From the NCBI RefSeq assembly GCF_004114375.1, contig NZ_CP034692.1:2976001-3040000 (forward strand): DNA of 64,000 nucleotides, in the 5' to 3' direction. The stretch is from Halorubrum sp. BOL3-1. GTDB taxonomy: Archaea; Halobacteriota; Halobacteria; Halobacteriales; Haloferacaceae. Shown here in pieces: positions 1 to 64,000 of this stretch. Within the stretch, counting starts at the first letter, position 1. Every line of letters begins with the position of its first letter. Both the position numbers and the translations under genes were made by a program. The notes under the pieces were generated by a model that was given only the letters and a program-made list of their open reading frames with translations, did no database searches and was not told the origin of the DNA.

Positions 1-74
1 GTGTTTACATCGCCCGACGCGTTCCCGATCGGATGAAACCTCTCTGATGAGATGAGCTTTGATCCCAGAGGGAC

Positions 75-446
75 TCACCACAGGTCCGCGGCGTCGCGGA
101 TCGCGTCCCGCGCCTGCTTCGCACAGTCCCGCTTGCCGCGGCCGAAGTGTAGGGTGTTCTCGTCGACCGGTGTCGAGAGGAGTCCGCCCTCAGCGTTCTC
201 GACGCCGTCCTGTTCGACCTGGAGATAGCTGATGACGAGTCGTCCCTCGTAGGTGACGCCGCGAACGTCATCGGGCGGGATCTCTTTTCCGGGGAACTTA
301 GAGCGACCCGGACGCTCGATCCGGATCCGATCGTCGTGGACGTACAGCGTTCCGTCCTGGAACCCGCAGGAGACGAGGGGCTCCGACTCGGGTGTGTCTT
401 CGTTCGCCGGGTCCGGTCCGTCGGAGGAGCCCGGAATATCGACCAT
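75..446 (-). CDS. Small PH-like domain protein, uncharacterised
   Basis: A 123-residue acidic protein with no signal peptide or membrane helix. After a disordered, Asp/Glu/Pro-rich first ~25 residues there is a compact stretch of alternating strands (DGTLYVHDDRIRIE, then DDVRGVTYEGRL, then ENTLHFGRGK) ending in a helix (AKQARDAIRDAADLW). This pattern resembles the short bacterial PH-like fold, in which a strand-rich barrel is closed by a C-terminal helix. That is a fold impression, not a family match. It stands alone on the minus strand and its downstream side is the window edge. The upstream 180 bp are AT-rich and probably carry its promoter and that of the plus-strand small gene at 626. Confidence 0.7.
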   Translation of the reverse strand: MVDIPGSSDGPDPANEDTPESEPLVSCGFQDGTLYVHDDRIRIERPGRSKFPGKEIPPDDVRGVTYEGRLVISYLQVEQDGVENAEGGLLSTPVDENTLHFGRGKRDCAKQARDAIRDAADLW

Positions 447-625
447 CGCGTTGACTTCCGCACAGAACGGCGAAAAAGGTGTTCATGCGACGAGACGTGC
501 GGACCGGACGACGCGATGGAAACGCGCCCCGTACCCGTGAATGTCATTAACAAACGAAATAAATCTACGAGATACGAAAAGATATTTTCAAAATATTCAA
601 TACCCCTCGGCTCCGACATAGATAC

Positions 626-799
626 ATGAGAGAGTCTACGGGCGAAAGCCGACAGGACGACGCCGAAGACAAGTTCGTGAACTACATGCCCGGCATGCCA
701 AAACTGTCGAATGAGCCCGGTCGAATCGAGCGGTTCCTGACGCGGCTGTTCCGCCGCCGCGGCCCACTTCGGGCCACGCTCCGCGGACGAGACGAGTAG
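626..799 (+). CDS. 57-residue basic small protein
   Basis: This short frame starts at ATG 626 and stops at TAG 797-799, behind an AT-rich upstream stretch (541-610) typical of a haloarchaeal promoter. The product has an acidic N-terminal third, then KFVNYMPGMPK, then an Arg-rich helix (GRIERFLTRLFRRRG). Its central and C-terminal pattern (K-F, then P-G, then R-[IL]-E-R and R-L-F) recurs in the 49-residue protein at 17215-17364, which sits directly before a DmdA-like demethylase gene. I infer a small-protein family; the function is unknown. Confidence 0.6.
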   Translation: MRESTGESRQDDAEDKFVNYMPGMPKLSNEPGRIERFLTRLFRRRGPLRATLRGRDE

Positions 800-882
800 A
801 ACCGGCGGCGGCCCGCCCGCGGAAAGGTTTATTTACGGATACCGCTATCTCCGCATATCCGCGTGGACCGAAGCGGGATACC

Positions 883-1176
883 ATGTCACTCATTACCGTC
901 GGAGGCCGAGACTGTAAACGGTGCGGACACGAGGTAGAGAGCGGCCGCGACACGTGTCCGAGCTGTCATTTTAACCCGAAATCGAAGGGACTCAGGGTCG
1001 CCCTCACGCTGTTGATGGCCGTTATCGTCCTGATGACTGCAGTGTTACTGCTCCCGTTCCTGTCGCTGCTGTTCGTCAGACTCGCGGGACTCGCGTTCGT
1101 TCTCTCGCTGCTCGTGTTCGCCGTCTCGTTCGCCTCGACGCCGTACCGCTTCGGGTCCCTGTTCCGCTGGTTTTGA
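883..1176 (+). CDS. Zinc-ribbon membrane protein
   Basis: A 97-residue protein. The N-terminal ~35 residues form a zinc ribbon with two CxxC knuckles (CKRCGHE and CPSCHF), positioned to bind one zinc ion. Two hydrophobic segments follow (about residues 38-60 and 64-84), and a short tail (STPYRFGSLFRWF). Such zinc-ribbon plus membrane-hairpin proteins are common and mostly uncharacterised in haloarchaea. It starts at the ATG at 883, roughly 35 bases after an AT-rich stretch. No functional link to neighbours is visible. Confidence 0.75.
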   Translation: MSLITVGGRDCKRCGHEVESGRDTCPSCHFNPKSKGLRVALTLLMAVIVLMTAVLLLPFLSLLFVRLAGLAFVLSLLVFAVSFASTPYRFGSLFRWF

Positions 1177-1339
1177 TCCCGCGTCGGGAACCCGTCGTCC
1201 GAGACCGTTCCCGCCACGTGTCTGCCCGGTAAAATCGTCCCCGGAGCTTCCCGTGCCGCAGGTGGGAGAGTCGCTCCGAGCCGACGGCGATAGCGCTAGC
1301 GAGGGCCGGACGGACGATGAACGCGACCGAGAACCAGTA

Positions 1340-2197
1340 TCAGTCGAGTCGGTCGTTGCGCCACGATTCGGTGTCAGGGGTCTGGTTGAAGGTGTAGATG
1401 TGAATCCCCCTGATGTTGTAGTAGTCGTCTGCGGCGTACGGCGCGAGCCCGTCGATGAGGTCGTCCGGCTTGTACACGCCCCGCGATCCGACGAGCTGTT
1501 TGACGAAGCCGAGTATGCCGGTCGTCTTCCGGAGGAACTTGATCGAGTCGCCAACGCCGACCTTCTGCGAGATCTCCATCAGCCGCTGGTAGTTCATCAC
1601 GCCGGGAATACCGATCTCGATCGGGAGGTCGACGCCGTCGTCGCGGATGTCGTCGATCCATTCGAGGACGGTGTCGGGGTCGTAACAGAGCTGCGTGACG
1701 ATGTAGGTCGCGTACGGGCTCTTGCGTGCCATCGCGTCCGACAGGGTTTCCGCGTTCAGGAAGTCGTGCCCCTCGGGATACCCGGTGATGCCCACTTCCT
1801 CGAAGGAGTGGCCCAGTTCGTCGAGGGCGACCAGCAGGCCGTGTGCGGACTCGAACTCGCCGGCGGGCTCCTCGCGGTCGCCGCCCGGAACGAAGATGTC
1901 GGTGACTCCGGCGTCGGTGAGGCGCTCGGCGATCTCGTCGAGGTGGTCGCGGTCCCTGACGTAGCGCGCGGCGATGTGGGGCGAGACCTCGTATCCGAGT
2001 TCGGCCGCCTGCTCGGTTCGCTCGACCGTGGTGTCGATCCCCAGCTGTGGCGACGTGGTTATGGCGATCGTCGCGTCGTCCGGGAGATGCCCGATCTCAT
2101 CCTCGAAGCTCTCGAACGGCATCAGCTCGAATCGCGCGTCCTTCAGAAGCGCCGCGACACCGTCAGTCCTCTCGATCGTTTGCGTTCCGACCGACAT
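1340..2197 (-). CDS. Methylenetetrahydrofolate reductase-like protein (MetF family)
   Basis: A 285-residue single-domain protein, the usual length for MetF. It should be a TIM-barrel flavoenzyme reducing 5,10-methylene- to 5-methyl-tetrahydrofolate, or the reverse in a degradative setting. Family-like segments include IAITTSPQLGID near the N-terminus, DIFVPGGDREEP, GITGYPEGHDF (the MetF GYPEGH block), YIVTQLCYDP and LPIEIGIPGVMN. The C-terminal half (VGVGDSIKFLRK) is also typical. The position near two GcvT-fused demethylating dehydrogenases and an FTCD-like gene supports a role in handling C1 units. The family assignment is strong; direction of reaction and exact cofactor are inferred. Confidence 0.88.
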   Translation of the reverse strand: MSVGTQTIERTDGVAALLKDARFELMPFESFEDEIGHLPDDATIAITTSPQLGIDTTVERTEQAAELGYEVSPHIAARYVRDRDHLDEIAERLTDAGVTDIFVPGGDREEPAGEFESAHGLLVALDELGHSFEEVGITGYPEGHDFLNAETLSDAMARKSPYATYIVTQLCYDPDTVLEWIDDIRDDGVDLPIEIGIPGVMNYQRLMEISQKVGVGDSIKFLRKTTGILGFVKQLVGSRGVYKPDDLIDGLAPYAADDYYNIRGIHIYTFNQTPDTESWRNDRLD

Positions 2198-2310
2198 TAT
2201 TGATCACAGATACGCGGTAGACCCACTTCGGTCTGTGGGTGCCCTAGTCAACCCGTTTAATTGGTAGTCGTTAGCACCAGACACTTGCGCTCCGGACCGG
2301 CGGGCTCGCG

Positions 2311-3369
2311 TCATCCGCTCGGGGCCGTGCACTGTCGAACGCGCTCGGCGGCCTCCTCGTAGGTGACTTCCCTGTCGGGGGCTCTGGACATGCGGCACAT
2401 CACGAGGTCCAAGAGGTCGAGCTGTTTCATGAGTTCTCGGGCGTAGCCGTCGTCGAGGCCGAGATCTTGCCTGACCTCGTAGACGGTCGACGACCGCGCG
2501 ACCACCTCGATGATGTCCCCGATCTCCACGTCGTCCGGCAGCCCGATCCCGTCGGCGACGAGCTGCGCGTCGGGGAGCGACCGCCGCGGGTCATCCTCCG
2601 CGGGCGGCTCCACAGCAGACGACTTTCCCGAGTCGTCCCCCGCGGGCGGCTCGTCCCGATCAGACGCTCCGTCCTCCCCTCCGTGGCCGCTCCGCGGTTC
2701 CGCGGTCGCCGTCTCGTAGGCGGTCGGTTCGTGGATCCCGGCGTCGATCATGTACCGCCGGACCGTCTCGGCGGAGACGTCCATCGCGATCTCCTCTCGC
2801 ATCTCGGAGAAGGTGTCACACCCCGCGTAGAGCGCTTGGAGGTACTCGACGTCATCGTACGGCGGGACCGACTCGTCGCGGACCGCTTCGAGGCCGTCGG
2901 CCGGGGCGTCGTCGGACACGGCGTCGGAGCCGGCCCCGCGACGAGCGCGGTCGATTACCGAAGCACCGTTGCCGTCGGTGACGGCGTCGTCCGTCTCACG
3001 GCCCTCCGGCCCCGGGAGTTCGGCGTCGGGCGGGTCGATGGTCAGATCGAGGTCCACCAGGAGCCCCCTGCCCGTGACCTCGACCGTTCGTCCCTCCACT
3101 CCGACGGTCGCCTCCGTCACAGCCGGGAGCGGAACCAGCTCCGGCACCGCCAACTCGACGGCCAGACCGCCATCGTCGGTGAGATCTGTCGTCTCCACCG
3201 TCAGACCCGTTTCGTCGGTCGACGCCGAGCCGAGGGACACCAGCACCTCCATCGCGACGCGAAGCGTCGACCCGTCCGTCGTCGCCTCGACGTTCCGGAC
3301 CGACCTGCCGCGTGACTTTTGATTCCCGACGAGCGTCGAGAGGGTATCGAAGGCGGTCTGGGATTCCAT
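2311..3369 (-). CDS. Two-HTH-like haloarchaeal protein, probable regulator
   Basis: A 352-residue soluble protein. The N-terminal ~110 residues form a strand-rich region (ATTDGSTLRVAMEVLVSL and later repeats of similar strands). Long acidic linkers separate two compact helical segments. The first (YLQALYAGCDTFSEMREEIA, then SAETVRRYMIDAGI) reads as a helix-turn-helix with recognition helix VSAETVRRYM. The second (IIEVVARSSTVYEVRQDLGL, DDGYARELMKQLDLLDL) looks like another winged-helix unit near the C-terminus. I do not recognise a named family. It lies between the MetF-like and AstE-like genes on the same strand with gaps of 113 and 131 bp, so it may be its own unit and may control the one-carbon genes. 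Confidence 0.7.
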   Translation of the reverse strand: MESQTAFDTLSTLVGNQKSRGRSVRNVEATTDGSTLRVAMEVLVSLGSASTDETGLTVETTDLTDDGGLAVELAVPELVPLPAVTEATVGVEGRTVEVTGRGLLVDLDLTIDPPDAELPGPEGRETDDAVTDGNGASVIDRARRGAGSDAVSDDAPADGLEAVRDESVPPYDDVEYLQALYAGCDTFSEMREEIAMDVSAETVRRYMIDAGIHEPTAYETATAEPRSGHGGEDGASDRDEPPAGDDSGKSSAVEPPAEDDPRRSLPDAQLVADGIGLPDDVEIGDIIEVVARSSTVYEVRQDLGLDDGYARELMKQLDLLDLVMCRMSRAPDREVTYEEAAERVRQCTAPSG

Positions 3370-3500
3370 GACATTGTTAAACTATATTATGAGACAGTAT
3401 AAGGGTGCGTGAGGAATACTGTACCCATTTAAATTCACGACCGAACACCTGACCCATTCTAAGCCGGCGACCGACGGCGCCGTCGCGGACTCGTCGGCCC

Positions 3501-4436
3501 CTACCGACGGGCCGCGACCGCCGCGAGACGCTCGCCCTCGGCGACGACTCCGCGAGTCAGCGAGTAGACGACGCCGGCCTCGGGAACGGTGATGGTTTCG
3601 AGGCGCTCGAAGGAAGTCGGACGGTACACCGCCCCCAGCGTGTCACCCGCCTCGAGACGGTCGCCGACCGCGACCGACTGCCGGGGCTCGAACAACCCCG
3701 ACACCTCGGTGACGGTGTGTTCGAGACTGTTCCGGAGGACCGTCGGATCCGACGGCGCGGCCGGCCGTCCCTCGAGAGCTCCCATCTCGCGGAGCACGTT
3801 CACGACGCCGCGGACGCCGGCTTCGACGGCCGAGCGATCGACCGTTCGACTGTTCGACAGCTCGGCGGTGACCGTCGGGATCCCGGCGCGCTCCGCGGCG
3901 TTCCGGAGCATTCCGGTGATGCCGTCGTCCGGGTCGGCGAGGAGGTGATCCGTACCGAAGGCCTCCGCGAGCACGCGAGCGTCGGAGCCCTCGCTGAACC
4001 TGACGTGTGCGAGCATGTCCGGGGTCCCGGTGTGGAGGTCGACGACTGCGTCGGCGTCGGTCACTAACTCCCAGAGCCGGGCGGCCATCCGTTCCTGAAA
4101 GCTACCGGTCTCGTCGCCCGGCCAGACCCGGTTGAGGTTCGAGTTCCGCGCGTCGTACGCGGTCGGCGTGACGTACGACCGGTGATCGAACGCCAGGGGG
4201 TTCGCCACCGGCACCGCGACGACGGTACCCGCGAGCTCCGCATCGGCGAGCCGCTCGTGGAGATGCCGCAGCGCGACCGGTCCGTTGAGTTCGATGCCGT
4301 GTTGTGCCGCCTGTAGGTAGACCGTCGGACCGCTCCCGCCGTCGTATCGGTGAACCGTCGCGTCTACGGCCGTGCCGGACGGGTGGCGACTGAGGCGGCG
4401 GTCGGTCGTCGTGTGAGTGACCGGTTCGTACTCCAT
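3501..4436 (-). CDS. AstE/AspA-family zinc deacylase
   Basis: A 311-residue member of the succinylglutamate desuccinylase/aspartoacylase family (M14-like zinc amidohydrolases). The catalytic frame is visible: QHGIELNGP with zinc ligands His46 and Glu49, DARNSNLNRVWPG (the substrate-binding Arg and NLNR block, about residues 95-107), and VVDLHTG with the third zinc ligand His135. The C-terminal ~80 residues form the usual lid-like beta domain. The exact N-acyl or ectoine-like substrate cannot be read from sequence. Context next to betaine-type catabolism suggests an amidated osmolyte or amino-acid derivative. It is divergent from the dehydrogenase gene at 4637. Confidence 0.85.
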   Translation of the reverse strand: MEYEPVTHTTTDRRLSRHPSGTAVDATVHRYDGGSGPTVYLQAAQHGIELNGPVALRHLHERLADAELAGTVVAVPVANPLAFDHRSYVTPTAYDARNSNLNRVWPGDETGSFQERMAARLWELVTDADAVVDLHTGTPDMLAHVRFSEGSDARVLAEAFGTDHLLADPDDGITGMLRNAAERAGIPTVTAELSNSRTVDRSAVEAGVRGVVNVLREMGALEGRPAAPSDPTVLRNSLEHTVTEVSGLFEPRQSVAVGDRLEAGDTLGAVYRPTSFERLETITVPEAGVVYSLTRGVVAEGERLAAVAARR

Positions 4437-4597
4437 GGTCCGATCCGGCGGCGGAGGATCAAAAGCCCCGGGCTCACGGCCACCCGTAGAGGAGGCTCCT
4501 CGGTACCCCCTGCGATGCGAGTGGCGATCGGAGAATCATATCCTGACACGAGACGGACACGTTGAGAAAGGCGGGCCGCGGAGCCGGCCCCGGCGAC

Positions 4598-4607
4598 AAT
4601 TATATTC
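4598..4607 (+). promoter_or_regulatory. Probable TATA box for the first dehydrogenase gene
   Basis: The AT-rich block AATTATATT stands out in GC-rich surroundings about 30 bases before ATG 4637. This is the spacing expected for an archaeal TATA box driving a nearly leaderless transcript. Confidence 0.55.
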
Positions 4608-4636
4608 GGCCGCCATAGCGACATACGGTCGTACTA

Positions 4637-7210
4637 ATGCAGCCCACAGAAAGCCTGCCGACACAGGCCGACACCGTCGTCGTCGGTGCCGGAATCGTCG
4701 GCTGCAACGTCGCGTACCAGCTCACGAAACTCGGACGGGAGGACGTCGTGGTGATCGATCAGGGCCCGATGCCGACCACCGGCGGGTCCTCGACGCACGC
4801 GCCGGGGATCATGTTCCAGACCGCCGAGCCGAAGACGCTCAGCCAGTTCGCCGACTACAGCCGAAAGCTCTACTCGAAGCTCGAAGGAGCCGACGGCCGG
4901 CAGGCGTACAACGAGACGGGCGGCATCGAGGTCGCCCGCAGCGAGGAGCGAATGGCGTTCCTCCAGCGGCGAGTGGAGGCGGCGAAGGCGTGGGGGATCC
5001 CGGATCCGCAGTTGCTTTCGCCGGAGGAGGTGACCGAACACCTCCCGTTAGTCGACGAGGAGCGAATCCTTGGCGGCTACTACTCGCCGACCGACGGGCA
5101 GGTCTCCGGCGTCATCGCCTGCGACGCGCTGGCGCGCGGCGCGATAGACCGGGGAGCGACGTTCGTTCCCCACACGCGCACCGAGGACGTTGAGACAGTC
5201 GACGGCGCGGTCCAGTCGGTCGTCACCGAGAACGGCACTATCGAGTGCGACGAGGTCGTCGTCGCGACGAACATCTGGGCGCGACAGCTCGGCGAGACGC
5301 TCGGCGTCCATCTTCCCGTGACGCCGGTCGAACACCAGTACACGATGACGGAGTCGCTCGACGAGCTGGCCGACGGCGCCGTCGACGTCACGGACCACCC
5401 GCTGTTCGAGAACTATCGCAACGTCTCCGGCGAGAAAGCGAAGCGGCTGCTCGTCGGCCCGGACCGGCCGATCCTGCGCGATCAAGACAACGCGATGTAC
5501 TATCGGACCCACGGCGACTCCTACGGCATCGGCTCGTACAACCACGAGCCGATCGTGCCGGACCCGATGGAGCTCGGCGGCAACGACCCGGACGGCGAGC
5601 AGGGGTCGGTCCGCGAGTTCACCGAACAGCACATCAACAACGCGACCCACCCGGATCGACCGCACAAGTCCCCCCGACAGGCCAGCGACGAGCTGCTGCC
5701 GGCGACCGAGGGCGGGAAGCTGGAGTTCAAGTACAACGGGATGTTCGCCGAATCGCCGAACGGGCTGCCGGTGATGGGGCCGGTACAGCAGTACGACGGC
5801 CTCTGGACCGCGGCGGCGATCTGGGTGACCCACGCGGGCGGCGCCGGCAAGGCGCTGGCGGAGTGGATGGTGAACGGCGTACCGCGACTCGACGACGGGC
5901 CGATCGACCTCGCGCAGAGCGACGTCAACCGGTTCGACGAGCACGAGGGGTCGTGGGACTTCGCCCGCGACATCGGGGCCGAGGAGTACCGCATCGTCTA
6001 CAACGTCATGCACCCCAAGTGGGTCTGGACGGAGAAACAGCGGGACATCCGGCGGACGCCGATGTACCACAGCCACGAGGAGCTGGGCGCGGAGCTGTGG
6101 GCCGAGGCCGGCTGGGAGGAACCGCAGTGGTTCGAGTCCAACGCCGACCTCGTCGATCGCTACGCCGATCGGATCCCCGACCGCGACGGCTGGGAGGGCG
6201 AGTACTGGTCGCCGATAGAGGGCGCCGAGGCGCTCCACGTGCGCGACGCCGTCGGCCTCCACGACATGACCTCGTTCAACAAGATCGAGGTCATCGGCGG
6301 CGGCGCCGAGGCGTACCTCGGACGCCTCTGTACGAAGGACATCGACCTCGACGTCGGCGAGATAACGTACACGCTGCTGTGTAACGAGGGCGGGGGCGTC
6401 CGAGCGGACGTCACCGTCACCCGGACCGACGACGACCGCTACCTCCTGTTGACGACCGGTCGGGAGGTCGGGAACAATCACGTCGCGTGGGTCCGCGATC
6501 ACTCTCCCGACGACGTGGTCGTCAACGAAGTCACCTCCAACCTCGCGGCGATGGTCTGTACCGGCCCCGACTCCCGAAAGGTGCTCTCGAAGGTGATGGA
6601 CGCCGACCTCTCCGACGAAGCCTTCCCGTTCTACACGAGCCAGGAGACGTTCGTCAACAATGTCCCGGTGCGGGCGATGCGGCTCTCGTACGCGGGCGAG
6701 CTCGGGTGGGAGCTCTACACGCCCTCGGAGTACGGCGAACGGCTCTGGGAACACGTCCTCGAGGCGGGCGAGGAGTACGACATCCGGCCGTACGGCAACG
6801 GCGCGCTGAACTCGCTCCGCATCGAGAAGGGGTTCCGGCTGTGGGGCGAGGACCTCCACACGGAACACAACCCCTACGAGGCGGGTCTCGGATGGGCCGT
6901 GGACCTCGACTCCGACTTCATCGGGAAGGAGGCCGTCGCCGCAGCCGCGGCCGGCGACGACGTCGCCCACGAGGTCGCCTGCCTGACGCTCGACGACGAG
7001 GCGGCGGCGATCCTCGACGACCGCCCGGTGGTGGACGGGGACGAGACGATCGGCTACGTCCACAGCGCCGAGTACGGCTACACGGCCGGCGCCTGCGTCG
7101 CGTACACGTACTTACCGCCGGAGTACGCCGACCCCGGCACCGGGGTCGACGTGCTCTTCGAGGGAGACCGCTACGCCGCGACCGTCCGCGAGGAGCCGCT
7201 CGTCGACTGA
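4637..7210 (+). CDS. FAD oxidoreductase-GcvT fusion (dimethylglycine/sarcosine dehydrogenase-like)
   Basis: An 857-residue protein with the full architecture of dimethylglycine and sarcosine dehydrogenases. The N-terminal DAO-type FAD domain has the dinucleotide motif VVVGAGIVGCNVAY and the block TTGGSSTHAPG. His54 in that block falls where the vertebrate enzymes attach FAD covalently. A middle domain follows to about residue 430, then a GcvT folate-binding domain (HDMTSFNKIEV, GGGVRADVTV, LSYAGELGWELY, about residues 530-760) and a GcvT C-terminal barrel ending EEPLVD. It would demethylate an N-methyl glycine and pass formaldehyde to tetrahydrofolate. A close paralogue follows at 7446, so the two may divide dimethylglycine and sarcosine between them. 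That split is inference. Confidence 0.9.
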   Translation: MQPTESLPTQADTVVVGAGIVGCNVAYQLTKLGREDVVVIDQGPMPTTGGSSTHAPGIMFQTAEPKTLSQFADYSRKLYSKLEGADGRQAYNETGGIEVARSEERMAFLQRRVEAAKAWGIPDPQLLSPEEVTEHLPLVDEERILGGYYSPTDGQVSGVIACDALARGAIDRGATFVPHTRTEDVETVDGAVQSVVTENGTIECDEVVVATNIWARQLGETLGVHLPVTPVEHQYTMTESLDELADGAVDVTDHPLFENYRNVSGEKAKRLLVGPDRPILRDQDNAMYYRTHGDSYGIGSYNHEPIVPDPMELGGNDPDGEQGSVREFTEQHINNATHPDRPHKSPRQASDELLPATEGGKLEFKYNGMFAESPNGLPVMGPVQQYDGLWTAAAIWVTHAGGAGKALAEWMVNGVPRLDDGPIDLAQSDVNRFDEHEGSWDFARDIGAEEYRIVYNVMHPKWVWTEKQRDIRRTPMYHSHEELGAELWAEAGWEEPQWFESNADLVDRYADRIPDRDGWEGEYWSPIEGAEALHVRDAVGLHDMTSFNKIEVIGGGAEAYLGRLCTKDIDLDVGEITYTLLCNEGGGVRADVTVTRTDDDRYLLLTTGREVGNNHVAWVRDHSPDDVVVNEVTSNLAAMVCTGPDSRKVLSKVMDADLSDEAFPFYTSQETFVNNVPVRAMRLSYAGELGWELYTPSEYGERLWEHVLEAGEEYDIRPYGNGALNSLRIEKGFRLWGEDLHTEHNPYEAGLGWAVDLDSDFIGKEAVAAAAAGDDVAHEVACLTLDDEAAAILDDRPVVDGDETIGYVHSAEYGYTAGACVAYTYLPPEYADPGTGVDVLFEGDRYAATVREEPLVD

Positions 7211-7445
7211 GGGTCCCGGGACGGTCCGGACCGTTCCCCTCGCCGTCACGCCCGTCGGGTCCCAGGTCGTATAACCTCGCTGTCACGTTGTGGTTTGCGG
7301 CCGCTCGGTCGGCGCAGTCCGGTCACCGCAGTCCGGTCGCCGCCGGGAGATATCTACCTCGCCGCCTGCTGCCGGTTTTCGAGTTTCAGACGCGCACCCA
7401 TCGGAGTATTTATGAGACGGACGCCGCCACTTTCCGAGAGAACTA

Positions 7446-9995
7446 ATGTCTAGCACGGAGCCTCCCACGAAGGCTGGAACCGTCGTCATCGGTGCGGGTG
7501 CCGTCGGCTGTAGCGTCGCCTATCACCTGAGCGAACTCGGCGCCGAAGACGTGGTGGTCGTCGACCAAGGCCCGCTCCCGGTCACGGGCGGGTCCTCTGT
7601 CCACGCGCCCGGTATCATGTTCCAGACGTCGCCGTCGAAGATACAGACGAAGACGGCCCACTACACGAGCCGGCTGCTGTCCGACGCGGGCGTGTACGAC
7701 GAGGTCGGCGGCATCGAGCTGGCCCGGAGCGAGGAGCGGATGGACTTCCTGCGCCGACGCGTCGAGTGGGCGACCTCCTACGGCCTGCCGGAGCCCGAAC
7801 TGCTGTCGCCCGAGGAGGTGACGGAGCACCTCCCACTGGTGAACGAAGACGAGATCCTGGGCGGCTACTACTCGCCGACCGACGGCCGCGTCGACGGCAT
7901 CGGTGCGCTCCAGTGGTACATGGAGCACAGCTCGGCGAGCTTCCACGGGAACGTCGAGGTGACCGACATGGAGGTCTCTCGCGGCGAGATCGACGCGGTC
8001 GTCACCGACGACAGTCGGATCGAGTGCGACCGATGCGTCATCGCGACGAACAACTGGGGCTACCAGACGGGCCAGCTCGCGGGACTCGACCTGCCGATCG
8101 CGCCCGTCGAACACCAATACGTGGTCACGGAGCCGATGGACGAGCTGGACAGCGCCGAAAGCGACGTCGGCGAGAACACGTCCGGGCTCGACGTGCCCGG
8201 CAACCGCGACATTCAGGAACAGATGAGCGAGGGTCCGCACCGACCGGTCGGCCGCGATCAGGACCACTCGCTGTACTTCCGGACCCACGGCGACGCCGTC
8301 GGGCTCGGGTCGTACAACCACGAGACGCTGTCCGTCGACCCGGAGGCGATGGGGAAAAACACCGAGGACAGTCAGGCCTCGGTGCGCGGCTTCACCGAGG
8401 AACACTGGACGAAGCCGACCCACCGGCACCGCGACAAGTCGGCGAAGCAGGCGTTCGACGAGCTCCTGCCGGCGACCGCCGACGCGGAGTATGCCGCCAC
8501 GGAGAACGGCATCTTCGTGTTCACGCCGGACGGGATGCCGGCCGTCGGGGAGACGAGGGTCGACGGCCTCTGGACCGGACTGGCCATCTGGTGGACGCAC
8601 TCGGGCGGCTACGGCCGGATCCTCGCGGAATGGATGGAGAACGGCGTCCCGCGGCTCCCCTCGGGCCCCGTCGACACCGGCGGCATCCACGTTCGACGGT
8701 TCGAACCCCACGCCGGCGAGAAGGACTACTTCGTCGACCGGGGAGACACCCGCTACGAGCAGGTGTACATGAACGTCGAACCGCGGTGGCAGCCCGACGA
8801 CCACCGCGGGCTGCGGACGGGCCCGTTCTACGCCCAACAGCAGGCGCTCGGAGCGGAGTTCTACCAGTCCGGCGGCTGGGAGACGCCGCAGTGGTACGAG
8901 TCAAACGCCGACCTCGTCGAGCGCTACGCCGACCGGATCCCCGATCAGGACGGCTGGCAGGGGATCAACCGCTCGGCGATCGAGGGCGCGGAACACCTCC
9001 ACACCCGCGAGAAGGTGTCGATGTTCGACATGACGACGTTCAGTTCCATCGTCGTCGAGGGCGACGGCGCCGGCGAGTTCCTCCAGCGGATGTGTAGCAA
9101 CGACGTCGACATCGAGGACGGACAGGTCCGCTACTCGCTGCTGCTGAACGAGGGCGGCAACATCCTCGCGGACGTGACGGTGGTCCGGCTCGACCACGAG
9201 GAGTACATGGTCACGACCGGCGGCGGCAACTCCCCGGGCATCCACGGCGGCTGGCTGGAGGACCACGCCCCGGAGACGGTGTCGGTCACTATCGAGGAGA
9301 GCGCTCGGTCCACGATCGGCCTGTGGGGGCCGAACGCCCGGCTCCTCCTCCAGCGGTGTACCGACGCCGACGTCACCGACGAGGGGTTCGGCTACTTCCG
9401 GGCCAAACAGATCTACGTCGGCGAGGTGCCGGTCGTCGCGCTGCGGGTCTCCTACGTCGGCGAACTCGGCTGGGAGCTGTGGGCCCCGAGCGAGTACGGC
9501 CGGCGGCTCTGGGAGACGCTGTACGAGGCCGGGCAGGACCTCGACGTGCGGCCGATGGGCGGCGGCGCGTTGGAGTCGATGCGGCTCGAAAAGGGGTTCC
9601 GGCTGTGGGGAACGGACATCGACACCGACTCCAACCCCTACGAGGCCGGACTCCCGTTCGCGGTGGACACGGACACGGACTTCGTCGGCAAGGAGGCGCT
9701 ACAGGCGGCCCGCGAGGACGGTATCGACAGTCGGATCGTCCCTCTCACGCTCGACGATTCGACCGATGTCATGCTGAGCGGGCGGCCCGTCATGATCGAC
9801 GGCGAGGCCCAAGGGTACGTACAGGCGGGCGATTACGGCTACTCGATCGGCGAGTCGATCGCCTACACGTACCTCCCCGACGAGTACGCGGAGGCCGGCA
9901 CCTCGGTGGAGATACGCTGCGAGGGAGAGACGTACGGCGCGACCGTGCGCGGCGAACCGCTCTTCGACGCCGAACGGAACAAGATACTCCGATGA
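7446..9995 (+). CDS. Second FAD oxidoreductase-GcvT fusion (paralogue)
   Basis: An 849-residue paralogue with the same domain order as the gene at 4637. It has the FAD motif VVIGAGAVGCSVAYHL, the block VTGGSSVHAPGIMFQT with His53 at the likely FAD-linkage position, the family block IEGAEHLHTREKVSMFDM, GGNILADVTVV in the folate-binding region, and LRVSYVGELGWELW. It has its own 235-bp upstream region with an AT-rich segment near 7400-7420, so it may be transcribed separately or read through. The dehydratase gene begins 37 bases after its stop, which points to an operon leading from methylated glycine to glycine/serine and then pyruvate. Substrate (dimethylglycine versus sarcosine) cannot be decided. 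Confidence 0.9.
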   Translation: MSSTEPPTKAGTVVIGAGAVGCSVAYHLSELGAEDVVVVDQGPLPVTGGSSVHAPGIMFQTSPSKIQTKTAHYTSRLLSDAGVYDEVGGIELARSEERMDFLRRRVEWATSYGLPEPELLSPEEVTEHLPLVNEDEILGGYYSPTDGRVDGIGALQWYMEHSSASFHGNVEVTDMEVSRGEIDAVVTDDSRIECDRCVIATNNWGYQTGQLAGLDLPIAPVEHQYVVTEPMDELDSAESDVGENTSGLDVPGNRDIQEQMSEGPHRPVGRDQDHSLYFRTHGDAVGLGSYNHETLSVDPEAMGKNTEDSQASVRGFTEEHWTKPTHRHRDKSAKQAFDELLPATADAEYAATENGIFVFTPDGMPAVGETRVDGLWTGLAIWWTHSGGYGRILAEWMENGVPRLPSGPVDTGGIHVRRFEPHAGEKDYFVDRGDTRYEQVYMNVEPRWQPDDHRGLRTGPFYAQQQALGAEFYQSGGWETPQWYESNADLVERYADRIPDQDGWQGINRSAIEGAEHLHTREKVSMFDMTTFSSIVVEGDGAGEFLQRMCSNDVDIEDGQVRYSLLLNEGGNILADVTVVRLDHEEYMVTTGGGNSPGIHGGWLEDHAPETVSVTIEESARSTIGLWGPNARLLLQRCTDADVTDEGFGYFRAKQIYVGEVPVVALRVSYVGELGWELWAPSEYGRRLWETLYEAGQDLDVRPMGGGALESMRLEKGFRLWGTDIDTDSNPYEAGLPFAVDTDTDFVGKEALQAAREDGIDSRIVPLTLDDSTDVMLSGRPVMIDGEAQGYVQAGDYGYSIGESIAYTYLPDEYAEAGTSVEIRCEGETYGATVRGEPLFDAERNKILR

Positions 9996-10032
9996 ACACG
10001 GATACCACGGAATCGACCGTCCGGTTCACACG

Positions 10033-11286
10033 ATGACCACCACGAACTCCGACGGACTCCCCGTCACGTACGCGGACATCGAGCGGGCCCGCGACCGGCT
10101 CGACGACGACACCGTGGTCAAGCAGACGCCGGTCGAGCGGAGTTCGTCGCTGGACGAGTTCGTCGGCGGAGAGGTGTACCTCAAGATGGAACACCTCCAG
10201 TGGACCGGCTCGTTCAAGACGAGGGGCGCGTACAACAAGATCCGTAACGAGGCCGAGGCCGGCGTCGACTCGTTCGTGGCCGCGAGCGCCGGAAACCACG
10301 CGCAGGGTGTCGCGCTCGCGGCCACGAAGTGCGGCGCGGAGTCGACGGTTTTCATGCCGGAGAACGCTCCGCAGGCGAAAGTCGAGGCGACCCGCGGCTA
10401 CGGCGCGACCGTCGAGCTCGTCGGCCGGGACTTCCAAGAGACCATGGCGCACGCCCAGTCGGCGGTCGAGGGGACCGACGCCGGGTTCGTCCACGCGTAC
10501 GACGACGTGGACATCATCGCGGGACAGGGGACGCTCGGAATCGAGATGTACCACGACCTGCCGAGCGTCGACACCGTCGTCGTCCCCATCGGCGGAGGCG
10601 GGCTGATAAGCGGCGTCTCGACGGCGATCAAACACCTCTCGCCGGAGACGCGGGTCGTCGGCGTACAGGCCACCGGCGCAGAGACCGTCCACGAGAGCCT
10701 GGACAAGGGGTTTCCGGTGACGCTCGAGGAGGTCGACACGATCGCCGACGGGATCGCGACCGGCGGCATCTCCGAAACGACGCTCCAGATGATTCAAGAA
10801 CACGTCGACGAGGTCGTCACCGTCACCGACACCGAAATCGCTCGGGCGATACTACTGCTGATGGAGCGAGCGAAGCAGGTCGTCGAGGGGTCCGGTGCCG
10901 CCTCGGTCGCGGCCATCCTGAGCGACGACCTCGACGTCAGTGACGAGACGGTGATGCCGCTGCTCTGCGGCGGGAACCTGGACATGACCCAGCTCCGGAC
11001 GGTGCTCATCTACGCGCTGGCGGGCCGGAAGCAGATCCTCCGCATCCGCGTTCGTATCGACGACCGGCCCGGACAGCTGGAGGGGATCTCCGGCATCATC
11101 GCCGACTGGGACGCCAACATCCACGACGTCAGACACGACCGGTCGGTCGACGACCTCGACGTCGGAGAGGCGTACCTCGTCTTCGACGTCGAGACGAGCG
11201 GCGCGGAACACGCGGCCGACATCATCGACGACATCGCGGCGGAGGGGTACGAGATCGACGTGGTCAACCACCGGTCGAACGCGTGA
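10033..11286 (+). CDS. Threonine/serine ammonia-lyase (PLP)
   Basis: A 417-residue PLP enzyme of the IlvA/TdcB type with a C-terminal ACT regulatory domain. Lys62 in WTGSFKTRGAYNK is the PLP Schiff-base lysine. SAGNHAQGVA is the substrate loop, PIGGGGLISG the glycine-rich phosphate loop and LLCGGNLDM the C-terminal cofactor contact. From about residue 335 onward (RIRVRIDDRPGQLEGI) an ACT domain follows. It deaminates threonine or serine to 2-oxobutyrate or pyruvate. Its place directly after the dehydrogenase paralogues and near a glyA remnant suggests a serine role in glycine catabolism, but sequence alone does not separate the two substrates. Confidence 0.9.
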   Translation: MTTTNSDGLPVTYADIERARDRLDDDTVVKQTPVERSSSLDEFVGGEVYLKMEHLQWTGSFKTRGAYNKIRNEAEAGVDSFVAASAGNHAQGVALAATKCGAESTVFMPENAPQAKVEATRGYGATVELVGRDFQETMAHAQSAVEGTDAGFVHAYDDVDIIAGQGTLGIEMYHDLPSVDTVVVPIGGGGLISGVSTAIKHLSPETRVVGVQATGAETVHESLDKGFPVTLEEVDTIADGIATGGISETTLQMIQEHVDEVVTVTDTEIARAILLLMERAKQVVEGSGAASVAAILSDDLDVSDETVMPLLCGGNLDMTQLRTVLIYALAGRKQILRIRVRIDDRPGQLEGISGIIADWDANIHDVRHDRSVDDLDVGEAYLVFDVETSGAEHAADIIDDIAAEGYEIDVVNHRSNA

Positions 11287-11337
11287 CGCCGCCTCTCCGG
11301 CCGGGGTTTTGAGTACCCCCTCCCCGGTTTGTTACGT

Positions 11338-11940
11338 ATGAACGACGAGACGCAGCCGCTCGCGGAGTTCCTCTCCGAGGTCGCGTCGGCGACGGTGTCG
11401 CCGGCCAGCGGTACCGTCGTCGGCGTCGTCGCGGGAATGGGGACGGCGCTCTGTGAGATGGTGTGTGTTCACCTCAGAAACGCAGCCGTGCGCACCGACG
11501 CCGACCTCGCGGAGCTACAGCGGACGCTCAAATCGGAGCGAGAGCGCCTGCTGACCCTCGCAGAGGCGGACGCGGCCGTCGTCGAAGAGCTGTTCGGCAC
11601 GGGCGACGGGGGTGACGACCCCTCGGTCCGCAAGCGGTCGGTCGGGATCCCGCTCGCGCTCGCCGAGAGCTGTCTGACCGTGCTCGAGGCGGCGTCGGTC
11701 GTGACCGGCGCGGCCGACCGTCCCGTCGTCGTCGACGCCGGTATCGGTGCGTCCTTCGTCGACGTCGCGCTCCGGAGCGCCCTCTTTACCGTCCGGACCA
11801 ACGTCGCGTCCGTCGACGACGAGTCGTTCCGCGCTGAGACCGAGCGCCGCGTCGCCGACATCGAGTCGGCAGCGGAGCGCGCCGCCCGACTGACGATGGA
11901 GAACGCCGGAACCGACGGGATCGGACGCTCGCGGGAGTAG
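11338..11940 (+). CDS. Cyclodeaminase/cyclohydrolase-family protein (FTCD C-domain)
   Basis: A 200-residue, mainly helical protein of the formiminotransferase-cyclodeaminase C-terminal family. Signs are PLAEFLSEVASATVSPASGT, then the glycine-rich helix VVGVVAGMGTALCEMV, LKSERERLLTLAEADA and IPLALAESCLTVLEAA, all in family order. In haloarchaea this family stands in for methenyl-tetrahydrofolate cyclohydrolase or formimino-folate cyclodeaminase. It fits the route that oxidises C1 units released by the two upstream dehydrogenases. I chose ATG 11338; an in-frame TTG nine bases earlier is less likely. It lies 51 bases after the dehydratase gene, so probably in the same operon. Confidence 0.85.
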   Translation: MNDETQPLAEFLSEVASATVSPASGTVVGVVAGMGTALCEMVCVHLRNAAVRTDADLAELQRTLKSERERLLTLAEADAAVVEELFGTGDGGDDPSVRKRSVGIPLALAESCLTVLEAASVVTGAADRPVVVDAGIGASFVDVALRSALFTVRTNVASVDDESFRAETERRVADIESAAERAARLTMENAGTDGIGRSRE

Positions 11941-12003
11941 CGGCTCCGCCGCGGCCGAAGCGCTTACCACCGTGGTCGTAGTACGCCGACGGAGGCGTCA
12001 GCA

Positions 12004-12180
12004 ATGTCAGTCGAGTTTCGAACGTTGGTCCGCGGGTTCATGTGCGTCGGCGGGATCGTCTTCGCGGTCTCGGGCGCGGTCACCGGGTCGTTGTTCGAGG
12101 TCGGATTCGGACTGTTCGCGGCGCTTCTCGGAGGGTTCGGACTGTGGTGGAACTCCCGCGAATCGTCGGGCGAAACGTAG
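12004..12180 (+). CDS. 58-residue two-helix membrane protein
   Basis: A short frame from ATG 12004 to TAG 12180. The product has two hydrophobic segments (FMCVGGIVFAVSGAVTG and LFEVGFGLFAALLGGFGLW) and a short hydrophilic tail. No family is recognised. It follows the cyclodeaminase-like gene by 63 bases. Confidence 0.5.
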   Translation: MSVEFRTLVRGFMCVGGIVFAVSGAVTGSLFEVGFGLFAALLGGFGLWWNSRESSGET

Positions 12181-12361
12181 GCCGTCTGCCGACCCGTCTT
12201 CCGCGAGCGAGCCTTCGGAACCGGCGGCGACGTGGTCGCCGCGAAATCCCAGTGGCCGCGGATCACACGAAAGTACGAGGCGGAAAGCCCGCGACTTCGT
12301 TCGCGGGTCACTGACGCGGTCCGCAGAACCTATAAATCAACCGCACGACGTACTGTAGACG

Positions 12362-12514
12362 ATGGATGACCTCGTGTCCGGGGTAGCAACAGTTCTCGCG
12401 GCCCTGTTCGCACTGGGCGCCTTCGTCACGCTGTTCATGCAACGCCCCGTCGTCGCCGGCACCCTCTTCGTGTTCACCGCGTTCTCGATTTATGTCAGAG
12501 AAATAGATACGTGA
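12362..12514 (+). CDS. 50-residue membrane protein
   Basis: A short frame from ATG 12362 to TGA 12514, with two hydrophobic stretches (about residues 5-24 and 30-43) and the end YVREIDT. The AT-rich TATAAAT at 12330-12340 lies about 25 bases before the start, the right distance for a leaderless transcript. Function unknown. Confidence 0.5.
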   Translation: MDDLVSGVATVLAALFALGAFVTLFMQRPVVAGTLFVFTAFSIYVREIDT

Positions 12515-12649
12515 ACGGACGGTTCCGGGGCGAAGGGGTCCGAGAAAGGTAATTGAGTAGCTCCCCGATCAACCGGCTCTGTGACGCCGAGCGGCCTGAT
12601 CCGATCGCGCGTTACACAACATATCGAAGGTATGTCATACCCGAACCTA

Positions 12650-12657
12650 TTTTATAT
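12650..12657 (+). promoter_or_regulatory. Probable TATA box of the universal stress protein gene
   Basis: TTTTATAT occurs 27 bases before ATG 12684. This spacing predicts a leaderless mRNA, common in haloarchaea. Confidence 0.55.
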
Positions 12658-12683
12658 GTACCGAAAAACATCTGTCCGCGTCT

Positions 12684-13115
12684 ATGTACGAAAACATTCT
12701 CATCGCCACTGATGGAAGCGAGAAGTCGGAAGAGTCCGTCAGTGAGGGACTTGACCTGTCCGAGCCGCTCGGCGTGCACGTACACGCGATGTACGTGGTC
12801 GAGACGGAGGCCACCTACATCCTGACCGTCGGGCTGGGAGACGACAAGATGGAGGAGTACGAGGAGTACGGCGAGGAAGTAGTCACGGATGTCGTCGATC
12901 GGGCGGCGGACCGGGGCCTCGACGGGACCGGCGTGGTCCGAACCGGCAACGTCGCCACCGAGATCGTTGAGTACGCCGAGAACAACGACATGGATCTCAT
13001 CGTCATGGGCAAACAGGGGCGGGGCGCGATAAACAAGTACATCGGGAGTACCGCAGAGAAGGTCGCACGGATGTCGGATGTCCCGGTGACCATTGTCGGT
13101 GCGGGAGCCAAGTGA
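12684..13115 (+). CDS. Universal stress protein, UspA family
   Basis: A 143-residue single-domain UspA protein. It begins MYENILIATDGSEKSE (ATP-binding Asp) and ends with the nucleotide loop GKQGRGAINKYIGST, close to the G-2x-G-9x-G-[ST] pattern of ATP-binding members, followed by VARMSDVPVTIVGAG. It acts in the cytoplasm in stress or transport control. The family is often found beside transporters in haloarchaea; here the BCCT carrier lies 0.8 kb downstream. It likely has its own promoter (12650-12657). Confidence 0.93.
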   Translation: MYENILIATDGSEKSEESVSEGLDLSEPLGVHVHAMYVVETEATYILTVGLGDDKMEEYEEYGEEVVTDVVDRAADRGLDGTGVVRTGNVATEIVEYAENNDMDLIVMGKQGRGAINKYIGSTAEKVARMSDVPVTIVGAGAK

Positions 13116-13265
13116 GACGTCAACGCAACGAGAGCCGAGCGCGAGGAGGGCGCTATCGCGCGGGGCGGCCGTGACGGTCCCGAAAGCGACGCTCTTGTCG
13201 CCCTTGGACGTGGGTTCTGTTTTGCGGTTGTAATACTCTTTAGTCTGCAACTCTTAGGTTACGGT

Positions 13266-13499
13266 ATGAACCCGGTCGTCGTACAGTTCTCGTCCGACCT
13301 CCTCAGCGGGGCGTTCACGCTCGCTCTCATCGCGGGCGGGCTTCTGTTCCTCGGCGGGCTCGTCTCCCTCGGCGTTTTTATCTACCGATCGGTGAAGGGT
13401 GACGGCATGCGAGACCCCGAAGAAGTCGCTCCGGAGAAAACGACCGATTCCGACGATGTTACCCAGGGCGGCCAGGACGACGAGTGGGAGTTCTACTGA
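13266..13499 (+). CDS. Single-pass membrane protein, 77 residues
   Basis: The first ~40 residues contain one or two hydrophobic segments (LLSGAFTLALIAGGLLFLGG and SLGVFIYRSV). A charged, acidic cytoplasmic-type tail ends in DDEWEFY. It starts at ATG 13266, seven bases after an AT-rich stretch. It lies between UspA and the BCCT carrier genes on the same strand. No family is recognised. Confidence 0.65.
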   Translation: MNPVVVQFSSDLLSGAFTLALIAGGLLFLGGLVSLGVFIYRSVKGDGMRDPEEVAPEKTTDSDDVTQGGQDDEWEFY

Positions 13500-13816
13500 C
13501 GCGGCCGGCCCACCGCTCTCACCGTCGGGCCGAGAGATCGACGCTACGCCGCGGATCGATGCGCGGCCCGCTCGCCCGAAATCCGCTCGGCTTCATCGTT
13601 TCGGGCGATTCCGGTCCGTGCTGAGAATACGGGAACCACAATGTATACATAATATGATAGTATGAGCGAGGAGCTGCGTATCTACCCGCCCGAAACAAAA
13701 ATTACTAATTAATGTTCATTATCCGAAGCATCTTTATACATCCAGTCTGTCCAACTCACGTGACAACACTACTCATACGTAGAGACACCAAGGATTGCGC
13801 GTGTGTGTACAGTAGT
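13500..13816. other. Intergenic region before the carrier gene
   Basis: This 317-base gap turns AT-rich after about 13620 (for example GTATACATAATATGATAG near 13643-13660, AATTACTAATTAATG near 13700-13714 and CTTTATACATCC near 13731-13743). These are candidate promoter elements for the carrier operon. A 16-codon frame at about 13662-13712 could be a leader but I do not call it. No RNA gene is seen. Confidence 0.5.
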
Positions 13817-13894
13817 ATGACTACCGAAGACAACAAGCCAAAACATGAAGATCAAACAGCGACGTACCGCAAGTTCGGAGGAGGAATCGTATGA
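13817..13894 (+). CDS. 25-residue leader ORF coupled to the carrier gene
   Basis: An ATG at 13817 opens a 25-codon frame rich in charged residues (MTTEDNKPKHEDQTATYRKF, then GGGIV). Its TGA at 13892-13894 overlaps the carrier ATG at 13891 in an ATGA junction. The upstream sequence GGAGGAGG within its last codons would serve as the ribosome site for the carrier. It could be a real micropeptide or a translated leader that couples ribosome flow into the carrier. Confidence 0.5.
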   Translation: MTTEDNKPKHEDQTATYRKFGGGIV

Positions 13895-15714
13895 GCGATA
13901 GTGGAGACGGCGACGAGGAGTTCGGAGGAGAAGGTCTACAGGTAGAGCTGTTCAACGCGGATACCGACCGCGAGCCGGGGGATACGAACAAGCAGTTCAG
14001 TATCGGGGACACGAAGATCCTCGACGTTCACCCGCAGGTGTTCAGCATCTCAGCGGTCGTGATCGTCGCGTTCATCGGACTGTCGTTGGCGTTCCCGGAC
14101 GCGGCGAGTACGCTGTACAACGATGTTCGAAATGGAATCTCGCAAACCTTCGGTTGGTTTTTCATCCTGGTCGCGAACATTTTCATTATTTTCATGGTCT
14201 ATCTCGCCTTGAGCAAGTACGGAAAAATCAGGCTCGGCGGGGTTGACGCGAAGAAGGAGTTCAGCGACATATCGTGGGTCGCGATGCTGTTCAGCGCCGG
14301 GATGGGGATCGGCCTCATGTTCTTCGGCGTCGCAGAGCCGGTCTGGCACTTCTTCGACCCCCACCTCGGCGCCGAGAGCGCCTCTCCGGCCTCGGCACAG
14401 GTGGCAATGGCGGTCTCGCTGTACCACTGGGGGTTCCATCCGTGGGCGATCTACGCCCTCGTGGGGCTCTCGCTCGCGTTCTTCTCGTTCAACCGCGGCC
14501 TGCCGCTGACGTTCCGGTCCATCTTCTGGCCGGTACTGGGAGAACGCATCTACGGGTGGCCCGGCCACGTTATCGACATCTTGACCGTCTTCGCGACGAT
14601 GTTCGGGTTGACGACCTCCCTCGGTTTGGGAGCACAACAGATCAACGCCGGACTCAATTTCCTCGGCGGAAACGTTGGTGCGGCACCGTCGATTCCGTTC
14701 GGGACAACCGTTCAGGTCGCGATCATCGCCGTCGTGACGGCGGTCGCCGTGATGTCGGTCGCGGCGGGACTCGACGGCGGTGTGCGGCGGCTCAGCAACC
14801 TGAACCTGTTCCTGATGTTCCTGTTGCTGGGAGCAGTCCTCGTCCTCGGTCCGACACTGTTCATCTTCGGGATGATCCCGCAGGCAATCGGACAGTACTT
14901 GGGGAACTTCTTCGACCTGGCGTTCTACTCGGGTGCCATCATGGAACCGTACTTCCAAGGGTCGGCCTACTACGGTCCCGGCGGAGACGGCGAGGGGCTG
15001 TTCCTCGTCGACTGGACCGTGTTCTACTGGGCCTGGTGGATCGCCTGGTCGCCGTTCGTCGGGATGTTCATCGCCCGGATCTCGAAGGGACGTACCGTCC
15101 GTGAGTTCATCAGCGGAGTCCTCATCCTCCCGGTGCTGTTCTCGGTGCTCTGGTTCGCCGCGCTGGGCGGCAGCGCCCTCAGCATCGAACTGGGCAGCGG
15201 CGCGGTGAGCGCCGCGATGTTCGCCGATGGGGTCCAAGTCCCGAGGGCAGTCGCGCTGTTCTCGATGCTGGACCAGCTGCCGGGGACGGTAATCCTGTCC
15301 TCGCTTTCGGTGCTCCTCGTGGCGACGTTCTTCATCACGTCGTCGGACTCGGGGTCGCTGGTCATCGATCACCTGACCTCGGGCGGCAAGCACGACGCGC
15401 CCGTGGCGATGCGTGTCTTCTGGGCGGTCACCGAGGGCGTCGTCGCCTCGACGCTGCTCATCGCCGGCGGTTCCCAGGGGCTGAACGCCCTTCAGGCCGC
15501 CGCCATCTCGACCGGCTTACCGTTCGCGTTCATCCTCGTGTTCATGATGTACGCGATCAAGAAGGGGCTGGAGACCGAGTACCAGATCCTCGAATCGAAG
15601 GAGTTCCAGGAGCGCGTCCAAGAGATGGCCGAGGAAGGCGAAGTCGTCATCGAGAGGGAGGGCGGTGAGGTCGTCACCGACATCACGAGCGGGGAGGGAG
15701 AACCGGGGGACTGA
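13891..15714 (+). CDS. BCCT-family betaine/carnitine/choline transporter
   Basis: A 607-residue, 12-helix secondary carrier of the BCCT family. An acidic cytoplasmic N-terminus of ~50 residues precedes VHPQVFSISAVVIVAFIG. Family blocks are GMGIGLMFFGVAEPVWHF (the glycine stretch of TM3) and FYWAWWIAWSPFVGMFIAR, the BCCT signature with the aromatic box that binds trimethylammonium groups. The final ~45 residues are acidic and cytoplasmic, as in osmoregulated members. It should import glycine betaine or a relative with Na+. That matches the nearby dehydrogenases, which would use its demethylated products, so uptake here may serve catabolism as well as osmoprotection. Translation is probably coupled to the leader ORF at 13817. 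Confidence 0.93.
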   Translation: MSDSGDGDEEFGGEGLQVELFNADTDREPGDTNKQFSIGDTKILDVHPQVFSISAVVIVAFIGLSLAFPDAASTLYNDVRNGISQTFGWFFILVANIFIIFMVYLALSKYGKIRLGGVDAKKEFSDISWVAMLFSAGMGIGLMFFGVAEPVWHFFDPHLGAESASPASAQVAMAVSLYHWGFHPWAIYALVGLSLAFFSFNRGLPLTFRSIFWPVLGERIYGWPGHVIDILTVFATMFGLTTSLGLGAQQINAGLNFLGGNVGAAPSIPFGTTVQVAIIAVVTAVAVMSVAAGLDGGVRRLSNLNLFLMFLLLGAVLVLGPTLFIFGMIPQAIGQYLGNFFDLAFYSGAIMEPYFQGSAYYGPGGDGEGLFLVDWTVFYWAWWIAWSPFVGMFIARISKGRTVREFISGVLILPVLFSVLWFAALGGSALSIELGSGAVSAAMFADGVQVPRAVALFSMLDQLPGTVILSSLSVLLVATFFITSSDSGSLVIDHLTSGGKHDAPVAMRVFWAVTEGVVASTLLIAGGSQGLNALQAAAISTGLPFAFILVFMMYAIKKGLETEYQILESKEFQERVQEMAEEGEVVIEREGGEVVTDITSGEGEPGD

Positions 15715-15815
15715 TCGTCCGCGGTTCATCCGTCGATCGCTGTAGAACGCGCTCGCTATCTTCTTTTCTGACCGCGTCAACTCCTCAGCGGCGCGTCTCG
15801 GGGCCGCGTGATTCG

Positions 15816-16100
15816 TTACGACGCCTCGGACTCGTTCGAACCGTCTTCGACTGTCACCGGTTTGAGGTTGGTCTCGTCCGTATCGTATCCCAGCCACAGA
15901 CCCAGAAGCACGGCGACCGACAGGACGTACACCGGGAAGAGCACGAGCGTAACCGTCGTGTGAACCGGATTCGTCAGAGAGACCACGCCGGTCCAGTAGA
16001 GGAGCGCGACGCAGGCTATCCCTCCAGCCACGCCGGTCCTGAGACCGAATTCGAAGGTCCGATCGGAGATCGGACCGGGCGACCCGCCTGAGTGGGACAT
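15816..16100 (-). CDS. Two-helix membrane protein, 94 residues
   Basis: I chose the internal ATG at 16098-16100 (MSHSGGSPGPISDRTFEFGL) because the longer frame has an atypical N-terminus. Two hydrophobic helices follow (GVAGGIACVALLYWTGVVSL and VTLVLFPVYVLSVAVLLGLW) with a short acidic tail. It resembles the small membrane proteins often found beside haloarchaeal transporters. It is convergent with the carrier gene. Role unknown. Confidence 0.65.
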   Translation of the reverse strand: MSHSGGSPGPISDRTFEFGLRTGVAGGIACVALLYWTGVVSLTNPVHTTVTLVLFPVYVLSVAVLLGLWLGYDTDETNLKPVTVEDGSNESEAS

Positions 16101-16147
16101 GTCTACGGTAGGCGAAGCGAGAACAAAAACGAATCGAACGCCTCCAG

Positions 16148-16471
16148 CTACGGCTCGTAGTCGTGCTGGTACTCCCAGTGGTACTGACACTCAGTACAGG
16201 ACGCGTACTCGGGCACGTCCATCATTTCGGGGTGTCGAATACCTTGGTCCAACCGCCGGTCACAGCGTGGACAGACGAGTGCGACCAGCTCCATCCCGGC
16301 GAACTCCTCGGGAGACCGCTCCATGTGACAGCTCGGACAGTCCAGAAAGTCGTTGGCGAACTCGTGGGTAAACAAGTCGTGACACGACGGACACTGAACG
16401 ACTGCGGGGGGGCGCTTCGCCCAGCCGACGTCACCCCGCTTGAACGTCGTGTGCGCCTCGGGAACCGCCAT
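16148..16471 (-). CDS. Multi-zinc-ribbon protein, 107 residues
   Basis: A soluble protein with three or four cysteine knuckles: CPSCHDLF, CPSCHM, CPRCDRR and CTECQYHW. They give two zinc ribbons in tandem. The start is taken at ATG 16469-16471 (MAVPEAHTTFKRGDVGW); a longer frame to 16567 exists. Such proteins may bind nucleic acid or protein partners. No enzymatic motif is seen. Confidence 0.7.
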   Translation of the reverse strand: MAVPEAHTTFKRGDVGWAKRPPAVVQCPSCHDLFTHEFANDFLDCPSCHMERSPEEFAGMELVALVCPRCDRRLDQGIRHPEMMDVPEYASCTECQYHWEYQHDYEP

Positions 16472-16742
16472 GGTGAACGTCTCGGGACCCTCCCGGGTCC
16501 ACGGCGGATCGAGGATGAACATCGCCGCCGCTTTTAGCTGGCTTAGCATTATTGTACCGTACGACACTCAGCGATATAAGCGACGCGGCCGTTGTGGCGA
16601 CTCTCATCGGCTGGAGACGAGTGATCGGGGATACGTGGGCCGAGACACAGGGCTTCCACGGCACACCGTGAGGACACAGCTAGTCAGTTGTCGATTACGT
16701 TCTGCCGAGGACAGGTTCCTTGACGCTCAGCGCCCAACCGAT

Positions 16743-17011
16743 ATGACCTACGACACGGTCGCGGCGGTCGACCCGGCGGCGGCAGACGCGCTGGCCGGCG
16801 AGCGAGAGCGTCAGGAGGGCACTTGGCGATGATCGCCTCCGAGGATCACGCGTCGGAAGCCGTCCTACAGGCACAGGGCTCCGAGCTGACCAACAAGTAC
16901 GCGGAGGGTTACCCGGGCGAGCGGTACTACGCCGGCTGTGAGTACGCCGACGAGGTGGAGGAACTGGCGATCGAACGCGCGGCTTCTCGGAGCTACAACA
17001 AACTGACTTAG
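16743..17011 (+). pseudogene. glyA: Remnant of serine hydroxymethyltransferase (glyA), 5' part
   Basis: The frame from ATG 16743 reads as the start of haloarchaeal GlyA ([19 protein letters not shown], then ERQEGT). It loses frame near 16825 and stops at TGA 16830-16832. In the next frame the protein continues as [20 protein letters not shown] and [20 protein letters not shown], the well-known SHMT N-terminal block. One missing base between ACT and TGG explains the shift. After about ERA the similarity ends and a short unrelated tail closes at 17011, so all catalytic C-terminal sequence, including the PLP lysine, is gone. A functional copy must lie elsewhere if the cell links glycine and serine. 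Confidence 0.82.
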
Positions 17012-17214
17012 AGCGAAGACGGTGCGCGTCAACGCCCTCTCGTAGCGCTCTCGACGACGACTGTCGTCTCAGCGGTCGCCAGGTGTCAGTCTCACCGCTC
17101 TCACCCACCGAGGCACAGACGAGGGGAGGTTCACGAACCCTTCCGGACCCGGTATAAACAGGTTATACGAATAAGCTACAGACCGATGTGGTCACGGGTT
17201 GTTCACCCAACTGT

Positions 17215-17364
17215 ATGGCAGCGACAACCCGTACCGACGACCGAGACAAACCGACCGAACGTAAATTCTACCTCCCCGCCGGGGTCACCCCGACGGCCGA
17301 AGCCACTCGGCTTGAGCGTCTCTGGGGACGACTGTTCAACCACGGCGCAGAATCACCGAAGTAG
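17215..17364 (+). CDS. 49-residue small protein ahead of the demethylase gene
   Basis: ATG 17215 to TAG 17362-17364, only six bases before the demethylase start, so the two are probably cotranscribed and translationally linked. The protein is charged at its N-terminus and then reads KFYLPAGVTPT and RLERLWGRLF. This pattern is shared with the 57-residue protein at 626-799 (KFVNYMPGMPK and RIERFLTRLF). A promoter-like TTATAC lies near 17163-17168. The conserved pattern argues for a real small protein, possibly a partner of the demethylase system. Function unknown. Confidence 0.62.
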   Translation: MAATTRTDDRDKPTERKFYLPAGVTPTAEATRLERLWGRLFNHGAESPK

Positions 17365-17370
17365 ATAGTA

Positions 17371-18738
17371 ATGTCTGGAAACCGATATTATTCGAACCAC
17401 CACAGCGTCGACCAGTCGGATCGTGCTGTTCCCAGAAATCTGCGTCAAACAGGAGACGCAGACATCGACCTCGTGATCTCGACCCGGACCCGGAAGTCAC
17501 CGTTCTGGCATTTTTCCGTCGAGGAAGGCTGTTACGAGGCGGCGGTGTACAATCATATGTATCACCCTCGATCATATATCGACCCCGAAGACGGCGGGTC
17601 GGAAGCCGAGTACGACCTGCTGGCCAACCACGTCGCGCTGTGGGATATCGCGGTCGAGCGCCAGATCCGCGTGAAGGGCCCCGACGCAGAGGCGTTCGTC
17701 GACTTTGTCACCACGCGTGACGCGACCGATATCGAACCGGTGCGTGGCGAATACGCCATCTGCTGTAACGAAGACGACGGCATCCTCAACGACTTCGTCC
17801 TGTTGCGACCCGACGACGACGAGTTCTGGTTCCCAATCGCCGACTCGGACCTGCTACAGTGGTTGCAAGGGGTCACGGTCGGGAACGACTTCGAGGTTAA
17901 AATTGACGAGATCGATGTCTCGCCAATGCAGGTTCAGGGCCCGAAATCACCCGGCGTGATCGAGTCACTCATCGATGACGCAGTCGAAGACGTTCCGTAC
18001 TACGGACTGTTGGAAGCGACTATCAATGACGTCCCGGTGTTAGTGAGCCAAACACGCTTCTCCGGAGAGGCAGGGTTCGAAATATACGTCCGCGAGGCGA
18101 CGACGAACGCCGAAGCAGTGTGGAACCCAGTCCTCGAAACAGTCAAAGACCACGGCGGTGCCGCGGCGCCAGTAAACGGTCGTCGACGGATCGCTGCCGG
18201 AATCCTATCATTTGGACAGGATATGGACCACGAGACATCGCCGTTCCAGGTCAATCTCGGCTATCGGATCCCCGACGACAAGGAGACGGACTACATCGGC
18301 AAAGCCGAACTGGAACGCCAGAAGGAAGCCGTCGAAAACGGCGAATTCCCGTTTACGCACAAACTGGTCGGGCTGAAAATGGCCGGCGAACCGATTTTGG
18401 AGTGGGCCTCGGATTTCTGGCTCATCTCGGATCCGGAGACGGGCGACGAATGTGGCTACCTGACGTCGGCAGGGTGGAATCCGGATCTTGAGACAAATAT
18501 CGGCCTCGGATTCGTACCAGCGGCGAAACTACAGGCCGCGACCGACCTCCCGCTTGACGACTCGATATACGACGCGGACCTCGACCTAGAGTTCGAGGTC
18601 AACTCTCCCGACGAGCACGCCGAGGAACCCGGCGAACCCGTCTATGCGACGGTGGCGAAGGTCCCGTTCAAAGAATCGGCTAATCCCAGCGCTCGCGAAC
18701 AGGCTAAGATTCACGACAGGGGCGAGATGGAGGAGTAA
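17371..18738 (+). CDS. DmdA-like GcvT-family demethylase
   Basis: A 455-residue GcvT-fold protein that looks closest to dimethylsulfoniopropionate demethylase (DmdA). Shared blocks as I recall the family are YNHMYHPRS, HVALWDIAVERQIRVKGPDA, FWFPIADSDLLQWLQG, DVSPMQVQGPKSPGV, GEAGFEIYV and GILSFGQDMDHETSPFQ. DmdA moves an S-methyl group to tetrahydrofolate; related GcvT-fold enzymes use other methyl donors. The protein is longer than DmdA (about 370), with a ~35-residue N-terminal extension and added C-terminal segments. It is followed by a Bat-type regulator and an MFS carrier, a coherent uptake-regulation-catabolism set. Substrate is uncertain. Confidence 0.8.
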   Translation: MSGNRYYSNHHSVDQSDRAVPRNLRQTGDADIDLVISTRTRKSPFWHFSVEEGCYEAAVYNHMYHPRSYIDPEDGGSEAEYDLLANHVALWDIAVERQIRVKGPDAEAFVDFVTTRDATDIEPVRGEYAICCNEDDGILNDFVLLRPDDDEFWFPIADSDLLQWLQGVTVGNDFEVKIDEIDVSPMQVQGPKSPGVIESLIDDAVEDVPYYGLLEATINDVPVLVSQTRFSGEAGFEIYVREATTNAEAVWNPVLETVKDHGGAAAPVNGRRRIAAGILSFGQDMDHETSPFQVNLGYRIPDDKETDYIGKAELERQKEAVENGEFPFTHKLVGLKMAGEPILEWASDFWLISDPETGDECGYLTSAGWNPDLETNIGLGFVPAAKLQAATDLPLDDSIYDADLDLEFEVNSPDEHAEEPGEPVYATVAKVPFKESANPSAREQAKIHDRGEMEE

Positions 18739-18847
18739 GTGTCGTCTCTCAAAAATGTAATACTACGAAAACCATTGTTCGCACGGAACATCGAAAAACG
18801 GTCGATTGCGAGCGTCTATATACTCAAACCGCATACTTCACGGAACA

Positions 18848-19513
18848 ATGAGTGATATTAAAACGGTTGTGCGGATCAAGCATCCCGACATAGTGCTCAC
18901 AGGGACAGTCGCTCACGACCCAACTTCGAACGTCAGGTCGGTGTCAGAGGCAGGGACTGATCCGAGGTCAGGAAAGTTCTTCTATCATGTTGAGTCATCT
19001 GACTTCAACCAGTTTGAGGATGGACTGCGGAACGATCACACCGTTGGCGAATTCGAACAGGTCATCGTAACCAGAGACGGAAAAGCGATCTATAGCTTCG
19101 AGTATACGGACGAAGCAAAGGTCTTCTCACCAGTTATCTCGACCGCGAACGGTGTTGTGCTTGATATGGAGAACGACGGTAACGCCTGGATATTCACAGT
19201 ATGGATGCCCGAGCGAACGAACCTAGCTGAGCTCTGGGAGAATGCACGACGGCACGACATCGATATTGAGTTACTACGGGTGAACGAATACGCCAGCTTA
19301 GGTAATACCGACGCCGGATTGACCGACAGTCAACGAGAGGCGCTCCTCGTCGCGTTCGAAGCGGGATACTTCGAAGAGCCACGGAACGCGACTCTCGGCG
19401 AGGTCGCCGCTGAACTGGATATCTCTCAGCCAGCGGCTGGTGGTCTTCTACGACGTGGAATCGAGCGACTCATCATATCATCTCTGACGGAGGACGGTGA
19501 GCGGACTGACTGA
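18848..19513 (+). CDS. Bat-type HTH transcriptional regulator
   Basis: A 221-residue regulator of the bacterio-opsin-activator type. The N-terminal ~150 residues are a sensor-like beta domain, and the C-terminal HTH_10 domain is recognised by LTDSQREALLVAFEAGYFEE, then LGEVAAELDISQPAAGGLLR and GIERLI. I chose ATG 18848 (MSDIKTVVRIK) over an earlier in-frame start. It probably controls the DmdA-like gene and the MFS carrier; its stop overlaps the carrier start by 17 bases. GC and codon use here are lower than in the giant-protein locus, in line with lateral acquisition of the set. Confidence 0.88.
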   Translation: MSDIKTVVRIKHPDIVLTGTVAHDPTSNVRSVSEAGTDPRSGKFFYHVESSDFNQFEDGLRNDHTVGEFEQVIVTRDGKAIYSFEYTDEAKVFSPVISTANGVVLDMENDGNAWIFTVWMPERTNLAELWENARRHDIDIELLRVNEYASLGNTDAGLTDSQREALLVAFEAGYFEEPRNATLGEVAAELDISQPAAGGLLRRGIERLIISSLTEDGERTD

Positions 19514-20732
19514 CGTTCGTAGATTCGCCGCCGATTCAGTGTGGCGCGGGACAACCATCACGGCCGGATGGCTACTGCTCCTGTTTGTCGGAGCATACCT
19601 GATCACGCCAGCCAGTCTCCTCCCGCTGGTGATGACCGACCTCGAGATCACTGAATCCACAGCGGCCGCGCTCGTCTCGATGCCACAGGTCGCTGCAACA
19701 GTGGTTGGTATTCCGGTCGGCATTTATCTAGACCGCGTCGAGACCCGCGTGACGGTTCCAGTGGCGGCAGCCGTACTGTTCATCGGCAGCACCGGTGACT
19801 GGCTCGCTGCGAGCAGGGGTACCGTCTCGCTGCTGATCGCTTCGCGATTATTTGCTGGTGCCGGGATGTTCGTACTGTGGGTGACCTGTATCAATATAGC
19901 GGCGAGTACGTTTCCACCGACAAGGCGGGCGACGGCTACCTCAGTGATTATTTCCGGCTATCCGGCAGGATACGCGCTCGGACATCTAGGTGCGCCACGC
20001 GTCGCCGCGCTCGTGGGGTGGCCCGGGGTATTTCCAGTCTTTGGCGTCGCGGTGGTGATGATGTCGTTCGGCTTCTACGTCGCTGTCGGGCGTGTACCTC
20101 GGTTCCACTCATCTACGGACCCGATGACGCTGCTCGAGTTCAAAAAGGTGATTCGGAACCGGAACGTGTGGGCAGTCCTCCTTGTCACGGTTCTGGGCTA
20201 CTCACTGTATATGGTGTTCAACTCGTGGATGCCGACGTACATCACCCGGCGGTTCGGAGTCTCGCTAGCCGACAGCGGTACGTTTGTCGCACTGTTTCCT
20301 ACAGTTGGGATTCTCACCCGACCGATTGGAGGATGGCTCTCGGATGCGGTGCTGGACCAACGACGACGGCCCGTGTTCGCCGCCTCGTTCGTCGGGGCCA
20401 CCGTACTCGCGGTCGCGATGTTCTACAGCACGACGATTGCGGTGCTGGTCCCGATACTCGTTCTCGCAGGGGCATTCGTTCAGCTTCAGATCGGACTCAT
20501 GTACCAGTCGATTCAGGAATTCGTCGACCCTCGGGCTGCCGGGACAGCCGTTTCGCTCGCGAGCGTGGCCGGGTGGCTGGGATCGTTCGTTGCACCCGTA
20601 GTGGCTGGAGAGCTGGTCGCCATCACCGGAACCTACTCCATCCTGTTCGTGTTCGCGGTCGGCCTCGGTCTGTCCGGAGGACTCGCTGTCTGGCAGATGG
20701 CTGAGTCCGGCACGTCGACAGTGCCGGCCTGA
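19497..20732 (+). CDS. MFS transporter
   Basis: A 411-residue, 12-helix major facilitator carrier starting at GTG 19497 inside the end of the regulator gene. The loop between helices 2 and 3 (GIYLDRVETRVTV) fits the MFS G-x-x-x-D-R motif, and the matching one in the second half is GGWLSDAVLDQRRRP. It probably moves the methylated substrate of the DmdA-like enzyme or its product. The substrate cannot be read from sequence. Confidence 0.88.
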   Translation: MSGLTDVRRFAADSVWRGTTITAGWLLLLFVGAYLITPASLLPLVMTDLEITESTAAALVSMPQVAATVVGIPVGIYLDRVETRVTVPVAAAVLFIGSTGDWLAASRGTVSLLIASRLFAGAGMFVLWVTCINIAASTFPPTRRATATSVIISGYPAGYALGHLGAPRVAALVGWPGVFPVFGVAVVMMSFGFYVAVGRVPRFHSSTDPMTLLEFKKVIRNRNVWAVLLVTVLGYSLYMVFNSWMPTYITRRFGVSLADSGTFVALFPTVGILTRPIGGWLSDAVLDQRRRPVFAASFVGATVLAVAMFYSTTIAVLVPILVLAGAFVQLQIGLMYQSIQEFVDPRAAGTAVSLASVAGWLGSFVAPVVAGELVAITGTYSILFVFAVGLGLSGGLAVWQMAESGTSTVPA

Positions 20733-21272
20733 CTACACCCTCTACCTGATGCACAACATCTAGTATGCGTATTATCAAGCGGTGTAGGAGCCATTCCGGA
20801 TTATATCACCTACCTCCGTCTCCCGAAGCAGCAACAGACGTTGGCGGACACCAGTTCGGAGGACCAACTTGCGGACTTCCGTAATAAGGCCCACACGATG
20901 GTCGGGGAACTTCACGTCATGTACGAATCGCTTCGACGAGTAGCAGTCCGGCATCCCGAGACCGACCACGAGCGATGGCAAACCAGTACGGCTCAGTCGG
21001 GGGGTCGATGAATAATGGTCGATGCGTGGTTCACAACGATGAACACGAATCCAGAGGCGGTCATTGACCCTCTCATCACGGTCTGTGAACCGATCAATTG
21101 ATATAAGCACATTGACTACTTGCGGGATGGATTCGAAGCGATCGCACCCCGGAAGCGACGGAGACGCAGACCAAGCGGCTCGGACGTTCGATTATCTGGT
21201 GCGAGCACGCCAGCCGAGATTCGTCTCCAACATGATATCAGAGCCGTTCGGACGCCATTACGGCCAGCGCAC
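20733..21272. other. Gene-poor stretch with an unassigned ORF fragment
   Basis: The plus strand keeps a protein-like frame from about 20770 to TGA 21009-21011 (DYITYLRLPKQQQTLADTSS, then KAHTMVGELHVMYESLRR and ETDHERW). It has no convincing start codon and no family I recognise, so it is probably the 3' end of a lost gene. A 28-codon frame from 21015 (MVDAWFTTMNTNPEAV) follows, and another open stretch near 21127 (ARTFDYLVRARQPRFVSNMI). The whole region reads as debris next to the remnants at 21273-21906. Confidence 0.4.
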
Positions 21273-21626
21273 TCAGTTGCCGCTTGACACCGACTGCGGT
21301 TTCGGTTCGGTCCGCGCGATCGGGGCTAGGAGGGAGGAGAAGACATCGTCTGCGCGCTCGGTGAGGCCCGGTTCGGGTTCTCCAGCCGGATAGCGCTCCT
21401 CGATCTTGTCTTGGACCATCTCGTTCGGCCCCTCCCCGAACGGATACTCCCCGGTCAGCAGTTCGTACAGTGTGACGCCGAGCTGGTAGACGTCCGTCTG
21501 GTGGCTGGGTTCGGAGAAACTATCGTGCTGTTCCGGAGCCGCGTACCTTCGCGAGAGCGCCGTCTCTCCCTCGGCAAGATCCATGAGTTCACGCGACGCC
21601 CCCCAATCAGCGAGCTTCGGAACTGG
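21273..21626 (-). pseudogene. C-terminal fragment of a Ser/Thr protein kinase
   Basis: About 118 residues of a eukaryote-type kinase C-lobe remain. PKLADWGASREL corresponds to the DFG region (DWG here), RRYAAPEQHDS is the APE activation-segment end, TDVYQLGVTLYELLTGEYPF is the helix-F and helix-G region, and then it stops at 21273. The N-lobe, the P-loop lysine and the HRD catalytic loop are missing, so it cannot be an active kinase. Upstream the frame runs into the unrelated E1-alpha remnant. Confidence 0.78.
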
Positions 21627-21705
21627 CCACTCGCCGGCGCGGTACGACGTGCCCGGCCGGGCGATCATCGACGAGAGTGACACGTTCTTCTACGGGGAGA
21701 CGAAC

Positions 21706-21906
21706 CTCGACGGCGTCGTCGCAGAGGTACTGACAGACGCCGACGGCGGTCGCCTCCTGTCCCGCGGCGAGGTGGAACTCGCCCGGGATCGGTCCGGCCG
21801 AGATGTCGAACGCCGGCTACTTCCCCTCCAGGTACTCCTCTTGGAGTCGCTCCTCGCAGCGACGCGCCGTCACCGCGTCCCCGTACATCCCCTTCAGCTC
21901 GCCCAT
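21706..21906 (-). pseudogene. N-terminal fragment of a 2-oxoacid/acetoin dehydrogenase E1 alpha subunit
   Basis: About 67 codons from ATG 21906 read RRCEERLQEEYLEGK, an in-frame TAG, PAFDISAGPIPGEFHLAAGQ and EATAVGVCQYL. This is the start of a thiamine-diphosphate-dependent E1 alpha subunit, where the family has EGKQPAF. The stop is therefore a CAG-to-TAG change. The similarity ends near 21706 and the kinase fragment begins about 80 bases further on. The gene is dead twice over (nonsense codon and loss of ~80% of its length). Confidence 0.78.
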
Positions 21907-22028
21907 TGGTGCTATACGCCACGATCATTCATTTAAATATTATAATTACGGAAAGTACTCGGATCCGTGTAGTGATTCGGACGGGAGGACGGGGACACGG
22001 AGACGGGTCGCGCCGGACTACGTCTTCC

Positions 22029-24347
22029 TCACTCCTCCGGTCGCCGGTCGTTCGACCGCGGCCTCACGACGTCGTAGCGGAGTCCGCTCTGCCCCTCGCC
22101 GAGGCCCGGGCCGGCGCGTCTGCCGGTCCAGAGGCGGACACCCCCGTCGACCCAGCGCGCGTACTGGTAGGTCCGGGTGACCTCCATGCCGGTCCGCGTG
22201 AGCTCCTCGTCGTACAGGGAGAGGTCCGGTTCGAGGAGCTTCCCGGACGGCTCCGGAATTCCCGGCTCCGGGTCGAGCAGCCGCGACAGCTCGAACCGGA
22301 GCTCCGGAATCTCCCATACTGCAGTCGGATCGACCCGACGCATCCGGAGCGGGAACCAGTTGTCCGGGACGTCCGTGACGAGGTGGTACCGAGGCATCGC
22401 GGCGTCGACGGGCGAGCCGACGAACGCGCTGTCGACCGGGCCGCCGTCGGCGTCGAACAGCGTCACGTGATTCGCGTCCGCCCAGACGGGGGCCCCCGCG
22501 TCCCAGTATCGGTCCGACCCGTGGTCGGTTCCCGACCCCGTGTGAACCGTGACGGACGCGCCTGGCGGGACGGCTGCTCCCGAGGGGAACGAGTACGTCT
22601 CGCCGGCGTCGCTCTCGATCGACCAGCCGCCGACCGCGACGGGAACCTCGCCCGGGTTCTCCAGCCGGATCGACTCCTCGTCGACGTCGTCGTCCGGATC
22701 GACCGCGGCGATGTCCAGCGTCGGCGGCTCGAACTCGCGCCAGCGCAGCGCGTCGCCGACCGCGTCCTCGACGACGAACTCGACGCCGAACGCCGCGTTC
22801 GCGACCTCGTCGCGCGCCAGGACGACGCGCTCGACCGGGTCGCTCTCGTGGTGCGTCGCCAGCGTCGGCGGGAGGAGCACGCCGGGTCGGTCGTGGTTCG
22901 GAAGGTGCGTGTGCATGAAGACGTTCCAGCCGCCGCTCCGCCGGGACGCTCCGGCCAGCGGCCCCTCGCCAAGTTCGTCGCTGAGGTCGCCGGCGTCGTC
23001 GGCGTCGCCCGATTCGGTGGCGCTCGGGGTCGGCAGCGCTCGGGTCACCTCGCCGAAGGTGTCCGTCACGGTGAGCTCCGTGATCCGCGTCAGCGACCCG
23101 ATCGGGGCCTCGATCGGGATCTGGAACCAGTCGTTGCCGTACAGCAGGGCGTGCTCGGTCACGAGGAGCTTGCCGAGCTCGCCCGGCCCGGCGTTCATCT
23201 CGTTGAGGTTCACCTCGCCGTCCTCGAACTCCCACCACCGGGTCGACGGCATCCCCGGAAAGGTGACCTTTGTCGGGACGATCGTCTCGTCCGGATCGAC
23301 CTCGCCGGTGACCAAGAGGTCCGACAGCGACAGGCCTCCCGGCGTCAGCGCGTCCATGTCGACGTCCGGAGGGACGTCAAATTCGCCCTCGGACCTACCG
23401 TCGTCCGTCGAGTCATCGCCGCCTTCCGACCCATCGTCGTCCGAACCATCTCCCGATTCGCCGGGCGTCAGCGTCGCGGACGCGCCGCGAACGACGCTGA
23501 AGGCGTCCCAGTCGAGCGTGCCGCCGGCGTACTCGTCGGCGGCGTACACCGTCTCGTCGTCTCCGGTCCCCGTCGACGCGCGGAACTCGTACTCCATCCG
23601 GTCCCCGTTCCAGGCGTCGTCCGCGTCCTCGGCCTCCGGGTCGGGCTCGTCGTAGAGGTCGGCGTACCAGTCCCCGAATCCCTTTGCGGCCTCTCGGTAC
23701 GCGTCGGTGACCGAGCCGTTCGTCGGCGTCGGCAGGCCCACGTCGTCCCAGACGACGTCGTCCCACCCGTCGGCCGCCAGCACGTTCCCGTCGTCGACCA
23801 GCCGGACGTAGAGCGCGTGGCCGTCGAGGGTCCGGTCGCCCGCGACCGAGAGGAAGCGCCGCCCGCCAGCGTCGACGGGCCGGTCCGGCGGCCCCAGTCG
23901 CAAGGATTCCGGGAACTCCGCCGCGGTGACGCGCTCGCCGCCCACCTCGTACCCCAGCTCGTCCAGCAGGGTCAGGAAGTAGCGACCCGCCTCCGCCGCG
24001 GTCTCGCGGTCGGGCGGGCGCTCCGCCGGCCCGACAGTCACCGTCTCGCGCTCGACGAGCGTCTCGAGCGGGCCGTCGACGGTCGGGTCGTACTCGCGCG
24101 ACGGCGTCTCCGGGTCCCCCGGCGCGAGGTCGACTCGCTCGAACTCGTCGTGCTCGTACCAGAAGTCGACCTTGACGGGGGACCCGGCGTCCTCGCCCGC
24201 GAATTCCCCGACCTGCCACTGCCGACCGAGCAGCCAGAGCGGGTCGTGCACCTCGGCGCGCAGCCCGCGGTTGCCCGTCGAGTTCCGGGCGTACGGCGAG
24301 AGCCGGTGCCAGGACGTCCGCGACCGGATCGGGGACCCGTCGCTCAT
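22029..24347 (-). CDS. Giant-operon protein 6: 772 residues with a lamin-tail-like insert
   Basis: A soluble, acidic 772-residue protein without signal peptide or helix-spanning segment. It is the last gene of the operon and overlaps the preceding frame by four bases (ATGA). The N-terminus carries a striking block at residues 35-57 (DPLWLLGRQWQVGEF, then GEDAGSP). Residues ~280-330 are an Asp/Ser/Gly-rich spacer. At ~538-635 a lamin-tail-like beta domain is inserted (IRLENPGEVPVAVGGWSI, then GETYSFPSGAAVPPGASVTV). The C-terminal part ends WFPLRMRRVDPTAVWEIPEL and following. I recall the DPLWLL/RQWQ block from large uncharacterised bacterial proteins, but could not check. No enzyme motif seen. 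Confidence 0.8.
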   Translation of the reverse strand: MSDGSPIRSRTSWHRLSPYARNSTGNRGLRAEVHDPLWLLGRQWQVGEFAGEDAGSPVKVDFWYEHDEFERVDLAPGDPETPSREYDPTVDGPLETLVERETVTVGPAERPPDRETAAEAGRYFLTLLDELGYEVGGERVTAAEFPESLRLGPPDRPVDAGGRRFLSVAGDRTLDGHALYVRLVDDGNVLAADGWDDVVWDDVGLPTPTNGSVTDAYREAAKGFGDWYADLYDEPDPEAEDADDAWNGDRMEYEFRASTGTGDDETVYAADEYAGGTLDWDAFSVVRGASATLTPGESGDGSDDDGSEGGDDSTDDGRSEGEFDVPPDVDMDALTPGGLSLSDLLVTGEVDPDETIVPTKVTFPGMPSTRWWEFEDGEVNLNEMNAGPGELGKLLVTEHALLYGNDWFQIPIEAPIGSLTRITELTVTDTFGEVTRALPTPSATESGDADDAGDLSDELGEGPLAGASRRSGGWNVFMHTHLPNHDRPGVLLPPTLATHHESDPVERVVLARDEVANAAFGVEFVVEDAVGDALRWREFEPPTLDIAAVDPDDDVDEESIRLENPGEVPVAVGGWSIESDAGETYSFPSGAAVPPGASVTVHTGSGTDHGSDRYWDAGAPVWADANHVTLFDADGGPVDSAFVGSPVDAAMPRYHLVTDVPDNWFPLRMRRVDPTAVWEIPELRFELSRLLDPEPGIPEPSGKLLEPDLSLYDEELTRTGMEVTRTYQYARWVDGGVRLWTGRRAGPGLGEGQSGLRYDVVRPRSNDRRPEE

Positions 24348-27300
24348 TCGGAGTCACCCCCGTCGCCGTCGAAGTCAAGGTGTCTCCACATCCCGACGGT
24401 CGGGAACCGGACGTCGAACGAGAGGTCCGCCCACTGGCCGGGTGCGTTCTCGTGATACTCGCGGATCCGGTCGAGGTCGACGCTCGGCGCGTCCGGTCTC
24501 GGTTTGTCGTTGTCCGGAAGGTACAGCGTGGGCAGTAGCTGGTAGAGATCCTCGAGGTCCTGGAGGTCGACGAGCCGGAGCCGGAACAGGTCGGTCGTCC
24601 GGGTGACGACCGACTCCAAGGCCCCGCGCGACCAGCCGCCCTCCTCGGGCGGGACCGCGAGCAGGATCGCGTGCGGCGCGACCGCGTCCGGGTCGTCGTA
24701 GTTGAGCGCGACCCCTGTCGTCTCCGTCGTCGTCGGGACGTTCTCGACGTGCTCGTCGACGAACACGCCCGTCACCGGCCCCGTGAAGTCGCCGGCGAAC
24801 CCGTCGCCGAACTGGCCGACGAGCGAGAGTCGGCCGGGGTCGGGCTCCGTCGTCGACAGCCCGACCCACTCCTCGTCGAGCCTGTGCGGGAGCTGGCCGA
24901 CCGAGAGGTCCCGGCGGCGCTCGCCGGTCACGGCCTCCGCGTACGAGAGCGCCCGCCGGAACGTCGCCGGCCGGTCGCGGACGCGACCGATCCGCTGGAG
25001 CCAGGTCTCCGCGGCCAGGGGGTCGCCGCCGGTCAGGTCCGCGCCCCGGCCGAAGGTCGCCGAGAGCTCCGCGCCGTTCGTCGGCTCGAACGCCGGCAGG
25101 ACCGTGAAGTCCTCGCCGAACAGCGCCTCAAGACGGTCGAGCTGGGAGTCGACGGAGGGGACGTCGACGACGTTCCCGCTCCCGTCCCGGTCGGGTGCGA
25201 GCGAGCGCGACCGCCGGTGGACATCGGATACCCGGCCGAGCACCCGTTCCGCCTGCGCGACGAGGACCGCCTCGTCGTCCGCCGTCCCGCCGCGGACGGA
25301 GTTCGGCGTCCCCGCGTACACCCCGAAGTAGGAGACACGCAGGAGCGCGCGGCGGACGCCCTCGAGGAGTCCCCGGCGAAACGCCCGGTCGAACCCGACC
25401 GGCCCGCGGGCCGTCGCCAGGTGTGCTGCCCCCGCGCTCGTCGTGCTCGCGAGCGCGGCCGCGTCGCCCTCGGCCGCGGCGGCGAACGTCGCTCGCGAGT
25501 CGGCCTCGTCGGTCGGCAGCGTTCCCGCCGCCAGCGCGTCGAGGTACGGTTCCAGCAGGAGCCGCCGGAAGACCTCCAGCAGGAACCGGAGGTCGGTGAC
25601 GCCGGTCCCGGGCGGCGTGTCCGCCGGGCCGAAGCCGTCGTCGTCGAGGGTCTCGCGAGCGGCCGCGTCGCCGGCGAGGTAGTCCTCCAGGGTCGACAGC
25701 AGCCCCGGGTCCAGGTCCCCGAAGTCGAGGCCGTTCTCCGATCCGTTCGAGCCGCCGGAGCCACCGGATCCGTCCGACCCGTTCGAGCCGCCGGGTCCGC
25801 CGCTACCTCCGGGTCCGCCGCCCGGTCCGCCGCCGCCGAGGCCGCTACCCCCTCCGAGATCGGGCAGGTCCGAGAGATCGAATCCCACCGGTCCCCCAAG
25901 GGACCCGAGATCCAGCAGGAGCGGGTCGAGATCATAGTACGGCGAGTCGACGCCGGCGGCGGCGACCAGGTCGTCGACCGCGGTCGCGTGATCGAGCGCC
26001 GACGTTCGGACCAGCCGGCGGAAGTCGGCCTCGAAAGCTCCCCGCTCGGGGCCGGTCGGGAACGACTCGGGGTCGTGGACCAGTTGCTCGAAGCGATACG
26101 CGAACCCCGTGGCGTCCTGCAGTTCGGTCGAGAGGTCCTCGACCATCCGCGGGAGGAACTCGGCGAGCGCGGCGAGGTACGCGCGCAGCCGATCGGCGTC
26201 GGCGTCGCGGAACAGCGCGTCGGTCGCCTCGTCGGCCAGGAACCGCGTCAGCGACGGCGCGAACCCGTGCTCGCCGAGCTCGTCGTCGGCGATCATCCCC
26301 GGGCGGTCGAGCGCGGCGGCGAGCCGGTCTTGGCGGTCCTCGTCGGCGATCCGGCTCCGGTTCTCGAAGAACCGGACGCCGCCAGCGCGGTCCGGGCGTC
26401 CGCCGACGCCGAACAGGTCGTCCATCCAGATCCGGCGCAGGCCGTCCGTCGCGGCGTAGACGGCGGCGTCCAGCGCCGTGAGGTCGAACCGCTCCAGCGC
26501 CGGGGTCCCGTCGCCCTCGTCGACGACAGCGGCGACCGCGTCGACGTCGGCCTGCGTGGGCGGCTCGCCCGGCGTCGCGTCCTTCAGGTCGCGCACGAGC
26601 GCGAGCTCCTCGCGGGCGGCGTCCCAGTCGACGGCGTCGCCCGCGAGGTGATCGCGGAGTCTACCGGCGGGCGTCGCCCCGGCGTACGGGTCGAACGCGT
26701 CGGCGTGCCGCGCCAGCCACAGCAGGCCGGGGAGGACGTCGCCCGCGGCGGCCACGCCGCCGGGATCGGCGGCGACGTACCCCCGCCGCGTGGCCTCGAC
26801 GTCGCCGTCGGCGACGACCTCGGCCTCGAAGAACGTCCAGGGGGCGACGTCGTCGAAGCCGACATCGACGACCGCTGTCCCGCGGTCCGCAGTGGTAACC
26901 GTCTCGGTCGCGAACGTCGTGCTCCCGTCCGGCGTCGCGGCCGTCACGTCGACCGCGACCCCGTCGTTGAGGTCGGTCGGGACCCGGATCGACTGGTCTG
27001 GCTCCGGCTCGACGACGAGGTCGTCGGCCGGGAGCACGACGCGGCCCTCGGCGGCGTCGACCACGTCGCCGTCGGCGGTCGCGACCGCCGCGAACGGGGT
27101 CCCCGGTCGGACGTCGTCGAGGTCGAACTCGGCCGCGTACGCGCCGTCGCCGTCGGCGGTGACCGTCGCCTGTCTGGTGAACCGCTCGACGCCGCTCGTG
27201 CTCCAGACCCGGACCGTCACCGACTCGCCGGGATCGGCCTGGCCCGACACCGCCCGAGCCGCGAGCGGGTGGACCGTGACCGCGGCGTCGACCGCGTCCG

Positions 27301-28216
27301 GGTCGGTCGGTCCCGCGGGGAACTCGTCGGCGACGGCGCGCAGTTCGTCGATCAGCGTGTCCGGGTCCTCGTCCAGCGCGTCCGCGGCGGTCGTCGCGAC
27401 GTGCGTCGCGCCGTCGACGGGGACGGCGTCCCGGAACGTCCCGACCGCCTCGCGGAGGCTCGCGACGCCCTCGGTGACGGTCGTCTCGTCGTCGTCGTCG
27501 ACGTCGAACCGAGCGACCCGGTTCTCCAGCAGCGCGCCCGCCGCGGCCAGGGTCCGCTGGGCGTCGCGCGCGCGGTCCGCGAGCCCGACGGCGGTCGCGT
27601 CCGTGTACCCCTCGTCGCCGCGCTCTCCGGGGTGGTTCAGGTCGGTCGCGTCGAGCGGGCGGCCGTCGCTCACCAGCTCCCGGAACGTCCGGGCGACCTC
27701 CAGGAACTCGGCGACCGTGAGAGGGTCGTCCCCGTCGGCGTCGGGCGAGACCGTCTCGAAGCCGAGTTCGAGCGACGCCCGGTCGGGGACGGGCGGATCA
27801 GACGCCGGCGGATCGCGCGACAGGTGGTAGTCGAACCGCTTCTCGAGCTCCGACGCGCCGGCGTCGTCGCGCGGCTGGGAGAGCGCGAGGGCGTCGAGCG
27901 GTGACAGCGCGAGGTCCGCGAGCGTCGCCCCGGTCGTCGCGGTGTGGGTCACCGGCGACGGCGCGGCCGGCTCGGTCCGGACGAGCAGCGCGGGGACACC
28001 GGCGTCGGCCGCCTTGACCGCCAGCGTGAGCTCGGTCTCGTCCACCGACGCCACGCGCAGGACCGTCTCCCCCGCGATCGACCCGTCGGCCGCGATCGCC
28101 GGCAGCGACAGCGCGTCGCCGCGGACGACGCCGCCGGACGTGGCGTCGGCGTCCGCGCGGGCGACGTGGGTCAGTGCCCCTGCGATCCCACGCCGGTCGC
28201 GACCCCGTGAGACCAC
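24344..28216 (-). CDS. Giant-operon protein 5: 3' half of a frameshifted giant gene
   Basis: A 1,290-codon frame that most likely continues the protein encoded at 28171-34575. Its apparent start (GTG 28216) lies 46 bases inside the upstream frame, unlike the 4-base overlaps elsewhere. Its first ~85 residues complete a repeat unit begun upstream. Two Ig-like beta domains follow (about residues 330-410 and 410-490, e.g. GESVTVRVWSTSG and DVAPWTFFEAEVVADGD). Long helical regions come next, then a Gly/Ser-rich hinge (~residues 785-830) and a helical C-terminal third ending in the four-base overlap with the 772-residue gene. No signal peptide or catalytic motif is seen. Function unknown. Confidence 0.75.
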   Translation of the reverse strand: MVSRGRDRRGIAGALTHVARADADATSGGVVRGDALSLPAIAADGSIAGETVLRVASVDETELTLAVKAADAGVPALLVRTEPAAPSPVTHTATTGATLADLALSPLDALALSQPRDDAGASELEKRFDYHLSRDPPASDPPVPDRASLELGFETVSPDADGDDPLTVAEFLEVARTFRELVSDGRPLDATDLNHPGERGDEGYTDATAVGLADRARDAQRTLAAAGALLENRVARFDVDDDDETTVTEGVASLREAVGTFRDAVPVDGATHVATTAADALDEDPDTLIDELRAVADEFPAGPTDPDAVDAAVTVHPLAARAVSGQADPGESVTVRVWSTSGVERFTRQATVTADGDGAYAAEFDLDDVRPGTPFAAVATADGDVVDAAEGRVVLPADDLVVEPEPDQSIRVPTDLNDGVAVDVTAATPDGSTTFATETVTTADRGTAVVDVGFDDVAPWTFFEAEVVADGDVEATRRGYVAADPGGVAAAGDVLPGLLWLARHADAFDPYAGATPAGRLRDHLAGDAVDWDAAREELALVRDLKDATPGEPPTQADVDAVAAVVDEGDGTPALERFDLTALDAAVYAATDGLRRIWMDDLFGVGGRPDRAGGVRFFENRSRIADEDRQDRLAAALDRPGMIADDELGEHGFAPSLTRFLADEATDALFRDADADRLRAYLAALAEFLPRMVEDLSTELQDATGFAYRFEQLVHDPESFPTGPERGAFEADFRRLVRTSALDHATAVDDLVAAAGVDSPYYDLDPLLLDLGSLGGPVGFDLSDLPDLGGGSGLGGGGPGGGPGGSGGPGGSNGSDGSGGSGGSNGSENGLDFGDLDPGLLSTLEDYLAGDAAARETLDDDGFGPADTPPGTGVTDLRFLLEVFRRLLLEPYLDALAAGTLPTDEADSRATFAAAAEGDAAALASTTSAGAAHLATARGPVGFDRAFRRGLLEGVRRALLRVSYFGVYAGTPNSVRGGTADDEAVLVAQAERVLGRVSDVHRRSRSLAPDRDGSGNVVDVPSVDSQLDRLEALFGEDFTVLPAFEPTNGAELSATFGRGADLTGGDPLAAETWLQRIGRVRDRPATFRRALSYAEAVTGERRRDLSVGQLPHRLDEEWVGLSTTEPDPGRLSLVGQFGDGFAGDFTGPVTGVFVDEHVENVPTTTETTGVALNYDDPDAVAPHAILLAVPPEEGGWSRGALESVVTRTTDLFRLRLVDLQDLEDLYQLLPTLYLPDNDKPRPDAPSVDLDRIREYHENAPGQWADLSFDVRFPTVGMWRHLDFDGDGGDSE

Positions 28217-29235
28217 CCGGCGGTCGTCGTGTTCGCGGGCGGACCGGTCGCCGTCGCCCCGGCGACGGCCCCCACCTCGACCGCGCCGGCGCGGGAGCCC
28301 GTGGGGACCGTGATCTCGTCGCCCTCGGCGACCGATCCGGGGGCGACCGTCTCGACGCCCGGCGACGGGACGGGATCCGGGGTCTCCACCGCGACGTAGG
28401 TCAGGACCCGCGAGGCGTCGGTCGCGGACCCCGCGTGGACGTCGTCCACCGAGAGCTTGAGCGACGTCCCGAGCGACGTGACCTCGGCGGTCGTCGTCCC
28501 GGCGAGGCTCCCGCCGGCGACGTACGGGAGCTGGATCGCGCGGTCGTCCCTGACGCCGGCGACCGCGTCGCCGGTGGCGGCGCCGACGCCCGCGGACGCG
28601 ACGTGCTGTGCGACGTCTCCGTCCGCGGCCGCGGCGAACCCGTGCGAGAGCCCGACGGTGCCGGTCGTCGTCTCGGGCGTCCCGACCGCCGTCGAAACCG
28701 TCGTCCCGATCAGCGTCACGCGGTCCGCGTCGACGTCGAGCGGCTCCGAGACGGTCCCCGTCGCCGTCGGCGTCGCCAGGTGGCCCACGTCGACGCCGAC
28801 CGGGTTTCCGAGCGAGTACGCGCGGTACCGCACCTGCAGCCCCTCCGGCATCCCGTCCCGCGGATCGAGTGCTGTGACCGCGAGCTCAAACCCGTCGTCG
28901 AGGAACTCGACGTCGGCGGCGAGCCCGCGGGGACCCGCGCCCGCGTCGTGGAGGTGGACGCGGAGCGCCGCGTCGTCGGCGACGCGCCCGCCGCCCTCAT
29001 CGGCCTCCGGGTCGACGTCGACGCTGACGGACCGCTGGTCGACGCCGGAGTCGGTTCGCGCGGCGACACCGTGGGTCCAGCCGGTCGCGCCGCTCGCCGC
29101 CGCCAGCCCGCCCTCGCCGACCGCGTGTGCGACCGTCAGGACGACGAGGTCCGGCTCGAAGTCGAGGTCGGTGACTCGCACTGATCCCGACGACGACGGC
29201 GCGGTGAGGGTGCCGACCGCGACGTCGCGGTCCGC
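27960..29235 (-). repeat. Three tandem ~143-residue protein repeats across the frameshift
   Basis: The repeat begins with a V-x-V-G-x-L strand and a DLDFEPDLVVLTVAHA-like strand, then the core GWTHGVA, then a run ending in DGFELAV and YRAYSLGNPVGVDVG. The second copy has GLSHGFA and the third GWSHGVA. The second half of the third copy (HVARADADATSGGVV, SIAGETVLRVAS, ALLVRTE) is only found in the next frame. The same unit occurs three times in the membrane protein at 43951. Confidence 0.72.
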
Positions 29236-32200
29236 CTCCCACGCGAAGGTCGCCTCGCAGGAGACGCGGCCGGGCTCCGGCAGCGATGACCCGATCCAGC
29301 CGTTCAGGTTCGGCTCGGCGGTCGGCCGCGCCCGGAGCGTCGGCGTGGACGCCGCGTCGGCCTTGAGCGGCGTGCTACCGAGTCCGAGGTCCGGCAGCGA
29401 CGTCGGCGAGACGGTCGGCGTCTCCGGCGTCCAGGCGGCCGGTGGGGTCTCGGTCCCCTGATCCCCGAACGCGACGAACTGGCGGTGGGTGACGCCGACG
29501 TCCTCCCGCGGCGTGTCCGTGACCTCCGGGTCGGCGACCGCGTCGCCCTTCGCCAGGTCGGCGAGGGTGCCGCCCGCCCGCTCGAAGTTCCCCTTGCCGA
29601 GCTGGTGGACGTTCTCCGCGAGCAGCAGGTCCGTCACCGCGTCGACGAGCGCGTCGAGCTCGCCGAGCACGTACAGGAGCTGCTGGCGGGTCGGGTCCGA
29701 CAGCGCCGCGTCGAGGTCGGGTCCGTCCTCGGCCTCGACGCCGCCGAGGAACGCCCCGGGGTCCTCCGCGTCGTCCCAGTCGCGGTAGAGCGCGTAGCCG
29801 TCGACCACGTCGCTCTTCGCGGCCTCGTCCTCGAGGGTCGGGTCGACGTCGCCGTGGTCGAGCTTCCCCTCGGTTCCCGGGTACGCCCGCCGGAAGTCCC
29901 ACTTGTACTGTACCAGGTTGATCGAGTCCGTCGTCGGGTCCCCCTGGGCCACCTCCTCGTTGAACGTCTCCGTCCGCTCGAGGAGCCGCCGCTCGAAGCG
30001 GTACCCGAGTACGTCTCCCATCGCCTGGCCGCGACGAACGGTCGTCAGCACCCGCCTGGCGGCGCGGACTCGCGCCGGGGACAGGTCGACGTCGAGCACC
30101 TCGCGGAGCGTCTCGTCGTCCGCGTGGTTCTTCCGCCCGCTCCGGAGGATCGCGGCCGTCGTCGCCTGCTGGGGCGAGGGCGCGTGGACGTACTCCGCCT
30201 CCGCGCCGGTGACGTCCCCGGTCTCGTCGGCGGCGCGGAGGTCCTCGACGAAGCCGTACGCGCCGACGAACGTCGCCGGCGTCGGGACCTCCTCGTCGGT
30301 CGAGTCGTCCTCGTTCTCCCCTTCCTCGACGGTCTCCTCGTCCTGCTCGTCCTCGACGGTTTCTCCCCCCTCCTCGACCGTTCCGTCCGGCGGCTGCCGG
30401 TCCCCGGCGCCGGTCGTCGACAGCCGGCTCCCCGCGTCGGTGAGCGACCCGAGGTCGTACTCGGTGCCGGATCCGCCGACGACGATCCGACCGTCGTCGG
30501 TGACGGACACGTCGCTCCCGCCGAGGTCGGGGAGGCGGTCGACGGCGCGCTCCGCGGGGGTGCGTCCGGCGACGCCGGGCGCGCCGGCGAAGTGGCGGCC
30601 GACGAAGGCGTAGTCGTCGCCGTCGTAGAGGGCGGCCTCCTGCCGCTCCCGGAGCTCGTAGAGCCGGCGCGTCGCCAGCGACGTCCGCCAGGCGTCGAGC
30701 CGGTGACTCGTCAGCTCCAAGGTCTCACCCATCAGCCGGCCCAGCGTCTCCGCGTCCAGCGTCCGTAGGTGGGCCAGCCCGTCGAACAGCTCCGCCAGCC
30801 GCGGGTCCAGCGGCGGGTCGGTCGCCCCCGGCCGGCAGGTGTCCCAGAGGAGCTCCGCGTACGACCCGTCCTCGACGGGTAGCCAGTCCGGCGGCGAGTC
30901 CGCCAGCGCGCTCCAGACCGTCCGCGTGTCGTCGTCGTGGACCGAGGGATCGGGGACCGGCTGCTGGGCCGGACCGTCCTCACTGCCGGCCAGTCCCGAG
31001 AGGAAGCCCTCCTCGCCGGCGGGGAACAGGTCCTCGTCGAACGCGGTCCCGAGCCGGATCCGCGCGCCGACGTACCCCTGGAGCGTCGCGAAGCGGGTCA
31101 GCTGCTTGAACAGCGTGTTCTGCAGGCCCAGGCTCCCGGTCCGGACCAGCACCCACCCCTTCTGCGCGTAGGTCACCACCTCGTCCAGACCGAGCCCGTA
31201 CTCGAAGGAGAACGCCCCGCTCTCGAACAGCTCCCGGAGCCGTCCGTGTTCCGGCTCCGTGAGCACGAGGTACAGCGCGACCTGGCCGTCGCTCGCGAGG
31301 GCGGAGTTGCCCGGGAGCGACACCCCCGACGTGTCCGCCACCGCGTCGCGGTCGACCGTGATCGCGTCGAAGTCGAACGCGTAGCCCAGGTAGCGGAGGA
31401 ACTCCACGCTGGTGTCCCCGAGCGGCTGGCGCTCGGGCGACAGCAGCATGTCGAGGTACTCGGGGGCGCGCGTGTCGATGAGCCAGGGCACGTCGCCCTC
31501 GTCGCGGTCGGCGGTCCGCGCGGTCGACCCGGACGCCGTCGCCGGCGAGTACAGCCAGCCGAGCCGCGGGTCCAGGTCGGTCAGGTCGTTCTCCGTGAGC
31601 GACCGGCGGATCTCGGCTATCTGGGCCCGGAACGTCGGGTTCCATATCGGGGCGAAGTGCCCGCCGGCCACGGCGTCCCGCTGACGAACGGTCTCGTCGA
31701 CGTACTCGTCCGCGGTCGCCTCCCGCCCGAGGATGTCCTCGATCACCGACGGCGGGTCGTCGCCGGTCGCCCGGTCGACGTCGGCGGCCGCGTCCCGCCA
31801 GGCGGGCTCGAACGTCTCGAGCAGGGAGTCGATCCGCGCGGGGATGTCGTGGTCTCGACGTAGGTAGCGCGGTCGGAGGAAAACGCCCTCGGCCATCTCA
31901 GGTCCGACCACCGGCCCGCCGTCGGGGACGGGGGGGTCGTCCTCGTCGACGACCGGCGGCGCGGCGCGGCTCTTGAACGCCGCGAACGACTGCGGGGTCA
32001 CGGGATCGAAGCTGGACCCGTACAGGCCCTCGGAGACCGTCCGCGTCGTCTCGGCCGTCAGGACGCCGTAGCCGGACCGCGAGACGCTCCCGACGACGTC
32101 CGTCGCCGTCGTCTTCTCCGTTCGGGTCGCGTCGGTCGGCTCGGGCCCGTGGTCGCCCTCGCGTCGTCGCTCGCGTTTCTCCTCGCGCTCACGCTTCTCC

Positions 32201-34575
32201 TCTCGCTCGCCTACGACGTCCTCCCCTTCGCTCACCGGCCCGGTCGGGAGGGCGTCGGTCCCGCCGATCGGGGTCGCGACGGCGTCGCTCAGGTCGAGGT
32301 CGACACCGACGAACGGCCCCCAGTCGATCCCGCCCGTCCCGTCCCAGTCGATCCCGTCGTCCCCGTCGTCGATCTCCGCGTCGGAACTCGCGTTCACGGG
32401 GAGGAGCCCGTACGGCTGTCGGCCGACGCGGATGGGCGGGAATGGACCGCCAGCCCGGACGTACCGCACGAAGTGCCGGCGCATGGCGTCGGTCCATTTC
32501 AGCCCCTCGGCGAGGCTCATCATCGGGTCGTCCGGGAAGCCGGCGGCGTCGACGCCGTCGACGGCGTCCCAGATGCTGTCGAGCTCGGTCCACCGGTTCG
32601 ACACGACGACGTTCCGCAGGTAGTACCCGACCGTCGCCGGCCACAGGACGGAGTTCATCTGGCGGGCGTTGGCCTGCGTCGCGCCGTCCGCCCCGTCGAC
32701 GTGGGCGAACACGTGGTCGTGTCCCGGCGAGCCGATACCGAGCGCGCGCGAGACGAGGTCGCCGTCGCTGAAGTCGCCGAACGACGCCAGCGGCTCGCCG
32801 CACTCAACCGCCATGCTCGCCAGCGGGTCGTCCGACCGGGTGTATCCCGAGTCGAGGTCGTGGTTGTTCGAGGGCGTCCCGCGGTCGAGGAATTCCAGGC
32901 CGTCCGTGTAGTGGTGGGCGTCGAAGAGCGACTCGAGCGCCTCGGCGCTCGCCGCCTCGTCTCGCGAGGCCGCGACGCCGACGACAACGAGGCGGTCGAA
33001 GACGACCTCGCGCGGATCGGTCCCGTCGAGGTCGTCCGCGGTGATCGTCACCGCCATGCCCGCGTCGAGGGCCTCGTCGTAGTCGGTCATCCAGGACATG
33101 CCCTCCGGCGCGTCGCCCTCGGTCTCCTCCGGCTCGTCCTCGGCGACGGCCTCGGGATCCGGGCCGACCGGGAGCGGCCGGCGGACCGGGTCGCTCTCCG
33201 TGCGCAGCGTCCGGAGGTCGTCGCCGTCGGCGTCCCCCCCGCTCTCGCCGTCCCCGCCGCCCTCACCGCCCTCGGCGTCGACCGGCCGCCACTCGCCGAA
33301 CACCAGCCAGCGGTCCGGGAGGGCCCGCGCCCGCGGCGACTGATTCCAGGAGTCCGGCCGCCGATCGACGTCGGGGAACGACAGCTCCGGAGCGTCGGGA
33401 CTCGGCTCCTCCGGCGGGTCGCCGCGGGTCCACGGCGGCGTCCCGTCGTCCTCCCCGGTCCAGCCGGCGAGTACGTCCGCCGCCCCCGACTCCGGGGCCA
33501 GCGCGTGGACGACGTAGCCGGCCCGCTCGCGGCCGAACCGCTCGACCAGCTGCCGCCAGGCGCGCTCCTTCACCTCGTCGTGGAATGCCGCCGTATCGGC
33601 CGAGAACCGATGCCGGCGCTCCGCGAGGTCCTCGAGCGCACTCACGAGCGCCTCGTCGTCCGGGACCATGTCCCGCCGGGCGGCGGAGAACGGAATGGCC
33701 GGCACGGGGTCGCCGTCGGGCGGGGTTATCTCGATCGTCTCGTGGCACGCGAACCACAGCTGCGCCCAGAAGTTCCGCCCCCATGCCTCCTCGTCGTCGG
33801 TCAGCTCCGGCTCGTGGCTGTCGGCGTGGACCTGGTCGGGGTAGATCCGGACCCGGAGCTCCGCCTCCTCGGGGTCGGTTCGGTTGACGACCGCGTGATG
33901 CGCGTTCGCGACCGTGTCGGCGACCGTCTCCGGTCGGTCCTCGTTCGGCGTGACGAACCGCGTCTCGAGCCGGACCGGAAACAGCGCGATCGGCTGGTCC
34001 GGGAGCGTCGCCACCTCGTCGTCGTGGTCGGCGAGGAAGGCCCCCAGCGCGCCGACGTCCTCGTCCGCCTCGTCCGTCCACCCCGTCTCGTTGAGTTCCG
34101 CGACCCGGTCCTCCCGGAGCGCCCGCGCGGCCCGGAGCAGACGGTCCGCGAGCGACTTCAGCGAGGCGACCTCGTCGCGAGTCCCGTCGGTCAGGACCGC
34201 CTCGGCGTCCGCGGTCACGGCCGCGGCGGTCACCGACTCGTCCGTCACCCACGCTTCGAGGTCGTCGACGAGGGACTCGACGCTCGGCTCGCTCGGCGAG
34301 AGCGACGCGTCGAACGCGGCGACCGGTCCGCCGTCCGTCGGGATCAGCGGCTCCGCCAGGTATGCGAGCTCGGTGCGACGGTCCTCGCCGGCCACGTAGC
34401 GCTCGGCGGTCTCGACGGCGGCCTCGCGGACGGCGTCGGTCGCGTTCCCGCGGTCCATCCGGTCGAGGACGGTCCCCACCGCCGACCGGAGCGCCGCCGC
34501 CTGACTCGCGTCGGTGTCGGCCTCCCCGATCGACCGCTCGATCGAGCGGATGGCCGCCCGGTCAGGGGCGCTCAC
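28171..34575 (-). CDS. Giant-operon protein 4: 2,134-codon 5' part of the giant gene
   Basis: A 2,134-residue frame, cytoplasmic by its lack of signal peptide. After a helical N-terminus comes FPVRLETRF (residues ~199-207) and the block RVRIYPDQVHADSHEPELTD (~242-261), the most conserved-looking part. Long mixed regions with acidic linkers follow, including a Glu-rich spacer around residues 1400-1430. From about residue 1780 there are ~143-residue repeats, each with a G-[WL]-[ST]-H-G-[VF]-A core (near residues 1833, 1977 and 2120). The frame stops at 28171 just after the third core, in the middle of a repeat. The first 4 bases overlap the 1,455-residue gene upstream. No known enzyme domain is seen. 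Confidence 0.82.
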   Translation of the reverse strand: MSAPDRAAIRSIERSIGEADTDASQAAALRSAVGTVLDRMDRGNATDAVREAAVETAERYVAGEDRRTELAYLAEPLIPTDGGPVAAFDASLSPSEPSVESLVDDLEAWVTDESVTAAAVTADAEAVLTDGTRDEVASLKSLADRLLRAARALREDRVAELNETGWTDEADEDVGALGAFLADHDDEVATLPDQPIALFPVRLETRFVTPNEDRPETVADTVANAHHAVVNRTDPEEAELRVRIYPDQVHADSHEPELTDDEEAWGRNFWAQLWFACHETIEITPPDGDPVPAIPFSAARRDMVPDDEALVSALEDLAERRHRFSADTAAFHDEVKERAWRQLVERFGRERAGYVVHALAPESGAADVLAGWTGEDDGTPPWTRGDPPEEPSPDAPELSFPDVDRRPDSWNQSPRARALPDRWLVFGEWRPVDAEGGEGGGDGESGGDADGDDLRTLRTESDPVRRPLPVGPDPEAVAEDEPEETEGDAPEGMSWMTDYDEALDAGMAVTITADDLDGTDPREVVFDRLVVVGVAASRDEAASAEALESLFDAHHYTDGLEFLDRGTPSNNHDLDSGYTRSDDPLASMAVECGEPLASFGDFSDGDLVSRALGIGSPGHDHVFAHVDGADGATQANARQMNSVLWPATVGYYLRNVVVSNRWTELDSIWDAVDGVDAAGFPDDPMMSLAEGLKWTDAMRRHFVRYVRAGGPFPPIRVGRQPYGLLPVNASSDAEIDDGDDGIDWDGTGGIDWGPFVGVDLDLSDAVATPIGGTDALPTGPVSEGEDVVGEREEKREREEKRERRREGDHGPEPTDATRTEKTTATDVVGSVSRSGYGVLTAETTRTVSEGLYGSSFDPVTPQSFAAFKSRAAPPVVDEDDPPVPDGGPVVGPEMAEGVFLRPRYLRRDHDIPARIDSLLETFEPAWRDAAADVDRATGDDPPSVIEDILGREATADEYVDETVRQRDAVAGGHFAPIWNPTFRAQIAEIRRSLTENDLTDLDPRLGWLYSPATASGSTARTADRDEGDVPWLIDTRAPEYLDMLLSPERQPLGDTSVEFLRYLGYAFDFDAITVDRDAVADTSGVSLPGNSALASDGQVALYLVLTEPEHGRLRELFESGAFSFEYGLGLDEVVTYAQKGWVLVRTGSLGLQNTLFKQLTRFATLQGYVGARIRLGTAFDEDLFPAGEEGFLSGLAGSEDGPAQQPVPDPSVHDDDTRTVWSALADSPPDWLPVEDGSYAELLWDTCRPGATDPPLDPRLAELFDGLAHLRTLDAETLGRLMGETLELTSHRLDAWRTSLATRRLYELRERQEAALYDGDDYAFVGRHFAGAPGVAGRTPAERAVDRLPDLGGSDVSVTDDGRIVVGGSGTEYDLGSLTDAGSRLSTTGAGDRQPPDGTVEEGGETVEDEQDEETVEEGENEDDSTDEEVPTPATFVGAYGFVEDLRAADETGDVTGAEAEYVHAPSPQQATTAAILRSGRKNHADDETLREVLDVDLSPARVRAARRVLTTVRRGQAMGDVLGYRFERRLLERTETFNEEVAQGDPTTDSINLVQYKWDFRRAYPGTEGKLDHGDVDPTLEDEAAKSDVVDGYALYRDWDDAEDPGAFLGGVEAEDGPDLDAALSDPTRQQLLYVLGELDALVDAVTDLLLAENVHQLGKGNFERAGGTLADLAKGDAVADPEVTDTPREDVGVTHRQFVAFGDQGTETPPAAWTPETPTVSPTSLPDLGLGSTPLKADAASTPTLRARPTAEPNLNGWIGSSLPEPGRVSCEATFAWEADRDVAVGTLTAPSSSGSVRVTDLDFEPDLVVLTVAHAVGEGGLAAASGATGWTHGVAARTDSGVDQRSVSVDVDPEADEGGGRVADDAALRVHLHDAGAGPRGLAADVEFLDDGFELAVTALDPRDGMPEGLQVRYRAYSLGNPVGVDVGHLATPTATGTVSEPLDVDADRVTLIGTTVSTAVGTPETTTGTVGLSHGFAAAADGDVAQHVASAGVGAATGDAVAGVRDDRAIQLPYVAGGSLAGTTTAEVTSLGTSLKLSVDDVHAGSATDASRVLTYVAVETPDPVPSPGVETVAPGSVAEGDEITVPTGSRAGAVEVGAVAGATATGPPANTTTAGWSHGVATGVGSQGH
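28177..28180 (-). other. Frameshift site in the giant gene (G4 run)
   Basis: On the coding strand a run of four G lies in TCG CAG GGG CAC TGA. One extra G would turn this into CAG GGG GCA CTG ACC CAC and join the two giant frames inside a repeat unit at exactly the expected position. It may be a sequencing error, a real mutation or programmed slippage. Confidence 0.7.
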
Positions 34576-37500
34576 GCGGAATCACCTCCGTCGACCTCCG
34601 AGGCACCTCCGCCGCCTGCCGCGCCGTTCCCCGAGGCGTCCGTCACGAACGCGTCGCTCTTCCAGGTCTCGGGGAAGGCGACCGTCGCTCCGGCTCCGTC
34701 GCCGCCGGCACTGCCGTCCCCGTCCTCCCCGTCGCCCTCCAGGTCCGGGAGGATGTCGTCGGCGTGGACGCAGACGCGGACGGGGAGCTGTCGGGTGATG
34801 TGTGCCAGGTGGGCGCTGTTGTGTCCCCACCGCGCCTCGTCGTCGACGGACCACTCCTCGTGGGGGGCCGACGACCGGGTCCACCGCGTGCCCTCGGTGA
34901 CGGTCCAAGCCGCGCCGTCGCCGTCGCCGGGGCGGTCGGCCGCGACGCGGACGTGCCCCTTCGCCGCGAGCGACGCCTCGTCGTCCACGAGGTGGCCCCA
35001 CGAGAGGGCGTTCCAGCCGGCCTCCGCGCCGTCGTTGTACTTCGATTTCGGCATCCGATCGAGCGTTCTGTCGGAGCCTCGGACGCCGTAGGGAGTCGCA
35101 CCGTAGTCGCCGGCGCTCGGGACGTCGAACCCGAACCGGGTCTCGCCGAGCGGCTCCTCCAGCACGAAGAACCAGCCGAGGTCGTCGTCCTCCGTTTCGT
35201 CGATCGTGTCGCCGACCGCCTCACCCACCCCGATGTCGAAGCCGAAGAACGTCACGTCGGGATCGATCTTGCCGCGGAAGATCGGGTCCTCGGGTTCCCA
35301 GGCTTCGAGCTGTGCCGCCTCGTACTCCGGGAGCACGGTGTACCCGTCGTTCTCCCGCTCCGCGAGCGCCTCCTGTCGACGGTGCTCGACGAGCGGCACC
35401 CGGTCCCGGTCCGCTTCGTCGCTGTCGGGGTCGCTCTTGTCCTCCTTGACCGCCTTGACGGCGTAGATGCGGGTGTTCGGGTACGCCTTCAGCAGGTCGC
35501 CGCGGACGATCAGGACGACCTTCTCCCCGCCGTCGCCGCCGGGGGAGTCCTCCCCGAGCGCGCTCGTGCCCCACTCGTGGATCTTCTCGATGTCCTTGCG
35601 CTCCGCGTCCTCGAGGTAGTCCCAGAACTGCCGGAAGTAGGTCCCGCGGCGGTCCGTCGGGAAGCGACGCCACAGCAGCTCCCGGCCCATCTCGTGGTTC
35701 AGCCCGCACATGAACGCCTCGATGAACTCGGGGTTGGTCACCAGCGCGCCGATGGTGTCGCGGGGGATCTCGTCGACGCCGGGCAGCAGGTACTCCTGGT
35801 TGACGTCCCGGAGGTCCTCGTACATCGGCCGCTCGAACTCCGGCGCGGCCATGATGCGGTCCAGGGGATTCTCCCGCTCGGGGATGCTCGGGTGGAGCCG
35901 CCAGCCCGCGCGCCGTGCCGCCCACGCGTCGCCGTCGAGCAGCCCGGGCAGCTCCGCCCGCCCCTCGATCAGGTCGGTCCGGACCGTCTCCAGCTGCGCG
36001 GCCGGGTCGAACTCCTCGACCACCGGCGGCTCCTCGAATCCGTCGGGGTCGGAGACGTCGCCGTCGATGTCGCCGCCGCCGACGTCGATCCCTCCGGGTT
36101 CGATCCCCCCGGCCCCGCCGCCGGCGACGAGGTCGGTCGTGTCGAACTCGCCGAACTCCGTCCCGCGGAGCCCCACCAGCGCGTCCCGAATGTGGAGGCC
36201 GTCGCCCTGGCCGGCTCCCGGACCGTCGCCCTCGTCCACCACTCCGACGCCTCCGGGCGTCCCCGACGTGAACCGCATCGGGGAGCCGCCCGCGTCGGGC
36301 GCGGACTCGTCTTCGACGGCGCTCGGCGGGATCCCCGGGTCGATCTCGCCCTGAACGCGAGTGACTGCGGTCTCGACCTCGTCGAGGGCGGCAGTCGCGT
36401 CGTCGACGATCGCGAGGAGCTCCGCGTCGTCGTCCGTCTCGCCGCCGTCGGTTCGGCGGTCGCTGCCGCCGTCAGTGCCGCCCTCGCGGTCGCGGTCGGC
36501 GTCACCCTCGTCGTCGCCATGCTGGTCCCGAGCCCGAAGCCGGCCCCGGAATTCCGTCGCGGCGTCGACGAGCCGCCCCTGGGCCTCGGCGGCGTCCCGC
36601 GTTACGGCCTCCCGCTCCTCCGCTGTGAAGTCGTCCGAGAGAGCCTCGGGATCCGCCGCGACCAGCCTCCGGAGGGACCTGTCGAGCGCTCCGAAGGTAT
36701 TGCGCCGGACGGCCTCCGCGCGGTCGACGAGGGTCGGCCGCTCCGCGACGGCCGCCGCGAGCGCCTCGTCGCGGTCCGTGGACGGCTCCGCCTCGATCGT
36801 CTCCCGGAGCTCGGACAGCCGGTCGCGGACCATCTCCGCGTGGTCGACGACGCTCTCGACCGCGACGAGCGCCTTCGGGAGCGTCGCGCGCTCGTCGCCG
36901 AGGTGGCGGATCGCCTCCCCCAGCTCGAGCACGCGACCGCCCTCCGTGACGCGCCATTCGGTCGAGCCGACGGCGGGGAGGGGACCGCCCTCGCCCGTGC
37001 CGGGATCGACCGGCGGGAGGTCCGCGATGACGTCCGGATCGAGGTTGGTCGCGGCGAACCGTCCGGACAGCGCCCGCGCGCCGGCCGACTCCGAGCGGGT
37101 CCGCGCCCGCTCCAGGAACGGCTGCGGGCCTTCCGCGCCCGTCGCCGCGTGGAGCTTGCCGCCCGAGCCGGTGAGTCGGCGGAAGGTCGGCGAGGTGACG
37201 GCCGCGAACCGGGCCGCCCCGGCGACGTCGACCGCGGCAGGGGATCCGCCGTCCGAGCGCGGCGTTCCGAGGCGGACCCCGCCGCCCGCGGATCCGTCCC
37301 CGTCGCCCGCGAGCAGGGCGTCCGACCCCTCGATGCCCTCCACGAACCGTCGCTCTCGTCCGTAGATCGCGGGGCCACCGCCGACCCCCGTGATCGGATC
37401 CCGATCGAGGACGCCCTCGTCGGCGAGTCGGCCCGAGACCTCGATCTGTCGCTGCACCTCGCGCACGCTCCGGACGCGGGACGCGAAGCCGACGACCGCG

Positions 37501-38939
37501 TCGCCGGTGGCCGCGAGAGTCGCGTTCAGGCGGCCGGCGACGAGCGCGCCGGCCTGCGTGGTCCCGACGTCGTCGTTGGCCGCCTCTAGGTCGCCGAAGC
37601 GCCGCCAAGCCTCCTCCATCAGCGCCTCCTGGTTCTCCCGGATCACCTCGGTTCCGTACCCCGCCGGTACGCGGTGCCGGGGGTCGACGTTGAGGTCGTG
37701 GAACCACGAGTCGAAGTACGCCGATCCCTCGGTCGGAACGCCGGCGGGCTCGGGGGCACCCTGCGGCAGCGACGTGGCGGACGCGGGGCCGGCATCGGGC
37801 GGCACGTACCACTGGCCGTAGATCGGCGGCCCGACCACCGGGATGTCCGACCCGTCGTCGGTCACCGCGGTCGCCGGGTCGTTCAGGATCTCGCGGAGCG
37901 TCAGACGCTTGCCCGCGTCGTCGCCGTTCGCCGCGACCGTCGGATAGGGATCGGGATCGACGGTCGGCGTCTGGAGCGCCCCCCCGAGTCTCCGCCAGAG
38001 CCCCTCCGCCGCCTCCAGCGGGATCGGGCCGGGGTCGCTCATGTCGACCTCGCGAACCCCGACTTCGTACCCCTCGGAGAGGTCCCGGGGCTCGAGCTCC
38101 TCGACGAGCGACTCGAAGTCCCCCCGATCGCCGGTCGTGAACTCCCAGCGGTGGTACACCGGCAGCGTGACCGTCTCGTCGGCGTCCGTCGTCCACGCGG
38201 GGTCGACGGCCGGCTCGTTCTCGGGGTCGTCGAACGGCTCCTCGCCGAGGCCGACACGCCGCCCGGGCTCGAAGGTGGGCACGACGGCCGCAACGTACGG
38301 CGTGTTGGCGTCGAGGTTCCGAGGACAGAGCAGCCGGGAGATGGCCTGCTGGGTCGATCCAGAGAACACGCGGTCGAGTTCGGGGTCCGAGAGCAGGCCG
38401 ACGACCTGCGCGTGGGCCCACGCCCAGACCTCCTCGATCGGCGGGAGCTGCGTCGCCGGCGCGGTCAGCGCGGGGAGCGGTCGCGTGCCGCTCGTCTCGA
38501 CGGCGACGTCGTCGGCGTCGCGCTCGACGACGACGAGACAGAGCCAGGGACGCACCTTCCCGCCGTCGTCGTCGGCCGCGCGTTCCGGACTGAACAGCCA
38601 CGGGAGGTCCGCGCGGTCGAACTCGACGAGAGGGAAGTAGTTCGGCGGGAACGTGTCGGTGTGCGGCTCCGGCGCGACCCGCACGACCTGGCCGTCGTCG
38701 ATCCCCGTGACGTCGCCGGGGCCGTACATCCGGAGGTCGACGCTCGGGCGATCGTCCGCCTCCTCGAAGTCACCGCCGCCGACCGGCCGCCCCTCGACGG
38801 CCAGGTCGACCGCCATCGTGGTCCGCCCCGTCAGGCTCCCGCCGAGGTAGGCCCGCGTCGGGCGGTACCCCTCGCGGACGCTCGGGAAGAACTCGTACTT
38901 GGTGTCGATGCCGCCGTACTCGGAACCGCCGTTCGTCAT
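34572..38939 (-). CDS. Giant-operon protein 3: 1,455-residue uncharacterised protein
   Basis: A 1,455-residue soluble protein overlapping its neighbours by four bases at both ends. The N-terminal region carries MYGPGDVTGIDDGQVV (~71-86), NYFPLVEFDRADLPWLFSP and RPWLCLVVVERD (~128-139). The middle is helical with acidic, Arg/Asp-rich spacers (around residue 800-830). At ~1029-1106 lies another conserved-looking block, IMAAPEFERPMYEDLRDVNQ, then AFMCGLNHEMGRELLWRRFP and TYFRQFWD. The C-terminal third ends with a Gly/Ala-rich tail. I recall similar blocks in large hypothetical bacterial proteins; this could not be checked. No signal peptide, membrane helix or catalytic motif is seen. Confidence 0.8.
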   Translation of the reverse strand: MTNGGSEYGGIDTKYEFFPSVREGYRPTRAYLGGSLTGRTTMAVDLAVEGRPVGGGDFEEADDRPSVDLRMYGPGDVTGIDDGQVVRVAPEPHTDTFPPNYFPLVEFDRADLPWLFSPERAADDDGGKVRPWLCLVVVERDADDVAVETSGTRPLPALTAPATQLPPIEEVWAWAHAQVVGLLSDPELDRVFSGSTQQAISRLLCPRNLDANTPYVAAVVPTFEPGRRVGLGEEPFDDPENEPAVDPAWTTDADETVTLPVYHRWEFTTGDRGDFESLVEELEPRDLSEGYEVGVREVDMSDPGPIPLEAAEGLWRRLGGALQTPTVDPDPYPTVAANGDDAGKRLTLREILNDPATAVTDDGSDIPVVGPPIYGQWYVPPDAGPASATSLPQGAPEPAGVPTEGSAYFDSWFHDLNVDPRHRVPAGYGTEVIRENQEALMEEAWRRFGDLEAANDDVGTTQAGALVAGRLNATLAATGDAVVGFASRVRSVREVQRQIEVSGRLADEGVLDRDPITGVGGGPAIYGRERRFVEGIEGSDALLAGDGDGSAGGGVRLGTPRSDGGSPAAVDVAGAARFAAVTSPTFRRLTGSGGKLHAATGAEGPQPFLERARTRSESAGARALSGRFAATNLDPDVIADLPPVDPGTGEGGPLPAVGSTEWRVTEGGRVLELGEAIRHLGDERATLPKALVAVESVVDHAEMVRDRLSELRETIEAEPSTDRDEALAAAVAERPTLVDRAEAVRRNTFGALDRSLRRLVAADPEALSDDFTAEEREAVTRDAAEAQGRLVDAATEFRGRLRARDQHGDDEGDADRDREGGTDGGSDRRTDGGETDDDAELLAIVDDATAALDEVETAVTRVQGEIDPGIPPSAVEDESAPDAGGSPMRFTSGTPGGVGVVDEGDGPGAGQGDGLHIRDALVGLRGTEFGEFDTTDLVAGGGAGGIEPGGIDVGGGDIDGDVSDPDGFEEPPVVEEFDPAAQLETVRTDLIEGRAELPGLLDGDAWAARRAGWRLHPSIPERENPLDRIMAAPEFERPMYEDLRDVNQEYLLPGVDEIPRDTIGALVTNPEFIEAFMCGLNHEMGRELLWRRFPTDRRGTYFRQFWDYLEDAERKDIEKIHEWGTSALGEDSPGGDGGEKVVLIVRGDLLKAYPNTRIYAVKAVKEDKSDPDSDEADRDRVPLVEHRRQEALAERENDGYTVLPEYEAAQLEAWEPEDPIFRGKIDPDVTFFGFDIGVGEAVGDTIDETEDDDLGWFFVLEEPLGETRFGFDVPSAGDYGATPYGVRGSDRTLDRMPKSKYNDGAEAGWNALSWGHLVDDEASLAAKGHVRVAADRPGDGDGAAWTVTEGTRWTRSSAPHEEWSVDDEARWGHNSAHLAHITRQLPVRVCVHADDILPDLEGDGEDGDGSAGGDGAGATVAFPETWKSDAFVTDASGNGAAGGGGASEVDGGDSA

Positions 38940-41900
38940 CGGATGTCACCTCCAGTTCCGCCGCCGAAGTTCGCCGTCCCCGGCCCCTCCGCGAGGAGGC
39001 CGTCGGGGCCCCCGACCGCGGTCGCTCCGTCGCCGTCCAACGTCGCGCCGTCGCCGTTCAGCGCCGCGCCGTCGACGGCGGCAGCGCCGTCCGCGTCGTC
39101 CTCGCCGAAGACGATGACGTCTTCCCGGGCGACCGTCCGACCCGTCGTCAGCGCCGCGTCGTCGACGACCAGCTCCGCCTCGTCCGGCTGTAGCACCTCG
39201 GTCTCGGCGGTGACGACCCGGTCGACCTCGCGATCCCCCCGCGCCGTCCGCGTGCCGATGACCGTGCCGCCCTGTACGCCGTAGACGCGGTCATCGACCG
39301 TCGCGTACCCGACGCGGTCGCGGAAGCGCTCGCCCGCGGCGGTCAGGTCGACGAGCGTCCGGACCTTCTCCTGCGGGAGACCGAACCGGGCGGACTCCGG
39401 TCGGACCGCCGCGAAGGAGCCGAGGGTCGGGAGCGGCGTCGCGTACTGGTCCTCCTGCTCGTCGATGACGCGCGTCTCGAACTCGAGCCGCGCGACGGTC
39501 CGATCGGAGAACTCGTCGCCGTCCGCCTCCGTCGTCCCGTCGGGGTAGTAGACGTCGTCGCGGTCGATCGCGACGCCGGCGTCCCGCTCGACGAACGACG
39601 GGCTGTCGAGCTTCTCGCCGTCCGACATCTTGCGGTACTTTGCCGGCGCGAACTTCTCTTTCAGCCGCCGGCCGCGCTCCGCGGAGTCACCGTTCATCTC
39701 GACGTCCGCGATCCGGAACTCCTCGTAGTCCGCGGGCTCGGCGTTGCCGAACAGGTCGATCCGGAACGACAGCGGGACGACGGTCTGCCGGACGCCGATC
39801 TCGCCGAGCGGGTGTACCAGAGCCAGCTCGGCGTCCGTCTCCGCCCCGCCCCCGTCGCCCCCGCCGTCGCTCCCGGGCTGGCGGACGGTCACGAGGGAGT
39901 CGCCGGCGGGGGGGAGCTGCGCGCTCCAGTTCGCCGGCTTGCCGAGTTCTTCGGTGAGTTCCGGCATCACCGTCGACGCCGGTAGCGACTCCTGCGATCC
40001 CGACTCGCCGAACGTCTCGTCGACCTTCGCGGCGATGGTGATCAGCAGGATGTCAATGTGGACCTTCCCCTTGACCCGGAACGGGCCGGGTCCCTTGAGC
40101 GTCCCGTCGAGCGTCAGACTCAGTCCCTTCCCCTTGACCTCGACGGACACCGACGCCATGAAATCGATGACGAACTTGAACGGGTCGAACTGGAACAGCG
40201 CGTCGAAGCCGAGCTCGCCGTCGACGGTCGCCGGCCCCGCCTGCGCGTGTAGGAAGGCCTTCGCGCCGACCTGGAACGTGTTCGACGTCACCGCGAGGTA
40301 CCCCTGCATCCCGAGCCGCGGATTGCCGTTCGACGGCGACATCTCGACCTTTACTCGGTCAAGCTCGGGGAACTTCGGCGGGGTCTCGAACCGGGGGTGG
40401 AAGCCGCCGATCGAGAGGACGAACCGCGACTCGTCGCCCCAGCTCAGCCGCATCGCCATGTCGCCCGAGACCGTCCAGGTGACAATTCGCGAGTCGTAGA
40501 GGCTCGCGTCGATCGCGATCCGCCGGTTCGGGATGTCGATGACGCCGACGATGGCGAGGTTGAGGTCGACGATCGCCGCCTCCTCGTCAGGCAGGTCGAG
40601 GTTGAAGATCCCGGCGATCGCGACCTTCCACGTCGGGATCTCCAAGATCACCCCGACCTTCATCCGCAACACAACCGGCGACCCCCAGGTCAGTCGGGCC
40701 ATTGGACCGACGACGTGGCGGTCCTTCATCGGTGGGAAGATAGTCCGGAGGTCGCTGACGATCTGCTGACCGTTCTCCACGACGTCCTCCGGGAAGAGGA
40801 CGGAGTCGAGGCTCCCGGTCCTGACCGTGGCTCCCAACTCGTCCATCTTCGCCTGCCGGTTGATGCCCAGCAGGCCGCCGACGCCGGTCAGCGCGAAGCC
40901 GAAGCCGAGCTGGATCGGCGGGATCTCCGCCGTGATCAGGATCAGGAGCGAGTAGCCGTCCTGCCCGCCGGGCAGCTCGGTCTGTAGGAGCCCGACGGCG
41001 TTGAGCCCGATGTCGCCGACCTGAAGCTGGAGCGTCCCCGTGTAACGGTTCTCGTCGGGGTAGAAGCTCAGTCGCCCGCCGCCGGTCACCGGGCCCGCGT
41101 CGACGGACAGCCCGATCCCGTTCGGCGGTTTGAACCCGACCTGCACGTCCACGGCCCCGAAATTGCCGTCGCCGTCCGCCGGGAACCGGACGTCGAACTC
41201 GATCCCGACGCGCTCGACGTCGGCCTGGAGGAAGCCGAGGTCGACGCTGGGGGAGGTGCCGACGTGGACCGGGACGCCCGGCGCGTCGCCGTCGCCGCCC
41301 GACTGCGGCGAGATCCCGAGGAACGTCTCCTCGATCGTGAAGAACCCGAGGTCGACGTTCGCGGGGATCGACGCCTCGAGCGTCCCCCCGTTCTCGAGGT
41401 AGAAGCCGCTCCGCGAGGACCACCCGAGCGTCGTCTCGAAGTCGTAGGTGATCGGCTCGGGGACGACCTTCTCGAGGAACCCACCGCGGGCCTCCACGTC
41501 CAGCCGCCCGTCACCGACGAGCGCCACCGTGAACTCGAGGTCGTCGTTCGCGTACTTGAGGCCGGCCTCGACGGCGACGGACTGCAGCGCGAGGGTTCCG
41601 ACTGCGGTGTTCAGGAGCGACCCCGAGAACGACTCCGGGTCCCCGACGTACGCCAGCGACGCCGTCCAGACGAAGGTGTCGCCGGGGGCGTCGCCGTCGG
41701 TTGAGACGGACGAAACGTCCAGCCCCTCGTCGAGCGAGGGACGCGCGAGGACGCCCCGGTCCGCGAGGTCGCCGGAGGCGTCCACGGACAGCTCCCAGTC
41801 CTCGCCCAGCGACTCGGAGGCGCCGGCGGAGAGGCTGCCGTACGTGACCGCCGACAGCCCCGGCAGCGCGTCGCCGGCCGCGGGTGGGACCGGTACGAGT

Positions 41901-42760
41901 CGGAGCCCGAGCTCGACGTTGCCGTCCTCGTCGGCGTGGTAGACAATGGGGATCACGAGCTGCTGGCCGAGCGCGTCGACCGCGCCCTCGTCCAGGTCGT
42001 CGACGCTCGCGACGTCGGCGATCGCGGTCAGGTCTGCCGCCGAGACCGGCATCCTGCTCGCGGGGGTCCGGTTCGCGAGCAGGACCTTCTGGAGCTGGTG
42101 GAGCAGCGGCACCGCGAGGAGCCGCTCGTCCTCGAGCCCCCAGCCGACGACGTCCCGCGCGGTACCGACCGGGTCGCTCACCAGGTCGCCGATCCGCGAG
42201 AACCGAAACTCGTCGGGGACGTCGTCGCGGACGACGATGACGCCGGTGACGGTCAGCAGGCCGTGGAGGTCGGTGTAGTGGGTGTCGAAGTACCCGACGA
42301 GGAGGAAGTCAAGGACGGCGTCGCCGAGCGACTCGGCGTCCGGGGCCTCCAGGTCGATCTCGGTCAGCGACTTGACGGCGTCGTAGACGGCCTTCGCCGA
42401 CTTGCCGACCTCCACGACCTCCTCGGTGCCGACCTCCTCGGCGACCGCCTTCCAGTCGACGTCGTCGAGGTCGCCGATCCCCTCGATCTCGGGGTCGGAC
42501 GCCTCCTGTACCTCCTCGGCGAGCGTCACGACCGCCTTCTCGATGTCCGCGCCGTTGCCGACGACGTCCGACTCGATGGTGTCGTACACCTTCTCGGCCT
42601 CCCGGTCCATCACCCGGTCCGAGACGCCCATGTCGTCGAGCAGCCGGGCGACGGACTCCGGCCCGTTCTCGCAGGCGGTTATCACGGGCTGGACCACCTT
42701 CACGAACTCGACGGCGATCGCTACCTCGGTCGGGGGGCCGCCGGTGTCGTCGTCCGCCAT
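38936..42760 (-). CDS. Giant-operon protein 2: 1,274-residue DUF6603-like protein
   Basis: I chose ATG 42758-42760 (MADDDTGGPPTEVAIAVEFV), one base after the upstream stop, over a longer frame to 43171. The N-terminal ~250 residues are helical. The rest is a long series of amphipathic beta strands with no membrane helix. At about residues 590-920 the sequence fits the uncharacterised DUF6603 domain: GVGGLLGINRQAKMDELGAT, RTGSLDSVLFPEDVV, DLRTIFPPMKDRHVVGPMAR and LTWGSPVVLRMKVGVILEIP. It continues LNLAIVGVIDIPNRRIAIDA and IGGFHPRFETPPKFPEL. Such repeating strands could form a long beta groove or fibre; that is inference. The C-terminus is Ala/Gly/Asp-rich. Confidence 0.82.
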   Translation of the reverse strand: MADDDTGGPPTEVAIAVEFVKVVQPVITACENGPESVARLLDDMGVSDRVMDREAEKVYDTIESDVVGNGADIEKAVVTLAEEVQEASDPEIEGIGDLDDVDWKAVAEEVGTEEVVEVGKSAKAVYDAVKSLTEIDLEAPDAESLGDAVLDFLLVGYFDTHYTDLHGLLTVTGVIVVRDDVPDEFRFSRIGDLVSDPVGTARDVVGWGLEDERLLAVPLLHQLQKVLLANRTPASRMPVSAADLTAIADVASVDDLDEGAVDALGQQLVIPIVYHADEDGNVELGLRLVPVPPAAGDALPGLSAVTYGSLSAGASESLGEDWELSVDASGDLADRGVLARPSLDEGLDVSSVSTDGDAPGDTFVWTASLAYVGDPESFSGSLLNTAVGTLALQSVAVEAGLKYANDDLEFTVALVGDGRLDVEARGGFLEKVVPEPITYDFETTLGWSSRSGFYLENGGTLEASIPANVDLGFFTIEETFLGISPQSGGDGDAPGVPVHVGTSPSVDLGFLQADVERVGIEFDVRFPADGDGNFGAVDVQVGFKPPNGIGLSVDAGPVTGGGRLSFYPDENRYTGTLQLQVGDIGLNAVGLLQTELPGGQDGYSLLILITAEIPPIQLGFGFALTGVGGLLGINRQAKMDELGATVRTGSLDSVLFPEDVVENGQQIVSDLRTIFPPMKDRHVVGPMARLTWGSPVVLRMKVGVILEIPTWKVAIAGIFNLDLPDEEAAIVDLNLAIVGVIDIPNRRIAIDASLYDSRIVTWTVSGDMAMRLSWGDESRFVLSIGGFHPRFETPPKFPELDRVKVEMSPSNGNPRLGMQGYLAVTSNTFQVGAKAFLHAQAGPATVDGELGFDALFQFDPFKFVIDFMASVSVEVKGKGLSLTLDGTLKGPGPFRVKGKVHIDILLITIAAKVDETFGESGSQESLPASTVMPELTEELGKPANWSAQLPPAGDSLVTVRQPGSDGGGDGGGAETDAELALVHPLGEIGVRQTVVPLSFRIDLFGNAEPADYEEFRIADVEMNGDSAERGRRLKEKFAPAKYRKMSDGEKLDSPSFVERDAGVAIDRDDVYYPDGTTEADGDEFSDRTVARLEFETRVIDEQEDQYATPLPTLGSFAAVRPESARFGLPQEKVRTLVDLTAAGERFRDRVGYATVDDRVYGVQGGTVIGTRTARGDREVDRVVTAETEVLQPDEAELVVDDAALTTGRTVAREDVIVFGEDDADGAAAVDGAALNGDGATLDGDGATAVGGPDGLLAEGPGTANFGGGTGGDIR

Positions 42761-42761
42761 C

Positions 42762-43598
42762 TCACTCCTCCAGCATCCGTTCGCCGACGTTGCTGCGCAG
42801 GAAGCTCGGACCGATCGTCGGCCCCTGGAAGTGCCAGTCCCCCTCCTCGCGGATCTCGAGGTCCTCGGCCTCCTCCATCGCCTGCCGGACGTCGCCGCGG
42901 CCGAACGCGATGTCGACCGTCTCCTCCAACGGGCCCGCGTAGGCGTATGTGAGCTGGATCTCGACGCCGCCCTCGACGCTGGCGGACAGGTCGATCCCGC
43001 CGGCCAGCCCCTGCCAGCCGGCGGCGTAGTCATCGGCGAAGAGGTTCGCGATCCCGGCCAGCCCCTGGCTCTGGCTCGACACGAGCCCGATGCTGCCGCC
43101 GACCGGGCCGAGGTCCCCCTCGACCTCCATCGCCACGGAGCCGGCTGCGTAGCTCTCGGCGGTGATCTCACGGTCGGTCCCGAACGACTCCTCCTCGCCG
43201 AAGTAGTGGTCGATGAAGAAGGAGGCGTCGATGCCGCCGCTCGCGCCGGCCTTCAGGCCGAAGCCGACCGAGGCGGAGGAGAACGCGAAGAAGTGCGGTC
43301 CCGGGACCTGTGAGGCGTCGCTGGAGTTCGTGATGACGAGGATGCAGACGCCGCGCGGGGTGAAGTCCACGCCGACCGAGGCGGTCGCCCCTCCGCCGAT
43401 CGAGAACTCGGCCCCGAGCCCGTCGATCCCGGCGTACGCGAGCGCGTCGAGGACGTCGGCGTCGAGGTCCTCGAACTCGGACACCAGCGCCTCGGCGTCC
43501 ACCTCGTCCTCCGTGTCGGCCTCCTCGATGAGGACCTTCGCCTCGCTCCGGTCGACCGCCCCATACTCGCGGGGTTCCCGCGCCGAGGAGTTAGCCAT
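42762..43598 (-). CDS. Giant-operon protein 1: 278-residue Gly/Ala-rich protein
   Basis: First gene of the operon, start ATG 43596-43598 (MANSSAREPREYGAVD). An acidic helical N-terminus of ~75 residues is followed by Gly/Ser/Ala-rich strands (FSIGGGATASVGVDFT, ASVGFGLKAGASGGIDASFF, YAAGSVAMEVEGDLGPVGG, LAGGIDLSASVEGGVEIQLT). The ~170 residues look like a repetitive beta barrel or sheet, and a charged helical C-terminus ends NVGERMLEE. It has no signal peptide. Its strand pattern is of the same kind as the gene that follows, so the two may co-assemble. I do not recognise a family. Confidence 0.75.
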   Translation of the reverse strand: MANSSAREPREYGAVDRSEAKVLIEEADTEDEVDAEALVSEFEDLDADVLDALAYAGIDGLGAEFSIGGGATASVGVDFTPRGVCILVITNSSDASQVPGPHFFAFSSASVGFGLKAGASGGIDASFFIDHYFGEEESFGTDREITAESYAAGSVAMEVEGDLGPVGGSIGLVSSQSQGLAGIANLFADDYAAGWQGLAGGIDLSASVEGGVEIQLTYAYAGPLEETVDIAFGRGDVRQAMEEAEDLEIREEGDWHFQGPTIGPSFLRSNVGERMLEE

Positions 43599-43950
43599 CG
43601 ACGTCCCTCCGTCGTCGCGCGCCCCGTTCGACCCCGATCGACCGGGGACCGGGCGAGCGCGAACGAGGTCTCCCCACCTCGATCTTGTCACATGTGCGCA
43701 TGGGTCACACCACAGGTCGGGGGCTATTAAAATATTCTACGTCCAACAAATTGTTTCTGAAATAACTTGTAATCGGAAATTAGCCACAAGAGATGTATTA
43801 GACAAATTCTCACAGACTGTCAAGACACAATCATTATATATCTGTCTTTTATCATTTCTCGGATTTTATATAGGTTGAGTTCCCTAATCCGAACGGTGTA
43901 CAGATCATGTGGGACGGTAACTTGGAACGAGGTCGAGGGGATCGTGGCCG
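43599..43950. promoter_or_regulatory. AT-rich divergent promoter region of the giant-protein locus
   Basis: These 352 bases separate the operon from the divergent membrane-protein gene. From about 43726 to 43875 base composition drops sharply to AT-rich, against ~70% GC on both sides. Candidate TATA boxes are ATTAAAATATT (43726-43736, minus direction), ATTATATAT (43834-43842, minus direction) and TTTATATA (43865-43872, plus direction). One region could therefore control both transcription units together. Confidence 0.65.
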
Positions 43951-46900
43951 ATGAGCGCGTGGGGAAGGGGGCGTTCGGCGGTGCTCACGGCGCTCGGAGC
44001 GGCGGTGCTCGGCGCGCTCGTCGTCGCGGCGGTTGGCGTGCCGGCAGTCGGCGCGACTGGCGTGCCGACGGTCGGCGCGGTCGGTGAACCGACGGTCGGC
44101 ACGGCCCTCTCCGCGGAGGCGGCCTGTACGCTCTCCGACACGGAGGCCCGTCCCGGTGATGAGGTCACGCTGAACGCGAGGGACTCCGCCAACGCGAGCC
44201 TGTACGAGTTCGACAGGGCCGGCGACGGGATCTACGAGGCGTCGAGCGAGACGGACCCGACGCACGCCTTCCAGTACGAGCGGGAGGGGACGTTCACCCC
44301 GCGCGTCCGGGTGACCGACGGGAGCGACGACACGCAGGACGTGGCCGACTGTGGGGAGCTCGTCGTCTCCGATAATCGGCCGCCGAACGCGACGCTGACG
44401 TCCGATCCGACCGATCCCGAACCCGGCGAGGAGGTGACCCTCGACGGGAGCGACGCGACCGACCCCGACGGCGACGGGATCCGGTTCTGGGGCTACGACA
44501 TCGGCGGCGACGGGACCTACGACTACACGGGCGACGGCGCGCCGCCAGACCCGGTCACCCACACGTTCCAGCAGGAGGGGACCTACGACGTTCGCCTGGA
44601 CGTCGAGGACGAGCACGGTGCGGTCGGGAGCGACGTGGTGACCGTCGACGTTCGGGCGGACCCGACGGGGTCGTGTACGGTCTCGCCGGCGCAGGTCGCG
44701 CCGGGCGGGTCGGTGACCCTGAACGCGTCGAGCGTCGAGAACGCCAACTACGTCCGCTTCGACATCGACGGCGACGGCACCCACGAGGTGACCGACGAGG
44801 TCGACTTCGTCGTCGAGTGGGCCTACGAGGACCCCGGCGAGTACGACCCGACGGTGACCGCGTACGACGCCGCCGCCAACGAGACGTTCGACTGCGGGAC
44901 CGTCACGGTCAACGCGCCGCCGGAGCCCGCGCTCGACGTCTCTCCCTCGCCGGCGCGGCCGGGAGAGGAGGTCACTCTGGACGCCAGCGGGTCGACCAGC
45001 CCCGGCGGCGAGATCGCGGAGTACCGGTGGGATTTCGAGGGCGACGGGACCGTCGACGAGACCACGTCGGGACCGACCGCGCTCCGCACGTACGACGGCG
45101 GCGAGTACGCGCCGTCGGTGACGGTGGTCGACGAGACCGGTGCGACCGCGACCACGGAGGCGGACCTCCCGGTCCAGTCGGACCCCGACCCGACGGTGCG
45201 GTGCGTCGTCGAGCCGGCCGAGGTCGACGTCGGCGACGTCGTCACGGTCGACGCGTCGGCCTCCGACGGCCCGGAGCGGGTCGAGGTCGACGTCCACGAC
45301 GACGGCGAGATCGACTACGTCGACGAGGACGCGTTCGCGGTGACGCACCGCTACGAGGAGGCCGGGGAGTACCGGGTGGTGGTCCGCGGGGTCACCGCTC
45401 TCGGCGCCGACACGGCGACGTGCGGGGTTGTACAGGTGATCGGCGGGAGCGACGGCGGAGGCGGCGAACCGCTCGGACCGATCGCCGACGTGTTGCCGCC
45501 GGACGCGCTCGACGCGCTCCTTCCGGTTCTCGCCGTGCTCCTCGGACTGGGCGCGCTCGCCGGCCTGATCCGGTCCCTGCTCGGACCGTCGGGGGACGGC
45601 GGCGACGGCGACGACCCCCCGCGACCGCCGTCGCCGCCGCCCGGCGGACCCGGCGTCGAGCGCTACTACACCGACACGTTCGCGACGCCGACCGAGTCCG
45701 ACACGGTCGCGGTCGCCGGACTCGGGTTCGAGCCCGACCTGCTGCGGTTCACCGCCGCGCCCGACGTTCGCGCGGCCGACGTCCGCGCGACCGACGGCGG
45801 CGCACCCGACGCCGGCACGCTCGCGGACGGCGACGTACCGGACCGGACCACGGGATGGACCCACGGCTGCGCGGTCCGGACGGACGACGGGGAGCTCGTC
45901 CAGACCGCGACGACGGTCGCGGCGGACGCCGAGGGCTCCGACGCCGGAATCGGGGTCGCCGCCGACGGCCACGCGCTGGAGCTCGTCCACCACTACGACG
46001 ACCCGCCGGGCAGGCTCCTCGGGACGGTGACGGGGACCGACTCGGACGGATTCGAGGTGGCGTTCGACGCCTCGGAGCTGCGCGACGAGCGCGCCGGCGA
46101 CTCCTTTACGGTCCTGTTCCAGGCGTTCTCGCTGACCGACGACGCGGAGGCCGAGGTCGGCCACTTCCGCACGCCGCCCGCAGCGGGGACGCAGTCGATC
46201 GACCTCGGCGTCGACGCCAACCACGCCACCCTGCTGGCCGGCACCGCCGTGAGCGACGTCGGCGACCGGGCGATGACCGATGTCTCGGTGGGGTTCTCTT
46301 ACGCCGACGTCGTCGGTCGCACGGATCCCGGGCAGGCCGTCCGGAGCGTCGTCGTCGAGTCCTCCGGTCGAACGGCGGTCAGCAGGGCCGTGCGCGTCGA
46401 CAGGGGGATCCACCTCCCGTTCGGCCGCGACGACGACGTGACCGGTCACACGACGGGTCGCGTCACGGGGCTCGGCGACCGGCTCGACGTCGAGTACGAG
46501 AAGCGCTACAGCGGCCCGAGCAAGGTCGGGTCCGACGACAGCACCCTCGTGACCTACGTCGCCGTCGACGCCGGCTGGTCCGTCCCCGACATCGGCTACT
46601 TCCAGCTCCCCGAGCCGGAGTCGGACGAGCCCCTGGCGGTCGACGTCGGATTCCGGCCCGGTCTCGTCGAGTTCACGACCGTCGGGCTCGACGGCGTCGA
46701 CGCCGAACGAACGAGCGTCACGAGCCCGCTGGCGTTCGACTGGAGCCAAGGAACCGTCATGGCGAGTGACGGCGAGCTCGCGCAGTTCTCCTTGGACGGT
46801 TCGGCCGACCGGGTGGACCGGTCCGGAACCGGAGACGGGGCCGTCGCCCTGTCGGTTCGGGCGGTCGCCGAGTCCGGCCACGTCGTCGGTCGGGACGACC

Positions 46901-47031
46901 TGCGCGTGACGGCGTTCACCGATGAGGGGTTCCGACTCACGGTGACCGGCGTCGACACCGACCGGCGGGACGAGGCGGGGCCGCGACCGTATGTGCTGTA
47001 CAAGGCCTGGCCCGACCCGGACGCGGGGTGA
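43951..47031 (+). CDS. PKD-domain surface protein with TM helix and cytoplasmic repeats
   Basis: A 1,026-residue protein. A basic start and hydrophobic segment (MSAWGRGRSAVLTALGAAV) form a signal peptide. Five PKD beta domains follow at about 58-135, 143-232, 235-320, 322-408 and 411-497 (e.g. PARPGEEVTLDASGS with YRWDFEGDGT). Domains 1, 3 and 5 each hold two Cys (CTLSD...DCG, SCTVSP...DCG, RCVVEP...TCG), probable disulphides outside the cell. One membrane helix lies at ~523-545 (LLPVLAVLLGLGALAGLIRS). A proline-rich linker (PPRPPSPPPGGPG) then leads to three ~145-residue repeats, predicted inside the cell, of the type found in the giant operon protein. I infer that it anchors that complex at the membrane. 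Confidence 0.85.
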   Translation: MSAWGRGRSAVLTALGAAVLGALVVAAVGVPAVGATGVPTVGAVGEPTVGTALSAEAACTLSDTEARPGDEVTLNARDSANASLYEFDRAGDGIYEASSETDPTHAFQYEREGTFTPRVRVTDGSDDTQDVADCGELVVSDNRPPNATLTSDPTDPEPGEEVTLDGSDATDPDGDGIRFWGYDIGGDGTYDYTGDGAPPDPVTHTFQQEGTYDVRLDVEDEHGAVGSDVVTVDVRADPTGSCTVSPAQVAPGGSVTLNASSVENANYVRFDIDGDGTHEVTDEVDFVVEWAYEDPGEYDPTVTAYDAAANETFDCGTVTVNAPPEPALDVSPSPARPGEEVTLDASGSTSPGGEIAEYRWDFEGDGTVDETTSGPTALRTYDGGEYAPSVTVVDETGATATTEADLPVQSDPDPTVRCVVEPAEVDVGDVVTVDASASDGPERVEVDVHDDGEIDYVDEDAFAVTHRYEEAGEYRVVVRGVTALGADTATCGVVQVIGGSDGGGGEPLGPIADVLPPDALDALLPVLAVLLGLGALAGLIRSLLGPSGDGGDGDDPPRPPSPPPGGPGVERYYTDTFATPTESDTVAVAGLGFEPDLLRFTAAPDVRAADVRATDGGAPDAGTLADGDVPDRTTGWTHGCAVRTDDGELVQTATTVAADAEGSDAGIGVAADGHALELVHHYDDPPGRLLGTVTGTDSDGFEVAFDASELRDERAGDSFTVLFQAFSLTDDAEAEVGHFRTPPAAGTQSIDLGVDANHATLLAGTAVSDVGDRAMTDVSVGFSYADVVGRTDPGQAVRSVVVESSGRTAVSRAVRVDRGIHLPFGRDDDVTGHTTGRVTGLGDRLDVEYEKRYSGPSKVGSDDSTLVTYVAVDAGWSVPDIGYFQLPEPESDEPLAVDVGFRPGLVEFTTVGLDGVDAERTSVTSPLAFDWSQGTVMASDGELAQFSLDGSADRVDRSGTGDGAVALSVRAVAESGHVVGRDDLRVTAFTDEGFRLTVTGVDTDRRDEAGPRPYVLYKAWPDPDAG
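45658..47025 (+). repeat. Three ~145-residue cytoplasmic repeats of the surface protein
   Basis: The unit starts with YTDTFATPTESDTVAVAGL, then a strand like GLGFEPDLLRFTAAPDV. The core is GWTHGCA in copy 1, GFSYADV in copy 2 and FDWSQGT in copy 3, near residues 634, 779 and 929. Each copy ends with a block like DSFTVLFQAFSL followed by VGHF or DIGYF. The match with the repeats at 27960-29235 includes the FEPDL strand, the core, the DGFE[LV] block and the closing aromatic strand. Confidence 0.72.
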
Positions 47032-47128
47032 TCGAGTCGTCCAGAGATGCCGTGGCCGGCCCGCCCGAAGACGCTGCGACCGGGCCAGGAGCGCCGCGCG
47101 TCCGGTGCGCGGCGACGCGGGAATCTCC

Positions 47129-47695
47129 TCACGGGAGTACCAGCAGGAGGTCGGTCCCGTAAAACAGGTACCCCGCCCCGCCGCCGACCGCGAACGCGAC
47201 GACCGCGTACCACGGTTCGAGCCGGACCGTCTCGAACGCCTTCGTCCCGTACCGTCTGACCCCGAGCGTCCCGGCGACGAACGCCAGGACGAGGAACGCG
47301 GCGCTGTTCTCCCGCCCCGTCGAGAGGAGCCACGACGTGACGACGCCAACCACAAGACCCAGCTCAAGCGCGTGGATCTCGTTGTGGGTCACCTTGCGAA
47401 CGCCCTTCGACAGCGGGATCGCAGCCGGTAGCGTGAACGCCGCCTCGTCGTGCGAGAGGTCGTCCCCGCGCGGGATGCTCTTGCCGACGCGTGTGGTTCC
47501 CTGGGTCGCCGATCCGGACCCGGCGGCGACCGCAACCTGTGTGGCGTCCCGCGACCCCGCCCGCCGCCGGAGATTCCGCACGACCGCCAGCAGGAACACC
47601 GCCCAGACGCTGTAGAACGCGAGCCCGTCCGTCGACATGGGATCCGGCAGTCCCGACACGAGATCCGGAAGCGCCGACTGGATCGGGGACATCAC
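47129..47695 (-). CDS. Three-helix membrane protein
   Basis: A 188-residue protein (an alternative start is one codon later). The first helix (GLAFYSVWAVFLLAVV) is followed by a ~55-residue cytoplasmic-type loop rich in Ser, Gly and Asp. Two more helices follow (LGLVVGVVTSWLL, then AAFLVLAFVAGTLGV), and a last hydrophobic hairpin (WYAVVAFAVGGGAGYLFYG). HNEIHALELG is a short polar motif between helices. It converges on the surface protein gene, 97 bases away, and may belong to the same locus. No family is recognised. Confidence 0.7.
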   Translation of the reverse strand: MMSPIQSALPDLVSGLPDPMSTDGLAFYSVWAVFLLAVVRNLRRRAGSRDATQVAVAAGSGSATQGTTRVGKSIPRGDDLSHDEAAFTLPAAIPLSKGVRKVTHNEIHALELGLVVGVVTSWLLSTGRENSAAFLVLAFVAGTLGVRRYGTKAFETVRLEPWYAVVAFAVGGGAGYLFYGTDLLLVLP

Positions 47696-47995
47696 GACGC
47701 CCCTCCTCGATCGCTGGTCCGCAGTCCCGCCGGGCCGTCGCCGTCGCGCGCGGTTCGTCCGTCGTGGGTGTGGGCTCGTCTGGTCATTGGTCCGGATTGT
47801 TGACCGGCGTCGACGCGTGATGGGTCGGCGTCGGTGGTGTTCGCTCCGTTGCGACCCGATATCGTCTGGTATTCATTATCAATCTATCCCTCAAGAAGCC
47901 ACGCGGCGTCAACAACGTAGACGTAAGACGAGAAACAGTGCGGCCGCAGGACGAGGAACAGCGCGGCCGCAACGGCGACCGCCCGGTCGATCCGG

Positions 47996-48505
47996 CTACA
48001 GCACCGCCGCCAGCGCGTTCATCGCCTCGTCGACCCGGTCGACCCAGGCGTTGTGGCCCATGTGCCCGACCCGGAGCACGTCGTTCGCGAGGTCGCCGAG
48101 GCCGGTCGCGAGGAGGACATCGTGGTCCTCGCGGAGCGCGGCCTGGGTCTCGCCCGCACGTCCGGGGACCGAGAACGCGGTGACGGTCGGCGAGCTCCGA
48201 TCGGGGTCGACGTACGGCTCCAGCTTGAACTCCGCCCCGCGCTCGCGGCAGTGCTCCGCGGCGGCGACGTGGCGCTCGTGGACGGTGTCGAGTCCCTCGT
48301 CCAGCACCAGCGAGACCGCCTCGTCAAGCGCGACGACCTCGGTCGTGAGGTGCGTGTACGGGAACTCCTCGGTCGCGGCGTCGGGGTACTGGTCGGCGAC
48401 TCACGCGCGGAGCTCGTCGAGCTACCGGCTCGCGTCCTGGTCGGCGGTCGACACGCGGGCGTATATCGCGATGGTTTCGGGTCCGTCCTCGGTCGTGTTC
48501 TCGTG
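47996..48505 (-). pseudogene. Chimeric remnant: serine recombinase N-end joined to aminotransferase C-end
   Basis: One continuous frame reads ETIAIYARVSTADQDASR, TAG, LDELRA, TGA, VADQYPDAAT, then FPYTHLTTEVVALDEAVSLV and LRVGHMGHNAWVDRVDEAMN to a stop at 47996. The first part is the N-terminal catalytic start of a serine site-specific recombinase (YARVST block, family ASRQLDELRAY), so the TAG replaces CAG. The second part is the C-terminal ~125 residues of a class-V aminotransferase of the alanine-glyoxylate type. Neither can work: two internal stops and large deletions on both sides of the join. Confidence 0.72.
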
Positions 48506-48535
48506 TTCGCGAATTTAATTTATACAAGTAGGAGT

Positions 48536-48759
48536 TTAGCCGGACCCGTGTAATCCAGTACCTTCTCGACGCATTTTGAGTTCACCTGGTGGTAGTGTTC
48601 CGATAAGCTGATTCCACGCGAGGGTAAGAGCTTGAAGCCGATTCTCGACAGTATCCGATTCGGGTGGCTGAAACAGTTTGAAAGCTTGTTAGTTCGTCGT
48701 TTTACCTCGCGGAGGATACGTTCGACGCTATTCCGATTCCTATGTGACGTGTTGAAATC
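48536..48759 (-). mobile_element. C-terminal remnant of an IS6-like transposase
   Basis: A frame reading DFNTSHRNRNSVERILREVK and RRTNKLSNCFSHP, then (after a one-base frame change) ESDTVENRLQALTLAWNQLI and a stop at 48536. This matches the C-terminal pattern of haloarchaeal IS6-type DDE transposases (a RNxVERxxxExKRRT block with the final catalytic Glu, then a hydrophobic W-N end). All earlier catalytic parts are absent and no inverted ends are clear. Family assignment is by pattern memory only. Confidence 0.6.
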
Positions 48760-48830
48760 GGAACTCGTGATAGTTATTTGAACACTGCCACTAGGACCCG
48801 TAGGAATTTAGCCAGCTGATCGAGTTGACC

Positions 48831-49883
48831 TCAAATAAACTGTAGACACGTTGGTGCGACTATTTTTGTTCGAACTTCTTTCCGACGTAGTTCTCCAGTG
48901 CCAACGTTGAACGCACACTGTATCACGTCGTTGCTGTGTTGGTGGCAGACGAAGATCCGTTCGCCGTCCGGGTGAATCGCGAAGTTCCGAGGCCATCGAC
49001 CACCGGTCGGAGTAACCGCTTCACGGACCACTTTCTCCGGAGACGTGCGGATCCTGAACATGGCGAGAGAATCGTGGCCGCGGTTCGAGGCGAACAGGTA
49101 CTCTCCGGACGGGTGGACATGTACATCGGCGGCGATAGTATCAGTCGCCTCGACGCCGTCCGGGAGTGTAGACAGGGTATCCACAACTGTCGGCCGCTGC
49201 GGGTCAGCGAAGTCAACAACCGAGAGCGTCGCGTTGAGTTCGTTCACGAGGTATCCGATAGGCGCAGTCGGGTGTACTGCGAAGTGACGTGGACCAGCTC
49301 CCGGCCGACAGCCGATCGCCGCGTCCGGGAGCGGGCAGAGCCGGTCGTCATCTCGGTCGAGTTCGTACACGGCGACGCGGTCAGCGCCGAGATCCGGTAC
49401 GTAGACTATTGAGTCGGTCACAAACTGAGCCGAATGAGGGTGCGGCGAAGCCTGGCGGTCACCTCTCGGACCGGACCCCTCGTGACGCCGCAGGTCTAGC
49501 GGTCCATCGAGGGCCCCGTCCGTCCCTAGGGACATCAGCGCCGTGGAACCGCCTGCGTAGTGGGCGACGACTACATACTCACCGCACGGGCCAATCGTGA
49601 CGTGACAGGGGCCGGCGTCACCCGTCGCTGTCCGGTTGAGACGGCTGAGCCGACCGCTCGCAAGATCTATCCAGTAGGAGACTGCTGATCCCTCTTCGCG
49701 CTCATTAACGGCCACCAAGATGGGTTCGGACGGGTGAACGTCGAGAAATGAGGGGTCGCGCTCCTCGGCAGCGTCGCACCGATCGAGTGACTCACCGTCG
49801 ATCCGATACGACGTGAGCCCGGTGTCTTCGGTCTCGGTGTACGACCCGACGACCGCGAGGTCACGCCCCGACTCGTCGACCAT
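48831..49883 (-). CDS. Lactonase-family beta-propeller (Pgl-like)
   Basis: A 350-residue seven-bladed beta-propeller of the 6-phosphogluconolactonase/carboxy-muconate cyclase group. Blades show recurring motifs: DLAVVGSYTETEDTGLTSYR, FLDVHPSEPILVAVNE, GPCHVTIGPCGEYVVVAHY, SPHPHSAQF, DLGADRVAVYELD, GAGPRHFAVHPTAPIGYLVN, HPSGEYLFASNRGHDSLAMF and PRNFAIHPDGERIFVCHQ. These HP-x2-x-Y blocks are diagnostic. It would open sugar lactones formed by the adjacent dehydrogenase-like enzyme. It is the last gene of a four-gene minus-strand operon; its start is three bases from the stop of the epimerase-like gene. Confidence 0.9.
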   Translation of the reverse strand: MVDESGRDLAVVGSYTETEDTGLTSYRIDGESLDRCDAAEERDPSFLDVHPSEPILVAVNEREEGSAVSYWIDLASGRLSRLNRTATGDAGPCHVTIGPCGEYVVVAHYAGGSTALMSLGTDGALDGPLDLRRHEGSGPRGDRQASPHPHSAQFVTDSIVYVPDLGADRVAVYELDRDDDRLCPLPDAAIGCRPGAGPRHFAVHPTAPIGYLVNELNATLSVVDFADPQRPTVVDTLSTLPDGVEATDTIAADVHVHPSGEYLFASNRGHDSLAMFRIRTSPEKVVREAVTPTGGRWPRNFAIHPDGERIFVCHQHSNDVIQCAFNVGTGELRRKEVRTKIVAPTCLQFI

Positions 49884-49886
49884 CGA

Positions 49887-50771
49887 CTACAACTCCCGCC
49901 AAGTCCGCTGCGGCTCCCACCCCAGCAGCGACTCGGCCTTCGAGAGGTCGAAGAGCGCTTCGTGACCCTCGGGCGTATCACGCACGGTCGCATCCGGGTA
50001 GAACTCTGCTATGAGCTCGTCCGTCGCCGCGTCGGCGGTCGTGTCGCCTGCGACCGCCCAGAACGTTTCGTGACCCTCGAAGTCGGCCTCGACAGCCTTC
50101 CGGGCGATCGACGTCGCGTCCGCCATTGCGAGGTACGAGAAGAGTACGTCGCGGCTAGTGGCCGGGTGTACGTCGGCGAGCGCGTCGAGAGACCGGTCGG
50201 TCTCGACGAGCGCCTCGCGCATCTCCGCGTCGGTCGTCACCCAGGGGTACCGCAGCGACGAGACCGTCAAGTCACACGAGGGTCGCCGTCCGAACCCGTC
50301 GGCCGTTACCTCCATCGCATGTTTCGCGATCCCGTACGAGTCGTCCGGCGTTCGTGGGTGACTCTCGTCGACCGGGATGTACTCTACCTCCGCCGGGCGC
50401 TCCTGGTGTTCGCTGCCGAGCGCGTTGATGCTTGACGCGAGACACACCGACTCCATGCCGAGTGATTCGGCGGCCTCTAAGACGTGTGCTGCCGAGAGGA
50501 CATTGCTTTCGTAGACGCGGAAGTCCGGGTTGCTATACGGGTTCGGGATCGTCCCCATGTGGATCACGGCGTCGGCGTCGTACTTCGCGAGCGCGCCGTA
50601 CGTCTCGCCCGCATCCAGCAGGTCCGTGGTGACGTACCGGTCCGAGACGTCTTCCCGTTGCTTACCGCGCGCAACGTTGACCGTCTCGTAGTCGTGGTCG
50701 CTCAGGTGATCGAGGACCGCTTCGCCGATCTTGCCGTTGCCGCCTGTCACTGCTATCGTATCGATCGTCAT
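49887..50771 (-). CDS. NAD-dependent epimerase/dehydratase, possible uronate dehydrogenase
   Basis: A 294-residue extended short-chain dehydrogenase. The Rossmann NAD motif is TGGNGKIGEAVLDHL at the N-terminus, the catalytic Tyr-Lys pair is DSYGIAKHAMEV, and AVIHMGTIPNP and SLRYPWV are typical of the uronate-dehydrogenase-like branch. I chose ATG 50769-50771; a longer frame exists. Oxidation of a hexuronic acid or sugar to a lactone would supply the downstream lactonase. It lies 32 bases after the mannonate dehydratase-like gene. The family is firm; the sugar specificity is inference from context. Confidence 0.86.
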   Translation of the reverse strand: MTIDTIAVTGGNGKIGEAVLDHLSDHDYETVNVARGKQREDVSDRYVTTDLLDAGETYGALAKYDADAVIHMGTIPNPYSNPDFRVYESNVLSAAHVLEAAESLGMESVCLASSINALGSEHQERPAEVEYIPVDESHPRTPDDSYGIAKHAMEVTADGFGRRPSCDLTVSSLRYPWVTTDAEMREALVETDRSLDALADVHPATSRDVLFSYLAMADATSIARKAVEADFEGHETFWAVAGDTTADAATDELIAEFYPDATVRDTPEGHEALFDLSKAESLLGWEPQRTWREL

Positions 50772-50803
50772 GTTTTGTGTGGTCTCCGTGGTTGTCGGCC
50801 GAA

Positions 50804-51766
50804 TTACTCCAGCAGGCCTTTGATATAGCCGATCGCGAACAGCCGACCCATGTCGGTGTAGCCGGCCATCGCGTCGTCGCGGTCCTGTTCGCCGATCATC
50901 CGCGGGACGTGGTCGGGCCGGATCGGGCCGTCGAACCCGGCCTCTCGATACGCCTCGATTGCCGCCTTCATGTCGGTGGGCCCCTCTTCGTGCCACGTCT
51001 CCACGAAGTTCCGCTCGTCGCCCTCAACGTCGCGGAAGTGGACGAAGTGGATCCGGTCGCCGAACTCGCGAATCGCTTCGATCGTATCGCCCGCCATCGC
51101 CGAGAAGTTCCCCTGACAGAACGTGACGCCGTGGCGCTCGCTGTCGTGGAGGTCGAGGATGCGGCGGTAGTCGTCGTACGACTGCACGATCCGCGGAACG
51201 CCCCGCACCGGCGAGGTGGGCGGGTCGTCGGGATGGAGCGCGAGGTTAACCCCGTACTCCTCCGCGACGGGGACGATCGCGTCGAGGAAGTACTCCAAGT
51301 TCTCCCACAGTTCTTCTTCAGTGATTCCGGCGGCCTCGTGGTCCGGCGCGCGTTCCATCCACTCGTGGTCGTAGCCGATCCGCTGGGAGTCGCCGCGACC
51401 CGGCACCGAGTCCGAGGTACGGATCACGCCGAGCGGGTTCTCGGTCCACACCCAGCAGTAGGTGTCGATCCCGAGCCGGCCCATGTTCTCGATCAGCGTC
51501 TTGACGGTCTCGATCTCCTCGTCACGGCCCTCCTTCCCGAGGACGGTCTTCTCCATCGACGGGCGGTCCTCAACAACGTCGAGTGAGAAGCCGTGATCAG
51601 CGAAACGGGTGACGGTGCGCTGGAGCGTATCGTACTCCCACCAGTCGTCGACGCCCCAGAACCGGACAACGGCCGTATTGAGACCGAGCTGTTCAGCGAT
51701 CGTCCACCGCCGATCTGCTTTCGGCGGGAGCATTACGGTCGGGTTCATGTCGTATTGGTCTGTCAT
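50804..51766 (-). CDS. D-mannonate dehydratase-like TIM-barrel enzyme
   Basis: A 320-residue metal-dependent TIM-barrel. Family blocks are NLALHPDDPP, TFCQGNFSAMAG, IHFVHFRDVEGD and GPIRPDHVPRM near the C-terminus, which carry the His, Cys and Asp metal ligands of UxuA. It is shorter than E. coli UxuA (about 394), lacking part of the lid. The reaction would be D-mannonate to 2-keto-3-deoxy-gluconate in hexuronate breakdown; relatives acting on other aldonates exist. It is the second gene of the operon, 25 bases after the AGE-type gene. Confidence 0.85.
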   Translation of the reverse strand: MTDQYDMNPTVMLPPKADRRWTIAEQLGLNTAVVRFWGVDDWWEYDTLQRTVTRFADHGFSLDVVEDRPSMEKTVLGKEGRDEEIETVKTLIENMGRLGIDTYCWVWTENPLGVIRTSDSVPGRGDSQRIGYDHEWMERAPDHEAAGITEEELWENLEYFLDAIVPVAEEYGVNLALHPDDPPTSPVRGVPRIVQSYDDYRRILDLHDSERHGVTFCQGNFSAMAGDTIEAIREFGDRIHFVHFRDVEGDERNFVETWHEEGPTDMKAAIEAYREAGFDGPIRPDHVPRMIGEQDRDDAMAGYTDMGRLFAIGYIKGLLE

Positions 51767-51791
51767 CTGTGTTTGATTTAGTGAAGCTCAG

Positions 51792-53027
51792 TTATCGGTC
51801 TGTACGTTCCTGTGTGGAACGCCAGCACTCATAGAAGGCACTCACGGGATGGTAGTCCGGTTCAACACCCGGCGGATCGGGAGCTACGAGGCCGGCATCA
51901 TCGTCAGTTGGGCGACGCTTCTCGTACCAGAGGCCGGCGGGGCCACGGTAGCAGTCGGTACACGCGAGGAACTGACGGTTCCACTCTTCAAGACGGTCCG
52001 CCGCGTCATCGTCGTACGCAGCGGCTCGTTCGGAAAGCGCTGCGGAGGCACCGAGAGCCTCTGCCAGCGCCCATCCGTATTGGTCGGCAACAATCGGTGT
52101 CCCGTCTGCCTCATGCGTGTAGACGAAACCGTTCTCGGCCCAGCCGTTGTCAACAGCTGCTTCGAACAGTTCGAGCGCGCGAGAGTACCACCCGCCTTCA
52201 GGCGCGTGTGTGTCACTGCCAGTATCGGCATCGACTGCGCCGTCGTACCGATCGAGCAGTGCGAGGAATTTTGCCCACTCGACGTGGTGACCGGGCTGAT
52301 ACCCTGGGGGGCGGAACTGGTGACGAGGCTCGTCGCCGTTGTATCCGAAGTTATGGGTCCAGTCATCGATGTAGTGTTCCCATAACAGCCCATCGGTCTC
52401 GGATGTTAGGTCAACCGTAATCGCTCGTGCGATGTGACGTGCGCGATTGAGATACTCGTTCTCGCCAGTCGCTTCGTAGGCGGCCAGATACGCCTCGCAG
52501 GCGTGCATGTTCGCGTTCTGTCCACGATAGGCCTCCTGCTCGGTCCAGTCTGGGTTACAGTCGCTCCGGAGTAGTCCAGATTCATCGCGGAACCGATTTT
52601 CGATCAGTTCGTGGATTCTCGCGAGTTCGTCCTCAGCACCGTTGATACCGGCCTCGGTAGCACGAGCGTACGCGAGGAGGACAAAGGCATGGCCGTACGC
52701 CGAACGAGTTTTGTCCAGTGGAGTTCCGTCGGTGTCGACGATTAAGTGATAGCCCTCGTCGCCACGGTGTCCCTCTTCAAGGAATGATACTCCGTGCTCC
52801 ACAACGTCAAGACACCAGTCTGGGCCGTCAACGATCGCACCGACTGCGAAGTTTGCGATCGAACGACACGTTGCTACGAGGTGACGGCGGTGGTCCGTAT
52901 ACGACTCCCCAGATGTTGGGTGTAACAGCTGAAAACCTCGTTCTGCGAGCGTGTCTGGGTACTGTACCCGAAGCGACGAGAGTAATCGGGCACGATGCGC
53001 GGTTGTGTGGCGGTCCTTCTCTTTCAC
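51792..53027 (-). CDS. AGE-family sugar epimerase/isomerase
   Basis: A 411-residue (alpha/alpha)6-barrel protein of the N-acylglucosamine 2-epimerase family. Landmarks are SYTDHRRHLVATCRSIANFA, KTRSAYGHAFVLLAYA, YRGQNANMHACEAYLAAYE, FRPPGYQPGHHVEWAKFLAL and YGWALAEALGASAAL. They contain the conserved Arg and His residues of the pocket (GHAF, NxHACE, PGHHxEW). These enzymes interconvert aldoses and ketoses at C2, such as mannose-fructose or glucose-mannose. It starts at GTG 53025-53027 and probably leads the operon. Substrate unknown. Confidence 0.87.
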   Translation of the reverse strand: MKEKDRHTTAHRARLLSSLRVQYPDTLAERGFQLLHPTSGESYTDHRRHLVATCRSIANFAVGAIVDGPDWCLDVVEHGVSFLEEGHRGDEGYHLIVDTDGTPLDKTRSAYGHAFVLLAYARATEAGINGAEDELARIHELIENRFRDESGLLRSDCNPDWTEQEAYRGQNANMHACEAYLAAYEATGENEYLNRARHIARAITVDLTSETDGLLWEHYIDDWTHNFGYNGDEPRHQFRPPGYQPGHHVEWAKFLALLDRYDGAVDADTGSDTHAPEGGWYSRALELFEAAVDNGWAENGFVYTHEADGTPIVADQYGWALAEALGASAALSERAAAYDDDAADRLEEWNRQFLACTDCYRGPAGLWYEKRRPTDDDAGLVAPDPPGVEPDYHPVSAFYECWRSTQERTDR

Positions 53028-53172
53028 ACGCTGTTATTGTCTCGGGGTCCTACCAGTATTTTATGATTTCACTACTGCTGTACTTAGTTTTTTATTGAGT
53101 TTGAGTCCCGACAGCAGTGCTCTGTTGAATCCGAAGAAGGCGTCGGGATCAGACTACGATACAGTCGATTCT

Positions 53173-53297
53173 GCTCCGTTGAATAGCAGTCTCTAGGCCA
53201 CGGTGAGACGATACTGATTTTGAAACCACCAGATTCAGTCGGTAACAAGCGAAATCAGATTTCGACCACCTCAATTGACATCGCTATTCAACAGAGC
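53173..53297. repeat. MITE-like element with 15-bp inverted ends
   Basis: GCTCCGTTGAATAGC at 53173-53187 and GCTATTCAACAGAGC at 53283-53297 are inverted repeats with one mismatch, enclosing 95 bases with no reading frame. A further partial copy, GCTCTGTTGAAT, lies at 53119-53130. The ends look like those of haloarchaeal insertion sequences, so a non-autonomous element is likely. Confidence 0.55.
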
Positions 53298-53411
53298 AGT
53301 TCGAACTGTCCTCTGATTCACCAACAACGTGCTTCCCATGAGCGAAGCATTATTATATTAGTTTGCTTGCTCCGCTGTCTCGGTGAACGGCCTACGCACA
53401 CAATCCGTTGC

Positions 53412-53513
53412 TTATGAGTCAATCTCGCACCCAGCAATCGTGAACCGAGCCCCAGCGGTTTTCGAGTCCGTCACATGGATCGTCCCCCCGAGAGCGTCTA
53501 CAATCTCCTTGCC
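53412..53513 (-). pseudogene. C-terminal scrap of a sensor histidine kinase
   Basis: The frame ends RGKEIVDALGGTIHVTDSKT, then GARFTIAG and a stop at 53412. This is the last part of a HATPase_c kinase domain (G2-box region: EIV-x-A-[LH]-GG-x-I, then GA-x-F). A stop codon lies just before it, so only ~33 residues remain. Confidence 0.7.
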
Positions 53514-53540
53514 TCGGAAGCACGGCTACGCGTACAGACT

Positions 53541-53978
53541 CTATGCGTGAGATCCGCGGGCGATCCGCGCGAACTCGTCGGCCGCCTCGTCGTATCGATA
53601 AACTGCGTACGTGTCTGGGGTCCCGTTGTGGGTCTGTGATTGTAGAACGATCGAAGGGTGTATTCCCGTGGTTTCTCTGAGCACCCGACCGACAACGCGC
53701 ATGCCGGCAACGCCGAAGTAGTGGACCTCGCCCGACGCATCGACGTCGAGTTCGTCGAGTGCGTCAGCAGTCAGGTACGGGAGCCAGCCGTCCTCAGACG
53801 CTTCGCGAGGTGACTGTTGAGCGGACTCGGCGGCATCCGCTTCGGAGATCGCACGCGGCCGACCGACGTCCGGCGCGAGGTCGTACTCGATAAAGGACGA
53901 CTCCACGTCGTCGAGGAACGCCGAGAGCGCTCCAGACCGGGGTGCCAGCACGTGGACAAACGTCTTCGGCAGCGACAT
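53541..53978 (-). CDS. Hypothetical protein, 145 residues
   Basis: I chose ATG 53976-53978 (MSLPKTFVHVLAPRSGAL). The protein has alternating strands and helices, FIEYDLAPDVGRPRAI in the first half, then DGWLPYLTADALDELDVDAS and a strand-rich end with VLQSQTHNGTPDTYAVYRY. There is no signal peptide. It is divergent from the gene at 54109. Not recognised. Confidence 0.6.
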   Translation of the reverse strand: MSLPKTFVHVLAPRSGALSAFLDDVESSFIEYDLAPDVGRPRAISEADAAESAQQSPREASEDGWLPYLTADALDELDVDASGEVHYFGVAGMRVVGRVLRETTGIHPSIVLQSQTHNGTPDTYAVYRYDEAADEFARIARGSHA

Positions 53979-54108
53979 ATTGTTCGATGGTGATGGCGAC
54001 AGAAGTGCCACTCGCTCTCAGATCGCGAGCGAACTGCGCGGTCCAGTAAACAGAGCTAATCTCTCGGCGTGCCAAAGTGTTAATCGAGATGCCACCAACG
54101 CCAAGTCG

Positions 54109-54531
54109 ATGAATGACGGCCATCCAGCGCGCACCTTATCGGTTCAACCAACGGTACACGTCGAAACGTTTGCGAGCCACTACACGGTAACGTGGAAAGC
54201 CGAGCCGTTGTCGCGGTTCGTCACCGCAGTACAGCATTGCGAGTTCGTCCCACCGGACGCGACGGCAGTCATTGATATGGCGGACACTGCCGGTCGGCAG
54301 CAACAGGTGATTCGGGGCCTATCCGCTGAGACGACGATACAGTACGTTCGAGTCGAGCCACAATCAGCGTGGACTGCCTCTTGGGAGCGACGGACATCGC
54401 CGATCGTCTCGGTGAGCGGAGCCCCGAACCCGACGGTCTGTCGAGACCTCCACCAAGCGACTACGACGTGTGAGGCGTGGCCATCGGCAGCCCTTGAGGA
54501 ACTTGAGACGATTGCCGAGTCGATCTCCTGA
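54109..54531 (+). CDS. Hypothetical protein, 140 residues
   Basis: The start is taken at ATG 54109 (MNDGHPARTLSVQPTVHVET) because the longer frame begins inside the divergent promoter. The sequence has a strand-rich first half (FASHYTVTWKAEPLSRFVTA), VPPDATAVIDMADT, and a C-terminal helix (ALEELETIAESIS). No membrane segment is seen. Not recognised. Confidence 0.5.
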   Translation: MNDGHPARTLSVQPTVHVETFASHYTVTWKAEPLSRFVTAVQHCEFVPPDATAVIDMADTAGRQQQVIRGLSAETTIQYVRVEPQSAWTASWERRTSPIVSVSGAPNPTVCRDLHQATTTCEAWPSAALEELETIAESIS

Positions 54532-54613
54532 ACGCAGCAAGCCCCAGGTGAAGCGATGAGTACCAGTGGTGAGTGACTCCAGATTTTCATTCGTCTACTT
54601 GATAATTGACAAC

Positions 54614-55355
54614 GTGGTAGATCTCAATCCAGACCTGACTGGTCGGACGGCACTCATCACCGGCCCGTCGTAGCGGGTGGGACGCGAAGTTCCTCTCGGT
54701 CTCGCCGACGCGGGGGCGGATGTCGCCGTCCACTACCGTGAGAGTGAGGCAGCGGCAGTCGAGACCGCTGAGGCAGCTCGAGAGTTCGGAGTCGAGGCGA
54801 CGACCATCCAAGGTGACATAACGGTTCCCGAGGCGGTAGACGAAATGATCTCCGAGTGTGAGGCTGCGCTCGGATCCGTCGACGTGTTAGTCAACGCCGT
54901 CGACCCTTCCCCGGTGGAACGTGGGACGAACTCACGTTCGAAGACTGGCAGAGGACAATTGAGGGGTGTCTGTACGGAACATATCTCTGCTTGCGTCGAG
55001 TCCTTCCGTTAATGCGGGACGACGGATGGGGGCGTATCATCAACTTCGGCGTTGCGGACGCTCGCGACGACCACGCCGTCCCGTTGAATTTCTCGTACTT
55101 CGCCGTTAAAAAAGCCGTTCTCATGTTCACTCGGACGCTCGCGTATGACACCCAAAACGAAGGTATCACGATCAACGCGGTCTCTCCGCTCGTAGTCGAG
55201 AACAGCGTTGCTGACGTGTCCGACTTCCCCCGCAGCCGGCCGGCCAGCTTCGATGATGTCGCAGCGCCGATTCTCTTTTTTTTTGTAGTGGCCCCGCGAG
55301 CTACCTCTCCGGACAGAACGTCGCGATCGACGGAGGTGGGATCCACGAGGCCTGA
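54614..55355 (+). pseudogene. Broken short-chain dehydrogenase (SDR)
   Basis: A complete classical SDR can be pieced together from three frames: DLTGRTALITGPS, TAG, RVGREVPLGLADAGADVAVH, then GSVDVLVNAVD; after a lost base, LTFEDWQRTIEGCLYGTYLC, GRIINFGVADARDD, YFAVKKAVLMFTRTLAYDTQ and GITINAVSPLVVEN; and after a run of nine T (55276-55284), SYLSGQNVAIDGGGIHEA to TGA 55355. The cofactor motif contains the nonsense codon; the catalytic Tyr-Lys (YFAVKKA) is intact. It has one in-frame stop and at least two frameshifts. Confidence 0.85.
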
Positions 55356-55399
55356 AGCGAGCAATAACACGGCATCATTGTTTCGGTCGGGGCCGGCGG

Positions 55400-56098
55400 C
55401 TACCGTGGCATCGTCCACGGGATACGCGCGTCGCGTTTCGGGAATCGGGGCGTCGAGACAAGCTCAAACGTTTCGTTCTCTGCTTCAGACGTCGTCGGGG
55501 CCGACAACAGTAGCCGTGCCACGTCCGAACGGGAGACCGTCCCCCAGAGTTTCGATCCCGGACGAGCCACTGTAGTGAGGTCAGTACGGCGCCCGTCGGT
55601 CAACACGCCCGGTCGGAGGATAGTGTGTGTCAACGACGCGCTCCTGATCGCTGATTCGGCTGTCGCCTTTGCCTCCTGTAGCGGACCGATGAACGCATCG
55701 AACGCCCCCGCGAGTCGGCTTGCCGGCTCGGGGCCGACGCCAATCGCGGACTCCATGACGAACGTCTCCACACCGGCGGCGTCGGCTGCGTCAACCAACG
55801 CGCAGTTGCCGGCGCCGTCTACGTACGGTGGTCCACGGCGGATCGCGGTCGGAGCGGTGCCGACCGTACTGATGACCGCGTCAACGCCGGACACCGCCGT
55901 GTTCAGGTCGCCCGGATCCAGTAAATCATCGACAACCACTTCGTCCGCACCCGCCGATCTGAGTGTCGGTGCGGTCTCTGACGATCGTGTGAGCGCGCGA
56001 ATGCGAACGTGACGGGGCGCAGCGAGTCGGAGTATCTCCCGCCCAGTTCCCCCCGAGGCTCCCGCGACGAGGATCGTGTCGGGCTCTATGTCAGTCAC
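55400..56098 (-). CDS. NmrA-like NAD(P)-binding protein
   Basis: A 232-residue atypical SDR with the Rossmann motif LVAGASGGTGREILRLA at the N-terminus, VDAVISTVGT at the fourth strand and ILRPGVLTDGR in the C-terminal part. It lacks a clear Tyr-x3-Lys, as in NmrA/SDR-a5 redox sensors and flavin or epimerase relatives. It is probably in one transcript with the HTH and acetoacetate decarboxylase-like genes upstream; it is convergent with the SDR pseudogene. Confidence 0.85.
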   Translation of the reverse strand: MTDIEPDTILVAGASGGTGREILRLAAPRHVRIRALTRSSETAPTLRSAGADEVVVDDLLDPGDLNTAVSGVDAVISTVGTAPTAIRRGPPYVDGAGNCALVDAADAAGVETFVMESAIGVGPEPASRLAGAFDAFIGPLQEAKATAESAIRSASLTHTILRPGVLTDGRRTDLTTVARPGSKLWGTVSRSDVARLLLSAPTTSEAENETFELVSTPRFPKRDARIPWTMPR

Positions 56099-56249
56099 GT
56101 TCCCGTGTTAGTCTGGATGTCAAAGACCGTCAGGGTCCGTGCCCCGTCAGTTCAATGACGAATGCTGACTGAGTGCTCGTATCGACACAGGTACCTCGAC
56201 CCGCTGAACTGCCCTTGTGTGGTGATGCGGGCGTGTGGAGACATATCGA

Positions 56250-56555
56250 TCATCTCGCTTGGGACCTGCCGGGGTCGAACCGCCCCGAGCGGCACACCGC
56301 GACGAGGCGCTGGCCGATGTCGGACAGCCGGTACCCCTCGTCGGTCTTCTCGACGAACGTCCCGACCAGGCGCTTGAGATGGTAGTTGAAGTTCCCGGGG
56401 TCGTCGTGGCCGATGCGCTTCCGTAGTTCAGCGAACCGCAGGGTTTCCCCGTGCGGTCGCTCACTTATTCGGTCTGCGAGCGCGGCGAGGATGTCGGCCC
56501 ACACGTCGTGGCTCAGGAGGTCGAGCCACGTACCGAGTGACTGGGCGTCTGCCAT
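56250..56555 (-). CDS. ArsR-like winged-helix protein, probably truncated
   Basis: A 101-residue frame whose first 85 residues are a winged-helix domain of the haloarchaeal ArsR-like type (DVWADILAALADRI, ETLRFAELRKRIGHDD, NFNYHLKRLVGTFVEKTDEG, DIGQRLVAVC). Related proteins run on for another 100-200 residues, whereas this one ends in a short Arg-rich tail (RSGRFDPGRSQAR). A 3' deletion or frameshift is likely. It sits 21 bases after the decarboxylase-like gene and may have been its regulator. Confidence 0.65.
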   Translation of the reverse strand: MADAQSLGTWLDLLSHDVWADILAALADRISERPHGETLRFAELRKRIGHDDPGNFNYHLKRLVGTFVEKTDEGYRLSDIGQRLVAVCRSGRFDPGRSQAR

Positions 56556-56576
56556 ACTGACTCGGTAGCGGCCCGG

Positions 56577-57332
56577 TTACACCCGTTCTCCCGGGTGGAA
56601 ATGTGTGTTCCCATCTACAACGACTCGCGCAAGCGCTCTGGAGCCCAAGTTGAGGTTTCGTAGCGGACCAGCCTTCGGGTGATCACCAAACGAGACCGAT
56701 ACACTACTGCTAAACGGCCAGATTCCTGCTGCTGCGTCGACCTTGTTGGGAACTTTAAGCAGATTGTTGTCTTTGATTGTGTACGAGAATCCGTCATCAT
56801 TCATATCAATTGACGGTGGTCGATCGACTTCGAGAGTGACGAATCGATCGCCGTCCATGGTCACGGTCGTCGTGCGGACCGAGCCGTCGTCGTCGTGCGT
56901 GATTTCAGCAACCACTTTTGGGAAGCCCCAAATATCGATGCCAAACGCCTTTGTGGGTTCAGTTGTGACTGGCATGGACCAAACATAGCCGTTTGTCGCT
57001 TGAAGCAACGCCGAGACGTATGGAACGGTCGACGGTGAGGAGTGATGTGCCGGAATGACGACCGCGAATTCGTTGTACGGATCCAGACCAGGAATGCCGA
57101 CCTCATGATACTCAACGCTCAAGAGCGTCACAGCGGCATCGCCTGTTGGCGTCGCACGGATGGGATACAACCCGCTCGGGAGTAACTCCAAAACATCGGA
57201 CGTCGGCGCAGCGAAGGTTGCCCCAAGCATCGTCGCTCGGAGTCTGACAGGGAGTTCAACGGTATGGCCGGTCGAGAGTGTCTCTGTCGTTTGTACAGCC
57301 GAATTAAGTGAAGAACCCCCGCTCAGTCTCAT
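56577..57332 (-). CDS. Acetoacetate decarboxylase-superfamily protein
   Basis: A 251-residue protein of the acetoacetate decarboxylase fold. Family blocks are MLGATFAAPTSDVLELLPSG, VEYHEVGIPGLDPYNEFAVV and WSMPVTTEPTKAFGIDIWGF with PKVVAEI. In true decarboxylases a Lys pair follows a similar GxPK site; here PK in GFPKVVAEI is the candidate. Many members of this superfamily lack decarboxylase activity, so the substrate is unknown. It starts the three-gene minus-strand operon; an AT-rich CATATAACGAGTTAAT at 57332-57347 is probably its promoter. Confidence 0.8.
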   Translation of the reverse strand: MRLSGGSSLNSAVQTTETLSTGHTVELPVRLRATMLGATFAAPTSDVLELLPSGLYPIRATPTGDAAVTLLSVEYHEVGIPGLDPYNEFAVVIPAHHSSPSTVPYVSALLQATNGYVWSMPVTTEPTKAFGIDIWGFPKVVAEITHDDDGSVRTTTVTMDGDRFVTLEVDRPPSIDMNDDGFSYTIKDNNLLKVPNKVDAAAGIWPFSSSVSVSFGDHPKAGPLRNLNLGSRALARVVVDGNTHFHPGERV

Positions 57333-57423
57333 ATAACGAGTTAATACAGTGATTCTAATAAAACTTGGATCGCCCTCTAGACCGTGCTGAACTCACTCTC
57401 TGAAGATTTTAACAAATGTAGAC

Positions 57424-57693
57424 TCAGTCAACCGCATGGACCCGCCGACGCTCTAGCGAACGTCGGGTTCTTCGGGCGGATGTCGTGGCCGTCGCCGGTG
57501 TCTGGACAGACTTAATCGCTGAGATCAACGGCCTGGCCCTTCTCACAGCCTTCCTCACAGCGGGTGCCACAGTCGCAACCGTTAATCGGGGCAACCACCC
57601 CCTTGAGCGTCGACTAGTCACCGCCAGCTCACTCGTAGCAATATTACTCGACAAGAACGCGGTCGGTAAGCCAGCAGCCATCGAATTCACCAT
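57424..57693 (-). other. Possible 3' end of an IS element
   Basis: A stem near 57438-57459 (CCGACG, ten bases, CGTCGG) and cysteine-rich scraps in one minus frame (DCGTRCEEGC) hint at the hairpin end and zinc-knuckle of an IS200/IS605-type element. The frames are broken and nothing else matches, so this is a weak call. Confidence 0.3.
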
Positions 57694-58045
57694 CTCGGCT
57701 TCGAGACAGTCCGAAAATGTACGTCACTGTTCGACCGTCAGGTCCGGTGAGTGTGACGCGTTGTTCGGCGACGTCACCGTCCCGTTCAAGCGGCCCCCTC
57801 GTTGCCTCGGTGTGATCAATCATCGGGGCGTACTGCCGGCCCTTCACCATCTGCGTGAATCGCTTGAGTGGACCCGTCGCTCGTCTGTTTGCCGGCGACG
57901 CGAAATTGTACGCGACCCCGATACCGGCGTCTTCGAACGGGTCATCGTTCGTTGCCAACCCTTTGAGCTGTAGTCTAACGACGGTTTCTGGATCGTACGA
58001 CGGGTCCGGAGACGGGACTCCGTCGACTGGGTACTGTTCTGGCAT
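57644..58045 (-). CDS. DUF4864-like protein
   Basis: A 133-residue soluble protein. DPETVVRLQLKGLATND, then GIGVAYNFASPANRRATGPL and FTQMVKGRQYAPMIDHT match the DUF4864 cystatin/SnoaL-like pattern. A strand-rich C-terminal half ends GEFDGCWLTDRVLVE. The function of this family is not known. It overlaps the weak IS-like remnant region only at its 3' end. Confidence 0.75.
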   Translation of the reverse strand: MPEQYPVDGVPSPDPSYDPETVVRLQLKGLATNDDPFEDAGIGVAYNFASPANRRATGPLKRFTQMVKGRQYAPMIDHTEATRGPLERDGDVAEQRVTLTGPDGRTVTYIFGLSRSRDGEFDGCWLTDRVLVE

Positions 58046-58280
58046 TCGAGTAAGATTGTTAACGGCTCAACCCATATTAATCGTCTCCCGCCCGGTTGAG
58101 ATCTTACTTTTCAGAGCTAAGATTGTGTGAAATATCCGGACGATGAGAATACGTATTGACCACTAACGCTTCTGCTAGTGTCTGGTAGCATTTAAAGGAT
58201 TATATAAGATTCCATATATGTATTTCGCATGCTCCAGATTGTTGGTGACAGACCAGTTACTTTGTAGGTATATTAAAATA

Positions 58281-59063
58281 TTAAATTATATCTATCACCT
58301 CAGATATACCCTCTACGACTTCGTTCGGCCGATACGCAAAGTCCGTGATTTCCGCACGTCCGGTCGACCCACTCAGCACGAGATACGTCATCAGCCCAGC
58401 TTTTATCCCAGCTACAACGTCCGTATCCATGCGATCGCCAATCATCGCCGTCGATTCAGAGTGTGCGTCGATCCGATTGAGAGCGCTCCGAATCATGATC
58501 GGATTAGGTTTGCCGACGAAGTACGGTTCCTGACCCGTGGCCTCCGTAATAAGCGCAGCGACGGAGCCGGTGGTTGGAAGCGGACCATCGGTTGAGGGTG
58601 CCGTCGCATCCGGATTCGTCGCGATGAACCGTACACCTTGATCGACCAGTTGGACAGCCTCCGTGATGTTCTGAAACGAGTATGTGCGACTCTCGCCCAG
58701 AACGACGAAGTCTGGATCAGTATTAGTGAGCGTGTAGCCCACGTCGTGGAGCGCCGTTTTCAGCCCGGCTTCGCCAATGACATAGGCCGACGCTTCCGGC
58801 ATCTGTTTAGACAAAAACTGGGCCGTTGCCACGGCCGAGGTCCAGATTCGCTCCTCCGGTACATCGAGCCCGGCCTGCGTGAGGCGAGCAGCCAGATCGC
58901 GCCGTGTGTAGATCGAATTGTTGGTGAGAACGAGAAATTGGCGAGATTGTGCTGTGAGGCGGTCAATAAACTCTTCAGCTCCTGACAGAGCAGTGTTGTC
59001 CTCTATCAGCACACCGTCCATATCAATCAACCACGATTCGGGCTGTTCCTCTCTGTCAGACAT
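58281..59063 (-). CDS. HAD-IIA phosphatase (NagD-like)
   Basis: A 260-residue HAD-superfamily hydrolase of subclass IIA. The nucleophile motif is WLIDMDGVLIEDN (two Asp), motif II is LTNNSIYT, the capping domain is inserted after it, motif III is VGKPNPIMI (Lys), and motif IV is MIGDRMDTDVVAGIKAGL (two Asp). It dephosphorylates small sugar or nucleotide phosphates. All four motifs are intact, so it should be active. It stands alone in a degraded region. Confidence 0.9.
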   Translation of the reverse strand: MSDREEQPESWLIDMDGVLIEDNTALSGAEEFIDRLTAQSRQFLVLTNNSIYTRRDLAARLTQAGLDVPEERIWTSAVATAQFLSKQMPEASAYVIGEAGLKTALHDVGYTLTNTDPDFVVLGESRTYSFQNITEAVQLVDQGVRFIATNPDATAPSTDGPLPTTGSVAALITEATGQEPYFVGKPNPIMIRSALNRIDAHSESTAMIGDRMDTDVVAGIKAGLMTYLVLSGSTGRAEITDFAYRPNEVVEGISEVIDII

Positions 59064-59615
59064 TTTCTAGTACCTCTCTTCAGTAACAATACGAGCAACA
59101 GACTTGAGGCTTCGTCGCTCGATCGTCTTCGATCACACAGGCGCGTACACTGAGGACAATCGAATATTCATTCGTTTGTCGGAGTACTCGGAACACGGCG
59201 AGCTGAGCCCCCGCCTCAGCCGCGAGCGAACAGTGCGGTTTCCGTCTGGGTCATGACTGACGAGCTTTGGAGAGAAACAGCGTCGCAGTCGGGCGTGACT
59301 CGTCTGACTGACTCGAAAGCGGTCAGAGGGTAGGGAATAAACGGTTCGAACAGCACTGGGAAGCGACAGTTGGGTTCGATCCAAGAGCACAGATACATGA
59401 GTGTATGTCGAGAGTCCGCCCGAGCTACGTCTCTCGTATGGGCACAACGAGCCTTTGAGACGGCTGATTTCGACGTAGAAGCGCGTTGGTGCGGGGACCG
59501 TCGGCTCGCTAGAAGCGGGCGCAACGCGCCGGTGACACCCCAAGCGCGTCAGTGACGAGCTCACAGCTGTCGCAGACCTACTGGTCCCGCTTGACCGGAC
59601 CTAGTGGTGTCTATA
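59064..59615. other. Gene-poor stretch between phosphatase and P450 genes
   Basis: 552 bases without a convincing gene. Short frames on both strands are Arg/Ser-rich and look like chance frames. A plus-strand piece (SLVWAQRAFETADFDVEARW, about 59425-59490) has a protein-like look but no start or family. I see no inverted repeats or RNA gene. Confidence 0.45.
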
Positions 59616-60968
59616 TCACAGCTTGCTAATACAAGCTTCAACCGGCCCGGACGGCTGGAGAGTGACTGCTGGTTGGAAATCAAAGTCGTCGACGAGCACT
59701 TCAACGTTGTACGCTTGGAGGACGTGTGCTAGGGTGAACTGCGCCTCGGTCAACGCCAATTGCCGACCGATACAGGACCTGGGCCCACTCCCGAATGGGA
59801 AGTACGAATCATGAGCTCGGGTCGCATCTCCGTCTGGGCCCCACCGCTCTGGCCGGAACGCCGTCGATGCTTCCCAAGCGCTTGAGTCACGGCCGTGTGC
59901 GTACGGTGACGCGAGGAGGAGCTCTCCCTCATCGAGACTGTATCCACCGAGGCGCACCGGTCGTTGCGCGGCTCGCGTAATGTTCCACGCAGCTGGGGTG
60001 AGTCGTAGCGTTTCACGAATGACCCGCTCAGTCAGTTGGAGTTTTGCCAGGTCGTCCCATCCCGGCCGATCACCATCGAGTACAGTCTGTGCTTCTGCGC
60101 GGACGCGCTCACGGACATCGGGCCGCTGTGAGAGCCAGTAAAACGCGTACGTGATCGTGAGTGCTGTCGTCTCGTGGCCGCCAGTAATGAACAGTGCCGT
60201 CTGATCGAGCAACTCGTTATCAGACAGTTCGATTGAAGGGTCCTGCCTCGCTTCGATGAGCGCGCCCAACAGATTCTGGGGTGGCTCGTCCTGGCTCCGG
60301 TTCCAAGACACGATATCCGATGCGAGCGCGTCGATCGCCTCGTTTGCTTCCTCGAAGGCTTCCGACGGTCCTGGTTGAAGCGACTGTGGTAGGACCGTCG
60401 CTAACGGCGAGAAGGCGAACTCCTCGCCTAAGTCCTGCATCGCTTCGTGAATCGCGTCGCACTGGTCGCGTGTCACGTCGTAGCTAAACAGGGTGCGAGC
60501 GATCACTTGCATCGCCAACGCCGACGTTTCCGACCACAGATCAAGTTCACCCTCTTCAGGCCAGCTGGCGAGTAGCGCCTCGACGGCGTCGCCTGTCGTG
60601 TCAGCGTACGAAGCGAGCTGCCCGCCGACGAACTCGGGCTGAAGAACAGCCCGCTGCTGTTCCCACAAGTCCCCATCACTCGCGAGCAGTCCGTTCCGCC
60701 GTTGGGCCTGTGGACCGAGGTTGGGCCGTTTGAATCGCTCCCGGTCGCCGAGGACTTCGTGAACCAACGTTGGGTCGAGAATGACGTTGACCGTGGGCCC
60801 AGCGAGCGGATCGACCTGAATGATCGGATACTGCCCGCCGTACGCCTCTTGAACGGCTGTGAGATACCGGATTGGGTCATCACCCAGCTTGAACGCACTG
60901 TCGACCACGGGCAGTCCTGGTGGACTATGAGGCGTCTCGGCCATATCCGTACAAACAGGCCTGTTCAC
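59616..60968 (-). CDS. Cytochrome P450
   Basis: A 450-residue soluble P450 (alternative start MAETPH at 60944). The I-helix oxygen-activation motif is FITGGHETTA, the K-helix ExxR is RETLRLTPAAW, and the heme loop is FPFGSGPRSCIGR with heme-ligand Cys399. These complete the catalytic core. The N-terminus lacks a membrane anchor. The overall look is of the haloarchaeal CYP group near fatty-acid and terpenoid hydroxylases, but substrate cannot be inferred. It is divergent from the photolyase gene, sharing a ~250-bp control region, and both enzymes bind redox/light cofactors. No redox partner is visible nearby. Confidence 0.93.
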   Translation of the reverse strand: MNRPVCTDMAETPHSPPGLPVVDSAFKLGDDPIRYLTAVQEAYGGQYPIIQVDPLAGPTVNVILDPTLVHEVLGDRERFKRPNLGPQAQRRNGLLASDGDLWEQQRAVLQPEFVGGQLASYADTTGDAVEALLASWPEEGELDLWSETSALAMQVIARTLFSYDVTRDQCDAIHEAMQDLGEEFAFSPLATVLPQSLQPGPSEAFEEANEAIDALASDIVSWNRSQDEPPQNLLGALIEARQDPSIELSDNELLDQTALFITGGHETTALTITYAFYWLSQRPDVRERVRAEAQTVLDGDRPGWDDLAKLQLTERVIRETLRLTPAAWNITRAAQRPVRLGGYSLDEGELLLASPYAHGRDSSAWEASTAFRPERWGPDGDATRAHDSYFPFGSGPRSCIGRQLALTEAQFTLAHVLQAYNVEVLVDDFDFQPAVTLQPSGPVEACISKL

Positions 60969-61217
60969 GTAACCGTTCTGCCGCTATTCATGATCAGGCC
61001 GGCACGAGAGCCACTGTAGATGGCTTTTTGACGGCGAGCCGTATCGCCGGAGAACGGCACCGAGCCATCGTTTCTGTCGCTACACCTCTTAGCAACGTAC
61101 GACAATAGTGAACAAGATGTTAAGGCCGGCCTCCGGCGGGCGGTAGTCTCGCGGGGTTCGGTGTCTGGGAGAGGGTTAGGATTCAACTGTTTCCCTCCCG
61201 TTCGGTACATCAACTGG

Positions 61218-63260
61218 ATGGGCCACGCCGAGATGGACGAGGATGAGACGCGGGGAGACAGAGCTGAGAGTTCCGTCGGTATCGATTCGACGGTCCCGCT
61301 CGCGTGCGAGATCCCGACGCCGTCAGCAGTCACTGAACAGGCTAACACGACGGGTACCGTCGTCTGGCATCGCAAGCATCTCCGGATCGACGATCAGCTC
61401 GCCGTCGCGCGGGCCGACGCCGACGCCGACGTCGCCTGTCCGTTGTTCGTCTTCGACCCCACGTTCTACGCCGACAGCGGATTGGCGTGTGACGCGCGAA
61501 TCCGGTTTCTCCATGAGGCCGTTGCGAGCCTCGACCGACTGTATGCGACGACCCTGGCACCGACGGTCGCGCGAACGGCGTCCGACTCTCGACGTCAGGC
61601 GACAGGGGTGACGGACGCTCACGACGAAACCACCGGCGAGACGTCGGACCGTGAGATACCGCTCGCGTCTCCCGGCGAGGCCGGACTGACGATCGGATAC
61701 GGTGACCCGGTGACGCTGTTGTCGCGATTCGTCGACGCCGGTTGGACGGTAGTGACGATGGCGACGCCGACGAGCCGATACGGAAAGCGTCGAGACGAAC
61801 GAGCCCGGCAAGCCTGTGGGGACGCAATCACGTTTGTTTCCGGCGACGGTCTCGTTCGCGGTCGCGAGTGGCCACGGCAAAACTGGTCAGAACATATCGA
61901 ATCATGGCTCCACGGCACACAGCACGCTCCGGACTGGGATGAACACGACACGACGAGGCTCACCATCGACACGGGTGTTTCACCGGCGTCGGTGGACGCC
62001 GCGTTCGGTATCACCCCGGCGAAACGAAAGGTCCCGACCGGCACCCATCGTACTGCGGTAGACCGGCTACACTCGTTCATCGATCGGATACGGGCCTATC
62101 CCGAACACATCTCCGCCCCGCAAAAGGCGCGCAAGGGTGCGAGCGGGCTGTCGCCGTTCCTCAACTTCGGACTGCTCTCCGTGCGGCAGGTCCACCAAGC
62201 CGTTACCGAGCGCGCACCGTCGTGCCGCGGGAGGAAAATGTACACCGACCGGCTCGTCTGGAACCTCCACTACAATCAGAAACTCGTCGACTGGCCGGGG
62301 TGGACTGACACGGCAGTCAACCCTGTGTTTGAGGGGTACAACGAGGACCGACACGACCCCGCGTTGGTGGAGGCATGGAAGACCGGACAGACCGGGTTCC
62401 CGATGGTTGACGCTTCGATGCGGTGTCTCGCCGAGACCGGGTGGCTGAACTTCCGGATGCGTGCGATGTGTGCGTCATTTTTTTCACACGTGCTACAGCA
62501 GCCGTGGTGGATCGGTGCTGACTGGTACCATCATCACCTCATCGATAGCGACGTCGGCATCAATTACACACAGTGGCAAAGCCAAGCCGGCCTCATCGGG
62601 AAACCGTCACAGCGCGTGTACAATCCCCGGAAGCAAGTTCGAGATCAAGACCCCGACGGAGACTGGATCACTGACTGGGTACCTGAATTGATCCCACTCC
62701 CGAGTCAGTTCTTAGACCGACCGGAGCGAGCGCCACTCGCCGTTCAAGCCGAGTGCGGAGTTGAGATCGGTTCGGACTACCCTCGCCCAGTCGTTGATTT
62801 TGAAGCCCGGCGAGAAGCGTTCTGGTCACGATACGAACGCGATCAAGCGAGAGCTGCTAACGAACTCGCTCGGCCTGAGATTGCCAAACAAGCCTCTTTC
62901 TCTGGAGGCTATGGCGCTGCGAAGGCAATCGCAAGGAACCATGGAATCGATCCCCAACACGAGTCGCACGATGTCCAAACCTCATTGCCTGACATCAGTG
63001 ACACGAGCGAACGGTCCAAGGGAGACACGACGGTAAGCGCTGATGAACCGTTAGAGTCATCGTCGCGGTCAGCGCCCGAAGCCGACGATACAGCCGAGGT
63101 ATCGATGCCGACTGGTGCTGGCCAGCAAGCGGGCGAACCCTCGCCAGACGACCGTGCGGCTGTTGCCGGTTCGGAGGCCGAGGGGACAACTACCGACTCT
63201 AAGACTGATGATGAGTCCACCGAAAAGAGTGGGCAGACGACGATCGACGGGTTCGACTAA
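61218..63260 (+). CDS. Photolyase/cryptochrome with PCNA-binding-like tail
   Basis: A 680-residue protein from ATG 61218 (MGHAEMDEDE; a later ATG at 61233 is possible). The N-terminal antenna-type alpha/beta domain begins VVWHRKHLRIDDQLAVARAD. The FAD-binding helical domain includes SPFLNFGLLSVRQVHQAV, TDRLVWNLHYNQKLVDWPGW, GFPMVDASMRCLAETGWLNF and RMRAMCASFFSHVLQQPWW. It then has GINYTQWQSQAGLIG, different from the SNNGNWQW block of common class-I enzymes, and YNPRKQVRDQDPDGDW. After ~residue 540 comes a ~135-residue acidic disordered tail ending QTTIDGFD, which fits an archaeal PIP box. It should repair UV dimers or act as a light sensor. Confidence 0.88.
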   Translation: MGHAEMDEDETRGDRAESSVGIDSTVPLACEIPTPSAVTEQANTTGTVVWHRKHLRIDDQLAVARADADADVACPLFVFDPTFYADSGLACDARIRFLHEAVASLDRLYATTLAPTVARTASDSRRQATGVTDAHDETTGETSDREIPLASPGEAGLTIGYGDPVTLLSRFVDAGWTVVTMATPTSRYGKRRDERARQACGDAITFVSGDGLVRGREWPRQNWSEHIESWLHGTQHAPDWDEHDTTRLTIDTGVSPASVDAAFGITPAKRKVPTGTHRTAVDRLHSFIDRIRAYPEHISAPQKARKGASGLSPFLNFGLLSVRQVHQAVTERAPSCRGRKMYTDRLVWNLHYNQKLVDWPGWTDTAVNPVFEGYNEDRHDPALVEAWKTGQTGFPMVDASMRCLAETGWLNFRMRAMCASFFSHVLQQPWWIGADWYHHHLIDSDVGINYTQWQSQAGLIGKPSQRVYNPRKQVRDQDPDGDWITDWVPELIPLPSQFLDRPERAPLAVQAECGVEIGSDYPRPVVDFEARREAFWSRYERDQARAANELARPEIAKQASFSGGYGAAKAIARNHGIDPQHESHDVQTSLPDISDTSERSKGDTTVSADEPLESSSRSAPEADDTAEVSMPTGAGQQAGEPSPDDRAAVAGSEAEGTTTDSKTDDESTEKSGQTTIDGFD

Positions 63261-63294
63261 CCCTTGACGTGCGGTGAGTAAGTCGCGGCCCCGT

Positions 63295-63484
63295 TCATGT
63301 GGCACCCTCTGCGTCCGTTGTTGATTGGGATGTCCTCAGAGCCATCACACTGGCGACGCCCAGCGCCGCTACTGCTGACAGCAATATGACACTGGTCTGC
63401 TCGCCGGCGGAGCTCTGCTGTCACACGCTGTTGATCGACGACGGCAGCCGCCATCGCTCGTACTGTCTCCTCCTGCTCAGCCAC
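63295..63484 (-). pseudogene. Frameshifted small membrane protein
   Basis: A frame from GTG 63484 (VAEQEETVRAMAAAVVDQQR, then ELRRRAD) shifts by one base into SVILLSAVAALGVASVMALR and a stop at 63295. Together this is a plausible ~62-residue protein with a helical head and one membrane helix. The length of 190 bases is not a multiple of three, consistent with a one-base change. No family known. Confidence 0.45.
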
Positions 63485-63489
63485 GTTGA

Positions 63490-63833
63490 CGTTGACGAGG
63501 AGGACCTCCGAGCGCAGGCAGCGAAGTATGGACTCGAAGACGAGATCGACGCGCTGCTCCAGTACCTAGAGACACACAGCGAGATCGATGACAACCATCT
63601 CCCCGAGTGGTCCGAGTTCCAGGAGCTGGCGACTGATTACGAGGTGCCACTACCCTAATGAGAGGTACTATCGAGTACTCGAAGTCCTCCAGACACTTGA
63701 CGGAGCGATGACCGTCAACGAACTGGCCGCCGAACCGAAGATAGATACCGGCGAGGTTCGCGACCGGGTCGCGTATCTCGTGATGCTCGACCGGATCCGT
63801 CGAGATGACGGGACTGTTCGTCCGAGAGAGTAG
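63490..63833 (+). pseudogene. Broken HTH-like protein, C-terminal part
   Basis: Two frames join at about 63655: DEEDLRAQAAKYGLEDEIDA, LLQYLETHSEIDDNHLPEWS, ELATDYEVPLP (TAA), then NERYYRVLEVLQTLDGAMTV, NELAAEPKIDTGEVRDRVAY and LVMLDRIRRDDG to TAG 63833. The second part has the spacing of a winged helix. A start codon is missing, so this is a remnant of a larger gene. Confidence 0.5.
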
Positions 63834-63847
63834 TCTACTCTCCGCCC

Positions 63848-64000
63848 CTATGTAGAGGGAAGGCGGCCGTCTGGTCGGGGGACACGGCCTCGTTTGATCT
63901 CGTGATCGACGCGACGCAGATGCTTACAGCCACCTTCTGGTGAGCGCTGCTGCCAGTCTGGACAGGTACTCGACTCATTGATGACATCGACTTCGTACCG
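63848..64000 (-). CDS. SWIM zinc-finger protein, partial at window edge
   Basis: The frame enters from the right edge and reads RYEVDVINESSTCPDWQQRS, PEGGCKHLRRVDHEIKRGRV, and stops at 63848. This is the end of a haloarchaeal SWIM-type zinc finger (family: CxCPDW...C-K-H). The first zinc Cys is replaced by Ser here (SSTCPDW), so the finger may be defective. Most of the gene lies outside the window. Confidence 0.65.
   Translation of the reverse strand, partial: RYEVDVINESSTCPDWQQRSPEGGCKHLRRVDHEIKRGRVPRPDGRLPST

What the first reader, a model, noticed from the sequence alone, without database searches (positions are those of the whole stretch)
22029..47031. Uncharacterised giant-protein locus with a divergent membrane anchor
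Six minus-strand frames (278, 1274, 1455, 2134+1290 probably one gene, 772 residues) run as one 21.6-kb unit. Neighbouring frames overlap by four bases or abut, apart from the frameshift junction. None has a signal peptide or catalytic motif I can see; most are beta-rich with long acidic spacers. Facing them is one surface protein. Such a large investment of coding capacity, conserved-looking blocks (DPLWLLGRQWQVGEF, FPVRLETRF, RPWLCLVVVE) and a shared repeat suggest a multi-protein machine or scaffold. I recall similar blocks in large bacterial hypothetical proteins but cannot confirm this.
Basis: partly seen in the sequence, partly recalled or inferred. Interest (0 to 1): 0.92.

Follow-up and report, generated by a model that had tools for sequence, protein, structure and literature searches.

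The report
Widespread giant-protein operon with enzyme slot
Four very large proteins of unknown function are made from one block of genes that recurs in the same order in archaea and in at least a dozen bacterial phyla, usually behind an interchangeable enzyme or toxin-like gene, which suggests an undescribed machine that carries or deploys that enzyme.

Summary
A haloarchaeal island (73% GC; flanks 60-64%) carries a 21.6-kb minus-strand unit: E (278 aa), D (1274), C (1455), B (2134+1290, one gene split by a frameshift inside a repeat domain) and A (772). F, a PKD membrane protein, is transcribed away from it. D is DUF6603; A, B and C match no family beyond accessory surface domains (LTD in A, BGTF in B). 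The block D-C-B-A recurs on one strand in 79 of 80 loci from about 13 phyla of both domains of life; every missing module lies off a locus end. In 242 haloarchaeal genomes C, D and A occur in the same 7. The slot just upstream of D is variable: PhoD-like phosphatase, subtilase, phospholipase D, M23/M64 peptidase, copper oxidase, TIR, or a protein resembling the pore region of a T6SS toxin family. These almost all lack signal peptides, and the enzyme type changes repeatedly on the tree of C. Predicted structures: D is a long amphipathic beta meander; C is confidently modelled but matches no solved fold. No sheath, phage or known toxin-complex parts were found. Best reading: a modular machine that deploys or displays the slot enzyme. 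The operon is shown; the mechanism is inferred (about 0.45).

The parts
43951..47031 (+). F: 1026 aa, N-terminal hydrophobic segment (10-28), PKD domains, internal hydrophobic segment (about 514-550), C-terminal 'WTHG' repeat region (571-1026) also found in B
   Evidence: WTHG region occurs in the own genome only in F and B1; F-like genes next to the cassette only in some haloarchaea
42762..43598 (-). E: 278 aa, occupies the slot directly upstream of D; no family; only relative found is in Halorientalis pallida (L057), in the same position
38936..42760 (-). D: 1274 aa, DUF6603 (PF20248, E 1.9e-126); helical N-terminus then about 40 long amphipathic antiparallel beta strands
34572..38939 (-). 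C: 1455 aa, no known family; conserved N- and C-terminal blocks (RPWLCLVVV...; TNPxFIEAxMxGLNHEMARELxWRxYPTDxRGTYFRxFWD) around a variable helical middle
24344..34575 (-). B: FPVRLETRF protein, one gene read as two frames (28171-34575, 2134 aa; 24344-28216, 1290 aa) because of a frameshift in the WTHG repeat near 28175; BGTF surface domain in the second frame
22029..24347 (-). A: 772 aa, DPLWLLGRQWQVGEF protein, no family except an inserted lamin tail domain (542-640)

Best explanation
The block encodes one multi-protein machine made of four obligate core proteins (D, C, B, A) whose job is to carry, deploy or display a variable protein encoded just upstream of D (an enzyme, or a protein resembling a pore-forming toxin). 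Shown here: the core is one translationally coupled operon, found as a unit across phyla and domains; the upstream slot holds different proteins with intact active-site motifs in the three main enzyme classes, mostly of kinds otherwise used outside the cell or against other cells; the slot type switches on the tree of the core; core proteins and almost all slot proteins lack signal peptides. Inferred: the core forms an assembly made in the cytoplasm, with C and B as scaffold (C has two beta-sandwich-rich ends joined by helices), D as a large amphipathic beta structure that contacts or shields a hydrophobic phase (membrane, lipid or hydrophobic cargo), and A as the terminal part. In haloarchaea A, B and F carry surface-type domains (LTD, BGTF, PKD), and F may tie the complex to the membrane through the WTHG repeat that it shares only with B. 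In this genome E would be the slot protein; its activity is unknown.
For: Order D-C-B-A in 79/80 loci from about 13 phyla, all six modules in 63, missing modules only at locus ends, the exception (L104) a permutation. Core junctions: 188 of 233 overlap or lie within 10 bp, median -4. Same 7 of 242 haloarchaeal genomes carry full-length C, D and A; in 198 Actinomycetes, 8 of 9 genomes with C have D. Slot: of 55 proteins, 13 PhoD-like, 8 subtilase, 4 PLD, 2 copper oxidase, 2 M64, 1 M23, 1 TIR, and 3 resembling part of the T6SS effector family BTH_I2691, below its cut-off. Motifs intact: 8/10 subtilase-cluster members, 3 PLDs with two HKD motifs, all 9 PhoD-like tested. Slot type needs at least 4-5 changes on the C tree for each of the three largest classes. 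Natrinema gelatinilyticum carries two cassettes with different slot proteins (L065, L067). Almost no N-terminal signal sequences. D amphipathic. WTHG region of F occurs elsewhere in the own genome only in B. Tree: haloarchaea one clade, bacterial phyla intermixed.
Against: No export route, receptor-binding part, spike, motor or immunity gene was identified. The slot classes share no common recruitment domain, so physical loading on the core is not shown. Subtilase, PhoD-like phosphatase and copper oxidase are not typical killing effectors, and a large minority of the slot proteins, E included, have no recognisable activity. The PhoD matches are partial and the BTH_I2691 matches lie below the curated cut-off. 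DUF6603 also exists in proteins outside this cassette, so D's function is not tied to the slot.
Confidence: 0.45

Rival explanations
1. A lipid or hydrophobic-compound carrier: D forms an amphipathic beta groove or belt like apolipoprotein B/vitellogenin or bridge-like lipid transfer proteins; A-C are its envelope scaffold, and the slot enzymes (PLD, phosphatase, oxidase) act on the carried molecule.
For: D modelled with about 40 long, strongly alternating strands; VIA-align places apoB-100 (Z 13.5, rmsd 7.7 A over 245) and outer-membrane barrels (Z about 14, rmsd 10-12 A) near it; vitellogenin appears weakly in Foldseek.
Against: High rmsd and very low TM-scores: only a shared long-beta-meander look. 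Any one-sided beta sheet alternates. Subtilase, M23, M64, TIR and pore-former-like slot proteins do not fit lipid metabolism.
Confidence: 0.2
2. A surface scaffold, adhesion or matrix system: the giant proteins coat or cross-link the cell surface and the slot gene is a surface exoenzyme.
For: LTD, BGTF and PKD domains in the haloarchaeal proteins; F has membrane/secretion features; the slot enzymes are exoenzyme types.
Against: Core proteins and nearly all slot proteins lack signal peptides; in the alignment of A the LTD insert is confined to haloarchaea; strict four-gene order is unusual for adhesins.
Confidence: 0.2
3. An intracellular system (stress, defence or a metabolic complex) in which the slot protein acts inside its own cell.
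For: No signal peptides; patchy, transferred distribution like defence genes; a TIR slot protein.
Against: No PADLOC match of note to core proteins; proteases, peptidoglycan peptidase and pore-former-like proteins would harm the host unless restrained.
Confidence: 0.12
4. Phage- or prophage-derived tail-like structural genes.
For: A homologous locus lies in a GenBank record labelled 'Bacteriophage sp.' (MT835531); the LTD of A matches a phage tail family.
Against: No relatives in 2.9 million viral contigs by C or by A as single query; none of the core regions tested outside the LTD matches PHROGs; C has no structural match in the viral library; the MT835531 record is flagged UNVERIFIED.
Confidence: 0.03

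Closest known systems
DUF6603 (Pfam PF20248)
   Same: D is a member (E 1.9e-126, far above cut-off)
   Different: The family has no function; no paper in the library searched mentions it. It also occurs in other giant proteins without A-C; A, B and C are not in the libraries searched (Pfam, NCBIfam; PHROGs and PADLOC for representatives).
T6SS / extracellular contractile injection systems, incl. the haloarchaeal CIS (PMC11566945)
   Same: Multi-gene, horizontally spread, with variable effector-like proteins lacking signal peptides
   Different: Tested core proteins show no sheath, tube, spike or baseplate family; sheath PF04984 absent from this genome and from half of 16 carriers; DUF4157, which marks the haloarchaeal CIS cargo, is not among the slot families listed
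T6SS pore-forming effector family BTH_I2691 (e.g. Tke5, PMC12909789)
   Same: Slot proteins L039, L059 (haloarchaea) and L101 (endosymbiont) resemble the C-terminal part of the profile (E 3e-10 to 4e-8); L066 is related to L039/L059
   Different: Below the curated cut-off; only a 130-190 residue stretch matches; linked to this cassette instead of to T6SS genes
Tc toxins / umbrella particles / polymorphic toxin systems (own knowledge; PMC13274773 and PMC3482391 by abstract)
   Same: Large assemblies or proteins combining a conserved carrier with variable active parts
   Different: No Pfam toxin-complex domains in the core; the variable part here is a separate upstream gene, not a C-terminal fusion; no immunity gene seen
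Apolipoprotein B / vitellogenin and outer-membrane beta barrels
   Same: Long antiparallel amphipathic strands in the model of D
   Different: No sequence similarity, high rmsd; haloarchaeal, actinobacterial and Bacillota carriers have no porin-type outer membrane

Membership tests
DUF6603 (PF20248) | match above the Pfam gathering score over most of the model | tested here: met
   423 bits against a cut-off of 27, model positions 7-500 of 502
Contractile injection system / T6SS | contractile sheath (PF04984) encoded in the genome | tested here: not met
   none in the window's genome, nor in 5 of the 7 haloarchaeal carriers
Contractile injection system / T6SS | tail or baseplate protein families among the cassette genes | tested here: not met
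   none in the proteins scanned (PHROGs scan covered A, C, E, F of the window and A-D of a Neobacillus relative)
Tc toxin complex | Tc-specific Pfam domains in A-D | tested here: not met
   no such match at E 0.1
Polymorphic toxin system | constant N-terminus with variable C-terminal toxin domain plus adjacent immunity gene | tested here: not met
   the variable part is a separate upstream gene with no domain shared between classes; immunity genes not recognised in the four loci inspected
Phage tail module | PHROGs tail families or viral-contig homologues | tested here: not met
   only the LTD insert of A (and a weak hit of F) touches a tail family
Amphipathic beta lipid carriers (apoB, vitellogenin, bridge-like proteins) | shared fold over the domain | tested here: inconclusive
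   Z 13.5 to apoB but rmsd 7.7 A; barrels tie
Effector-deploying machine (functional class) | core complex physically carries the slot protein to a target | not testable with these tools
   needs biochemistry

The most novel reading that the evidence does not exclude
D-C-B-A is an undescribed class of effector-bearing particle or translocator shared by archaea and bacteria, unrelated to contractile systems and Tc toxins, that takes exchangeable enzymes or pore-formers from the gene slot upstream of D and delivers or displays them outside the cell.
Probability: 0.35. Interest if true: 0.93.

Novelty: categorically new. Interest (0 to 1): 0.82.

Why it matters
A large operon kept in the same order across about 13 phyla and two domains of life, with three protein families absent from the libraries searched, is a large gap in annotation. 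If the slot reading is right, it is a new kind of machine for deploying enzymes or toxins, it links known enzymes (phosphatase, subtilase, phospholipase, peptidoglycan peptidase) to it, and it gives DUF6603 a first testable hypothesis. The compact bacterial versions (Neobacillus, Caulobacter, Streptomyces) make it testable in culturable hosts.

Tried and rejected
Viral contigs searched by A and by C: no relatives. PHROGs and PADLOC: only the LTD of A matches a tail family, a weak tail hit for F and a weak LmuB hit for one B. PDB sequence search with profiles of A and C: no hit at E 0.1 with the larger alignments; D only to helical bundles. Foldseek and VIA on C: nothing above Z 4.8, viral library nothing. 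Homology among A-D by hhalign: only a weak A-B patch. Shared recruitment domain between slot classes: none, except that L039/L059-type, L066 and L101 proteins resemble each other. Immunity genes beside four membrane-type slot proteins: none clear. The wider neighbourhood has no other clearly recurrent partner; several apparent clusters look like antisense reading frames. Papers: none for DUF6603, none on this cassette in two text searches; the library holds only open-licence papers. A 951-aa protein beside a divergent DUF6603 protein (L140) resembles C weakly by hmmsearch but not by hhalign.

Full report
WHAT IS THERE. The window lies in a haloarchaeal chromosome (G000, contig 3), with ordinary metabolic genes on both sides (BCCT transporter, glycine-cleavage-type enzymes, P450, photolyase). 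Between them is a 73% GC island; the flanks are 60-64%. On the minus strand it carries E, D, C, B and A, 43598 down to 22029, with neighbouring frames overlapping by four bases or abutting. B is read as two frames. The third WTHG repeat is cut between them, and in nearly all relatives B is one frame, so B is one gene with a frameshift; the tools cannot say whether that is an assembly error. F is divergent from the unit.

FAMILIES. D is DUF6603 with E 1.9e-126. A has a lamin tail domain, B a BGTF domain and F PKD domains. Nothing else in A, B, C or E matches Pfam or NCBIfam. PHROGs and PADLOC, run on A, C, E and F of the window and A-D of a Neobacillus relative, give only the LTD of A, a weak tail hit for F and a weak hit for that B. 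Profiles of A and C find no solved structure by sequence; D finds only helical bundles.

RECURRENCE. Plasmid records of Natrinema, Halobellus, Halalkalicoccus, Salinigranum, Streptomyces, Gemmatirosa, Rhizobium, Paraburkholderia and Nocardia hold the same order. A scan of 84,980 species genomes with the C alignment gave 273 relatives; the best 80 loci come from about 13 phyla by their record titles. In a six-frame check 79 of 80 keep D-C-B-A on one strand; 63 hold all six modules tested and the others are cut by a locus end. L104 is permuted (B-A, M23 slot protein, D-C). Of 233 core junctions 188 overlap or lie within 10 bp, median -4. In 242 Halobacteria genomes, 7 carry C, the same 7 carry full-length D and A, and only the window's genome does so among those sampled from its own genus. 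In 198 Actinomycetes, C occurs in 9 genomes and D in 8 of these; D-family proteins occur without C in 12 more genomes, so D's family is broader. In a tree of C, haloarchaea form one clade while bacterial phyla are intermixed: 24 label changes against a minimum of 11. With the patchy distribution and the GC difference this points to horizontal transfer as a unit; paralogy is not excluded.

THE VARIABLE SLOT. 67 loci have a same-strand gene within 400 bp upstream of the core. Of 55 such proteins 13 match PhoD-like phosphatase, 8 subtilase, 4 PLD, 2 galactose/glyoxal (copper) oxidase, 2 M64, 1 M23, 1 TIR and 1 DUF2515. Three (L039, L059 in haloarchaea and L101) match part of T6SS effector family BTH_I2691, below its cut-off; a characterised member is the pore-forming toxin Tke5 (PMC12909789, abstract). 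Active-site motifs are intact in 8 of 10 members of the subtilase cluster, three PLDs with two HKD motifs, and all nine PhoD-like proteins tested. Almost none has an N-terminal signal segment. On the C tree the starred branches force at least 5 changes for PhoD and 4 each for subtilase and PLD. One Natrinema plasmid carries two cassettes with different slot proteins (L065, L067); a Halobellus plasmid carries two cassettes. The slot classes share no common domain. In the window E sits in the slot; its only relative found is in Halorientalis pallida, same position.

STRUCTURE. D (window residues 150-1270 of the frame; pLDDT 82, pTM 0.55) is a helical N-terminus followed by about 40 long antiparallel strands, most with strong hydrophobic alternation across the family. 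Its similarity to porins, ushers and apoB-100 is only at the level of a long amphipathic meander. C (Neobacillus version; pLDDT 86, pTM 0.77) shows beta-sandwich-like ends and a helical middle, and no solved or viral structure matches it (best Z 4.8).

INTERPRETATION. Shown: one conserved operon with an exchangeable upstream gene. Inferred: that the four proteins form one assembly, that it carries or displays the slot protein, and that D contacts a hydrophobic phase. A deployment machine (0.45) explains the slot better than a lipid carrier (0.2), a surface scaffold (0.2) or an intracellular system (0.12). The sheath gene is absent from this genome and from half of 16 carriers, so a contractile system is not required. 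In haloarchaea F shares its WTHG region only with B within the own genome, which makes F a candidate anchor.

LIMITS. The phylum count comes from record titles and a quick tree. A and B were not modelled. The literature search covers open-licence papers only. Slot counts include a few near-identical loci. Gene calls in the relatives were made by a simple longest-frame rule, so some slot boundaries are approximate.

Noticed in passing
L142 (G108, same genus as the window), 2615-15696 -: A different pair of giant frames (1718 and 2777 aa), one with a partial DUF6603 and a 3-keto-disaccharide hydrolase domain: possibly another DUF6603-based system.
   Followed up: partly
L138-L141 (Actinomycetes genomes): DUF6603 in 1.4-3.6 thousand-residue proteins outside the D-C-B-A cassette; in L140 the next gene resembles C weakly.
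   Followed up: partly
L036 (MT835531.1): GenBank record labelled 'Bacteriophage sp.' from human faeces carries this cassette; flagged UNVERIFIED, and a long frame downstream begins like an actinobacterial regulator, so the label looks wrong.
   Followed up: partly
L040 20000-22769: In Natrinema gelatinilyticum the open frame of A runs on into a C-terminal multi-helix membrane-like region (ENEYVRYHAAQSVV...), a possible membrane-anchored A.
   Followed up: no
L064 4656-11159: B and A are fused in one 2168-aa frame in a Pyrinomonadaceae MAG, which argues that B and A work together.
   Followed up: no
L044 19929-21734: Streptomyces anthocyanicus plasmid carries an orphan A without D, C or B within 20 kb, with IS5 transposases nearby.
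   Followed up: no
L072 5306-6475: Neobacillus cassette has a DUF2515 protein in the slot position.
   Followed up: no
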